A DNA stretch of 32,911 nt from the IMG/VR virus record IMGVR_UViG_3300032278_002433, positions 1-32,911 of that record. One strand, written 5' to 3'. The notes beneath the pieces were generated by a model. That model worked only from the letters and a program-made list of their open reading frames with translations, had not been told where the DNA came from and did not search any database. Origin of the DNA: a virus. Within the stretch, counting starts at the first letter, position 1; the number at the start of each line of letters is the position of its first letter. Shown piece by piece: positions 1 through 32,911 of this stretch. The position numbers and the translations under genes are program-made.

Positions 1-1
1 G

Positions 2-1126
2 AAATTCGGTGATGAGGGTGATGAAGATAAGTATGGGTATTTCAATAGACGACAACATATTCAGAAGATTGTGTTGAATTCTATGTATGGAGTATTAGGA
101 CTTCCTGTATTTAGGTTTTATGATTTAGATAACGCAGAGGCAACTACACTTACAGGTCAATCTCTTATTAAGTTCACACGGAAACTTGTTAATCACTTCT
201 ATAATAAAGAATTAGGAACGGAAAAAGACTATTGTATTTATATTGATACTGATTCAGTATTTTATTCCGCAGTACCATTAATTGAACATAGGTTTAAGGG
301 AGAAATGAGTGATGTAATGATGACTCAAAGAATTTCAGATATAGCAACTGAAGTTCAAAAATTTCTGAATGAAACTTATGATTATTTTGCAGATAGATTT
401 TGTAATCTCGACAAACACCGATTTGAGATTAAACAGGAGATTATAGCAAAGAGTGGGTTATTTATCGTAAAGAAACGATATGGAATGAAAGTTATTTCAG
501 ATAATGGTCGCCAGGTAAATACAACTCTTGTAAAAGGATTAGATACAGTTCGTAGTAATTTTGCACCATTATTTCGTCAGTTATTAAAAGATGTATTAGA
601 AGATATTTTGAATGATGTTCCAAAAGATAAGATAGACCATAGAATAACAAGATTTAGAAAGAATATGAAACTTAATCAATTAGATGAAATCTCATCACCA
701 ACAGGAGTTAAGGGTATATGGAAATATTTGAGAAAAGATAATGAACATAGTTCAACTTCGATACTTGAAAAACCAAAAGATAGACGGATATTTTCTTTAT
801 TCCATAAAGGAACACCCGTCCATGTTAAGGCGGCAATTGCATATAATGATTTAGTGAAATATTTTGGTCAAGATAACAAGTATGGGTTTATTAACAATGG
901 TGATAAAATCCGTTGGGTGTATTTAAAGACAAATCCGCTAGGATTGAAGGTCGTGGCATATAAAGGACATGAAGATCCACCAGAAATTATGAAATATATA
1001 GATGAACATATAGACCACGATAAAATTTATGGTCAAGCAATGACCAAAAAATTACAAATGTTCTATGATTGTTTGGACTGGGGGAAACCAGTAGATATAG
1101 AACAAAGTATAGAAAGATTTTTTTGA
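2..1126 (+). CDS. 43: DNA polymerase family B, C-terminal part (T4 gp43-like), 5' truncated
   Basis: This is the catalytic palm and thumb part of the replicative DNA polymerase. The reading frame is open from base 2, so the gene begins outside the window and about 374 residues are visible (T4 gp43 is about 900). Seen directly: the motif B signature KIVLNSMYGVLG near bases 65-105, then motif C YIDTDSV near 238-258, which carries the two metal-binding aspartates. The rest is the charged C-terminal region, ending in a short ERFF tail. In T4-like phages the extreme C-terminus binds the sliding clamp, and the clamp gene follows directly here. The 3'-5' exonuclease domain is not in the window. Identification rests on both polymerase motifs in order plus the clamp and clamp-loader genes nearby. 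Confidence 0.95.
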   Translation, partial: KFGDEGDEDKYGYFNRRQHIQKIVLNSMYGVLGLPVFRFYDLDNAEATTLTGQSLIKFTRKLVNHFYNKELGTEKDYCIYIDTDSVFYSAVPLIEHRFKGEMSDVMMTQRISDIATEVQKFLNETYDYFADRFCNLDKHRFEIKQEIIAKSGLFIVKKRYGMKVISDNGRQVNTTLVKGLDTVRSNFAPLFRQLLKDVLEDILNDVPKDKIDHRITRFRKNMKLNQLDEISSPTGVKGIWKYLRKDNEHSSTSILEKPKDRRIFSLFHKGTPVHVKAAIAYNDLVKYFGQDNKYGFINNGDKIRWVYLKTNPLGLKVVAYKGHEDPPEIMKYIDEHIDHDKIYGQAMTKKLQMFYDCLDWGKPVDIEQSIERFF

Positions 1127-1128
1127 TT

Positions 1129-1157
1129 TTGAACAAAGTTGTATATATGTATATACA
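1129..1157 (+). promoter_or_regulatory. Candidate sigma70-like promoter upstream of the sliding clamp
   Basis: A TTGAAC box (1129-1134), a 17-base spacer and a TATACA box (1152-1157) lie in the 58-base gap between the polymerase stop and the clamp start, the longest intergenic gap in the window. Each box matches the host consensus at four of six positions. In sequence this A+T-rich, chance matches are likely, so this is a candidate only. A promoter here would allow strong separate expression of the clamp, which T4-like phages need in many copies. Confidence 0.35.
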
Positions 1158-1158
1158 A
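1139..1158. repeat. Perfect inverted repeat before the clamp gene
   Basis: TTGTATATA (1139-1147) and TATATACAA (1150-1158) are exact reverse complements separated by two bases (TG). The repeat overlaps the spacer and -10 of the candidate promoter and ends 26 bases before the clamp start. It could be an operator for a dimeric protein or a weak A+U hairpin in the leader. No T-run follows, so it is not a typical intrinsic terminator. Confidence 0.5.
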
Positions 1159-1184
1159 GATTAATAATAAGGAGAAAATAATAA

Positions 1185-1904
1185 ATGGACAAATACAAAT
1201 TAACTCGATTCATTGATAAATATCATTTAGGTGGTAATGTTAATGCAGTAGTTATTAACAGTAAAGGAGATACTTTATCAACAAGGTTTATTACTGGCGA
1301 TAAAGCATTACTTGGTGAACTTGAAATGAATAGTTGGAGTTTTCAAGATACGGAGTTAGGAGTTTACGATACAGAACAACTTAGTAGATTATTAGGTGTT
1401 TTAGATGATGATGTATCTCTTAATTTAACTCAATCAGGTGATAAGGCAATTGCACTTGAAATATCAGATCAATATTCTAAAGTTAACTTTATGTTGTCGG
1501 ATAAATCAGTAATTAATCAGCCCCCAGCATTAAAGGGGATACCTGAATTTCAACTTAAAATAAAAGTTGATACCAGTTTCATTACAAGATTTATAAGTGG
1601 TAAATCTGCATTACCAGATACAGATACTTTTACGGTAATTACCAGTAATGATGGAGTGAAACTTGTAATAGGTTATTCGTCAATTAATACAAACAGAGTT
1701 ACAATTCCAGTAGAAACTGAAACATATGAAGATATAGATAAGGTTTCATTTAACGCTAACTTATTCAAAGATGTATTAGTAGCAAATAAGGAATGTGAAA
1801 CTGCAACTCTTGAAGTGAGTGAAAAGGGATTATCGAGAATCAACTTTAAGGTTGATCAATATGATGTAACTTATTATCTTGTAGCAGTGCAGGACGTTGA
1901 TTAA
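1185..1904 (+). CDS. 45: Sliding clamp (T4 gp45-like DNA polymerase processivity factor)
   Basis: This 239-residue protein is close to the length of T4 gp45 (228). It forms a trimeric ring that tethers the polymerase to DNA and, in T4, also activates late transcription. The sequence shows the expected two-domain pattern of alternating beta strands with few cysteines, an N-terminal KLTRFIDKYHL helix and a C-terminal strand ending in YLVAVQDVD. There is no catalytic motif, as expected. The ATG at 1185 has a good ribosome site, AAGGAG at 1169-1174. The stop overlaps the next start by eight bases. Assignment rests on size, overall pattern and position after gp43, with gp44 further on; homology was not computed. 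Confidence 0.85.
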   Translation: MDKYKLTRFIDKYHLGGNVNAVVINSKGDTLSTRFITGDKALLGELEMNSWSFQDTELGVYDTEQLSRLLGVLDDDVSLNLTQSGDKAIALEISDQYSKVNFMLSDKSVINQPPALKGIPEFQLKIKVDTSFITRFISGKSALPDTDTFTVITSNDGVKLVIGYSSINTNRVTIPVETETYEDIDKVSFNANLFKDVLVANKECETATLEVSEKGLSRINFKVDQYDVTYYLVAVQDVD

Positions 1905-2871
1905 TTTTGATAATTTCCCAATCTTTAGTGAAGAACATTTTCAATCTTGGACAAATGAATTAACACCGATAGAAGAACATAGTGGATTTCTTGTAAAAAG
2001 AGATGACTATTTTAACCTCGGCGGTGTTAGTGGTGGCAAAGTTAGACAATGTTCTAAACTTGTCTATGATAATATAGACCACATTAGAGAACAATGTAAT
2101 GGTGGGATATTAACGGCTGCCGGTATTCCGTCGCCACAAAGTTGTATTACGAGTGCAGTAGCAAAATACTTTGGTCTAAAATGTTTGATTACAATACCAC
2201 ATTATCCAGACCACATCAAAGATAGTTACAGAGTGAACGCGTCATTGGCACAGAAGTTCGGTGCAAAGGTATATGGAGTAGGTAATCCGAATATATCGGG
2301 ACCAGAACTCGATGCCAAGAAATTAGTAGGTGAAACGGGTTATTTTCAGATAAAATTTGGTATGAATGGACGACAAGTAATGGAAACTATCGCCCAACAA
2401 GTAAAAAATGTTCCAGATCACGTGACAACAGTCGTGGGGATCGCTGGGAGTGGTTTATCTATGTTAGGCGTAGCTATGGGTTGTAAGTTGTATAATAAGA
2501 AAATTAAAACGATATATCCTGTAGCATTAAGTGGTTATGTGTATAAAAACAAGAAAATGTGGTATGATCGTCTCCCAAAACGTGCTCAATTTAGCGGAGA
2601 TTTTAAAGTTGTTCAGTCAGAATATCCATATCAACATAAATTGAAATTAGATGAATCACTACCACTTGACCAAACATATGAGGCAAAAGCATGGGATTGG
2701 ATGGTAAAAAACTTAGAACCATCTGAAAAAGTGTTATTTTGGGATGTTGGTATCAAGGAATATGATTTGAGTTATATTGAACCAATCAAATGGCACAAAA
2801 GTGAATATGAACAAATCATAGATAGAGAGATGAGGAGAAAGTCAAAGGTGACTGAACATGACTTTTTCTAA
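1897..2871 (+). CDS. PLP-dependent fold-type II enzyme (ACC deaminase / D-cysteine desulfhydrase-like)
   Basis: This 324-residue protein has the hallmarks of the tryptophan-synthase-beta superfamily. Near the N-terminus, KRDDYFNLGGVSGGKVRQ (34-51) resembles the SGGNKxRK block of ACC deaminase and D-cysteine desulfhydrase, which makes K48 the likely PLP lysine. A later glycine-rich loop GIAGSG (181-186) fits the PLP phosphate-binding site. Family members act on amino acids by alpha,beta-elimination or deamination; the substrate here is unknown. The start is a TTG overlapping the clamp stop by eight bases, with CAGGA just upstream, so translation is probably coupled. The neighbours are a YkgJ-like protein and methyltransferases. 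PLP enzymes also occur in phage base-hypermodification pathways, so a DNA-modification role is possible but is only inference. Confidence 0.75.
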   Translation: MINFDNFPIFSEEHFQSWTNELTPIEEHSGFLVKRDDYFNLGGVSGGKVRQCSKLVYDNIDHIREQCNGGILTAAGIPSPQSCITSAVAKYFGLKCLITIPHYPDHIKDSYRVNASLAQKFGAKVYGVGNPNISGPELDAKKLVGETGYFQIKFGMNGRQVMETIAQQVKNVPDHVTTVVGIAGSGLSMLGVAMGCKLYNKKIKTIYPVALSGYVYKNKKMWYDRLPKRAQFSGDFKVVQSEYPYQHKLKLDESLPLDQTYEAKAWDWMVKNLEPSEKVLFWDVGIKEYDLSYIEPIKWHKSEYEQIIDREMRRKSKVTEHDFF

Positions 2872-3391
2872 GGCGTGGTTAGAAAAGAAGATAATGTGTG
2901 GTTTATGTAACTTCGGTTGTTGTAATCACCCATCATTTCATGTGGAAATCACAGAAGAAGAACAAGAATTTTACCAAAAAGAGTATGGATTGGACCTTGA
3001 ATTGGAGTGGTTACAAGATGGTTGTTGTAAATTATTAAAGGAAGATAATACAGGATGTAGTTTGGGAGATGACAGACCAGTATTTTGTAAGTTGTATCCA
3101 TTAGTAGAAAACAAGTCTAACAGATTAGTGATGAATAATTGGGGATACTTACATTGTCCTAAACCAGACAATTATGAATTAGATAAAGTAGTAGATGGAA
3201 AGTATCACTACAAGTTGAAAAAGAAACATAAAAATAAACGAGATAAATTGATATTGGATGATAAGATAGAAAATGTAGTTAAACAGATTTGGTTACAAGC
3301 AAAGGATTCTATTATTCAACGATACGGTCAAGAATACTATGAGAAAATAAAAATGGAAATGAAACAAACAATTAAACATGAATTTTTTTAA
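2858..3391 (+). CDS. YkgJ-like Cys-cluster protein (UPF0153 zinc/iron-chelating domain)
   Basis: This 177-residue protein has an N-terminal cluster C14-x2-C17-x3-C21-C22, followed by further cysteines in DGCCKLL, GCSLGDDRP and FCKLYPL. This is the layout of the YkgJ / CxxCxxxCC family, predicted to bind zinc or an iron-sulfur cluster and of no settled biochemical role. The C-terminal third is lysine-rich and predicted helical, without cysteines. It overlaps the PLP-enzyme gene by 14 bases and abuts the next gene with no gap, so the three genes are probably translated together. A metal-centre accessory role for neighbouring enzymes is a guess. Confidence 0.7.
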   Translation: MTFSKAWLEKKIMCGLCNFGCCNHPSFHVEITEEEQEFYQKEYGLDLELEWLQDGCCKLLKEDNTGCSLGDDRPVFCKLYPLVENKSNRLVMNNWGYLHCPKPDNYELDKVVDGKYHYKLKKKHKNKRDKLILDDKIENVVKQIWLQAKDSIIQRYGQEYYEKIKMEMKQTIKHEFF

Positions 3392-4087
3392 ATGTGGATT
3401 CAAGATATAGTTAAAGATAAAACATTTGTAGATGTGGGTGGTTTGTGGCATACTTTAGAAAGAGTTACAGAAGCATCTTTAGCTGGTGCCAGTGAAGTTA
3501 CTATGATAGATGGTATGAAAGAAAGTTCTCGGTGGTGGGATAAATTTGATAAAAGATGTAAAGAAAAAGGTGTTGTTTGTAAAAATAAAATTTCTATAGA
3601 CATAAATGATTTAAGTTTATTAGAACGAGTTGGAACATTTGATGTTGTTCATTGTATGGGAGTATTATATCATTGTCCTAATCCTATTCATACTCTCAAT
3701 CAACTTTATAGTATTACAAATGATTATCTTATATTGGGAACTACTCGTATTCCATCTAATCTTGAAGATCCGAGATTTCCAATAGATGTTCCTGCAGGTG
3801 GTGTTTTATTGTCTGAAGTTTTGACTGAAAAACAGAAAGAAATTTGTGTAAATTTTTATAATCACCCAGACAGTAGGGTAATTTTTTATGATGGTAGAGA
3901 AGATGAGGTTTTACAATATAGAGAAAAACTAAATACTCATACCAGACCTTGGTGGTATTTTTTTACAGATGAGTATATAGAATATATATTAAAAATTTGT
4001 GGATTTAAGATTTTATCAAAAGATTATAATTTTAGATTAAAAGATTCTGGATTGAATGTTGTTTATGTAACGGAGAAAGTAAAATAG
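3392..4087 (+). CDS. Class I SAM-dependent methyltransferase
   Basis: This 231-residue protein has a Rossmann-type SAM site. Motif I is FVDVGG at 12-17, an acidic residue ends strand two in VTMIDG, and the post-motif segment FDVVHCMGVLYHCPNP lies near 86-101. The last resembles the segment in Methyltransf_11-type enzymes and tRNA-wobble enzymes such as CmoA/CmoB. The C-terminal half is longer than a minimal methyltransferase and contains a Trp/Phe-rich stretch (WWYFFTDEY). It starts immediately after the previous stop and its stop shares a base with the next gene's GTG. The substrate is unknown: small molecule, sugar or RNA are all possible. It lacks the DPPY/SPPY motif of amino-methylating DNA enzymes, unlike its downstream neighbour. 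Confidence 0.75.
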   Translation: MWIQDIVKDKTFVDVGGLWHTLERVTEASLAGASEVTMIDGMKESSRWWDKFDKRCKEKGVVCKNKISIDINDLSLLERVGTFDVVHCMGVLYHCPNPIHTLNQLYSITNDYLILGTTRIPSNLEDPRFPIDVPAGGVLLSEVLTEKQKEICVNFYNHPDSRVIFYDGREDEVLQYREKLNTHTRPWWYFFTDEYIEYILKICGFKILSKDYNFRLKDSGLNVVYVTEKVK

Positions 4088-5307
4088 TGTATTTAAATTA
4101 CTTTGATAAATTTTACAATATGGAGCCCTATCTCAAAATAGACGAGAAAGATTGGGAATACATAAAAGAAACATTTGAAAAACAAGATGTAAAAGAAAGT
4201 CTTGCCACGGTAGCAATGACCTATCCACTCCCATATCCAGATTTAACCGAAAAGAAGGCCTGGAAAGATTTCCAAAAACTCAAAGGGATGAAATGGAATG
4301 AAATAATGGTAGAGGGTGAGTGGTATGCAAGAGAGGGAACGAAGTATAGTTATAATCTGAACTATGATGGAAAACAACTCTACTTTCGTAGGTTGAACGC
4401 AGGAAACGATTGTAGTAACTATTTTCAAATAAAAAATAGGTGGTCGGTAGATGGTTCAGTATCACCAGGTCCAGTTAGGACTTGGGAAAGTCATAAGTTT
4501 ATGACTACTCTTATGGGAAGTGCATACTCACTTAAAATGCCCAAGATTACCAAGAATATATTGAGGACTATGATTGGACTTCGTAAATATATTTGTTCTC
4601 AATTTAAACCTAATGTGGCAAAGATAATTTATGATATGTTTGAATCAGAGAACATACTTGATTTCAGTGCTGGTTGGGGTGATAGACTTGCAGGATTCTA
4701 TGCAAGTGAATATGGAAAACATTATGTAGGAATAGATCCACGAAAAGAAAATCATCCTTTATATGAAGAACAATCTAAGTTTTATGACAAACATTTAGGA
4801 TTTTTTGAACATGATAGAAAGGCAGAGTTTTATTGTTCACCCTCAGAGGATTTTGATTTTTCACAGTACAATGAACACTTTGATTTAGTATTTACATCAC
4901 CACCTTACTTTAGCGTAGAGCGTTATAGTTATGATGATACTCAAAGTTGGGTTAGATACAAAGATATAAACGACTGGAACAAAGATTTCTTACAGACGAC
5001 CTTGGGTAACTTATGGGGCAGTATTAAGAGAGGTGGATACTTATTAGTGAATATATCAGATGTTTATACAAATTCTAAATGGTCAACCGATAGAGGTTGG
5101 TTGGAAATCTGTAATCCTATGAATGATTATCTATCAAAGTTAGGAGAGTATCAAGGTTGTATTGGAATGGAAATGGCTAAACGACCAAATAGTGGTGGGG
5201 CAGGAACGGCAAAGACTTACGAAGGTTCTGTGTGGACAGAAAAATCACTTGAAAACAAACAAGATAAGAAATTCGGAGAACCGATTTGGATATGGAAAAA
5301 GACATGA
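4087..5307 (+). CDS. DNA-methylase-like protein with SPPYF motif
   Basis: This 406-residue protein has SAM-binding motif I, DFSAGWGDR, at 192-200 and catalytic motif IV, TSPPYF, at 270-275. SPPY is typical of N4-cytosine and some N6-adenine DNA methylases. The first 180 residues form a separate region ending in FKPNVAKIIYDMF, which could recognise the substrate. A second protein with the same organisation (FRP..AAKLIYEKF, DMSCGWGGR, TSPPYF, then a TQS motif) begins at 31919, so the two are paralogues. The start is GTG at 4087, sharing one base with the preceding TAG. Methylation of phage DNA is the obvious role, but because it follows a PLP enzyme and a YkgJ-like protein it may belong to a more complex base-modification pathway. 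Confidence 0.75.
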   Translation: MYLNYFDKFYNMEPYLKIDEKDWEYIKETFEKQDVKESLATVAMTYPLPYPDLTEKKAWKDFQKLKGMKWNEIMVEGEWYAREGTKYSYNLNYDGKQLYFRRLNAGNDCSNYFQIKNRWSVDGSVSPGPVRTWESHKFMTTLMGSAYSLKMPKITKNILRTMIGLRKYICSQFKPNVAKIIYDMFESENILDFSAGWGDRLAGFYASEYGKHYVGIDPRKENHPLYEEQSKFYDKHLGFFEHDRKAEFYCSPSEDFDFSQYNEHFDLVFTSPPYFSVERYSYDDTQSWVRYKDINDWNKDFLQTTLGNLWGSIKRGGYLLVNISDVYTNSKWSTDRGWLEICNPMNDYLSKLGEYQGCIGMEMAKRPNSGGAGTAKTYEGSVWTEKSLENKQDKKFGEPIWIWKKT

Positions 5308-5855
5308 AAATTGAAAAATTTCAATATCCAGATTATGTTAATTTTAATAAGAAAATATTTCCAGTATTTTTAGAGTGGTCTAAAACAAAAGAAGATTTTC
5401 GTGAGAATAATGAATATCATAGGGATAGATATGATCAGAGAGTCAAAGAGAGAATCACATATTTTGATATGAATAAATCTTGGCATTCAGAAGATAATTT
5501 ACAAGATAATGAGTTATTAAAACCATTAAAAGATTTTATTCTTGAAACTGCAAAAAAAACATTTAATAAAAAATTTAAATTCTATACTATGTGGACAATA
5601 ATTACAAGAAAATATTCTAAAGGAGAACCACATTCACATCGTGGTTCTTATAGTGGTATATATTATGTAAATAATGGATGTTTTGATGATGATAACATTA
5701 CAGGATGTATAAATTTTGAAATGAAAGACGGAGTAAAAAAAGTTAAGCCACGAGATGGTGATTTATTATTTTTCCCATCAGATACGGTACATTATGTTGA
5801 TGAGTATCTTGGAGATGGCAATCGTGTTGTAATTTCTTTTAATTTGATGAAATGA
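5304..5855 (+). CDS. 2OG-Fe(II) oxygenase-like protein (paralogue 1)
   Basis: This 183-residue protein resembles the double-stranded beta-helix oxygenases of the TIGR02466 type. It has PHSHRGSYSGIYYV with H110 and H112, a distal H163 in DTVHYVDEY and R174 in GNRVVISFN, which fit metal and 2-oxoglutarate binding. The ATG at 5304 is preferred over TTG 5286 or ATG 5292. It gives the ATGA overlap used throughout this genome, and it lines up with the paralogue at 18261 (KFQYPDY here, KFEYPDY there). The substrate is unknown; such enzymes hydroxylate proteins, nucleobases or small molecules. It is followed through an ATGA overlap by a PP-loop ATPase. Confidence 0.7.
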   Translation: MKIEKFQYPDYVNFNKKIFPVFLEWSKTKEDFRENNEYHRDRYDQRVKERITYFDMNKSWHSEDNLQDNELLKPLKDFILETAKKTFNKKFKFYTMWTIITRKYSKGEPHSHRGSYSGIYYVNNGCFDDDNITGCINFEMKDGVKKVKPRDGDLLFFPSDTVHYVDEYLGDGNRVVISFNLMK

Positions 5856-6619
5856 AAGAAAAAACAGAACATAATATTTTTTGGTGTGCCGGAGTTGATT
5901 CTACTTATTGGGTTTGTAAAAAGTTAATTATAGATAAAGAACCAATTGAAACATATTATTTAGATTTTCCATGTGATGGAATAGACACCACAGGTTGGTC
6001 AGGTCCACGAAAGGATTTGGTAATAGGTGGTGGTAGATTTACACGAGATATAGAAAAAAAAGTGATGTCTAATTTGAGAAATCAAATAATAGATAGTTTT
6101 CCTTATACAAAGGAATTGTTTCCAGAAGTTGTAATGGTAGAAGAATTTGAGTTGGAAGATAGTGTTATACAATCTATAGAATATCTTTCTGAAACGTATA
6201 ATCATAGTCGTAGAATTATTGATCAAAATACTTTTATGGCACAGTATACATTAAATAGAAAAGAATTTTTTGATATTTGTTATGAGAAAGATATGAATGT
6301 TGGTGGTTATTCACCAGCAACTCGGTTGTTGAGAGAACAAATGAATGATGATTTTACAATATCTCATTCTGAAATCAAAGAGTTAAATATTTATAAATAT
6401 TGGAAATTTCCTATTTCAAAAACTTATAGACGAGATATGATTAGAGAATCTAAAAAACATGGTTTTATAAATATACTTGAAAATACTTGGTCTTGTAGAT
6501 GGCCATCTGAAAATGGTGATCTTTGTAATGAATGGCCCTGTGTAAATTCATGTATAGAATTTCAAGATGACATTGATGTTGATTTCAAACGAAAAAGAAA
6601 TTATAATGATTTGCTATGA
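5852..6619 (+). CDS. QueC-like PP-loop ATPase (copy 1)
   Basis: This 255-residue protein has an N-terminal PP-loop, CAGVDST (12-18), matching the SGGxDST ATP-pyrophosphatase signature with Cys-Ala in place of the first Ser-Gly. Near the C-terminus four cysteines (C215, C225, C230, C234) follow the pattern TWSC..C..C..C, as in QueC, where they bind zinc. QueC makes preQ0 by adenylating a carboxylate and adding ammonia; PP-loop enzymes generally activate a carbonyl for N or S transfer. The long middle part (about 60-200) is not recognisable. Two other proteins in the window share both ends of this design. It overlaps both neighbours through ATGA. I infer amide- or nitrile-forming chemistry on an unknown substrate. 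Confidence 0.7.
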   Translation: MKEKTEHNIFWCAGVDSTYWVCKKLIIDKEPIETYYLDFPCDGIDTTGWSGPRKDLVIGGGRFTRDIEKKVMSNLRNQIIDSFPYTKELFPEVVMVEEFELEDSVIQSIEYLSETYNHSRRIIDQNTFMAQYTLNRKEFFDICYEKDMNVGGYSPATRLLREQMNDDFTISHSEIKELNIYKYWKFPISKTYRRDMIRESKKHGFINILENTWSCRWPSENGDLCNEWPCVNSCIEFQDDIDVDFKRKRNYNDLL

Positions 6620-7359
6620 AATTTAAATTAGAGTTTGATAACCTTAAGCAAATAATTAAAGAAAAATGTAAATCTAAAAAGGTTATATATTTTCCTAATC
6701 CAGGTAATTGGGGTGATGGAATACTTAGATATGCGACTTTAAAATTATTTGAAGATATTGATTTAGAATATAAAGAAATAGGTTATGATTATGATAAATC
6801 TTATGATGGTGATATTGCAATTTATGGAGCTGGTGGTGCGTGGTGTGATATTCATCCACACGGTAGAATCATTACTGAGAATTTATTAAGAGATGGATTT
6901 GAGGTTATAGTTTTACCATCTACTTATGCATATAAACATCACATCGATAATACAATTTTTTTTCGTAGAGATAAATTTGAAAGTAAGTTGAATATAAAAA
7001 ATTCTATTTTTTGTCCAGATATGGTATTCTATCTTGAAAGTGAAAATTTGAAAAGGAAAAAGGGAAGAGGAATTGGATATTTTTTCAGAACAGATATAGA
7101 AAGTTCAAATAAATATAAAATTCCATCAACTAATTATGATATTAGTGCTGATGGAAATGAATGGTCACCCCCAGAACCTTTTTTTGATGAAATAAATAAA
7201 TATTCTGTTATACATACTGATAGGTTGCATATTGGAATATCAGCGTGTTTGTTAGGAAAAGAACTTCATTTATATGATGGAGCATATTTTAAAAATTTAA
7301 GTTTATATCTAACAAGTGTACTTGATAATTTTGATAATGTATATTTTCACGAGGAATAG
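6616..7359 (+). CDS. Polysaccharide pyruvyl-transferase-like protein
   Basis: This 247-residue protein fits the PF04230 family, a GT-B-like fold. The evidence is an N-terminal FPNPGNWGDGILRYAT (26-41), a YGAGGAW segment, VIVLPSTYAY, CPDMVFYL, and a C-terminal HTDRLHIGISACLLGK carrying the conserved R-x-H. Members add a ketal-linked pyruvate from phosphoenolpyruvate to sugars, or transfer other groups in exopolysaccharide pathways. It is shorter than many members (300-400 residues). It lies between two QueC-like PP-loop genes, overlapping the first by ATGA and leaving four bases before the second. It suggests that surface-glycan chemistry is part of this island. Confidence 0.7.
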   Translation: MKFKLEFDNLKQIIKEKCKSKKVIYFPNPGNWGDGILRYATLKLFEDIDLEYKEIGYDYDKSYDGDIAIYGAGGAWCDIHPHGRIITENLLRDGFEVIVLPSTYAYKHHIDNTIFFRRDKFESKLNIKNSIFCPDMVFYLESENLKRKKGRGIGYFFRTDIESSNKYKIPSTNYDISADGNEWSPPEPFFDEINKYSVIHTDRLHIGISACLLGKELHLYDGAYFKNLSLYLTSVLDNFDNVYFHEE

Positions 7360-7363
7360 TTAA

Positions 7364-8647
7364 ATGAAAACTTTACATATATATCCATTAGAACAAAGAA
7401 TTGATAAATCTAAACATATAAGATCATGTTCAATTGTAAAATTGAATAATGATTTCAAAGAAGATGAATTTATTCTTTGGTTTAAATTTAATAATTTAGA
7501 ATTCATTTCTGATATTGATGATAATGATTGTGATTCTTATTTACTTAGTATGATTCATGATGCTATGGTAGAAAACAGAAAAATAGTTGTACATGGTTCT
7601 GTATCAGAGAGTTTGTTAAACAATTTAGTAGAATATATTAATATTTGGAGCACTTGGTGTAATGTTGATTATTATGGTCATACTAAAGAAGTTAAGTGTA
7701 ATTATATAGAAATAGATGTTGAAAATATAGTAGAGGATTATAATATTCACGACCAGATATCTTACGGAGTCCCATATCAGGATCATTCTGCAGCAGTACT
7801 CGCGTTTAGTGGTGGAGTAGATAGTATGTTTAGTTTATGGAGTCATTATAATAATGAATTAAGTCATCAAAATAAGAAAATTAAATATGCTGTGTTTATT
7901 GGTGGAGCAGATATTAGTTTATCTCTATTAGAAAAGTATGATATTTGGTTTAAAGATATATCAGAAATATTAAATTCTATGGGAATTTCTTTTCATAGAG
8001 TAGATACAAATTTTAGAGAAGTATCAACTTCTTATTGGCCAATGAGTCATGGAGTGGCACTTACTTCAATTTTGAATCATTTTAAACCAATGGTTAGAAC
8101 TGGTATTATAGCTTCATCCACAAATTATACTGATTTTATTTCTGGTGTAAAGGGGCATTTACCTTGGGGTACAAACCCAATTACAGATTATTTGATGGGA
8201 CAAGAAAATTTTAAAATTTTACATAGTGGGGGAACTCATAGAAGGCAAGATAAAATATTGAAGATTGGTTCTTGGTTGGATGGTAAAAATAATTTAAGGA
8301 GTTGTTGGGAAGGCCCTCATGGGATAAAACAAATGAATGAAAATATTCTTAATTGTGGAAAGTGTAGAATGTGTATAAAAACAATGTTTTGTTTTATGAT
8401 AAATAAATTGGAGATTCCAAATAGTTTTCCAATTTGTAATATTGATGAAGTATCGTGGGATGAAATTGAATTTTATCGTAAGGATAATTTAGATGATACT
8501 GGATATTCACCAACAGTTTTTACAGAAGAAGAATTAAGGAATTATGGATTTAATATTGGAATATATTGGAAAGAAAAATTATTTACAATTTATAGTAAAA
8601 AAACAAAATGGGTAGATGCATTTTATGAGATGGTAAGAAATCAATGA
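7364..8647 (+). CDS. QueC-like PP-loop ATPase with extra N-terminal domain (copy 2)
   Basis: This 427-residue protein has the canonical PP-loop SGGVDS at 149-154, after a 140-residue N-terminal region of unknown fold. A Cys set C314, C331, C334, C337 (SCW ... CGKCRMC) closely matches the zinc site of QueC. After it comes a 90-residue tail. The middle contains STNYTDF and a THRRQDK segment that may line the substrate pocket. This is the most canonical of the three PP-loop proteins here. A GAGG ribosome site at 7352 serves the ATG at 7364. The product is unknown: preQ0-type nitriles, sugar amidation or thiolation are all within reach of this superfamily. Confidence 0.75.
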   Translation: MKTLHIYPLEQRIDKSKHIRSCSIVKLNNDFKEDEFILWFKFNNLEFISDIDDNDCDSYLLSMIHDAMVENRKIVVHGSVSESLLNNLVEYINIWSTWCNVDYYGHTKEVKCNYIEIDVENIVEDYNIHDQISYGVPYQDHSAAVLAFSGGVDSMFSLWSHYNNELSHQNKKIKYAVFIGGADISLSLLEKYDIWFKDISEILNSMGISFHRVDTNFREVSTSYWPMSHGVALTSILNHFKPMVRTGIIASSTNYTDFISGVKGHLPWGTNPITDYLMGQENFKILHSGGTHRRQDKILKIGSWLDGKNNLRSCWEGPHGIKQMNENILNCGKCRMCIKTMFCFMINKLEIPNSFPICNIDEVSWDEIEFYRKDNLDDTGYSPTVFTEEELRNYGFNIGIYWKEKLFTIYSKKTKWVDAFYEMVRNQ

Positions 8648-9279
8648 AATATTTATTTGTAATTTATACCGATTTAGAGTATAAGGAACATTTAGACCAT
8701 TTTAAAACCCAAGAATTTTATCAACAAATTTGTGATGATACTAATATTGAGGTTATAGAGTGGGGAACAGATTTTCATACAGATTATAAAGATTTACCAA
8801 TTAAAACTCAACAAATGATGAAGTGGTGTAGTGAAAATAAAGAATACGATTATTTAATAAAATGTGATGATACTATTTTTAATGATACTTGGAAATTTTA
8901 TAAACCACGATTTACATATGAGAATATTTTTGTAAAGGGTAGAGATGGATTTTCTTATACTTGTGATAGATGGGGAGATCAAAGTTGGTCAAAAGTTTGT
9001 GAAGATAATAATGATGATTATTGGGGAATAAATTATATAGGACCACAATCAGATGAAATATGGAAAATATATTTTGATGGACATTATGGTAAAAATAAAA
9101 TAGATTATAATTTAAAGTTTATCAAAAATGATATTCAGTTTTATGAAGGTAAATATTTTATGGTATCACGAGATTTAAGTATATTTATAGGTGAACAAGA
9201 AAAGTTCGCCAAAGACATGGCAAAGAATATGCCAGGAGTTGAGGATATAATGGTTGGTTATTTAGCAGAGTCGTTTTAA
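8644..9279 (+). CDS. Glycosyltransferase, GT31-like
   Basis: This 211-residue protein has a GT-A pattern like the galactosyltransferase (GT31) family. An acidic metal motif, KCDDT, lies at 73-77 after the hydrophobic stretch YDYLI. Near the C-terminus KYFMVSRDLSIFI is followed by VEDIMVGY, which mirrors the EDV(Y)VG block of GT31 enzymes. There is no transmembrane anchor, unlike eukaryotic members. It overlaps the preceding PP-loop gene through ATGA and abuts the next glycosyltransferase with no gap. Donor and acceptor sugars cannot be read from sequence. Confidence 0.6.
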   Translation: MKYLFVIYTDLEYKEHLDHFKTQEFYQQICDDTNIEVIEWGTDFHTDYKDLPIKTQQMMKWCSENKEYDYLIKCDDTIFNDTWKFYKPRFTYENIFVKGRDGFSYTCDRWGDQSWSKVCEDNNDDYWGINYIGPQSDEIWKIYFDGHYGKNKIDYNLKFIKNDIQFYEGKYFMVSRDLSIFIGEQEKFAKDMAKNMPGVEDIMVGYLAESF

Positions 9280-10014
9280 ATGAAAAAGGTTTTTGTAACA
9301 TTAGCAAACAAAGAATTTTTACCTTATGTTAAACCATTAGAAGTTTGTGCAAAAGAGGTTGGAAAATGGGATGGAGATTTTGTTTGTATCACAGAAGATT
9401 CAGAATTTGTTAAAAAGATTCCAGGGAATCCATCTATTCATTTTTATAAAATGTTTTTGTTTCATGAGTACTTTAACCAATGGGATTGGATATTTTATTG
9501 TGATTTAGATGTTATGTTTTTAAATAAAATAAATTTGGAATTAAAGAATAGGCAAAAGGATATTTTATATGCAAATGATGATGATCTTAAATTTCATGAG
9601 CAATTTAGCAAATTGCCAGTAGAATTAAATCCCGTTTCAGATTATAAATCATTTCAGACTTGTTTTTTGTTATTTAATAAACAAATTATTGGGGATGATT
9701 ATTTTAGCAAGTTGTATGAGTGTTATTTAGATTATTTTGTTTATAGAAAAATTGCAAAATATAGTTGGTGGGATCAAACAATTTTCAATTCAGTTTTCAT
9801 TGATTCTTGGCATGAGCTTGGTGATAAATTTGTTAATAGATGTCCAGTTTTAAATGAAATTGATTGGGACATATCAAAGTTAGAAAATGGTTATTATGAT
9901 AATACGGACTATTCAGATAAGATAGCTGTACATTTTTTTAGTTTTTTTCCACCATGGAACGAAAACAATTTAAAATTTTACCCAATATGGAAGGAGTATA
10001 ATGACAGATTCTAA
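9280..10014 (+). CDS. Glycosyltransferase, GT8-like
   Basis: This 244-residue protein has the GT-A metal-binding DxD motif in WIFYCDLDVMFL (D75, D77), the typical position in GT8 and related nucleotide-sugar transferases. Other agreeing features are an N-terminal strand KKVFVTLA, SWWDQTIFNSVF near 175-190 (the conserved DQ block) and a C-terminal AVHFFSF with a histidine near the end. It starts directly after the previous stop and overlaps the first MORN-repeat gene by 14 bases. Substrates are unknown. Confidence 0.7.
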   Translation: MKKVFVTLANKEFLPYVKPLEVCAKEVGKWDGDFVCITEDSEFVKKIPGNPSIHFYKMFLFHEYFNQWDWIFYCDLDVMFLNKINLELKNRQKDILYANDDDLKFHEQFSKLPVELNPVSDYKSFQTCFLLFNKQIIGDDYFSKLYECYLDYFVYRKIAKYSWWDQTIFNSVFIDSWHELGDKFVNRCPVLNEIDWDISKLENGYYDNTDYSDKIAVHFFSFFPPWNENNLKFYPIWKEYNDRF

Positions 10015-11509
10015 ACAAAAACATGGAGAATACATTAAATATGATGATTCTGGAAGAATTACAAACATTGATTGGTATACAGATGGAAATCATGATTGTA
10101 GTTTAGATATTACAGATGGAGAACATATTTATACTCACGGTGATGGAAAACTTTGGCAAAAATATACTTTAAAGGGTGGTAAACCAGATGGTGAGTGGGT
10201 TTTATATCATTCAAATACTCGAATGAGTTTTTATAGAAAATTTAAGAATGGTTCAAGAGAGGGAATTTGGACAGGATGGCATAATGATGCTACAAGATGG
10301 ATGGTTGAAACTTATAAAGACGATAAAGAAAATGGATCTTTTAAGAGGTGGAGATATGGTGAAGTACCTCAATTTGAAGGTTATTATAAAGATGGTAAAA
10401 AAACTGATAAATGGATTTATTATTATGAAAGTGGAATACATGAATATGGTGGAAAATATAAGAATGGTAAAAGAATAGGAAAATGGGAAAGGTGGCATGA
10501 TGTATCAGGTCAAATATTTGCTATATCATATTATAAATATGGAAAATTAAATGGGAAATATACTGAGATTAACGAGGCTGGAAATGTATCAGTTGATGGT
10601 AATTATAAAAATGGTGAAAAGGATGGTAAATGGGTTTCTTTAAATAAAAATAAAAAAGTGGAAATGGAATTTAATTACAAAGATGGAAAGTTACATGGAA
10701 AGAAAATTTATTTTAATAAGTTAGGAAACCAAGCGAAAGTAGAATTTTACAAAAATGGGGAAATAGACAAGACAATTAATTATCATACTAATTTAGACCA
10801 AAAATTTAGGGAATTTAATTATGTAGATGGTAAGTTGAATGGGAAACATACAGAATTTGATAAAAAAGGAAATATAATTCTTAATGGTTATTACAAAGAT
10901 GGTGAAAAGGACGGTAAATGGGTTTTACTATCTCTTGGTGGTGATCCACGGAAAGAGGAAAATTATTTAGAAGGTAGATTAAGTGGTATCGTTAAAAAAT
11001 GGCATCCTAATAAAAAACTTTGGGTAGATGGTGAATATAGAAATGGTAAAAAACATGGAACTATCAAGAGTTTCCATTTTAATGGTGAAAAATCAACTCG
11101 TGAAAATTGGAATCAAGATAAAAAAGATGGTGATTGGACTGATTGGCATAAAAATGGAAATAAAAAAATGGAAACCATATATTCTAAAGGTGAAATACAA
11201 GGTAAACGGGTAGATTGGTATGTGAGTGGTAAATTAAAAAATGAATACTTTTGTAAAGACGATAAAATTCATGGAAATTTTTTAGAAAATTTTCCTAATG
11301 GCATCATTAGAAGTAAGGGTAAAGTTAAAAAGGGAAAAATGGATGGAAAATGGACATTTTGGTATCACAATGGACAAAAAGAGTGTGAGGTTATTTGTAA
11401 AAATGGAGAACTTATTGATGGTAAAGTTTGGGACGATGATGGCAATAAAAAAGAAAGTTTAAGATTTAATTTAACTTGGGAAGGTTCTGATGAACTACAG
11501 GATATTTGA
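10001..11509 (+). CDS. MORN-repeat protein 1 (MORN_2 / YwqK-like)
   Basis: Nearly the whole 502-residue protein is built of roughly 22-25-residue units of the MORN variant type. Each has a core like YKNGKKDGKW, then an aromatic strand such as WYHNG, and then a strand with alternating charge. I count close to twenty units, from GEYIKYDDSG at the start to ECEVICKNGE near the end. There is no signal peptide or membrane segment. The ATG at 10001 has an AAGGAG site at 9991-9996. MORN_2 repeats occur in bacterial proteins of mostly unknown role, some called YwqK-family antitoxins. They form elongated beta structures that can act as scaffolds or receptor-binding parts. It is paired with a second MORN gene through TGATG. 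Confidence 0.8.
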   Translation: MTDSKQKHGEYIKYDDSGRITNIDWYTDGNHDCSLDITDGEHIYTHGDGKLWQKYTLKGGKPDGEWVLYHSNTRMSFYRKFKNGSREGIWTGWHNDATRWMVETYKDDKENGSFKRWRYGEVPQFEGYYKDGKKTDKWIYYYESGIHEYGGKYKNGKRIGKWERWHDVSGQIFAISYYKYGKLNGKYTEINEAGNVSVDGNYKNGEKDGKWVSLNKNKKVEMEFNYKDGKLHGKKIYFNKLGNQAKVEFYKNGEIDKTINYHTNLDQKFREFNYVDGKLNGKHTEFDKKGNIILNGYYKDGEKDGKWVLLSLGGDPRKEENYLEGRLSGIVKKWHPNKKLWVDGEYRNGKKHGTIKSFHFNGEKSTRENWNQDKKDGDWTDWHKNGNKKMETIYSKGEIQGKRVDWYVSGKLKNEYFCKDDKIHGNFLENFPNGIIRSKGKVKKGKMDGKWTFWYHNGQKECEVICKNGELIDGKVWDDDGNKKESLRFNLTWEGSDELQDI

Positions 11510-12756
11510 TGGTAAAATATAAAAAAGTACCAAATAATAAAAATGCAATAGAGATTGATGGAAAGGTAGTACTGTCATTTGATCCAAGGTATAAAAAATA
11601 TTTGAAATGGAAAGATAAAAATCCTGAGTTAGAGGAAAGATTAATAGATAATTTAGAACAAGAAATAGAAAATGAAAAGTTGTATAATCTTGGTGCTCCA
11701 CATACGGGATCTAATAGTTGGAGTTGGTATAATGAAGATGGGAAATTAGGTTTGGAATCTGAAATGAGTGGGGGTAAGAAAGATGGAGAAGAGAAGGCAT
11801 ATCACGATAGTGGAAATTTAAAGTCTATATTTGAGTATCAAAATGATGTGATTCATGGTAAATCAAAAAATTGGTATGATAATGGTGAATTAGAAATGGA
11901 AGGGAATTTTAAGAACGGTAAAAAAGATGGTAAATGTATTTTTTATTTTGAGAATGGTAATAAAAAATGGGAAGGTAATTACAAAGATGATATTGTTTAT
12001 GGTCAATTGATTCAATATAAAGAAGATGGAAAGATAAGGTCAAAAGAAAATTATATAGATGGGGTTTTAGATGGAAATTACGAATTTTATCATAAAAATG
12101 GAAATTTAAGACAAAGTGGTTGGATACAAAATTATATGAAAAATGGAGAAATTAAATCATATTGGGAAAATGGATATTTACAATTATTAGAAAATTTTAA
12201 GATGGGAAGTAAACACGGAATAATCAATAAATATGGAATAGATGGAAAAATGCTTATGTCGGGTCAATATAAAAATAATTATCGTCATGGAAATTGGACA
12301 TGGTATTATATAGATAACACGTGTCTTCCTCTCTCTCGGATAGAGAGAGTGAGAGAAGGTCTCAGAGCAAAGAGGAAACGAGAGGTATATGAATTTTCAG
12401 ATTTAAAAAAGGTTATTGATTGGAATGAAAAAGGACAAAAAGTTAGTGAGGCAACCAAGAGTGCTACTGGATACGGTATATGGAGAAATCTTACTTGGTA
12501 TTCAAGTGGAGTTAAAAAACATGATGTAAATTACACAATAATGCACCATTTACACGGAAAATGGTCAGAATGGCATACGAATGGTGTAAAAAGAGCAGAA
12601 GGTAATATGCAATATGGAATGATGCAAGGAAAGTGGATATTTTGGCATCATAATAGAAAAAAAGAATTAGAATGTGAGTTTGATTTTGGAAGGCCCGTTG
12701 GTAGTGCAAAAATATATCATGATGGTGGTCAATTAAAGGAAGTGGTAAATTTTTGA
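11509..12756 (+). CDS. MORN-repeat protein 2 (MORN_2 / YwqK-like)
   Basis: This protein has 415 residues from ATG 11509, chosen over TTG 11506 because it forms the TGATG junction. The first 65 residues are a non-repeat, coiled and acidic region (ELEERLIDNLEQEIENEK). MORN_2 units follow with cores such as FKNGKKDGKC and HNRKKELECE. The array is broken near residues 268-300 by a basic, G+C-richer stretch (SRIERVREGLRAKRKR) that coincides with a DNA hairpin at 12331-12349. Repeats resume after it. The two MORN genes are probably duplicates that diverged. The stop overlaps the radical SAM gene's TTG. Function is unknown; a structural or binding role is the simplest inference. Confidence 0.8.
   Translation: MVKYKKVPNNKNAIEIDGKVVLSFDPRYKKYLKWKDKNPELEERLIDNLEQEIENEKLYNLGAPHTGSNSWSWYNEDGKLGLESEMSGGKKDGEEKAYHDSGNLKSIFEYQNDVIHGKSKNWYDNGELEMEGNFKNGKKDGKCIFYFENGNKKWEGNYKDDIVYGQLIQYKEDGKIRSKENYIDGVLDGNYEFYHKNGNLRQSGWIQNYMKNGEIKSYWENGYLQLLENFKMGSKHGIINKYGIDGKMLMSGQYKNNYRHGNWTWYYIDNTCLPLSRIERVREGLRAKRKREVYEFSDLKKVIDWNEKGQKVSEATKSATGYGIWRNLTWYSSGVKKHDVNYTIMHHLHGKWSEWHTNGVKRAEGNMQYGMMQGKWIFWHHNRKKELECEFDFGRPVGSAKIYHDGGQLKEVVNF
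12331..12349. repeat. CT/GA hairpin inside MORN gene 2
   Basis: CTCTCTC (12331-12337) and GAGAGAG (12343-12349) are exact complements around a five-base loop GGATA. The surroundings (about 12319-12385) are richer in G+C and in CT/GA repeats than any nearby sequence. The stretch lies in frame within a MORN array, and its translation does not follow the repeat consensus. It looks like an in-frame insertion or local simple-sequence expansion. Confidence 0.55.
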
Positions 12757-13592
12757 AAAAAAATAATTTAACATTAATTGATACATACAATTTGTGGTAT
12801 GATGGTTTAGAGGTAGATTATTTGTCAGGAAACTTTGACCTTATGATACAGTCTACTTGTAATTTACATTGCAAAGATTGTAGTATTTTAGATTGGAAAG
12901 GAAATGAATATCCTGGACAAACGATGAAACTTGAAGATGTTATAAATATAAATGAAAAGTTGATTAAACTTGGAATTATAGTGTATAGGTTAACTTTATT
13001 GGGTGGAGAGCCTACTCTTAATAAAGATATTATTAAGATTATAAAATATTTATCAGAGTTTAAAAATATAACTTTTAAAGAATTAAAGTTGATTACTAAT
13101 GGTTTATATTTTAAAAAAGATATTATTAAGTCATTTGAAGATTTAGATAGTTTAAGAATCTCTATATATCCTTATACTTTGGATATGAAAAAAGAACTTA
13201 TAAGAAGTCCATTGTATAAACATTTACTATCAATTACTGATCTTGAAGTAATAGAATTTGATCAATTTATTTGTTATGGAGTTGAGGATCCTAAGTTAGA
13301 ATATAGTAAAGAATTAAATTGGGAAAGATGTTTGAAAAAGAGTTGGTGTAGACATCTTACAATAGATGGATTGTATAGGTGTGATATTTTAGAAAATATA
13401 GGGAAAGAATTTTGTGATATGTCAGATAAAAATAAGGTAATAGATTATATAAAATCTGATGTTCCATATGATTATTGTGAAAAATGTCCACAACCTGCAT
13501 TAAGTAAACCATGGCAGAGTAATAATCCAGAAGTAGATAAAAAGAATACTAAACGAGGAATTTCTTTAATAAAAGAATGGAACTATGAGTAA
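12753..13592 (+). CDS. Radical SAM protein
   Basis: This 279-residue protein has the radical SAM cluster motif CNLHCKDC (C36, C40, C43), followed by the GGEP motif in LLGGEPTLNKD, both diagnostic. The C-terminal part has further cysteines (WCRHLTIDGLYRCDIL, then CEKCP), which may bind an auxiliary Fe-S cluster as in SPASM or Twitch proteins. The start is TTG, overlapping the MORN stop as TTGA, with AAGGAAG about ten bases upstream. It lacks the N-terminal features of QueE, so it is not obviously part of a queuosine pathway with the PP-loop genes. The substrate is unknown; radical SAM enzymes with glycosyltransferases often modify sugars or peptides. Confidence 0.8.
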   Translation: MKKNNLTLIDTYNLWYDGLEVDYLSGNFDLMIQSTCNLHCKDCSILDWKGNEYPGQTMKLEDVININEKLIKLGIIVYRLTLLGGEPTLNKDIIKIIKYLSEFKNITFKELKLITNGLYFKKDIIKSFEDLDSLRISIYPYTLDMKKELIRSPLYKHLLSITDLEVIEFDQFICYGVEDPKLEYSKELNWERCLKKSWCRHLTIDGLYRCDILENIGKEFCDMSDKNKVIDYIKSDVPYDYCEKCPQPALSKPWQSNNPEVDKKNTKRGISLIKEWNYE

Positions 13593-14100
13593 GATATTTT
13601 TAATAGGTTATATGGGAGTTGGTAAAACTACAGTTGGTAAAGTTTTATCAGAAAAACTGAATTGTGATTTTATAGATCCAGATGATAAAGAACATTGGAT
13701 AAGACGAGGTTTTCCTAATGGTCGAAGTGATGCATGGCATGTTAGTAAGGAAAAATTCTATGATATAGAAACAGAAATACTTAAAGATTATATATTAAGT
13801 AACGTTGGAAATTTTGTATATTCTACAGCAGGTTCTATTGTTTTACGAGAAGAAAATGTAGATTTAATGAAGTCAAGTGGAACAATAATTTTTTTAAATG
13901 CCAATGCTAAGATTATACATGATAGGTTAAAAAATTCAGATAAACAATTTCATGTGTCAAAAAATTATAATGAAGAAGATGTAAAAGAGTTTATGAAAGG
14001 TAGAGAACCTAAATATAAGTTTGCTGATTTAGAAATTGATACGAGTGATAAGTCTGTTGAAGAAGTTTCTTCAACTATAATAAAGTTGTTAAAGTTATGA
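13585..14100 (+). CDS. Shikimate-kinase-like P-loop kinase
   Basis: This 171-residue protein matches the length and start of AroK-type kinases. The P-loop GYMGVGKTT lies at 8-16 in the context MSKIFLIGYMGVGKTTVGK, followed by FIDPDD, the metal and substrate acidic position. The GGG block of AroK appears as the degenerate STAGSIVL, and the lid has REPKYKFAD near 137-145, like the R-x-P-x-Y of shikimate kinase. The altered GGG block suggests another small-molecule substrate, perhaps a sugar or nucleoside. It overlaps its neighbours by eight and four bases, so it belongs with the radical SAM and deaminase genes. Confidence 0.75.
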   Translation: MSKIFLIGYMGVGKTTVGKVLSEKLNCDFIDPDDKEHWIRRGFPNGRSDAWHVSKEKFYDIETEILKDYILSNVGNFVYSTAGSIVLREENVDLMKSSGTIIFLNANAKIIHDRLKNSDKQFHVSKNYNEEDVKEFMKGREPKYKFADLEIDTSDKSVEEVSSTIIKLLKL

Positions 14101-15737
14101 CTGATGAATATTATATGGAATTAGCTTTAGAGGAAGCTAAAATTGCATTGGAAGGAGGAAATTGGCCAATAGGTTGTGTTATTGAACTTGATGGAGAAGT
14201 AATTGCTAAAGAACATAATAGGGTTTATGATTCAAAGTCTCGGATTGAACATGCTGAAAAAATTGCAATAGAGAAAGTTTCACAGATTCTATGGGATAAT
14301 CCAGGACGGGCAACTCTTTATACTACCTATGAACCTTGTCCTATGTGTTTTGGGGCGATTATGTTAAGTGGGATAAAGAAAATTGTTTTTGGGTCTAATG
14401 TAGATAAGAGTGGTGCTTCAAATATTAGAAAACATTTACCATCTGTATATCAGGAAGATTATTATAAGGTGGATATAGTTGGGGATGTTTTAGAGAAAGA
14501 ATGTACTGAAGTATTTTTAAAGGGAAATAAAGCCTTCTTACTTGAAAAATATAAATTGTATTATGTATTAGAAAAGAATAATATTGATAGAGATATATTA
14601 AAAGAGAATGATGTATTTTTAGTTGGTAGTTCAATTTTACGATTATTTATGAATATACCATTAGATACAGATTTAGATTTTTATATTGAAATGGAAGAAA
14701 ATTATAAAAGAGTTGATAAATATTTTAATAATAATTTTCATTTTAATTATAATTGGACTATGGAAGATGGAAATTTTAAAAGTTATAAATGCAATTCTAA
14801 TGAAGTTCAGTTAATGAATCGATTACAATCTGTAGATAAGTTTATTGATAATTTTGATTTTACTATAATTAAAAGTTATTTTTCTTTTAAAGATGAGAAG
14901 TTTGTTTTTCATAAAAGATTTTTTGATGATATAAAATGTAAAAAGTTAGTATATGAATCAAAGGATAATCCTGGACCAATAGGGACAATGAAAAGAATTG
15001 ATAAATATAAAAAATTAGGATTTAAAGTAGATAATAAAAGTTTTAAAAAGTTATATGATGATGTTAAATCTGCTAGAGAAGGTGGTTATTTAGATAAATT
15101 AAAGGGAGTGGTTAAGAAAGTAAGTTGGTTACGGGCTAAAGAAATATATCCAAATATTCCAAACATAGATTTCTTTGTTAATTGGTTGATGGAAATAAAA
15201 GAACATAAATATTTTGATAAATTTAATTATTATTTATTTGGTGGTTTTATATCTTGGCCAGAAAAAACTAAGGATATAGATATATTAATAACAAAAAGAG
15301 ATGGTCAACATACTACCCTAAAAGAACTTGAAAAATTAATGGTGGATATGTTCGATTTTGCATACGACATTCACGGATTTTTTCTTGATACTTGTTATAT
15401 GAGAATTCCACAATGGATAGCAGATTATCCAAGAAATAAAGAAATTTTGAAGTCGGTAGAAAAAAAACAGTTATTTATCACCATAACAAAAAATAAACCT
15501 GAATATATGGTCAAATTTAAAAGGTATGGAAAACTTAATTGTTGTTATATGGGAACTTGGGAAAAGTTTTGGAAAGATAAAGATATCGAATCAGAGATGA
15601 TTCATAGATGGGTTGATTTAGATGCAAATTATACAAAAATGGTAGATTTAAGAAGAATCATAAAGTATTATGATAATGATAAGGAAAGAAATATAGAAGA
15701 TTTTTTGAATGAGTTTCAAGAATATTCGGGTTATTAG
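14097..15737 (+). CDS. Deaminase fused to two nucleotidyltransferase-like domains
   Basis: This is a 546-residue fusion. Residues 1-145 are a TadA/guanine-deaminase-type zinc domain: HAE at 52-54 supplies the zinc histidine and catalytic glutamate, and PCPMC at 80-84 the two cysteines. Residues about 172-330 contain GSS (177-179) followed by D190-x-D192-x-D194, the pattern of pol-beta/MNT nucleotidyltransferases. Residues about 375-530 repeat this with FGG (381-383) and D393-x-D395. Standalone TadA is about 160 residues, so the fusion is unusual. A bifunctional step on a nucleotide or tRNA end is possible. The A+T content is extreme (14701-14760 has only 7 G/C of 60). It is coupled to the kinase gene through ATGA. 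Confidence 0.7.
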   Translation: MTDEYYMELALEEAKIALEGGNWPIGCVIELDGEVIAKEHNRVYDSKSRIEHAEKIAIEKVSQILWDNPGRATLYTTYEPCPMCFGAIMLSGIKKIVFGSNVDKSGASNIRKHLPSVYQEDYYKVDIVGDVLEKECTEVFLKGNKAFLLEKYKLYYVLEKNNIDRDILKENDVFLVGSSILRLFMNIPLDTDLDFYIEMEENYKRVDKYFNNNFHFNYNWTMEDGNFKSYKCNSNEVQLMNRLQSVDKFIDNFDFTIIKSYFSFKDEKFVFHKRFFDDIKCKKLVYESKDNPGPIGTMKRIDKYKKLGFKVDNKSFKKLYDDVKSAREGGYLDKLKGVVKKVSWLRAKEIYPNIPNIDFFVNWLMEIKEHKYFDKFNYYLFGGFISWPEKTKDIDILITKRDGQHTTLKELEKLMVDMFDFAYDIHGFFLDTCYMRIPQWIADYPRNKEILKSVEKKQLFITITKNKPEYMVKFKRYGKLNCCYMGTWEKFWKDKDIESEMIHRWVDLDANYTKMVDLRRIIKYYDNDKERNIEDFLNEFQEYSGY

Positions 15738-15739
15738 AT

Positions 15740-16444
15740 ATGAAAAAATTATATAATCCATATTTAAAAATATCAGCTTGTCAGAATTATATTGAGTATT
15801 CTAAATCTATTTTAGATTTAACTTTACATCAACGAGATATGTTGAATGTATTAGATAATTGGAAACAAGATGTTAGTTATTTTTCATTGTTAGATATTGG
15901 TTGTGGACTTGGAAATATTGTTAATAATGATGTTATAAAAAGATTTAAGAATTATACTGGAGTAGAACCATCAGAAGAATTTTTTAAATATGCAAATAAA
16001 TATAATAAAAATGATGGAGTAAATTTTTATAATTGTTCGGTAGAAGATTTACCATTTGAAGATAATAGTTTTGATTTTATGATATCAAATGAAACTTGGT
16101 ATTATATTAAAGATATAAATAGGGCAGCAGAAGAATGTGGTCGTGTATTGAAAGAAAAATCTCCTGTTCTTATATATACAAGGAATCCAAACAATATGTT
16201 ATCGTGGCCACAGATAGATAAATTAATAAATAAGACAAAAGAAGATATTGAAGTACATTCTGTTATAAACACTTCTTTTGGTGAATGTGATATTGGAGAA
16301 CATTTTTTATCAAGGATTTCAATGGATGATTTAATTAAATCTTTTGAACGAGTAGATATAAAAATAGTATTGGTAAATTATCATAAATTTAATAAAGTGA
16401 TATTGGATACATCGGTTTCCATACAAGGAGAAAAAAATGATTAG
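15740..16444 (+). CDS. SAM-dependent methyltransferase (Methyltransf_11-like)
   Basis: This 234-residue protein has a clear SAM site: LDIGCGLG at 51-58, GVEPS ending strand two, a VEDLPFEDNSFDFM block and an AAEECGRVLKEK helix after motif IV. This is the standard layout of Methyltransf_11 enzymes, which methylate small molecules, quinones, sugars or glycan intermediates. No DNA- or RNA-recognition domain is visible. It lies two bases after the fusion gene and overlaps the GT2 gene by eight bases. Glycan or sugar methylation is a reasonable inference from context. Confidence 0.8.
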   Translation: MKKLYNPYLKISACQNYIEYSKSILDLTLHQRDMLNVLDNWKQDVSYFSLLDIGCGLGNIVNNDVIKRFKNYTGVEPSEEFFKYANKYNKNDGVNFYNCSVEDLPFEDNSFDFMISNETWYYIKDINRAAEECGRVLKEKSPVLIYTRNPNNMLSWPQIDKLINKTKEDIEVHSVINTSFGECDIGEHFLSRISMDDLIKSFERVDIKIVLVNYHKFNKVILDTSVSIQGEKND

Positions 16445-17354
16445 TTTTATTATACCTTTTTCTACGATAGAAAAAGATAAGTTTTTAAACTTAAACGAGA
16501 AAGAAGATTTGTGGAAAGAAAATGATTCTGCAAATATAATCTATTCTACTATAAAAACAATTAAAAATATTAATTCACTTGAATGTGAAAAAGAAATTTT
16601 ATTAATGGATAATAGTCATACTTGGCCAGAGATAAAATTACCAAATGTTAGAGTTATTAAGGGATGGCAAGCATTACCACTTAAAGAACTTGAAAAGATT
16701 CCAGAATACATGAACCACAGAGATATACAGGCAAGTTTAGATAACCTTGGTTGTTTGACTATGTGGGTATCTATGGCATTTCATTTGGGAACACAAGAAG
16801 CAAAGGGCGAGTATGTGGTATTACAACATAATGACACATTCTATCATCAAGATTGTATAGATGAAATGATTAAAGAAATGGAAGAAGAAGAACTTGAATA
16901 TATTTCAGTTGATAATAAGAAGATATGGATTTCAACTTATTTGTTAAATAAAGATTTTTTAGATAAATATATTAAAGAATATACTGCACAACCAGTTATA
17001 ATAAGACCTGAAAATGGTGGATATATAAAAACTAAAAAGGTTGGATTTGCAGATGCGTATTTTTTCATGTGTAAGAGAAAGTTCTTTGATAATTATAATA
17101 TAGACTGGTACTATGGTGATACGAATCATGGTGCTACTGTTTATTGTCTCTATAATGATTTAAAGTATCTTCATTTGGGTCCCTATTATGATAATCCAAA
17201 TTGGGAAACGGAAGATACGTTACATACATATTACTATAAAGATGAGCCATTTTTAACTCATCTTAAAGGTGGATTTTCAGAAAATAAGATGTCATCAAAA
17301 GATTTTGAAGAAGAATTTAATAGTTATTTACAGGAATTAAAAAATGCAAAATGA
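16437..17354 (+). CDS. Glycosyltransferase, GT2-like (GT-A fold)
   Basis: This 305-residue protein begins with the typical MISFIIPFST strand of GT2 enzymes. EILLMDNSHTW follows at strand two. A region GEYVVLQHNDTFYHQDCI has HND at the place of the DxD metal motif. Further on are FFMCKRKFFDNY and a C-terminal HLKGG segment. There are no membrane segments, so it acts in the cytoplasm. The ribosome site AAGGAG precedes ATG 16437. It overlaps the gp44 gene by 11 bases, so cargo and replication genes are translationally linked here. Substrates are unknown. Confidence 0.65.
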   Translation: MISFIIPFSTIEKDKFLNLNEKEDLWKENDSANIIYSTIKTIKNINSLECEKEILLMDNSHTWPEIKLPNVRVIKGWQALPLKELEKIPEYMNHRDIQASLDNLGCLTMWVSMAFHLGTQEAKGEYVVLQHNDTFYHQDCIDEMIKEMEEEELEYISVDNKKIWISTYLLNKDFLDKYIKEYTAQPVIIRPENGGYIKTKKVGFADAYFFMCKRKFFDNYNIDWYYGDTNHGATVYCLYNDLKYLHLGPYYDNPNWETEDTLHTYYYKDEPFLTHLKGGFSENKMSSKDFEEEFNSYLQELKNAK

Positions 17355-18264
17355 ACATACCCTATGGGTAGAAAAATATAGACCAACTTCGTTAGATACA
17401 TATTTAGGTAACGAACACTTAAAGAGTAAGGTATCTCTTTATCTTGAAAGTGGAGATATACCACATTTACTTTTATATGGAAAGGCAGGTACAGGTAAAA
17501 CTACACTTGCAAAGATACTCGTAAATCACATAGAGTGTGATTATATCTATATTAATGCGAGTGATGAAAATAATGTGGATACAGTTCGGAACAAGGTGAA
17601 GATGTTTGCATCTACATTAGGTTTCAAAGATTACAAGGTCATTATACTTGATGAGTGTGATTATATCACACCAAATGCCCAGGCCGCACTAAGAAATTTG
17701 ATGGAAACATTTAGTAAACATTGTAGGTTTGTTTTAACCTGTAATTTCGTAGAGAGAATAATTGACCCGATACAATCTCGATGCCAGACATTCCAAACTA
17801 CACCACCATCCAAAAAGGAAGTGGCAGTTCATTTATCAAAAATATTGGAAACCGAAGAAGTAGGATATGAACTATCTGATATAGCACTTTTAATAAACAG
17901 TGTATATCCAGATATAAGACGAGTTATCAATTCCGCACAACGACAATCAGTAGAAGGTGAATTGACAATAGATAAACAGAGTATCGTAGAGAATGATTAT
18001 AAGTTAAAGTTATTAGAAATATTAAAGACACAAGATAGGAAAAATGCATTTAAGAGCATCCGTCAGTTATTGGCAGATAGTCAAGTTAAGGATTACGCAG
18101 ACTTATTTAGACTACTATATGATGAAGTAGATAGTTATGGTAAGGGACATATTGCAGAATGTATTTTAGTATTAGGAAAGTATGAATTAAGTGATAGTCA
18201 GGTAGTTGATAAAGAAATCAATGCTATGGCTATGATAATAGAATTATTAGGAGTCATAAAATAA
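17344..18264 (+). CDS. 44: Clamp-loader ATPase large subunit (T4 gp44-like)
   Basis: This 306-residue AAA+ protein matches gp44 of T4 (319 residues). It has the RFC-type start LWVEKYRPTSLDTYLG, Walker A GKAGTGKT at 46-53, Walker B ILDECD ending at 106, and the SRC arginine-finger motif at 145-147 (PIQSRCQTF). Four such subunits plus gp62 open the gp45 ring and load it onto primer-template DNA. It is relatively G+C-rich (17641-17700 has 23 G/C of 60) compared with the flanking cargo, which suggests a different history. gp62 does not follow directly as in T4; a candidate lies almost 12 kb downstream. The stop TAA overlaps the presumed lost start of the next gene. Confidence 0.95.
   Translation: MQNEHTLWVEKYRPTSLDTYLGNEHLKSKVSLYLESGDIPHLLLYGKAGTGKTTLAKILVNHIECDYIYINASDENNVDTVRNKVKMFASTLGFKDYKVIILDECDYITPNAQAALRNLMETFSKHCRFVLTCNFVERIIDPIQSRCQTFQTTPPSKKEVAVHLSKILETEEVGYELSDIALLINSVYPDIRRVINSAQRQSVEGELTIDKQSIVENDYKLKLLEILKTQDRKNAFKSIRQLLADSQVKDYADLFRLLYDEVDSYGKGHIAECILVLGKYELSDSQVVDKEINAMAMIIELLGVIK
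18249..18264 (+). promoter_or_regulatory. Ribosome site and apparent lost start (ATA) at the gp44 / oxygenase junction
   Basis: AGGAG at 18249-18253 is followed seven bases later by ATAA (18261-18264). Other junctions in this genome have ATGA at this place, with ATG the start of the next gene and TGA the stop of the previous one. A G to A change at 18263 would convert ATGA to ATAA, keeping a stop for gp44 but removing the start of the downstream frame. The downstream frame (ATA AAA ATA AAT CCT) encodes the expected N-terminus of a 2OG oxygenase paralogue. Confidence 0.65.
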
Positions 18265-18821
18265 AAATAAATCCTGCATATTTTATTAAAACGAAAGAAG
18301 GTAATTCGAAAGATATTGGAAAATTTGAATATCCAGATTATATTGATTTTAATAATAAAATAGGCTCATTACTTATAGAATGGTCTAAAACTAAAGAAGA
18401 TTTTCGTGTAGGTGGAAGTGAACGACATACATATTTTGATATCCAGCACACTTGGCATTCAGTAGATAATCTTTTTGAGTATGAACAATTTTTTTCATTA
18501 CGTGATTTTATACTTGAAAAAGTGTCATCTTCTACAAGATTTGAATCAATGTGGGCGATAATAGCTAAAAAACATTCTAAAGGAATAAGACATTCTCATA
18601 AAGGAACTCATAGTTATTGTTATTATGTAAGTAATGGCCATAATGATGAAAAAATTACAGGTAAAATGTTATTAGAAACACAAGATGGAAATGTAGTAAT
18701 TGAACCACAAGATGGTTTTTTATATGTTTTTCCAGCTACTACAGACCATACTATATATGAGTATTTAGGTGAAAATACTCGCATTGTTATCGCCGGTAAT
18801 TTGGTGATAGAGGAGTTATAA
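18261..18821 (+). CDS. 2OG-Fe(II) oxygenase-like protein (paralogue 2), non-standard start
   Basis: This frame encodes 186 residues that align along their length with the protein at 5304. Shared pieces include KFEYPDY, EWSKTKEDFR, YFD....WHS.DNL, FILE, RHSHKG for the metal HxH, a distal DHTIYEY and NTRIVIAGN. The frame is open from 18213, yet has no ATG, GTG or TTG before the ATG at 18522, which is codon 88. A good AGGAG site points to ATA at 18261 as the ancestral start position. It may be translated weakly from ATA, from the internal ATG as a shortened protein, or not at all; a sequencing error is also possible. No internal stop or frameshift is present, so any decay is recent. Confidence 0.65.
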   Translation: MKINPAYFIKTKEGNSKDIGKFEYPDYIDFNNKIGSLLIEWSKTKEDFRVGGSERHTYFDIQHTWHSVDNLFEYEQFFSLRDFILEKVSSSTRFESMWAIIAKKHSKGIRHSHKGTHSYCYYVSNGHNDEKITGKMLLETQDGNVVIEPQDGFLYVFPATTDHTIYEYLGENTRIVIAGNLVIEEL

Positions 18822-18825
18822 AATA

Positions 18826-20076
18826 GTGTATGACTATCTAAGAGAAATTCCACCTGTTTATAAAAACGAGTACAAAAATTTAGTTATTAACTCTGGAATG
18901 ATACCTTGTAAATCTGATATAAAATATCAATTGGTATTAATCTCATACAACGAAGAAAAGGTGATAGGTGGATGTATAGAATCAATTATTAATCAGACAG
19001 CCTCTCCAAATGAGTTTGAAGTGTTAATTATTAACAATTGTTCTACTGGAGAAGAATTTGATAATACTGAATTAGTAGTTAAAGAAAAATTAGAGAAGTA
19101 TAAATATGATAATATACATTTAATAAATGTAAAATTTCCTAAAGAAATTACAAGTGCATCCTTAGCTGCAAAGTATGGTATGGATATTGCTCTGTATCGA
19201 TGGAGGGAGTATTCAGAATTTAATAATGGAATAGTTGCATTTTTTGGAACAGATAATGTATTTGAAAATCATTTTGTTATGGAAGTATTAAATACTTTTA
19301 GATCACCATCTAAATATGAGAATCCACATCAATTATATCCAATAGGATTAGGTGAGGATAGGATAGATATATTAGTAACAAATTGTGGGGGCAATCATAA
19401 GTTTTCCAGTTTTAAAGATATAGTTGATATTTCAATATTAAATCCTTATATAAAAAAGATAGAAACTATGAATCAGTTATTGGGAAAATGGTATTATGAA
19501 AATTTTGATATAGTTTGGGGAGTAAAAAAAGAAAAAAAAGTAAATTTAGATGAAAGGTTAATATACCGATATTCAGATAAAAGTCCAATATGGCCCAAAA
19601 CATTTAGAGCATCAATTTATGATGAATTGGGTGGTGTTAAAATTCAAGCACAAGAGGAACAGGCGATAATAATTAAAGCGGTAATTAATGATTGTGTTGT
19701 AAAATTTAATGATTTAACAAATTTTACTCATATACATAGATTAGAAAAACCAAGAGTTCCTGATGGTAGTTTCACACAATTATTAGTAGATAGTTTTGGG
19801 GCATATACAAATAAAGAAGAATTACAGGTTTATAAACTTGATTATTGGACAATGAGAAATAATATTGAAAAATATTTTTATGAAAAAACTTTCTATGAAA
19901 ATTGGAATCCTACATTTTTTTCAGAGAAAGATTTACAAAAAATTAAGAAAGATTCAGGAGAATCATATTTATATTTTAAGAACAAATTTATTTATCAATT
20001 TCAAGATGATATAAATAAGATTTATAAAAAAATAAGTATTAATAAAGTTATTAATGACATAAAAAAGGAGTTGTAA
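18826..20076 (+). CDS. Glycosyltransferase, GT2-like, with long C-terminal extension
   Basis: This 416-residue protein has the GT2 start YQLVLISYNEEKVIGGCIESI, in which the SYNEE nucleotide-binding strand and helix are clear. EVLIINNCSTGEEF and FFGTDN at the DxD position follow. The remaining 250 residues are less typical and rich in Lys and Tyr. The start is GTG at 18826 with AGGAG at 18811-18815. It shares a base with the ClpP gene (TAATG). No membrane segment is visible. The activity is probably sugar transfer, with unknown donor and acceptor. Confidence 0.7.
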   Translation: MYDYLREIPPVYKNEYKNLVINSGMIPCKSDIKYQLVLISYNEEKVIGGCIESIINQTASPNEFEVLIINNCSTGEEFDNTELVVKEKLEKYKYDNIHLINVKFPKEITSASLAAKYGMDIALYRWREYSEFNNGIVAFFGTDNVFENHFVMEVLNTFRSPSKYENPHQLYPIGLGEDRIDILVTNCGGNHKFSSFKDIVDISILNPYIKKIETMNQLLGKWYYENFDIVWGVKKEKKVNLDERLIYRYSDKSPIWPKTFRASIYDELGGVKIQAQEEQAIIIKAVINDCVVKFNDLTNFTHIHRLEKPRVPDGSFTQLLVDSFGAYTNKEELQVYKLDYWTMRNNIEKYFYEKTFYENWNPTFFSEKDLQKIKKDSGESYLYFKNKFIYQFQDDINKIYKKISINKVINDIKKEL

Positions 20077-20684
20077 TGAACGAAAAATATTGGGGCGAAA
20101 AGAAACCACCTGCTAAAAAAGGTGCACAGCCTAATGGTATTAAACCAGAAAAACATATAGCAGTTCATGAGAATAAGATTTATTATTATGCTGGTGTGAA
20201 TAGAGATAGTGCGGCAGAATTAAATAAAAAGATAGGTGAGATAGAATCTAAAAGTTTGACACTTGGATATAATTTAGACATAGATCCACCTACACTTAAA
20301 TTACTAATAAATTCAGGAGGTGGTTCAATCACTGCTGGTATTTCATCAATGGATACTATATTGAGAACAAAAGTTCCAGTACATACTTATGTAGATGGGT
20401 TCTGTGCAAGTGCAGCCACATTTCTTTCAGTAGTAGGTGAGAAAAGATTTATGAGTAGAAATTCTTATATGTTGATTCATCAGTTATCTACAAACTTTTG
20501 GGGAAAATATTCTGAGTTTGAAGATGAGAAACAGAATCTTGATTTGATGATGACTACTATTAAGAATGTGTATAAAGAATATACAAAAGTTCCAATGAAA
20601 AAAATTGATGAAATTTTAAAACATGATTTGATGTGGGATGCAGAAACGTGTAAAACTTTGGGATTAATTGATGAGATAATATGA
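20076..20684 (+). CDS. clpP: ClpP-like serine protease
   Basis: This 202-residue protein matches ClpP in length. LLINSGGGSITAG at 76-88 is the substrate-binding strand. Catalytic S112 lies in GFCASAATF, H135 in YMLIHQLS, and D184 in KHDLMWDAETCKTLGLID. All three triad positions are present, so it is probably active. The first 25 residues are Lys/Pro-rich and could be a propeptide. No ClpX or ClpA partner is in the window, so it may use host unfoldases or work alone. ClpP-like proteases also serve as capsid maturation proteases in some phages, but no capsid genes are near. It starts on the TAATG overlap. Confidence 0.9.
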   Translation: MNEKYWGEKKPPAKKGAQPNGIKPEKHIAVHENKIYYYAGVNRDSAAELNKKIGEIESKSLTLGYNLDIDPPTLKLLINSGGGSITAGISSMDTILRTKVPVHTYVDGFCASAATFLSVVGEKRFMSRNSYMLIHQLSTNFWGKYSEFEDEKQNLDLMMTTIKNVYKEYTKVPMKKIDEILKHDLMWDAETCKTLGLIDEII

Positions 20685-21265
20685 TGAAAATTTTTGAAGT
20701 TGGAATAATGAGAACAGGAACTACTTCACTTGGTCTCGCTTATGAAATTTTAGGATTTAAACATAAAGGGTGTGATCATATTTTAAATGAAGAATTAAAT
20801 GAAAAAGAAGATTATAATATATTATTTGATGTGATTGATAAATATGATGCATTTGAAGATGTACCATGTCAATCAGTAGAAGTTAAAATATTAGATGAGA
20901 AATATCCTAATAGTAAATTTATTTTGTTAGAAAGGGATGATGAGAGTTGGATTAAGAGTTTGGAATATTGGTCATCTCCTGGATTAAAAGAAAATGAAGA
21001 TTGGAAAACATGGATTAAATTCGATAGAGAGTTGGTAACTGAAAGGTGGGTAACAGATAGAGACAATTTAATTAAAGAACATTTGGATTACAAACATGAA
21101 AAATATAATATTGTTAAAGAATATTTCAGGAACAGACCTGATGATTTATTGGTAATGAATATTTGTGGTGGTGAAGGGTGGGAAGTATTGTGTCTATTTT
21201 TAAATAAACCCATTCCAAGTGTTCCATTTCCAAAATTAAATGTTTGGGCATCAAATTTTGAATAA
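20681..21265 (+). CDS. Sulfotransferase-like protein
   Basis: This 194-residue protein starts with the 5'-phosphosulfate-binding loop of sulfotransferases, VGIMRTGTTSL (8-18). YPNSKFILLERDDESWIKS near 75-93 follows, matching the 3'-phosphate-binding strand. It resembles the short sulfotransferase families of marine bacteria and phages. Such enzymes transfer sulfate from PAPS to hydroxyls of sugars or other small molecules. The start at 20681 forms ATGA with the ClpP stop; the second ATG at 20684 is also possible. Beside glycosyltransferase and sugar-kinase genes, glycan sulfation is a reasonable inference. Confidence 0.8.
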   Translation: MMKIFEVGIMRTGTTSLGLAYEILGFKHKGCDHILNEELNEKEDYNILFDVIDKYDAFEDVPCQSVEVKILDEKYPNSKFILLERDDESWIKSLEYWSSPGLKENEDWKTWIKFDRELVTERWVTDRDNLIKEHLDYKHEKYNIVKEYFRNRPDDLLVMNICGGEGWEVLCLFLNKPIPSVPFPKLNVWASNFE

Positions 21266-21284
21266 ATATTTATAGGAGTATTTA

Positions 21285-22079
21285 ATGAATGTATTAGTTA
21301 TAGGAGATAGTTGTAAGGATGTTTTTATCTATGGAGATATAGAAAGAATAAGTCCTGAAGCACCAATTCCAGTTTTTAAACCAACACACGAAGAATCAAA
21401 TGGTGGTATGGCAAAAAATGTTGCAAATAATGTTGAAGCATTGGATATGACCATTTATACCATAACAAATAAAAATACTATTACAAAAATAAGATTTGTA
21501 GAAAATCGTTCTGGTCAAATGGTATTAAGGGTTGATGAACATGATTATTGTGATAGAATAAAAATAAAAAAATTACAAGGTATAATGAATAATAAATTTA
21601 CATCTTATACTTTGATGGGCACTGTAGATAAGATTGATGCAATTATCATATCAGATTATTGTAAAGGATTTTTAGAAGAATCTGATATTCAACACATTTG
21701 TGAAAATAATAAGAATGTATTTATTGATACTAAAAAGAAACTTGGTAAGTGGATTAAAAACGCAGATTATATTAAGATAAATGAGTTGGAATATAAGAAG
21801 AACCATGAATTACTTTCAGACAAGGGGTTTGAAGAAAAACTTATTGTTACATTAGGTAGTAAAGGATGTAGATATAACGGAAAAGATTTTCCAGTAAAAG
21901 AAGTTCCTGTTAAAGATGTAAGTGGAGCAGGAGATACATTCATCGCAGGATTAGTTCGTGGTTATTTAGATACACAAGATATAGAAAGTGCAATAGAATT
22001 TGCACAAGAATGTACAACACACGTGGTACAAAAACACGGTGTTGCAATAGTTACATTAAAGGAGTTACAAAATGGCTAA
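21285..22079 (+). CDS. PfkB-family sugar kinase, HldE/RfaE kinase-like
   Basis: This 264-residue protein resembles the kinase domain of HldE. Near the start are GDSCKDVFIYGDIERISPEAPIPV and GGMAKNVANN (40-49), both typical. The catalytic PfkB signature DVSGAGDTFIAGL lies near 209-221. HldE kinase phosphorylates D-glycero-beta-D-manno-heptose-7-phosphate for LPS core heptose. This copy is shorter than the usual 310-320 residues and lacks the cytidylyltransferase half. It follows a 19-base gap with AGGAG at 21274-21278. A role in making an activated heptose-like sugar is likely but not proven. Confidence 0.8.
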   Translation: MNVLVIGDSCKDVFIYGDIERISPEAPIPVFKPTHEESNGGMAKNVANNVEALDMTIYTITNKNTITKIRFVENRSGQMVLRVDEHDYCDRIKIKKLQGIMNNKFTSYTLMGTVDKIDAIIISDYCKGFLEESDIQHICENNKNVFIDTKKKLGKWIKNADYIKINELEYKKNHELLSDKGFEEKLIVTLGSKGCRYNGKDFPVKEVPVKDVSGAGDTFIAGLVRGYLDTQDIESAIEFAQECTTHVVQKHGVAIVTLKELQNG

Positions 22080-22374
22080 AAGAAAACTACCTCAACAACC
22101 ACAAACAGAAGTTAAGGTTGATTTATCAAAAGCAGATACTATAAAATGTGATGATTGTGGAAATTATCTTTTTATTACAGCAAGTGTAATTAAGAGAATT
22201 TCACCAATTTTATCACCAACAGGACAAGAAGCACTTGTTCCTGTTCAAGTATATAGTTGTGGAAATTGTGGTAAAGTTCCAAAGGTGTTTTTAGAGGGAA
22301 GTGGACTTGGTTTAGATGAAGAAATCAATAAACCAAAAGAAGATGCACTTTCGCGACCTGATTTGATGGGATAA
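22072..22374 (+). CDS. Small zinc-ribbon protein
   Basis: This 100-residue protein has two CxxC pairs, C26-DD-C29 and C63-GN-C66, spaced as in a zinc ribbon. A basic, Pro/Gln-rich N-terminus and an acidic C-terminal tail flank the ribbon. The family is not recognised further. It overlaps the sugar-kinase gene by eight bases and shares one base with the next gene (TAATG). Zinc ribbons of this size in T4-like phages often act in nucleic-acid or protein binding. Confidence 0.6.
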   Translation: MAKRKLPQQPQTEVKVDLSKADTIKCDDCGNYLFITASVIKRISPILSPTGQEALVPVQVYSCGNCGKVPKVFLEGSGLGLDEEINKPKEDALSRPDLMG

Positions 22375-22946
22375 TGTTAGAGTCTATATCATTAGATATT
22401 GCAAATTATTGGACATCAAATGATTTTTTAACAGAATCCAATAAAAATTGTGGAACTCTTGTTGCATTCGATTGGAGAAAAAAATATTTATCTGAGATAA
22501 ATACTAATATTGATTTAAGTGATTTAGAAGTTGATAATTTTAAATTTGATGTTTTTGCAGAATTTTTAAAGAAGAATAATTTTACTTTCGTGTTAGGATT
22601 GAGAAATATTTCATATACAAAGAATCCATCTCCAGAATGGACAGATAAATTTAAAGAAATATTAAAATCTAATGAGATAGACTATGATGAATATACAATA
22701 GGTAATTGGCCAACACCAATTCCAGAATTTGACGTTCCCGATAATATTTTTATTTTAAGATATTCATATGATCCATATAGTAAGATAGACCAATTTGCAT
22801 CTGTTAATCTATTATTTAGAAATTGGTTGAAAAAAAGTGATTGGGAAGAATATTATAAAGATAGTAAAATTGTGGAAAGGACGAGAGTTATAGTTTTATG
22901 TAGTGATATAGAAAATTTAATATTACATGAGAGTTTTGATAAATGA
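22374..22946 (+). CDS. Hypothetical protein
   Basis: I do not recognise this 190-residue protein. It is acidic and rich in Asp, Asn, Phe and Trp, without signal peptide, membrane segment or clear catalytic motif. A middle block, WPTPIPEFDVPDNIFILRYS, and a closing VIVLCSDIENLILHES look like buried beta strands. The start at 22374 shares a base with the previous stop (TAATG), which supports it as a real gene. Confidence 0.6.
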   Translation: MLESISLDIANYWTSNDFLTESNKNCGTLVAFDWRKKYLSEINTNIDLSDLEVDNFKFDVFAEFLKKNNFTFVLGLRNISYTKNPSPEWTDKFKEILKSNEIDYDEYTIGNWPTPIPEFDVPDNIFILRYSYDPYSKIDQFASVNLLFRNWLKKSDWEEYYKDSKIVERTRVIVLCSDIENLILHESFDK

Positions 22947-22964
22947 TTAAATTATGGTAAGGAT

Positions 22965-23609
22965 ATGCAGAAATTAATTTATGCAATAGGGGATAGTTGG
23001 ACATATGGTACTGAATTGGATAATCCAGAGACGGAATGTTATCCTTATCTTTTATCACAAAAACTTGGATGTGATTTAATAAATGAGGCTAAACCAGCCG
23101 GATCAAATGATTGGATGTTTAGAAAATCTGTTGAATGGATTGCCACAAACGATACTTCAAAGATTCATACTTTTATTGTGGGCTGGTCAATGGCAGATAG
23201 GAGAGAAGAACATTTTAAATTCTTTCACGGGGGACCTCCCAAATGGGAAAGAAAGTATAGTTGGCATTCAGGAGAAGATAATGATTTATCCAAGTTTATT
23301 AGTAAGAAGTTACATAATACGAGATTACAATCAATAAAAACTTTTATATATATGTACACCTTACAAGAACTACTTAAAAAGAATAATGTTAATTATATAT
23401 TTTATTTTCCCTGGGAAGATTTGCTACTACAAGATGAATGGTACAATGGAGAGATAAAAAAGGATGTTCATGATATTTATATAAAGATAGATAAAAGGTA
23501 TTGTGTTGAACCCCAAAGATTCCGGATCCAGGGGTTACATCCAAATAAGTATCAACATATACTGATGTCAAATGGATTATATGAAAATATAATAAGGAGA
23601 ATTATATGA
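22965..23609 (+). CDS. SGNH/GDSL hydrolase-like protein
   Basis: This 214-residue protein has block I GDSWTYG at 9-15 with the nucleophile serine S11. AGSND at 45-49 is the glycine/asparagine region, and GLHPNKYQH at 190-198 gives a candidate block V histidine (H192). SGNH enzymes are esterases or acetyl-hydrolases, often on acylated polysaccharides. The acidic DxxH partner is not obvious, so activity is uncertain. AAGGA lies only one base before the ATG, a poor spacing. A second SGNH-like gene lies at 31209. Confidence 0.65.
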   Translation: MQKLIYAIGDSWTYGTELDNPETECYPYLLSQKLGCDLINEAKPAGSNDWMFRKSVEWIATNDTSKIHTFIVGWSMADRREEHFKFFHGGPPKWERKYSWHSGEDNDLSKFISKKLHNTRLQSIKTFIYMYTLQELLKKNNVNYIFYFPWEDLLLQDEWYNGEIKKDVHDIYIKIDKRYCVEPQRFRIQGLHPNKYQHILMSNGLYENIIRRII

Positions 23610-24013
23610 TATTCCAAATTAACGATGTTCATTATATTCAGGAAAGTGCATCGCTTGATAGTGTAATAAATTTCGTATCCTATTATTTCGAAGATAGTGG
23701 ATCAAGGACTGGTGGTGGTATAAATACTGTTAGGAAACATTATAGTTTACAATTAAATACAGTACATTCATCTGAATTTATTGGTTACAATAGTGTAACT
23801 ACATCTTCATTGAAAGATTGGATTGAGACTTCACATGGAAATACTTGGGGTTCATTTACTTCAAGTATTGATACTGCAATAAGTACAAGTTTATCAGCAG
23901 ATGTGAATTCATCTACACCACTACACAGTATAACATGGAATTCAGGTTCTATGGCTAGGGATACTAATCTTACTCAAGTTTTCTTTGCATTGGGTGAAGG
24001 ATGGAGCGGCTAG
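23606..24013 (+). CDS. Hypothetical Ser/Thr-rich beta protein
   Basis: This 135-residue protein is not recognised. It begins MIFQINDVHYIQESASLDSV and is rich in Ser, Thr, Asn and aromatic residues with few lysines. That composition is unlike the Lys/Asp-rich cargo proteins around it and more like a phage structural or fibre-associated protein. It contains no cysteine. It starts on an ATGA overlap with the SGNH gene and leaves a 17-base gap before the next gene. Confidence 0.6.
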   Translation: MIFQINDVHYIQESASLDSVINFVSYYFEDSGSRTGGGINTVRKHYSLQLNTVHSSEFIGYNSVTTSSLKDWIETSHGNTWGSFTSSIDTAISTSLSADVNSSTPLHSITWNSGSMARDTNLTQVFFALGEGWSG

Positions 24014-24030
24014 ATATAGTGGGTATGTAG

Positions 24031-25221
24031 ATGATTAAAAAACCATTATCTTGTAAATTAATATCATCTGATATTGATATTGATTTAGACGGTTTATTAT
24101 TAACAAAAATTGGTAGTTATAAAAAGGTTATTAAAGAATTAATTTATGATATACATAAAGAACTTTCTGATCCTTGGGATGATATATGGTCCTTTGATGA
24201 TGTAATTGAGAGATTTGATAAGGGTGAAATTTTATGGTTAGTTTTGAAGGATGAGAAACCAATAAGTTGTAGTTGGATATCAGTTAAGTCTAAAAAGAAT
24301 TTGTATGTCTATAATACTTGGTTAAAACCAAAATTACGAGGAACACCTTTATTTAAAAAAATATCATTGGTTAGAAATAATAAGTTGTATAATTTAGGTT
24401 ATGAAAAACTTCTATGTGTTACCGATAATGTTCGTGCAGAATGGGGATTAAAAAAGATTGGATATAAAGAAGATAATTGGTTAAATATCCATTATACATT
24501 TTGGACAGGTGGATATGATTCAACTTTTTATGTGTGTAAACTTTTGACAGAGGGGGAAATAGTACAACCGATTTATATAGACGATAGAGTAAATCACGGT
24601 GGCTATCATGCAAATCCACTTGTAAAACAAAGAGGTGGTGATACTTATCCAAGAAAATCTACGGAAATAGAATTGGAAAGAATGGATTGGTTAAGGCAAA
24701 GAATTTATGAAAAAATTGAAAAGTCTAAATATTTATTGTTGGAAACAATGGTTATTGATAAACCGATAGAAGAAGATGAAGAAATAAGTAAGGTTGTAGA
24801 AAAATACAATGAATGGATTCCCGAATCATTATACAGAGATAAAAATGGTGATACACATTGGTTAGAGGCCCAAGCAGATATGGTATTGAGATTTGGAAAA
24901 CAATTTGGTTATAGAATAAATTACCCTATAAATTATATTGAAGATGATTGGTATGAAATTCTTGATTCTGCAATCAAAGATGGGAAGTTTTATTCTGAAA
25001 AATTACCAGAAGAAAATAAAGATTTGAGTATATTTGGTGTATTTGATTATCCATCAAGACATTTAAAAAAAGAAGAAATGCTAAAGATAGCAGAAAAAAG
25101 AGGATTTGATGAGTTATTGTATTATACTTGGACTTGTTGGTATCCTAAAAATGGTAAACCTTGTAATGAATGTAAGGTTTGTTCAGAACGAATAATAGAA
25201 AGTAAGGAAATAAAAATATGA
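24031..25221 (+). CDS. GNAT acetyltransferase-like domain fused to QueC-like PP-loop ATPase (copy 3)
   Basis: This is a 396-residue fusion. Residues 1-150 look like a GNAT domain: a beta strand ILWLVLKDEKPISCSWI, then LKPKLRGTPLFKKIS in the acetyl-CoA loop position, and LGYEKLLCVTDN..AEWGLKKIGYKE at the end. From 155 on it is a PP-loop protein: TGGYDST at 159-165 and a QueC-like C-terminal Cys set C369, C378, C381, C384 (TWTC ... CNECKVC). The PP-loop half has the same plan as the protein at 5852. The fusion implies acetylation (or a related acyl transfer) and ATP-driven amidation acting on the same or consecutive substrates. It overlaps the outer-membrane-like gene by ATGA. Confidence 0.7.
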   Translation: MIKKPLSCKLISSDIDIDLDGLLLTKIGSYKKVIKELIYDIHKELSDPWDDIWSFDDVIERFDKGEILWLVLKDEKPISCSWISVKSKKNLYVYNTWLKPKLRGTPLFKKISLVRNNKLYNLGYEKLLCVTDNVRAEWGLKKIGYKEDNWLNIHYTFWTGGYDSTFYVCKLLTEGEIVQPIYIDDRVNHGGYHANPLVKQRGGDTYPRKSTEIELERMDWLRQRIYEKIEKSKYLLLETMVIDKPIEEDEEISKVVEKYNEWIPESLYRDKNGDTHWLEAQADMVLRFGKQFGYRINYPINYIEDDWYEILDSAIKDGKFYSEKLPEENKDLSIFGVFDYPSRHLKKEEMLKIAEKRGFDELLYYTWTCWYPKNGKPCNECKVCSERIIESKEIKI

Positions 25222-26045
25222 AATCGTTTATAAGAAAAATAATATTTTGGTTGTGTTTTGGTATAGCATTTATTGATGCCCAAGAGATAGAAATCAAAAA
25301 TAGTATAATAGGATATACTACATTAGGAGATACAGTTTCTTTTGATAAACCTTATGTGTGGTCATTGATAAAAGGAGATAAGTGGTTTACATCACTTTTC
25401 ATAGATGCACCTTGGGCAAGAGGTGATGTTTATGTAGAGGAATTAATGTATAAACCATATAGTGATAAATTCACTATTGCCGTTGGACGACAGGCAATCC
25501 CATTTGGTTCTAATGTTCCATACCTTGATTTAACAAGAGGAGATAAGTTTACTTATCGAACACACACGGAACATGATGTTGGTTTGTTATATTTTGGTGA
25601 TGGGGTTAGTGCATATGGTGGAATTGGAGATTTCTTTATTGAAACATATTATGGTTCTGATATTGAAAATGGATGGGAAGATTATTCTACAGCTAGATTC
25701 AGTTATGAATGGAAAGATCAATTTGTAGGGTTTTCATATGATAATCAAGATAGACAAGCACTTGATATAAGTGGATATAGTAAATATGTTGATTATGTTA
25801 GTGAAATAGGTTTAAGTCATGATTATCAATGGGTTAGAGCAATAGTAAAACCTGGTTTGTATGGTGTTTCTTTATTGGCAGGATATGAAACAACTAATGG
25901 TGAAAGTCAGGCATTATATGGATTTGCATGGCAATATGGAGAACCTAATCGTTTCATATCTACTGAATTGAGTGGTGATGGAGATTTAAGAGTTAAGTTA
26001 TATTTTGGTTTAGAACCAATAAAAATTGGAGGAAAAAGTGAATAA
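25218..26045 (+). CDS. Secreted, outer-membrane beta-barrel-like protein
   Basis: This 275-residue protein has a clear signal peptide (basic MKSFIRK, then a hydrophobic segment ending in IDA, with likely cleavage before QEIE). The rest shows alternating aromatic and polar residues typical of outer-membrane beta strands, such as FVGFSYDNQD, VSLLAGYETT and LRVKLYFGLE. There is no terminal phenylalanine, so barrel insertion is not certain. The family was not recognised. An outer-membrane protein is rare in a replication/cargo region of a lytic phage. It is translationally coupled to a membrane transporter, so a joint role in uptake or in altering the host envelope is possible. Confidence 0.65.
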   Translation: MKSFIRKIIFWLCFGIAFIDAQEIEIKNSIIGYTTLGDTVSFDKPYVWSLIKGDKWFTSLFIDAPWARGDVYVEELMYKPYSDKFTIAVGRQAIPFGSNVPYLDLTRGDKFTYRTHTEHDVGLLYFGDGVSAYGGIGDFFIETYYGSDIENGWEDYSTARFSYEWKDQFVGFSYDNQDRQALDISGYSKYVDYVSEIGLSHDYQWVRAIVKPGLYGVSLLAGYETTNGESQALYGFAWQYGEPNRFISTELSGDGDLRVKLYFGLEPIKIGGKSE

Positions 26046-26961
26046 ATATGTAAAAGGATTTTTAGCTATGGTGGGGGCAACTCTATTGTGGTCAAGTCTT
26101 GAGGTTAGTGGTAGTTATATTTATGCAGAAGGCGCAGGCACAATTACATTATTATCAATGAGGTTTTTGATAGCAATTTTGTTGTTTGGATTAACTATGT
26201 TGGTTACATTGTATCGAACAGGTGAAAATCTCTTTAGAGTGGATAAGAAAGATATAAAACAATTCCTTATTAATGGGTTATTTATTGCTGCACATTTAAT
26301 AACATATTGGTTTGCATGGGAACTACTTGATCCTAATTTACCAGTAATCTATGGTATTTTTTATATGTATCCACTTGTATTAACTTTAATAGCTGTAATT
26401 TTTCAAGGTGAACGATTTGGATTGAATAGAAAAATAGCATTAGGACTTGGAACAATAGGTGCTTTATTTGCCGTAGAATTCTTACCATCATTTTCAACAG
26501 AGGCACTTAATCTTAAAGGTATCTTGTTAGATATAGTTGCCGTTGGAACTTGGGTTGGATATTTGTTAGTAGGACAAAATATTATGAAAAAATATAAACC
26601 ACTTACGATTGTATTTTATGACTTTCTACAAGTTTTCATTTATACATCAGTACTACAATCACCAAGTGTTACTATATCAGAACTAACATTGAATAATTTT
26701 TTGGTTATATTATATTTAGCACTGGTGGCTAGTTATTGTGCTTATTTACTCTATTGGACAGCAGTAAAAAGTATTGGGGCAACTAATGCTGGAATGATAG
26801 AATTGGCCACACCAATATTTGGTTCTATATTGGCTTATATAGTTTTCACAACTTCACCATCTCTATTACAAGTATTTGGGTTATTATTATTGGTTGGAAG
26901 TGTCTATATCAATTTTAAAGAACAGGAAATAGTATATGATCAACCTTCCAAAGATAATTGA
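26038..26961 (+). CDS. EamA/DMT-type membrane transporter
   Basis: This integral membrane protein of 307 residues has about ten hydrophobic segments, from FLAMVGATLLWSSLEVSGSY to LLQVFGLLLLVGSVYI. That is the two-fold EamA (drug/metabolite transporter) layout. The GTG at 26038 is preferred to TTG 26026 because GGAGGA lies just upstream at 26028-26033; it gives an eight-base overlap with the previous gene. DMT proteins export or import metabolites such as amino acids, nucleotide sugars or purines; the substrate cannot be read here. Such transporters are rare in tailed phages and are probably host-derived. Confidence 0.8.
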   Translation: MNKYVKGFLAMVGATLLWSSLEVSGSYIYAEGAGTITLLSMRFLIAILLFGLTMLVTLYRTGENLFRVDKKDIKQFLINGLFIAAHLITYWFAWELLDPNLPVIYGIFYMYPLVLTLIAVIFQGERFGLNRKIALGLGTIGALFAVEFLPSFSTEALNLKGILLDIVAVGTWVGYLLVGQNIMKKYKPLTIVFYDFLQVFIYTSVLQSPSVTISELTLNNFLVILYLALVASYCAYLLYWTAVKSIGATNAGMIELATPIFGSILAYIVFTTSPSLLQVFGLLLLVGSVYINFKEQEIVYDQPSKDN

Positions 26962-27670
26962 ACTTGATGAATACTTAGATATAACAGAATTCAAATCTAT
27001 ATCCCAGGAGTTTAAAGAGAATTTATCAGATGTAGAACAGTGGAGTAACATCGGTGTATTTTCTCCCGATGAGAAACTTGAGGAACCAGAAGGTGCAAAA
27101 ACTTTATCATTGAGGATACTCAAAGATATATCTAATATTACTAATTGGGCGGCCATTGATAAACACGACCTTTGGGAAGATGGTCCAGTATATCAATCTA
27201 CATTTCCAAAAATATATCAATTTGTCAATAATTTACCATTTAAGAATGTTGCAAGGGTTTTTCTTAGTTACACTAAAGATAAAACTGAGATATTACCTCA
27301 TGCAGCATTTACACCGGGAATCCAAGAACCTTGGCGACAAGAATTTTTATGGTTTAGTTTACTTGGTGATAAAAAAATGTGGGTTAGTGATTGGGATAGT
27401 ACTTTGGAATATTATAATAATGGATTTGTAATAAAAGATAAATTTCCAATGGAATATTCTAATGGAGTTTCTTGTTGGTTTAATCCCATTATGTTACATG
27501 GAATCAAAAATGGTGAAGATTTTTCAGCAAGTTTAAGAATTGATGGAGAGTTTACAGAAGAATTTAGAGAAAAGTTATTTGGTGATACCAAATGGAAAAC
27601 GACATTTAATTGGGTTGATGAAAGACATTTATTGCCAGAAGATAGTAGGTACTTAGAGCATGAAAAATGA
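26936..27670 (+). CDS. Possible 2OG-Fe(II)/DSBH oxygenase-like protein
   Basis: This 244-residue protein has a beta-rich core with H122 in EILPHAAFTPG, W138/W149 strands, a distal H188 in IMLHGIKNG and R201 in SLRIDGEF. The spacing of the distal histidine and arginine resembles double-stranded beta-helix oxygenases, but the HxD/HxE motif is not clean: after H122 come Ala-Ala-Phe. The assignment is tentative and it may be a divergent or non-catalytic member. It overlaps the transporter gene by 26 bases and the SET gene by 11. Confidence 0.5.
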   Translation: MINLPKIIELDEYLDITEFKSISQEFKENLSDVEQWSNIGVFSPDEKLEEPEGAKTLSLRILKDISNITNWAAIDKHDLWEDGPVYQSTFPKIYQFVNNLPFKNVARVFLSYTKDKTEILPHAAFTPGIQEPWRQEFLWFSLLGDKKMWVSDWDSTLEYYNNGFVIKDKFPMEYSNGVSCWFNPIMLHGIKNGEDFSASLRIDGEFTEEFREKLFGDTKWKTTFNWVDERHLLPEDSRYLEHEK

Positions 27671-28142
27671 TATAGAATATATAATGGATTGGTTTCAAAA
27701 CCACGTTTGGTTAAGACCAAAACCATCTACGGTATGTGATGGTATAGGAATGTTTGCTATTCGTGATATACCAAAGGGAACGAGTGTATATGATTTGGCA
27801 AAAAAGAATTGCTGTGAATGGATACCATTTGAAGTTGCCAATACATTACCAAGAGGTGTATTTGACTGGATAATAGAATCTCAACCGCATGTAGGTTCGG
27901 AAGTATGTGATGATGATTTTACTTGGAAAGAAGAAAATGGTCCTGTTTGGATATACACAGCTCAAAATTTAAATTGGCAAACAAATTGGTTCTTTCAGAA
28001 TCACTCAACTACACCAAATGTTAAAATGAAAACTACGAAAAATCCAAGAATGTTTGAGTATTACACTATGAGAGATATAAAAGAGGGTGAGGAATTACTT
28101 GAAGATTATGATGATTATGTGGGTACCTGGAAGGGAAAATGA
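27660..28142 (+). CDS. SET-domain protein
   Basis: This 160-residue protein shows SET-domain landmarks in order: DGIGMFAIRDIPKGT at 27-41, then WFFQNHSTTPNVKM with NHSxxPN at 114-120, then RDIKEGEELLEDYDDY at 138-153. These are the SAM-binding and catalytic pieces of protein lysine methyltransferases. No Pre-SET or Post-SET cysteines are visible. Bacterial and viral SET proteins can methylate host proteins, but the target here is unknown. Translation is coupled with both neighbours (overlaps of 11 and 4 bases). Confidence 0.8.
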   Translation: MKNDIEYIMDWFQNHVWLRPKPSTVCDGIGMFAIRDIPKGTSVYDLAKKNCCEWIPFEVANTLPRGVFDWIIESQPHVGSEVCDDDFTWKEENGPVWIYTAQNLNWQTNWFFQNHSTTPNVKMKTTKNPRMFEYYTMRDIKEGEELLEDYDDYVGTWKGK

Positions 28143-29020
28143 ATTTAAGATATGTTGATTTAGGATATGTTTCACCAGAAATTTATGTTTCAATGTGGGA
28201 ATATGATTGTTTATTTGAACCTAAATTACCAACTCTTGTGAAGTGGTCATCCAACACTACTATAATTGATATTTGGCAAGGTCCATATTGGGAATGGGAT
28301 GAGAATCACAAGGACGGTGGAGTTTGGAAAGACAAGTACAGCGATATTAGTGATTACATAGAAGGATTGCCCGAATTAACATTTACACGACCACACCAAA
28401 AACTTGAAATAACATATGATACTGATATGTCTTATTATGTGACTGGGAAGGGAGTTTCTAATTGGATTTTATTAACACCTAATTCTCCAAAAGAAGATAG
28501 AGAAGGTAGAAGGAAAATTAACGAAGTTTGTTATAACTTGGTAATGGACATACTCAAAGAATTCAGAGTAGAAACAGAATGGGCAATGATGAAAACCACA
28601 AATGATATGTTTGCTAAACATATGGATGGGACTTGGAAAAAATTTTTTGGTGGGGCATATAAATATACAGATTGGGAATATGGATATCAAGATATGTCAA
28701 TAACTTATGATTTTGATTATAAGACAGCAGAAAAGGTTAGAAATTTTGATGGTAAAATAAGAGTTAAAAAATTCGATATTGATGATATACGAGATGTTGT
28801 AGGTGGATTATGTGAAATAAATCCAAATTTTAACCGAGTAGAATTCGAAGAAAAAATAGTGGATAGGATTTGTGATAAGTTTGATTATATTAGAAAAGAT
28901 GATATTTTGAGTGAAGATGACGAAATTAAATTATTAGAAAATGGTACAAAGCGAAATACGGAAAAGGATTGGTTATATTATGGTAGAAACAAAGGATTTG
29001 CAAAATGGTCAAAATATTAG
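28139..29020 (+). CDS. Lipoate/biotin-ligase-like protein (tentative)
   Basis: This 293-residue protein has segments reminiscent of the LplA/LipB ligase fold. TRPHQKLEITYDTDMSYYV fits the N-terminal loop, INEVCYNLVMDILKEF the first helix, TNDMFAK the ND block, and WKKFFGGAYK the K-x-x-G-x-A lysine that contacts the acyl-adenylate. The classic RRxSGGG motif is not seen, so this is weak evidence. The C-terminal part is helical and acidic. It overlaps the SET gene by ATGA and the SDR gene by 16 bases. If it is a ligase it could attach a lipoyl-type group to a carrier; otherwise it is a protein of unknown function. Confidence 0.4.
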   Translation: MNLRYVDLGYVSPEIYVSMWEYDCLFEPKLPTLVKWSSNTTIIDIWQGPYWEWDENHKDGGVWKDKYSDISDYIEGLPELTFTRPHQKLEITYDTDMSYYVTGKGVSNWILLTPNSPKEDREGRRKINEVCYNLVMDILKEFRVETEWAMMKTTNDMFAKHMDGTWKKFFGGAYKYTDWEYGYQDMSITYDFDYKTAEKVRNFDGKIRVKKFDIDDIRDVVGGLCEINPNFNRVEFEEKIVDRICDKFDYIRKDDILSEDDEIKLLENGTKRNTEKDWLYYGRNKGFAKWSKY

Positions 29021-29517
29021 TAACAGGACATACATCAGGAATCGGAAAACATCTTTATGAAAATCTTGATGGAGATATAGTTGGTGCAAGTAGGTCTAAT
29101 GATAAACCTATCACAAAAATATCAGAGTGGTTTGACGAGAGTTACGATTTATTTATTAATAATGCTTATGATGATTCTAATTTCACTGCCCAATCTGAAG
29201 CATTAGAATATGCATATTCAAAGTGGAAAGACAATTCAAGTAAAATGATAATATCTATTGGTTCAAATGCACCTGATTTTGAAGGATATCATACTTATAA
29301 TAAAGGTAAAACTTTATTAGATAAGGTGAACTTTGATTGTTATATGGAAACTGATGGAGTTAAATGTTCTTTAGTTAGACCTGGTTGGGTTGACACACCA
29401 AGAATAACAGAATGGTGGGATGGTAAAAAATTAAAAGTTGGTAGAATACTTGAAGTGGTTAATTTTATAATTAATTTCGATGGTAGAATAAGGGAGATTA
29501 CACTTGAAAACAAGTGA
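29005..29517 (+). CDS. Short-chain dehydrogenase/reductase (SDR), compact
   Basis: This 170-residue protein contains the full set of SDR motifs: TGHTSGIG at 7-14 for NAD(P) binding, NNA at 52-54, a SIGS serine near 84-87, the catalytic Y98-x3-K102 and LVRPGWVDT after it. It is much shorter than the usual 240-250 residues, lacking much of the region between NNA and the active site and the C-terminal end. Because the key residues remain, it could be active on a small substrate such as a sugar intermediate. It overlaps the next gene by 14 bases. Confidence 0.8.
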   Translation: MVKILVTGHTSGIGKHLYENLDGDIVGASRSNDKPITKISEWFDESYDLFINNAYDDSNFTAQSEALEYAYSKWKDNSSKMIISIGSNAPDFEGYHTYNKGKTLLDKVNFDCYMETDGVKCSLVRPGWVDTPRITEWWDGKKLKVGRILEVVNFIINFDGRIREITLENK

Positions 29518-30124
29518 TTTTATAAAACAATTAGATATTAGATTTGATGTATATTCTTTAAAACAAGATTGGTGGAATTTAGTAGATAGTGGGGCGTTAA
29601 AGACTATGATTTCACCTAAATGCAAACAAATAGGATTAACACATACAAAAGATTGTAAAGAAGATACTAAATGGAGTCAAGGAGTGGGAAGTCTATATTG
29701 GGATGAAAATTATGGATTTGTCGAAAAAGATTTTTCAGTAGTAAATATAGAGTTAAAAGAATTATGTCCCTATTGGTGGGAAGTATGCAATGAAATGAAA
29801 TTTAAGTTTTCAATTGGAAGAATAAGAATAATGATTATGAATCCAAATAGTGTATATCCTACCCATAAAGATCACGAAAGAAGATGGCATATTCCGATAA
29901 TAGCTCCAAGAAACAGTTTTTATTATATTAGAACCAACGAAACTACTATATTAAGTGATGATATCTTAGAATCTTCACATGGTGTTGGATTTCATATGCC
30001 AGATAGTGGATTCGTCTATGAAACAGAAAACAGTCATTGGCACACTGCAGTAAATTCAGACTCACAGGGAAATAAAGATTCACGAGATAGAGTTCATTTA
30101 TTATTTAATGAAGCAATTAATTAA
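29504..30124 (+). CDS. Aspartyl/asparaginyl beta-hydroxylase-like 2OG-Fe(II) oxygenase
   Basis: This 206-residue protein has the metal and co-substrate residues of the AspH family (PF05118-like). H121-x-D123 lies in YPTHKDHERRWHIP. H180 lies in SHWHTAVNSD and R196 in SRDRVHLLF. These enzymes hydroxylate Asp or Asn in proteins, or small molecules in bacteria. The start is TTG at 29504 with AGGGAG near 29491, overlapping the SDR stop. It is one of four or five oxygenases in the window. A 32-base gap follows before the next gene. Confidence 0.75.
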   Translation: MKTSDFIKQLDIRFDVYSLKQDWWNLVDSGALKTMISPKCKQIGLTHTKDCKEDTKWSQGVGSLYWDENYGFVEKDFSVVNIELKELCPYWWEVCNEMKFKFSIGRIRIMIMNPNSVYPTHKDHERRWHIPIIAPRNSFYYIRTNETTILSDDILESSHGVGFHMPDSGFVYETENSHWHTAVNSDSQGNKDSRDRVHLLFNEAIN

Positions 30125-30156
30125 CAATTTGAAAAATTAACAATCTATTTATAGTT

Positions 30157-30615
30157 ATGAAAAAGAAAAAGTCTGGCAATAAAGGTCTATTCGACCACAT
30201 AACGCACATTACCCAAAAACAAACAAAAGGTTATTGGGATTCTCTAAACGAAACAGAGAAGAAGCAGTGGTCTAATTATATGATACATAGATTTCTATCT
30301 ATGAAGATGGAATATGTTGATGTAGTAAATGAAATTCAGAGATATAATCTTAAACCAAAAGATTTATATAAGTTATACACTAATGTACTTCCAAAGAAGA
30401 AGGAGTGGTTAAAATATGTTAAAGGAAAAAAGAGTATGAAACATCCACAATGGTTATTAGAAATAGTAGCAAAATATTATGAATCAAGTCTTGTAGAGGC
30501 ACATGAATATGTAGAAGTATTTTATACGACTGAACAAAACAAGGCAAATCTTAAAACGATACTCCAGAAATATGGAGCAGATCCAAAGGAAATCCGTAAA
30601 CTAAATCTTCCTTGA
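30157..30615 (+). CDS. 62: Probable clamp-loader small subunit (T4 gp62-like)
   Basis: This 152-residue helical protein has the layout of gp62: Lys-rich start, KGLFDHI, WSNYMIHRFLSMKMEYVDVVNEI, a WLKYVKGK block and a terminal ILQKYGADPKEIRKLNLP. gp62 is the non-ATPase subunit that joins four gp44 copies in the clamp loader; T4's is 187 residues. There is no nucleotide-binding motif, as expected. In T4 it follows gp44 directly, but here it lies almost 12 kb downstream. The ATG at 30157 lacks a clear ribosome site. The identification is by resemblance of pattern plus the presence of gp43, gp45 and gp44, and should be confirmed by a profile search. Confidence 0.65.
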   Translation: MKKKKSGNKGLFDHITHITQKQTKGYWDSLNETEKKQWSNYMIHRFLSMKMEYVDVVNEIQRYNLKPKDLYKLYTNVLPKKKEWLKYVKGKKSMKHPQWLLEIVAKYYESSLVEAHEYVEVFYTTEQNKANLKTILQKYGADPKEIRKLNLP

Positions 30616-31205
30616 TGAAATTACCATTAAAAAAACAGAAAGATTTTGTATGGCAACATAGTTATACTCAGCATCAAGTTTTTACTGAAGAAGAATGTAA
30701 AGAGATTCTTCAAATGAGAACAGAAATGGTTGATAGGCTTACAATGGGAATTCCATTTGAAAGTAGTTGGATTAATGGTACACAATCAGAAGCAGCGGAT
30801 AGGGTTGTAATGGCAGATACGTGGGTTTATGATAGGTTGAAAGAGTATTGGGATAATGATTTTTGTAAGTGCAATGGCCAATGGCCACTTGTTTTAAAAG
30901 AATATGATTCTGAATTTACTTTTTTATATCATTATATGCATACAGATGGAGTAAAGGATATAAAACGAGTTGCACTTTCTATAAGTTTAAATGATGATTA
31001 CGAGGGTGGAAAATTACAAGTATTTGATTGGCATTATGGTTGGGACGGAGAAGATGAACAAGGAGAAGCGGGTTGGATAACTGTAGAACAAAAGATTGGT
31101 ATGATGACTTTAATTCCTGTAATAATTCCACATAGAGTTACAAAAGTAAAAGGTGTTAGACATCAACTTATATCGTGGTTTTTAGGAGATAAATTAAATT
31201 GGTAA
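30615..31205 (+). CDS. 2OG-Fe(II) oxygenase, prolyl-4-hydroxylase-like
   Basis: This 196-residue protein has clear active-site residues: H109-T-D111 in YMHTDG, H173 in PHRVTKV, and R182 in GVRHQLISWF, with ALSISLNDDYEGGKL between. This is the HxD...H...R set of the 2OG-FeII_Oxy_3 / PiuC type. The ATG at 30615 forms the TGATG junction with the gp62 stop; TTG 30612 would add one residue and is less likely. Such phage enzymes hydroxylate proteins or nucleobases. A substrate cannot be assigned. Confidence 0.85.
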   Translation: MKLPLKKQKDFVWQHSYTQHQVFTEEECKEILQMRTEMVDRLTMGIPFESSWINGTQSEAADRVVMADTWVYDRLKEYWDNDFCKCNGQWPLVLKEYDSEFTFLYHYMHTDGVKDIKRVALSISLNDDYEGGKLQVFDWHYGWDGEDEQGEAGWITVEQKIGMMTLIPVIIPHRVTKVKGVRHQLISWFLGDKLNW

Positions 31206-31208
31206 TTA

Positions 31209-31922
31209 ATGGAATATAAAGACTCATATTATCCAGTAAACAGAAGTGATACTTGGACTGATTGGGATAATGAAGCCCGATTTAACAGAAATTTACCTAA
31301 CGAATCATTAGAGTATTACAAAAAAAATCCAATAGAATACAATTATAATAATTTTGGATTTAGAACACCAGATGATTTTAATGATACAGATGAAGGTAAT
31401 GTTTTTCTTGGATGTAGTCATACAATGGGGGTAGGTCATCACTTAGAAAATACTTGGTCATATAAAGTAAATAAAAAAGTTGGTGGGAAGTTTTGGAATT
31501 TATCCCAGGGCGGTTGTGGAATTCAAACAGATTATAGATTATTATTAGCTTGGAAAGATACATTAAAGATTAAGAATATTTTTCATTATACCGTTCCATG
31601 GCCACGATATGAATTTTTTACTGAGGACGAGGTTGTAGGTTTAAACCACCATAAAAAAAATGTAAGGTGGAAGTATAAATCACATAGACAGGAATTTTAT
31701 CTTGATGTTTTATCAGGGGAGAGGTATTGTAATTACAATCAAATGGTTTATATTAACGCAATAAAAGGACTATCTCACGATATAGGTTGTAATTATTATT
31801 ATTTAACAGATAAAATATTATATGAATTTCCAGAAGATGATAATTCAATTCCATCAAGAGATGTCGGTCATTACACAACTGGCCAACAAAATTTTATTTA
31901 TGAAGAATTTAAAAAGTTATGA
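31209..31922 (+). CDS. SGNH-hydrolase-like protein (second copy)
   Basis: This 237-residue protein has GCSHTMG at 68-74 after the strand GNVFL, which mimics block I (GDSxTxG) with Cys in place of Asp. Later RDVGHYTTGQQNF supplies a DxxH pair as in SGNH block V. The 60-residue N-terminus is rich in Asn, Asp and Tyr and precedes the fold. Compared with the protein at 22965 it has a cleaner DxxH but an altered GDS motif. Esterase or deacetylase activity on a glycan is a possibility. It starts three bases after the oxygenase stop and overlaps the next gene by ATGA. Confidence 0.6.
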   Translation: MEYKDSYYPVNRSDTWTDWDNEARFNRNLPNESLEYYKKNPIEYNYNNFGFRTPDDFNDTDEGNVFLGCSHTMGVGHHLENTWSYKVNKKVGGKFWNLSQGGCGIQTDYRLLLAWKDTLKIKNIFHYTVPWPRYEFFTEDEVVGLNHHKKNVRWKYKSHRQEFYLDVLSGERYCNYNQMVYINAIKGLSHDIGCNYYYLTDKILYEFPEDDNSIPSRDVGHYTTGQQNFIYEEFKKL

Positions 31923-32911
31923 CAAGAGTAAATTATGAAACTCTCGGTAAGTTCATTGATATAGATGAGAAAGACTTAGAGTTTGAAAGGGTTACAAATT
32001 CAATAGATGTAGTAGATAGAGAATATGGTGTAGAAGTCATATTTGATTATTACAGGCGTCATGGATTTCCCCACTACAAAATTCGTGAAGATGAAAAACA
32101 CGAACATATGAGGAAACTCAAAAAGTTTGATGTCGATACAATATTCATAGACAATCAGATAGTCCAAACTATGCATTGTTTGAGATTAGCTTGGTCATAC
32201 TTTCCACACTTTTGGTCAGTTCAATGTGGACATTCAAGAACATCACCGATGGAAGCATTCAACGATGATAAGATATTCAAGTCAGTTATTACAAAGTGTT
32301 GGAATTGGGAACAGAAACATTATAAAGGTGAGGATCCAGAAGGAGAAAGAAACAAGTTCCATGAAAATAGACTACGACAATCTTTGAAGTTATATTCTGG
32401 AGTTCAATCAGTATCTAATTTTCGTCCTACAGCGGCAAAACTTATCTATGAGAAGTTTGGTGGTGATGGAGTGATATGGGATATGAGTTGTGGTTGGGGT
32501 GGAAGGTTACTTGGATTTCTTTCATCATCTAATACCAAACATTACATAGGAACTGAACCATCTACAAGAACTTATAAGGGTTTATTGCAGATGAGCAAGG
32601 AATTCTCGTATATTAGTAAAAAAATTGATATATATAAACAAGGAAGTGAAGAATATCTTCCAAACAAATCATATCTTGATTTGTGTTTTACTTCACCACC
32701 TTATTTCGACACGGAAAAGTATTCCGATGAGTCCACACAAAGTTATATAAAGTATCCTACTCAAGATGAGTGGGTAAATGGTTTTTTAAGAAAGACAATA
32801 GAGAATTGTTATTACGGATTAAAAGAAGGCGGTTATATGTTATACAATATCGCAAATACACCCAAATATAAATTTATAGAAGAACAAACAGTAAAGATTT
32901 CAAAAGAGTTG
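31919..32911 (+). CDS. DNA-methylase-like protein with SPPYF motif, 3' truncated by the window
   Basis: The frame is open from ATG 31919 to the last base, giving 331 residues without a stop. Motif I is DMSCGWGGR at 188-196 and motif IV TSPPYF at 258-263, followed by a TQS motif. The N-terminal 170 residues form a separate region (ending FRPTAAKLIYEKF) with YGVEVIFDYYRRHGFPHY near 36-53. It is paralogous to the protein at 4087, with the same order of motifs but a different N-terminal region, so the two probably differ in substrate recognition. It starts with an ATGA overlap. Methylation of DNA, or a more elaborate base modification, is the likely role. Confidence 0.75.
   Translation, partial: MTRVNYETLGKFIDIDEKDLEFERVTNSIDVVDREYGVEVIFDYYRRHGFPHYKIREDEKHEHMRKLKKFDVDTIFIDNQIVQTMHCLRLAWSYFPHFWSVQCGHSRTSPMEAFNDDKIFKSVITKCWNWEQKHYKGEDPEGERNKFHENRLRQSLKLYSGVQSVSNFRPTAAKLIYEKFGGDGVIWDMSCGWGGRLLGFLSSSNTKHYIGTEPSTRTYKGLLQMSKEFSYISKKIDIYKQGSEEYLPNKSYLDLCFTSPPYFDTEKYSDESTQSYIKYPTQDEWVNGFLRKTIENCYYGLKEGGYMLYNIANTPKYKFIEEQTVKISKEL

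Follow-up and report, generated by a model that had tools for sequence, protein, structure and literature searches.

Protein modification in bacterial immunity has lately been discovered as a function of QueC-fold enzymes. Canonical QueC (PDB 3bl5, 2pg3) has a PP-loop core with an SGGxDS motif and a zinc-type four-cysteine site with a Tyr after the first zinc Cys; the motifs YxQxHxxE, VPxRN and YPDC and residue Tyr189 are required in the Escherichia coli enzyme (PMC13329287). QatC of the qatABCD anti-phage defence (PDB 9y01, 9y02; PMC13279940) carries N- and C-terminal extensions on the QueC core and has the cysteine pattern C-x19-CGxCxx (PMC13329287); Cap9 of type IV CBASS (PDB 9nto) has a minimal build in which a YxDC/RN signature is retained. 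Both act on protein N-termini (PMC13279940). PP-loop enzymes also occur in sugar-polymer pathways (the N-acetyl sugar amidotransferases WbpG/PseA, PMC10607449) and, in phages, as ‘QueC’ singletons with no pathway genes alongside (SFP_0023 of Salmonella phage SFP10, PMC6884629; PHROG 1550).

We analyzed a fragment of a T4-like virus (IMG/VR record IMGVR_UViG_3300032278_002433, 32 911 nt, hereafter the window), which encodes three QueC-fold ATPases: P1 (5852–6619), P2 (7364–8647) and P3 (24031–25221). These ORFs start where a preliminary description had placed them; all window genes mentioned below are on the plus strand. That description saw in each protein a PP-loop with a QueC-like four-cysteine set and treated the three as one set in one shared context.

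QueC motifs and pathway genes

The motifs YPDC, VPxRN, YxQxHxxE and [ST]CY, present in 14 of 14 QueC controls, were not found in P1 or in P3-family sequences; in the P2 family any single QueC motif was matched by pattern in 0–3 of 66 sequences, which is chance level. None of P1–P3 has the Tyr that follows the first zinc Cys in QueC. The Cap9-type YxDC motif is absent from P1, the P3 family and P2, and no CD-NTase was recognized in the window. Across the window and 10 related viral records (∼527 kb, all fragments) we detected no FolE, QueD or TGT/DpdA-type gene, as the preliminary description had noted for the window; for QueE, which it also listed as not visible, the search returned only weak matches to other radical SAM proteins, which speak neither for nor against its presence. 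With the catalytic motifs absent and no pathway genes in these fragments, P1, P2 and P3 very probably do not form a queuosine/7-deazaguanine pathway, in agreement with the preliminary description, which had named QueC-specific catalytic residues together with queuosine genes as the mark of such a pathway.

Ordinary 7-deazaguanine modification of DNA or tRNA, with the remaining genes in another part of the genome or provided by the host cell, is thus very improbable. QueC-fold proteins are present, host CDG would be usable, and absence of genes from fragments is no proof; still, this explanation conflicts with the missing catalytic motifs in all three proteins, with the lack of FolE, QueD and TGT in all 11 records and with the occurrence of P2 in bacteria without QueC and QueD (both are missing from five P2-bearing genomes).

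Family and fold of P2

When bacterial and archaeal genomes were scanned, the P2 family was confirmed at 207 places; its Pfam matches are weak only. The family is large, bacterial and, apparently, hitherto undescribed. P2 has the PP-loop SGGVDS at residue 149, in agreement with SGGxDS of QueC, and the cysteines Cys314-x16-Cys331-x2-Cys334-x2-Cys337, all four invariant in an alignment of 59 sequences. The first gap is wider than in QueC, and the spacing is nearer to the QatC pattern; a C-x(n)-CGxCxxC site is common to P2 and QatC. No close relatives of P1 or P2 were found in deposited phages; in viral contigs, searches with single proteins or with patterns found none either.

The AlphaFold model of P2 (pLDDT 85) retrieved nothing below E 0.001 with Foldseek; as Foldseek alone was insufficient, the structural matches given here come from a second look with VIA-align. 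The top match is QatC (Z 14.0, 314 residues, with the N-terminal extension covered; residues 1–387 are aligned to 9y01_B with rmsd 5.1), and P2 shares with QatC the N-terminal alpha/beta extension and the SGGxDS core; as in QatC, the QueC core of the model is extended at both the N- and the C-terminus. QueC was matched with Z 11.8, by the core alone, and Cap9 with Z 10.2; P2 shares the QueC-fold core of Cap9 but has the N-terminal extension and lacks the Cap9 signature. Matches to TilS, the nitrile synthetase ArtA and the sulfur transferases LarE/TtuA, which are marked by a three-Cys [4Fe-4S] site and sulfur insertion, stay at the level general for PP-loop enzymes (Z 7–9). At the sequence level P2 and QatC share 11% identity, and the hhalign comparison of the P2 family with QatC was not significant. 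Nothing significant was found with the P2 profile among PDB sequences, where the GMP synthase PP-loop (E 0.11) and QatC (E 0.22) lead; the PADLOC QatC model did not match P2 itself and matched two of 59 family members with E 0.027 or worse. The Thr motif of the QatC substrate site, TRTTHP, occurs in 6 of 6 QatC and in 0 of 66 P2-family sequences.

With QatC as the top structural match, N-terminal extension included, and with protein N-termini as targets of QatC and Cap9 (PMC13279940), P2 could be thought to act on a partner protein by attaching a group to its N-terminus, the partner being either the pyruvyl-transferase homologue encoded next to it or a glycosyltransferase, and so to control glycan synthesis. 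We consider this unlikely, given the absence of TRTTHP, the non-significant hhalign comparison and the finding that proteins adjoining P2 have no common N-terminal Gly motif of the kind seen in QatB. Far less credible is a role of P2 in counter-defence, as a QatC mimic interfering with host qatABCD immunity. Such a role would fit a QatC-like fold on a phage, but the bacterial relatives sit in polysaccharide clusters, the PADLOC QatC model misses P2, and no Qat partner family is prominent among its neighbours: qatA, qatB and qatD are absent from the gene groups seen most often around 87 P2 loci, and none was recognized in the window.

P1 and P3 as one homologous group

P3 is a fusion of a GNAT domain (∼residues 1–153) and a QueC-like PP-loop domain (∼154–396). 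Its PP-loop is the variant TGGYDS at residue 159, and its cysteines (Cys369-x8-Cys378-x2-Cys381-x2-Cys384) have exactly the QueC spacing; the C(x)8CxxCxxC site is exact in P3 and in 14 of 14 members of its family. In the profile searches that the preliminary description had proposed, P3 scored 23.7 bits against Pfam QueC (PF06508), above the cut-off of 22; the WbpG/PseA cysteine motif CxxC(x)6CxC had no match in any sequence set tested. With hhalign, 196 columns of the P3 family and QueC could be aligned (E 2e-7), Foldseek listed QueC for the P3 model at 8e-5, and P3 matched phrog_1550 at 1.6e-13. The GNAT domain was identified by Pfam in relatives and by a fold match, and the fusion is kept in ∼17 related viral contigs. 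The VIA-align list for P3 was dominated by GNAT domains and carried little information on the QueC-like half.

P1 has CAGVDS in place of SGGxDS and the irregular set C215-x9-C225-x4-C230-x3-C234, only a degenerate version of the PP-loop/four-cysteine signature; thus the signature ascribed earlier to all three proteins is exact in P3, wider in its first gap in P2 and degenerate in P1. No matches to P1 were found in Pfam, PHROG, NCBIfam or PADLOC. A search with P1 finds P3-family loci with E down to 1e-17, and P1 is a diverged copy of P3 lacking the GNAT domain. With this value, the hhalign result for P3 and QueC, and the Z-scores of P2 against QatC and QueC, these likenesses are not due to chance. 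P1/P3 and P2 are different families, two separate groups in one phage, and hence not the single set described earlier; the QueC fold would have been put to use twice independently.

The context is not shared either, as P3 belongs to another conserved neighbourhood. A SpeD-like gene often follows P3 homologues in related contigs, and an AdoMetDC/SpeD-family gene lies directly 3′ of P3 and overlaps it in the eight relatives tested; the window itself has no such gene. A protein without PHROG match (22374–22946) adjoins P3 in most relatives. Close relatives of P3 were not found in deposited phages.

Relatives of Salmonella phage SFP10 carry hypermodified thymine. The P1/P3 profile finds SFP_0023 of this phage, and P1 and P3 might take part in DNA base hypermodification other than 7-deazaguanine, as perhaps do QueC-like singletons of other phages. 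This is improbable, as the score is marginal (20 bits) and neither thymine-hypermodification genes nor a TGT/DpdA-type gene were recognized in the window. A singleton of the same group was called probably unrelated to QueC function in 2019 (PMC6884629); compared with such singletons P3 has the added GNAT domain, and P1 has a non-standard PP-loop and cysteines. Somewhat better, though doubtful, is a role of P3 in polyamine or arginine/ornithine metabolism, its GNAT and ligase-like domains working with the neighbouring SpeD-like decarboxylase. The overlapping genes of the relatives argue for it, together with marine-phage SpeD homologues able to decarboxylate arginine or ornithine and with known phage spermidine acetyltransferases (PMC9992855); however, the SpeD-like gene is missing from the window, and marine phages often carry SpeD in any case. 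In our main reading P3 and P1, its divergent copy, are members of a phage group of QueC-like singletons that probably do not make preQ0. P3 couples an acetyltransferase with a PP-loop domain and, in relatives, travels with a SpeD-like decarboxylase; any role for P1/P3 is a guess.

Gene neighbourhood and proposed role of P2

P1 is preceded by a 2OG-Fe(II) oxygenase gene (5286–5855; PF13759, E 6.4e-12). Between P1 and P2 lies a polysaccharide pyruvyl-transferase-like gene (PS_pyruv_trans, 6616–7359; PF04230, E 8.5e-8, 32.9 bits with a cut-off of 25.3 bits); enzymes of this family are predicted to move pyruvate from PEP onto a sugar. P2 is followed by genes for a galactosyltransferase-like protein (8644–9279; PF01762, E 5.5e-5) and a probable glycosyltransferase (9280–10014), the latter without a Pfam match and assigned by its DxD-like segment YCDLDVMFLN. 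The pyruvyl-transferase-like, glycosyltransferase and GNAT neighbours named in the preliminary description were thus confirmed by Pfam and fold; the sugar setting it proposed holds for P2, with its bacterial relatives beside pyruvyl-transferase genes in polysaccharide clusters.

Bacterial P2 loci contain glycosyltransferases, flippases and sugar-nucleotide genes. Where PS_pyruv_trans was nearby (28 genome loci), it was directly beside P2 in 20, with 5.45 expected, a level reached in none of 500 000 simulations, which count related genomes as independent. Such a gene was nearby in only ∼1/3 of P2 loci, which excludes an obligatory partnership; gene fusions of the two were looked for and none was found. 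The nearest relative of the window pyruvyl-transferase-like protein, with 37% identity, is encoded next to P2 in a Colwellia bin with the same gene order, and in a prophage-like contig P2 lies beside a polysaccharide flippase gene, between phage structural genes. The literature searched, mostly outside subscription journals, holds no description of a PP-loop protein paired with a pyruvyl transferase.

Because its family adjoins sugar-polymer (pyruvyl-transferase) genes, the probable target of P2 is a surface sugar and not a base of DNA or tRNA. We estimate at roughly 65% the probability that glycan synthesis, and not 7-deazaguanine chemistry, is the process in which P2 acts; most likely it is an ATP-using enzyme of surface-glycan synthesis with no need for 7-deazaguanine. 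QatC, the closest fold, is thought to modify a protein, a counterpoint to this assignment. P2 may form a small glycan-modification cassette of bacterial origin with the pyruvyl-transferase-like gene before it and the glycosyltransferase genes after it, and may have a role analogous to that of WbpG/PseA. P2 would bind ATP at SGGVDS and activate an acceptor, most likely a carboxyl, as an AMP ester; the carboxyl-bearing group could be supplied by the pyruvyl-transferase homologue. Attack by ammonia or an amine would then decorate a polysaccharide, or its sugar precursor, with an amide-type group, a guess at the chemistry that is rather more likely wrong than right; the nitrile, amide and thio groups suggested in the preliminary description are all still candidates. 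The surface glycan of the infected cell would be altered, and superinfection, for example, might be blocked. Tentatively, at somewhat less than even odds, we propose that the P2 family is a glycan-directed branch with the QatC build that performs, with pyruvyl-transferase homologues, an undescribed ATP-dependent decoration (amide or amine conjugation) of bacterial polysaccharides, and that this family occurs in many phyla and was acquired by at least two viruses.

PF06508, the basis of the QueC family map of 2026, barely detects the P2 family. A family of QatC build in polysaccharide clusters would reveal another use of this build and, if glycan-directed, would add an undescribed chemistry to bacterial surface sugars. 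For phages it brings a caution: a QueC-like gene need not mean queuosine biosynthesis.

The PP-loop proteins and their phage setting

The IMG/VR virus record of 32,911 bases that constitutes the window encodes a T4-like replication module: a DNA polymerase (2-1126), a sliding clamp (1185-1904) and clamp-loader subunits (17344-18264 and 30157-30615). A segment located between the genes of clamp and clamp loader, and variable among relatives, contains the genes of a PP-loop protein (P1, 5852-6619), a pyruvyl-transferase homologue (6616-7359) and a second PP-loop protein (P2, 7364-8647). Presence and coordinates of these two PP-loop proteins and of the third (P3, 24031-25221; all on the + strand) were confirmed.

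Several other genes were recorded. Two long proteins of tandem MORN-like YKxGKxxGxW repeats (10001-12756) have shorter relatives in three viral loci; the first has no PHROG match. A radical SAM protein (12753-13592) has a MoaA-/viperin-like N-terminal half, under NCBIfam cut-offs, and a shikimate-kinase-like protein (13585-14100; PF01202, E 2.2e-27) is encoded in the variable island. The product of 14097-15737 fuses a long region common to unknown PHROGs (4400, 16176) to a TadA-like deaminase domain. A SET-domain protein (27660-28142; PF00856, E 4.6e-12) is kept in related contigs. Two proteins with weak N6_N4 methylase matches and an SPPY motif (4087-5307 and 31919-32911) are encoded one at each end of the fragment.

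The preliminary description assigned a QueC-like signature to all three PP-loop proteins. This holds for P3 (PP-loop TGGYDS), whose cysteine spacing is exactly that of QueC and which alone passes the Pfam QueC cut-off, through its C-terminal part only; P2 (SGGVDS) has a wider first cysteine gap, and P1 shows the signature in degenerate form (CAGVDS, irregular cysteine set). Nor do the proteins form one set. P1 is homologous to P3, while P2 stands separately: tblastn with P2 found no P3-family loci, and as profiles the two families show no more than a marginal match (hhalign 56%).

Queuosine synthesis, already doubted in that description, was rejected. QueC motifs with residues that E. coli QueC requires, according to mutation studies (PMC13329287), occur in 14 of 14 QueC controls, neither in P1 nor in the P3 family and, at chance level, each in only 0-3 of 66 P2-family sequences. 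FolE, QueD and TGT-type genes were absent from 11 viral records (~527 kb, all of them fragments), where the QueE profile weakly matched radical SAM proteins only.

P3 and P1

P3, in which a GNAT domain is fused with a QueC-like one, recurs in ~17 viral contigs with strong synteny. Its N-terminal GNAT domain is recognized by Pfam in relatives and by fold (Z up to 15.8), its QueC-like domain by hhalign (E 2e-7 over 196 columns) and Foldseek (8e-5 to QueC). An AdoMetDC/SpeD-family gene, absent from the window, directly follows the P3 homologue and overlaps its end in the eight relatives tested (viral loci L004, L007-L010, L012, L015 and L034); among the marine-phage members of this family, decarboxylases of arginine or ornithine are known (PMC9992855). 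The P1/P3 profile also matches SFP_0023 of Salmonella phage SFP10, a QueC singleton of the kind for which Hutinet et al. considered a function unrelated to that of QueC possible (PMC6884629). In P1 both the usual PP-loop and the usual cysteine spacing are lost; the protein may be altered or inactive.

The P2 family and its fold

When GTDB genomes were scanned with a four-sequence alignment, 207 places could be confirmed for the P2 family; the best 80, kept for locus analysis, come from proteobacteria, cyanobacteria, Bacteroidetes, Verrucomicrobia and others. Plasmid searches extended the family to Bacillota and one haloarchaeon. Among nine members, Pfam gave one weak QueC and one weak DUF6395 match, each in a single member; nine positions are invariant across 59 sequences, including the four cysteines and, in the PP-loop, Gly and Asp. 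The literature searched holds no description of the family.

VIA-align of the P2 AlphaFold model (mean pLDDT 85) ranked QatC at the top (Z 14.0, 314 residues), followed by QueC (11.8), Cap9 (10.2) and other PP-loop enzymes (≤9). The QatC match covers model residues 1-387; P2 therefore carries the N-terminal extension by which QatC differs from QueC. The main rival to a role in glycan synthesis is that P2 modifies a partner protein, as QatC does. P2, though of QatC build, is not QatC, since sequence comparison alone fails to connect the two and the P2 family lacks the substrate motif of QatC.

Unlike QueC and Cap9, P2 arguably does not use the queuosine precursor. A separate clear QueC was found in 22 of 29 P2-bearing genomes; QueD is also missing from five of the seven others, mostly drafts (Alginatibacterium, Jannaschia, Pelagibacterium, Devosia and Mesorhizobium; loci L044, L052, L072, L088 and L096), which argues against such use.

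Gene neighbours and probable role of P2

A pyruvyl-transferase-family gene is present in the fetched flanks of 28 of the 80 P2 genome loci (for two partners outside the reach of the first profile, Pfam gave the confirmation). In 20 of these 28 it directly adjoins P2, against 5.45 expected from gene counts; 20 was reached in none of 500,000 simulations. The test counts every locus as independent, including several that are closely related, but the adjacent cases extend over both gene orders and many taxa (Methylophaga, Methylococcaceae, Colwellia, Psychrobacter, Nostoc, Devosia, Pelagibacterium, Azospirillum and a Bacteroidetes bin). Further recurrent neighbours look, from their sequences, like glycosyltransferases, flippases and sugar-nucleotide enzymes. 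The window repeats the bacterial layout (pyruvyl-transferase gene, 4 bases, P2, glycosyltransferase), and the nearest relative of its pyruvyl-transferase gene is a P2-adjacent copy from a Colwellia bin with identical gene order. The only other viral case found, in a prophage-like contig (L156, 7863-10492), has a P2 homologue followed by a polysaccharide flippase, flanked by phage structural genes, a layout suggestive of a lysogenic-conversion pair.

PP-loop enzymes convert ATP to AMP and PPi, activating a carboxyl, amide or carbonyl group. Some PP-loop-type enzymes are also known to form nitriles (PMC13060819). With a pyruvyl-transferase partner, the sugar would end up with a free carboxylate, which would be a natural amidation target for P2; we give carboxylate amidation, the single likeliest reaction, a chance of about one in three. 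The sugar link proposed in the preliminary description stands for P2: from its neighbour genes, we infer that P2 performs PP-loop ATP chemistry in glycan synthesis, and the P2 family is the most valuable part of this analysis.

Follow-up and report, generated by a model that had tools for sequence, protein, structure and literature searches.

The gene at 14097..15737 (+ strand) of the window, as we call the whole 32,911-base virus record analysed here, encodes a 546-residue protein that starts with ATG, has an open frame and joins a zinc deaminase to a class II-like nucleotidyltransferase (NTase) head and a second, putative NTase. Comparison with related viral contigs shows that this NTase gene of a marine-type phage has an exchangeable N-terminal slot, and that the deaminase is a recent add-on rather than part of a fixed machine. 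The combination of deamination and nucleotidyl transfer in one chain, which the first-pass annotation had pointed out as unusual, is real, and a fusion of this kind was not found in the open-licence literature searched; to treat it as one functional unit, however, is too strong. What deserves attention is less the deaminase-NTase pair than a constant core carrying an exchangeable front.

The NTase core and its changing partners

Scanning IMG/VR with the whole protein, its core or its parts yielded eight related contigs, each with a different metagenome number. The two-NTase core is present in all eight and the window deaminase in none, so that, of the three domains for which the first-pass annotation had proposed a test of co-occurrence in other phages, only the NTase pair stays together. 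A conserved three-domain system was therefore rejected, the deaminase being found in the window only in scans of viral contigs. In L002, L073 and L074 the core stands alone, as an ORF of 397-406 residues. In L069 and L070 it is preceded by about 285 residues that are sulfotransferase-like (Pfam E 0.0005 and 0.019, both under the cut-off); these two N-termini are 59% alike, and at 37-38% they resemble ORFs that stand alone in two further contigs of the same group. L071 and L072 carry N-termini of about 290 residues that are 93% alike mutually and share 36-39% identity with standalone ORFs, among them that at window 9280-10011; they match no Pfam glycosyltransferase family, and we take them to be glycosyltransferase-like from the look of their sequence. 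The L001 contig starts at the base matching window 14548, at the junction, and its N-terminus is cut off. Four of the seven relatives with a visible N-terminus are fused, in frame, at one point and with open frames. It is highly improbable that the deaminase and the NTases were merely joined in silico, as a chimeric assembly: the pair is known from one contig only and the L001 contig ends at the same junction, but the frame is open across the join, and in four further contigs, which come from other samples, different modules are attached at this very point.

The slot downstream of the core varies as well. It is occupied in the window by a methyltransferase (15740..16444, +), in L001 and L074 by a CMP/dCMP-type deaminase, in L002 by an Eco57I-like protein, in L071 and L073 by a sulfotransferase-like one and in L072 by a 239-residue ORF, and in L069 and L070 by nothing. 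The methyltransferase neighbour is as exchangeable as the N-terminus. The CMP/dCMP-type zinc deaminase (141 residues; L001 1185-1610, L074 4604-5029) is different from the fused one and is the gene directly after the NTase core in two of the nine contigs; deaminases thus occur on either side of the core. These arrangements might mean that the domains have no joint function, the NTase gene simply marking the fixed border of a hypervariable array of cassettes, where recombination creates in-frame joins that are tolerated because each domain folds alone. One junction with three kinds of N-terminus, or none, in all members, standalone homologues of two modules in the same phage group and the variability of the other side are all in keeping with this; the fusions of four out of seven visible relatives, always in frame, at one point and with open frames, speak against it, and we consider it unlikely.

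Of two otherwise matching contigs, the window carries the deaminase and L002 lacks it. Their DNA agrees at 92% over 12582-13627 and at 86% over 14546 to 15738 (blastn), and the window has an inserted stretch of about 0.9 kb (13593..14546, +; edges +/- about 35 bases), with the kinase ORF and the deaminase, that is absent from the L006/L002 contig. The window kinase begins at the position taken in L002 by the start of the standalone NTase, and the insert ends exactly at the NTase start; in other contigs, homology near this start begins at 14524-14577. Such a clustering of homology breaks, the start of L001 included, is what would be expected if the NTase gene had an exchange point at its 5' end. 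The insert has a GC of 0.303, where stretches of the same size have a mean of 0.296, with no compositional sign of transfer, and no donor of the kinase-deaminase cassette was found in single-sequence scans of viral contigs with the kinase and the deaminase, which detect close relatives only. The kinase inserted along with the deaminase (13585..14100, +; PF01202, 96.5 bits) is shikimate-kinase-like and, with the methyltransferase on the other side, flanks the fusion gene as initially described; it falls far below all NCBIfam shikimate kinase equivalog cut-offs, and its substrate may be a different one.

Median identity over the 36 pairs of the nine members is 43% in the middle domain and 72% in the C-terminal one. 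The window and L001 have identical middle-domain DNA (pS 0.00), with 82% and a pS of 0.30 in the C-terminal part, L001 and L069 agree at 37% in the middle and at 88% in the C-terminal domain, and L070 and L071, at 86% in the middle domain, have unrelated N-termini. The deaminase, middle and C-terminal parts have separate recombination histories, giving a phage gene made of three separately exchanged parts with a break at one fixed point. The dN/dS values, calculated with a simple Nei-Gojobori script, are 0.32-0.54 for the middle domain (seven of eight pairs, the eighth having no differences) and 0.16-0.38 for the C-terminal domain (eight pairs), and therefore point to purifying selection on both NTase domains. 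As judged from these comparisons, the window fusion is recent and lies at an exchange point; the phage is T4-like, and the region is one of glycan/metabolite genes.

Three domains in one chain

The N-terminal domain (residues 1-150, 14097..14546, +) is a zinc deaminase, as had been read from HAE (residues 52-54, 14250..14258, +) and PCPMC (residues 80-84, 14334..14348, +). PF00383 matches residues 2-99 with 80.9 bits (cut-off 25), all zinc and catalytic residues are present and correctly placed (N41, H52-A53-E54, P80-C81-P-M-C84), and the motif appears in none of 2,000 letter shuffles of the fusion protein. Its closest solved relatives are chains of the tRNA-specific adenosine deaminase TadA (phmmer, 4.4e-26), with guanosine and cytosine deaminase structures next, near 1e-13. 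An identity as TadA tRNA adenosine-34 deaminase was rejected: NF008113 gives 74.9 bits where the NCBIfam equivalog cut-off requires 150; Y78 stands against L in 84 of 84 bacterial rows and G92 against R in 60 of 84 (three of 87 rows were left out for length); and the SRI, FNH and FF..R signature residues of the bacterial relatives are not kept. In a 32-row tree, the deaminase groups weakly with GuaD-like rows (support 85/84) on a long branch of 1.68; the comparison set was retrieved by a TadA-favouring pattern and may lack the nearest true relative. A single-sequence scan of viral contigs, detecting close relatives only, found no relative of this deaminase.

Beyond the deaminase, residues 160-546 do match NTases, clearly in the middle domain and weakly in the C-terminal one, so that the two Pol-beta-type NTases proposed in the first-pass annotation are well founded for the former and to a lesser degree for the latter. 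NTase motifs alone are weak evidence because they are frequent in shuffles (G[GS]..DxD occurs at least once in 256 and at least twice in 39 of 2,000 shuffles of the fusion protein); their conservation in relatives makes them solid. The middle domain (residues 151-342, 14547..15122, +), at which the homology of the relatives starts, has a catalytic motif from GSS (G177-S178-S179) to DTDLD (190-194, with D190, D192 and D194; 14625..14678, +), a third carboxylate at D254 (14856..14858, +) in FDFT, the counterpart of class II RDFTINA by alignment and profile, and R300..K303 (14994..15005, +), which aligns with LRxxRF. G177, D192, D194 and the third Asp are kept in nine of nine members, the second G being S in two. 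Only six positions, G, D, D, D, R and K, are invariant in a 37-row alignment of the domain (G32, D47, D49 and D109 among them), and AGG..DxD recurs in 45 of the 46 distant relatives examined, out of 52 distant loci.

The fold of the middle domain agrees with that of class II enzymes. The AlphaFold2 model of residues 146-546 has a mean pLDDT of 75, with ten-residue means between 76 and 98 over its first 170 residues. Foldseek ranks 1-24 for the middle domain (best E 1e-7) are CCA-adding enzymes or entries titled tRNA-processing enzyme or 'bacterial protein' (3aqk/3aql/3aqm, structures of the E. coli poly(A) polymerase, PAP), and VIA gives a Z of 15.9 over 182 residues, with an rmsd of 3.4, against a CCA-adding enzyme with CTP (3h3a). 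The structure matches of the fusion model to class II enzymes end at about model residue 195-202, and the remainder of the model is poorer. The comparison of profiles by hhalign (prob 91.4, P 8.9e-7, 154 columns) aligns the middle domain with 15 bacterial class II proteins and brings the motifs GG and DxD, the turn at DFT and the helix of R..[RK][FY] into register; the deaminase, used as a control, gives a prob of 0.2. The base-selecting EDxxR motif, found just upstream of LRxxRF in class II enzymes, is missing: its Arg is absent in 37 of 37 middle-domain rows, whereas the pattern is present in 12 of the 15 bacterial class II proteins compared. PF01743 is not among the Pfam matches of the fusion protein. 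The middle domain, as modelled, is class II-like in fold and should not be named a CCA-adding enzyme.

The same domain matches PHROG 4400 (E 2.1e-12), a family of "unknown function" from Aeromonas, Klebsiella, Salmonella and Escherichia phages for which no name was found in the open-licence literature. In phages of Vequintavirinae type (L005, L011, L035, L045 and L065), the PHROG 4400 gene comes after an extensive tRNA array and before the gene for the large subunit of the terminase. The present comparison offers a fold and a likely chemistry for this widespread unnamed family, that of a CCA/poly(A)-polymerase-like NTase with altered base selection.

The C-terminal domain (residues 343-546, 15123..15734, +) is likely, but not proven, to be an NTase because motif position and fold family agree. 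Its catalytic motif runs from FGG (F381-G382-G383) to DID (393-395, with D393 and D395; 15237..15281, +), its third carboxylate is D431 (15387..15389, +), and GG, both Asp residues of DxD and D431 are kept in nine of nine members. A separate model of the domain has a pLDDT of 61, with 105 of 201 residues below 70. The best Foldseek match is AAD(9), at E 0.013, TdT and MNT also being found, VIA gives AadA and a minimal NTase at Z 6.1 each, a value of a size possible by chance, and the majority of the best fold rows are nucleotidyltransferases. There is no match to this domain in Pfam, in the host genome contigs or, at E <= 1, in the phage collection, and in profile comparison the prob is 4.9 against CCA-adding enzymes and 1.7 against the middle domain, over the GG..DxD stretch only. 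A search of the PDB with the profile A5 gave chance matches only. A family that VIA does not list, such as LicD, is possible for this domain. As the catalytic residues are intact in both NTases and in the deaminase, all three are probably active.

Genomic setting and candidate functions

The window carries T4-type genes, with a piece of DNA polymerase B at its start. A radical SAM protein (12753..13592, +), which in L002 is directly upstream of the standalone NTase gene, precedes the kinase; beyond the variable slot lies the conserved right flank, a GT2-like glycosyltransferase and a gp44-type clamp loader (16437..18264, +; by homology). The best phage matches of the clamp loader (17344-18264) are an uncultured phage (48%) and a Microcystis phage (43%), followed by cyanophages and Pelagibacter phage HTVC008M (38-39%). 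It is uninterrupted, unlike the one in L006 (4073-6357 of contig IMGVR_UViG_3300025727_000634), which is interrupted by two intein halves (each with a PF14890 match below cut-off) with a 297-residue ORF between them (4755-5645) that has no Pfam match above cut-off. The neighbours include polysaccharide pyruvyl transferase, glycosyltransferases, a sulfotransferase, a PfkB kinase, 2OG oxygenases, methyltransferases, radical SAM and MORN repeats. The latter form two adjoining ORFs of MORN_2 repeats (10001-11509 and 11506-12756), and several relatives have comparable ORFs, differing in length, ahead of their NTase core. At 27660-28142 the window also encodes a SET-domain protein (PF00856, 46.7 bits). 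Such variable glycan regions are described for cyanophages and pelagimyophages, with a suggested role in host-surface change and the exclusion of rival phages (PMC7824862, PMC7029224).

A viperin-kinase-deaminase pathway for nucleotide analogues was considered and rejected: PADLOC matches pVip and VakA, yet the neighbouring radical SAM protein scores 44.7 bits for viperin against a cut-off of 180, and higher, 51.1 bits, for MoaA (NCBIfam). That the gene is an NTase toxin or a defence or counter-defence cargo, comparable to the MenT or AbiEii toxins, which modify tRNA, is very improbable; its fold neighbours include MenT1 (Z about 7) and MNT proteins, but PADLOC has no match for the standalone core of L073, no antitoxin-like partner was noticed and the dCTPase match of the deaminase is limited to the zinc-site region.

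The reading that we favour, tentatively and at somewhat less than even chance, is that of a T4-like phage tandem NTase with an insertion at its exchange point, which would transfer NMP to a glycan or metabolite and carry tailoring activities at its N-terminus. The two-domain NTase would have a constant position next to the genes of the clamp loader, in a region of host-surface or metabolite modification, and its 5' end would serve as an exchange point where various enzymes, or none, are fused in frame at one junction. Comparison with L002 shows that a kinase-deaminase cassette was inserted there and that the deaminase, which lacks a stop codon, was thereby turned into the N-terminal domain. 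The acceptor of the NMP would most likely be a glycan, a sugar or a small metabolite, the fused N-terminal enzymes may be tailoring activities for the same region, and the substrate of the deaminase would be a free base, a nucleoside or a nucleotide-linked precursor. On the other side, the deaminase fusion is known from one contig, RNA is the substrate of class II enzymes and functional neutrality of the fusions is conceivable; the sulfotransferase assignment is weak (Pfam below cut-off), and that of glycosyltransferase comes from 36-38% identity to standalone ORFs and presumed resemblance.

In a different proposal, the class II-like domain would extend the 3' end of a tRNA or of some other RNA with help from the second NTase, and the deaminase would edit a base of the same RNA in a TadA-like manner. 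In this regard, CCA-adding enzymes and PAPs are nearest to the middle domain, TadA chains are the closest solved relatives of the deaminase, and 5 of the 41 distant middle-domain loci scanned, out of 52, are near tRNA genes. However, neither the window nor the loci of eight relatives contain tRNA genes, EDxxR is missing throughout the 37 rows, the TadA equivalog cut-off (74.9 of 150 bits) is not reached and its typical residues are lacking, and the alternative N-termini are unlike RNA enzymes. We regard this proposal as possible, although on balance improbable. CCA-adding enzymes are reported from jumbo and T7-like phages (PMC7824862, PMC7693777), in keeping with an RNA substrate. Because EDxxR is absent, tRNA genes are not nearby and glycan-type partners are fused elsewhere, we prefer nucleotidylation of a glycan or metabolite to addition at RNA ends with modest confidence.

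A further, rather doubtful idea is that of a modular platform, where a constant tandem-NTase core would bear interchangeable catalytic heads (deaminase, sulfotransferase or glycosyltransferase) at a single junction and thereby link different modifications to the same nucleotidyl transfer on a common substrate. If this were true, the class II CCA/PAP-like head, which lacks EDxxR, would act on a novel substrate other than tRNA.

Comparison with known systems

The window deaminase shares its zinc and catalytic residues and its fold family with TadA and GuaD-type zinc deaminases (PF00383); it differs from TadA in the typical residues and in the equivalog score, and its weak GuaD-like placement is on a long branch. 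The middle domain has the head and neck fold of class II CCA-adding enzymes and PAPs, with the same order GG..DxD..D, the DFT turn and the R..[RK][FY] helix, and is related to the PHROG 4400 phage proteins. Class II enzymes, however, have EDxxR, which the middle domain lacks, and continue after the neck into a body and tail, whereas the window protein has another, putative NTase there. This C-terminal domain is alike in predicted core and motifs to the minimal nucleotidyltransferases and the AadA/AAD(9) adenylyltransferases, with fold matches that are weak and come without a sequence match. Tandem-NTase proteins with two Pol-beta-type NTases per chain are known, as in GlnE and OAS2/3, and the window protein is like them in this respect, with no family match seen. 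If heads and core do cooperate, the arrangement would be the reverse of that of polymorphic toxins, with a variable front and a constant rear.

Follow-up and report, generated by a model that had tools for sequence, protein, structure and literature searches.

In S. aureus the genes infC, ccpN and citZ start with AUA, and AUA reporters reach ∼10–30% of the AUG level (PMC13009471). Those starts were measured by ribosome profiling, that of ccpN is conserved, and the Shine-Dalgarno (SD) motifs before them are described as extended. Stop/start overlaps with termination-reinitiation have also been described (PMC6728339). Oxygenases of the PHROG 81/PF13759 type are found in cyanophages and pelagiphages. 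The window analyzed here is a 32,911-base virus record made up of one metagenomic virus contig, and contains such an oxygenase frame directly behind gp44. Like the S. aureus genes it has AUA behind an SD, and it differs from them in the three further respects just named. It is placed and spaced like the ATGA junction of a termination-reinitiation overlap but lacks the start codon itself. With the cyanophage and pelagiphage oxygenases it shares a Pfam match above the cut-off and a PHROG match; compared with them it has no canonical start, a 16-codon N-terminal extension and an altered C-terminal tail. Its predicted fold is most like those of bacterial P4H and PHD2.

The window is a marine T4-like phage; among named phages the nearest tblastn matches to its gp44 are T4-like clamp loaders, at <50% identity. 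The features concerned are listed here, with L numbers denoting related loci.

5304–5855, + strand: intact oxygenase paralogue, its ATG in an ATGA overlap
5852–6619, + strand: oxygenase partner gene, homologue of L003 609–1451 (38% identity, E 3e-66)
17344–18264, + strand: gp44-like sliding-clamp loader ATPase (ORF; Pfam AAA and DNA_pol3_delta2; tblastn to annotated phage gp44)
18249–18253, + strand: SD AGGAG within the gp44 end, the sole SD at a workable distance for the oxygenase frame
18261–18263, + strand: ATA where the ATG of an ATGA overlap would fall (from the sequence and gp44 relatives)
18261–18821, + strand: start-less 2OG-Fe(II) oxygenase frame (PF13759, PHROG 81)
18264–18317, + strand: N-terminal extension, codons 2–19 (KINPAYFIKTKEGNSKDI), coding-like
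18522–18821, + strand: longest canonical-start ORF of the oxygenase frame (GTG, 99 aa), without SD
18811–18828, + strand: AGGAGTTATAAAATAGTG, oxygenase/glycosyltransferase junction, nearly reproducing the L113 gp44/glycosyltransferase junction
18826–20076, + strand: family 2 glycosyltransferase with GTG start; 95% identical protein in L110
20076–20684, + strand: ClpP-like protease, found directly after gp44 in L004, L005, L007 and L039

Elsewhere in the window, at 10001–12756, two long ORFs lying side by side are built of repeated NG-, W- and E-rich motifs that appear MORN-like or YwqK-like, judged by reading the translation alone.

The oxygenase frame is open from 18213 (upstream stop TAA at 18210) to its stop at 18819–18821; it lies at −1 relative to gp44 and reads open through the gp44 stop (TAA, 18262–18264). 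A sequence-only reading of this locus had described ATA seven bases after AGGAG, the lack of ATG, GTG or TTG before codon 88, and a paralogue of the 5304 oxygenase downstream of gp44, and these observations held up. AGGAG at 18249–18253 is followed after 7 nt by ATA at 18261–18263, the earliest canonical start, GTG 18522, is codon 88 when ATA is taken as codon 1, no ATG, GTG or TTG lies within reach of the ribosome site, and the frame, which matches PF13759, is ∼50% identical to the paralogue. Production from GTG 18522, being the first canonical start, or as a gp44 fusion through a −1 frameshift at AAA TAA, with the frame at −1 and open across the gp44 stop, seems very improbable. The GTG has no SD, is not conserved in L003, and as a start would drop two predicted helices (27–44 and 75–88). 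As for frameshifting, AAAATRA is shared by relatives in which the following gene carries a start of its own, the join has no classic slippery heptamer, and its RNA structure is ordinary (z −0.69); on the last two grounds we rejected a programmed frameshift.

The start-less frame encodes a predicted PF13759 2OG-Fe(II) oxygenase. It matched the Pfam profile at E 4.8e-9 (37 bits against a gathering cut-off of 27) and also matched PHROG 81; the chance of 186 open codons in a random frame of the same composition is p ∼1e-8. H111, H113, H163 and R174 are invariant across the three oxygenase copies, the histidines being putative iron-site residues, and an AlphaFold model (pLDDT 72) matched P4H and PHD2 with a best E of 1.8e-7. 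The predicted double-stranded beta-helix fold and the conserved histidines are those of a 2OG-Fe(II) oxygenase.

No stops or frameshifts were found in the frame. Amino acid changes numbered 6 on the window branch against 11 on the L003 branch, with no excess in the window, and codons 18–87 gave a dN/dS of 0.67 based on only 20 changes. An intact frame and a branch with no excess change imply either that loss and decay are recent or that some expression remains. The sequence-only reading, which had seen no other damage to the frame, had overlooked the 16-codon extension, absent from both L003 and the paralogue. We screened 88 related sequences (538 kb, both strands) by codon usage for coding-like leading parts without a start, yielding the oxygenase frame and one frame in L047. 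The L047 frame, a truncated gp43 within 100 nt of the contig end, was rejected as a contig-edge artefact, and since it sits at a contig end the oxygenase is the sole start-less gene inside a contig in the 538 kb. The left end of L047 (1–130) looks chimeric, with gp43 cut and fused to unrelated DNA.

The sole close relative of the start-less oxygenase in the collections searched is that of L003, at 70% identity. L003 and L110 belong to one record, IMGVR_UViG_3300026261_000132, with the gene order gp44, oxygenase, partner, glycosyltransferase, ClpP; the window has gp44, oxygenase, the 95% identical glycosyltransferase and ClpP in the same order, and unlike that record it lacks the partner at this position, has the extension, and has no ATG in an ATGA overlap with gp44 (L003 positions 94–97). 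We scanned viral contigs (queries: the protein, the paralogue, L003 and the alignment) and bacterial genomes (query: the alignment) and ran tblastn on phage records; in these collections, which may leave out very near records, L003 was the sole close relative. An oxygenase profile run against 50 related phage records found L003 and three distant matches. The paralogue likewise begins in an ATGA overlap (5304–5307), with an upstream methylase-like gene. Because both other copies have the overlap, a start codon is missing from the window copy, as the sequence-only reading had proposed. AAA is the second codon after ATG in L003 and the paralogue, and AAA also follows ATA in the window.

The partner gene adjoins the oxygenase in L003 and at 5852 and is absent beside the start-less copy. 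Oxygenase and partner (5304–6619; L003 94–1451) overlap and are conserved as a pair, apparently moving together. The L003 partner has a weak QueC-like PHROG match, and another partner relative, 25% identical to the L003 copy, lies at 24031–25221 behind an N-terminal domain of ∼150 residues. Alignment of window 18320–18821 with L003 105–612 showed 90% DNA identity over codons 18–87 and much greater divergence in the remainder; dS was 0.14 in codons 18–87 and 0.81 in the 3′ half, so the oxygenase gene is itself a mosaic.

The N-termini of L003 and the paralogue read MK[LI]EKF; the window copy has IK, 16 extra codons, then IGKF. Neither L003 nor the paralogue has anything corresponding to these 48 nt after codon 2. 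The 54 nt past ATA are coding-like in the oxygenase frame (shuffle p 0.003), with ∼1 in 1000 out-of-frame windows equaling the score and one reverse-strand frame tying it. For a source of the extension we compared its DNA and peptide with the window and every locus, and scanned viral contigs twice with back-translations of KINPAYF and YFIKTKE; all matches were short and chance-like. No relative with the same gp44/oxygenase junction and the extension, and none with the same ATA and conserved protein before codon 88, was found in the collections searched.

The nearest gp44 genes, by nucleotide identity, are in L004 (93.9%), L039 (93.8%), L005 (92.1%) and L007 (83.5%). In all four the gp44 stop is TAA and ClpP rather than an oxygenase follows, its ATG overlapping the stop as TAATG. 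Over the final 87 nt of gp44, stop included, L004 and the window do not differ. Homology of the window to these four stops exactly at 18264 and restarts at 20074 with the same TAA, placing oxygenase and glycosyltransferase between the gp44 stop and ClpP. A18263, the last base of ATA, doubles as a base of the gp44 TAA and is common to the four relatives; it therefore need not be a mutation, and from these alignments is most simply gp44's inherited stop.

These comparisons bear on two explanations that we rank behind loss of the start at a cassette join. The sequence-only reading had preferred a point mutation, in which the immediate ancestor had an ATGA overlap with gp44 and one G-to-A change, turning the gp44 stop from TGA to TAA, removed the oxygenase start. 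The ATGA and AAA second codons of L003 and the paralogue, matching the AAA after ATA, fit this, as do coding-like first codons past ATA, as if translation had once begun there. Against it, TAA was already present in gp44's four closest relatives, so that the stop would have had to pass from TAA to TGA and back, or the gp44 end to have been replaced, and replacement is disfavored by the exact identity to L004. Among related genomes, to which that reading had looked for a G at 18263, the four closest gp44 relatives have A, and L003 has ATGA at its oxygenase junction. We regard the point mutation as unlikely, though it stands first among the alternatives. In a single metagenomic virus contig it is conceivable that sequencing or assembly went wrong at 18263 or close to it, or that gp44 and the oxygenase were joined as a chimera, the more so with the chimeric-looking end of the related record L047; the base nonetheless agrees with the closest gp44 relatives, the join is inside a long contig with the frame open on both sides, and there is no long repeat at the join that could mislead an assembler. 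This we doubt more strongly than the point mutation.

At least 11 unrelated gene families occur directly after gp44 among 86 relatives (L004–L083 and L111–L116). Their genes mostly start at offset −1 (ATGA) or +2 (TAATG, TAGTG) relative to the stop, and many rely on gp44's own AGGAG. AGGAG and its spacing are not particular to the oxygenase, being gp44's own 3′ end in most relatives, irrespective of the next gene. In L003 the oxygenase lies between two copies of AAAATGAAA, of which L116 has one; L003 and L116 differ by an apparent exchange at this start-containing microhomology. The resemblance of the oxygenase/glycosyltransferase junction to the L113 gp44/glycosyltransferase junction marks it, by sequence, as another putative exchange scar. 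A 15-nt repeat, AGGAGTYATAAAATA, brackets the window oxygenase and is the best of 741 start-region pairs at 14/15, weak on its own because several unrelated pairs reach 13/15.

The explanation that we favor, at about even chances, is that the start was lost at a recombination join that placed an ATGA-type gene behind a TAA-type gp44. The position directly after gp44 would be an exchange point for gene cassettes, where the final gp44 codons (AGGAGTYATAAAA) would supply the SD and the stop would overlap the next start as ATGA or as TAATG/TAGTG. With gp44 of the TAA type in the window lineage, as it appears from the four closest relatives, an ATGA-type oxygenase joined directly behind TAA would keep the ribosome site and not the start codon. 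Such a join predicts exactly the observed arrangement, in which gp44 retains its stop and the oxygenase has an intact frame but no start. The oxygenase frame would then stand under gp44's SD with AUA in place of AUG, and little or no protein would be expected from it. Function is probably supplied by the intact oxygenase-partner pair at 5304–6619, in which case the orphaned copy could decay. The donor and its start are here modeled on L003 and the paralogue, as no relative with the same junction and extension turned up. The start-less oxygenase looks like an orphaned spare copy, and is probably silent or weakly expressed.

If AGGAG, 7 nt away, and termination-reinitiation following gp44 gave low-level translation from AUA 18261, this would instead be a real AUA-initiated gene. 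The SD-to-AUA distance is proper for one, no other near-cognate codon lies at a usable distance from the sole SD, the frame with its extension is coding-like from ∼18255 on, the window branch shows no excess change, and AUA starts have been measured in S. aureus (PMC13009471). Yet the SD is only 5 nt, no relative has a conserved ATA (the start is ATG in L003 and the paralogue), the 538 kb of related sequence yielded no further start-less gene inside a contig, and the same genome holds a second, intact oxygenase copy. Real use of AUA thus comes just after the point mutation in our ranking, and is unlikely. With AUA yielding ∼10–30% of AUG in S. aureus, low oxygenase expression is possible; the fuller proposal, that termination-reinitiation behind gp44 truly yields a phage oxygenase translated from AUA, perhaps in a low-dose form arising from a one-base difference in junction type, is more doubtful than AUA use as such, and only slightly less so than an error in the record.

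Whether the start was lost at a join or AUA is used, an automatic gene caller would place a spurious 99-aa gene in the oxygenase frame. If AUA is used, the locus is a natural test of near-cognate reinitiation in a phage. The join explanation, if correct, reveals a simple price of swapping cassettes where stop and start overlap: gp44 never loses its stop, but a single base at the edge of the exchange determines whether the arriving gene comes with a start.
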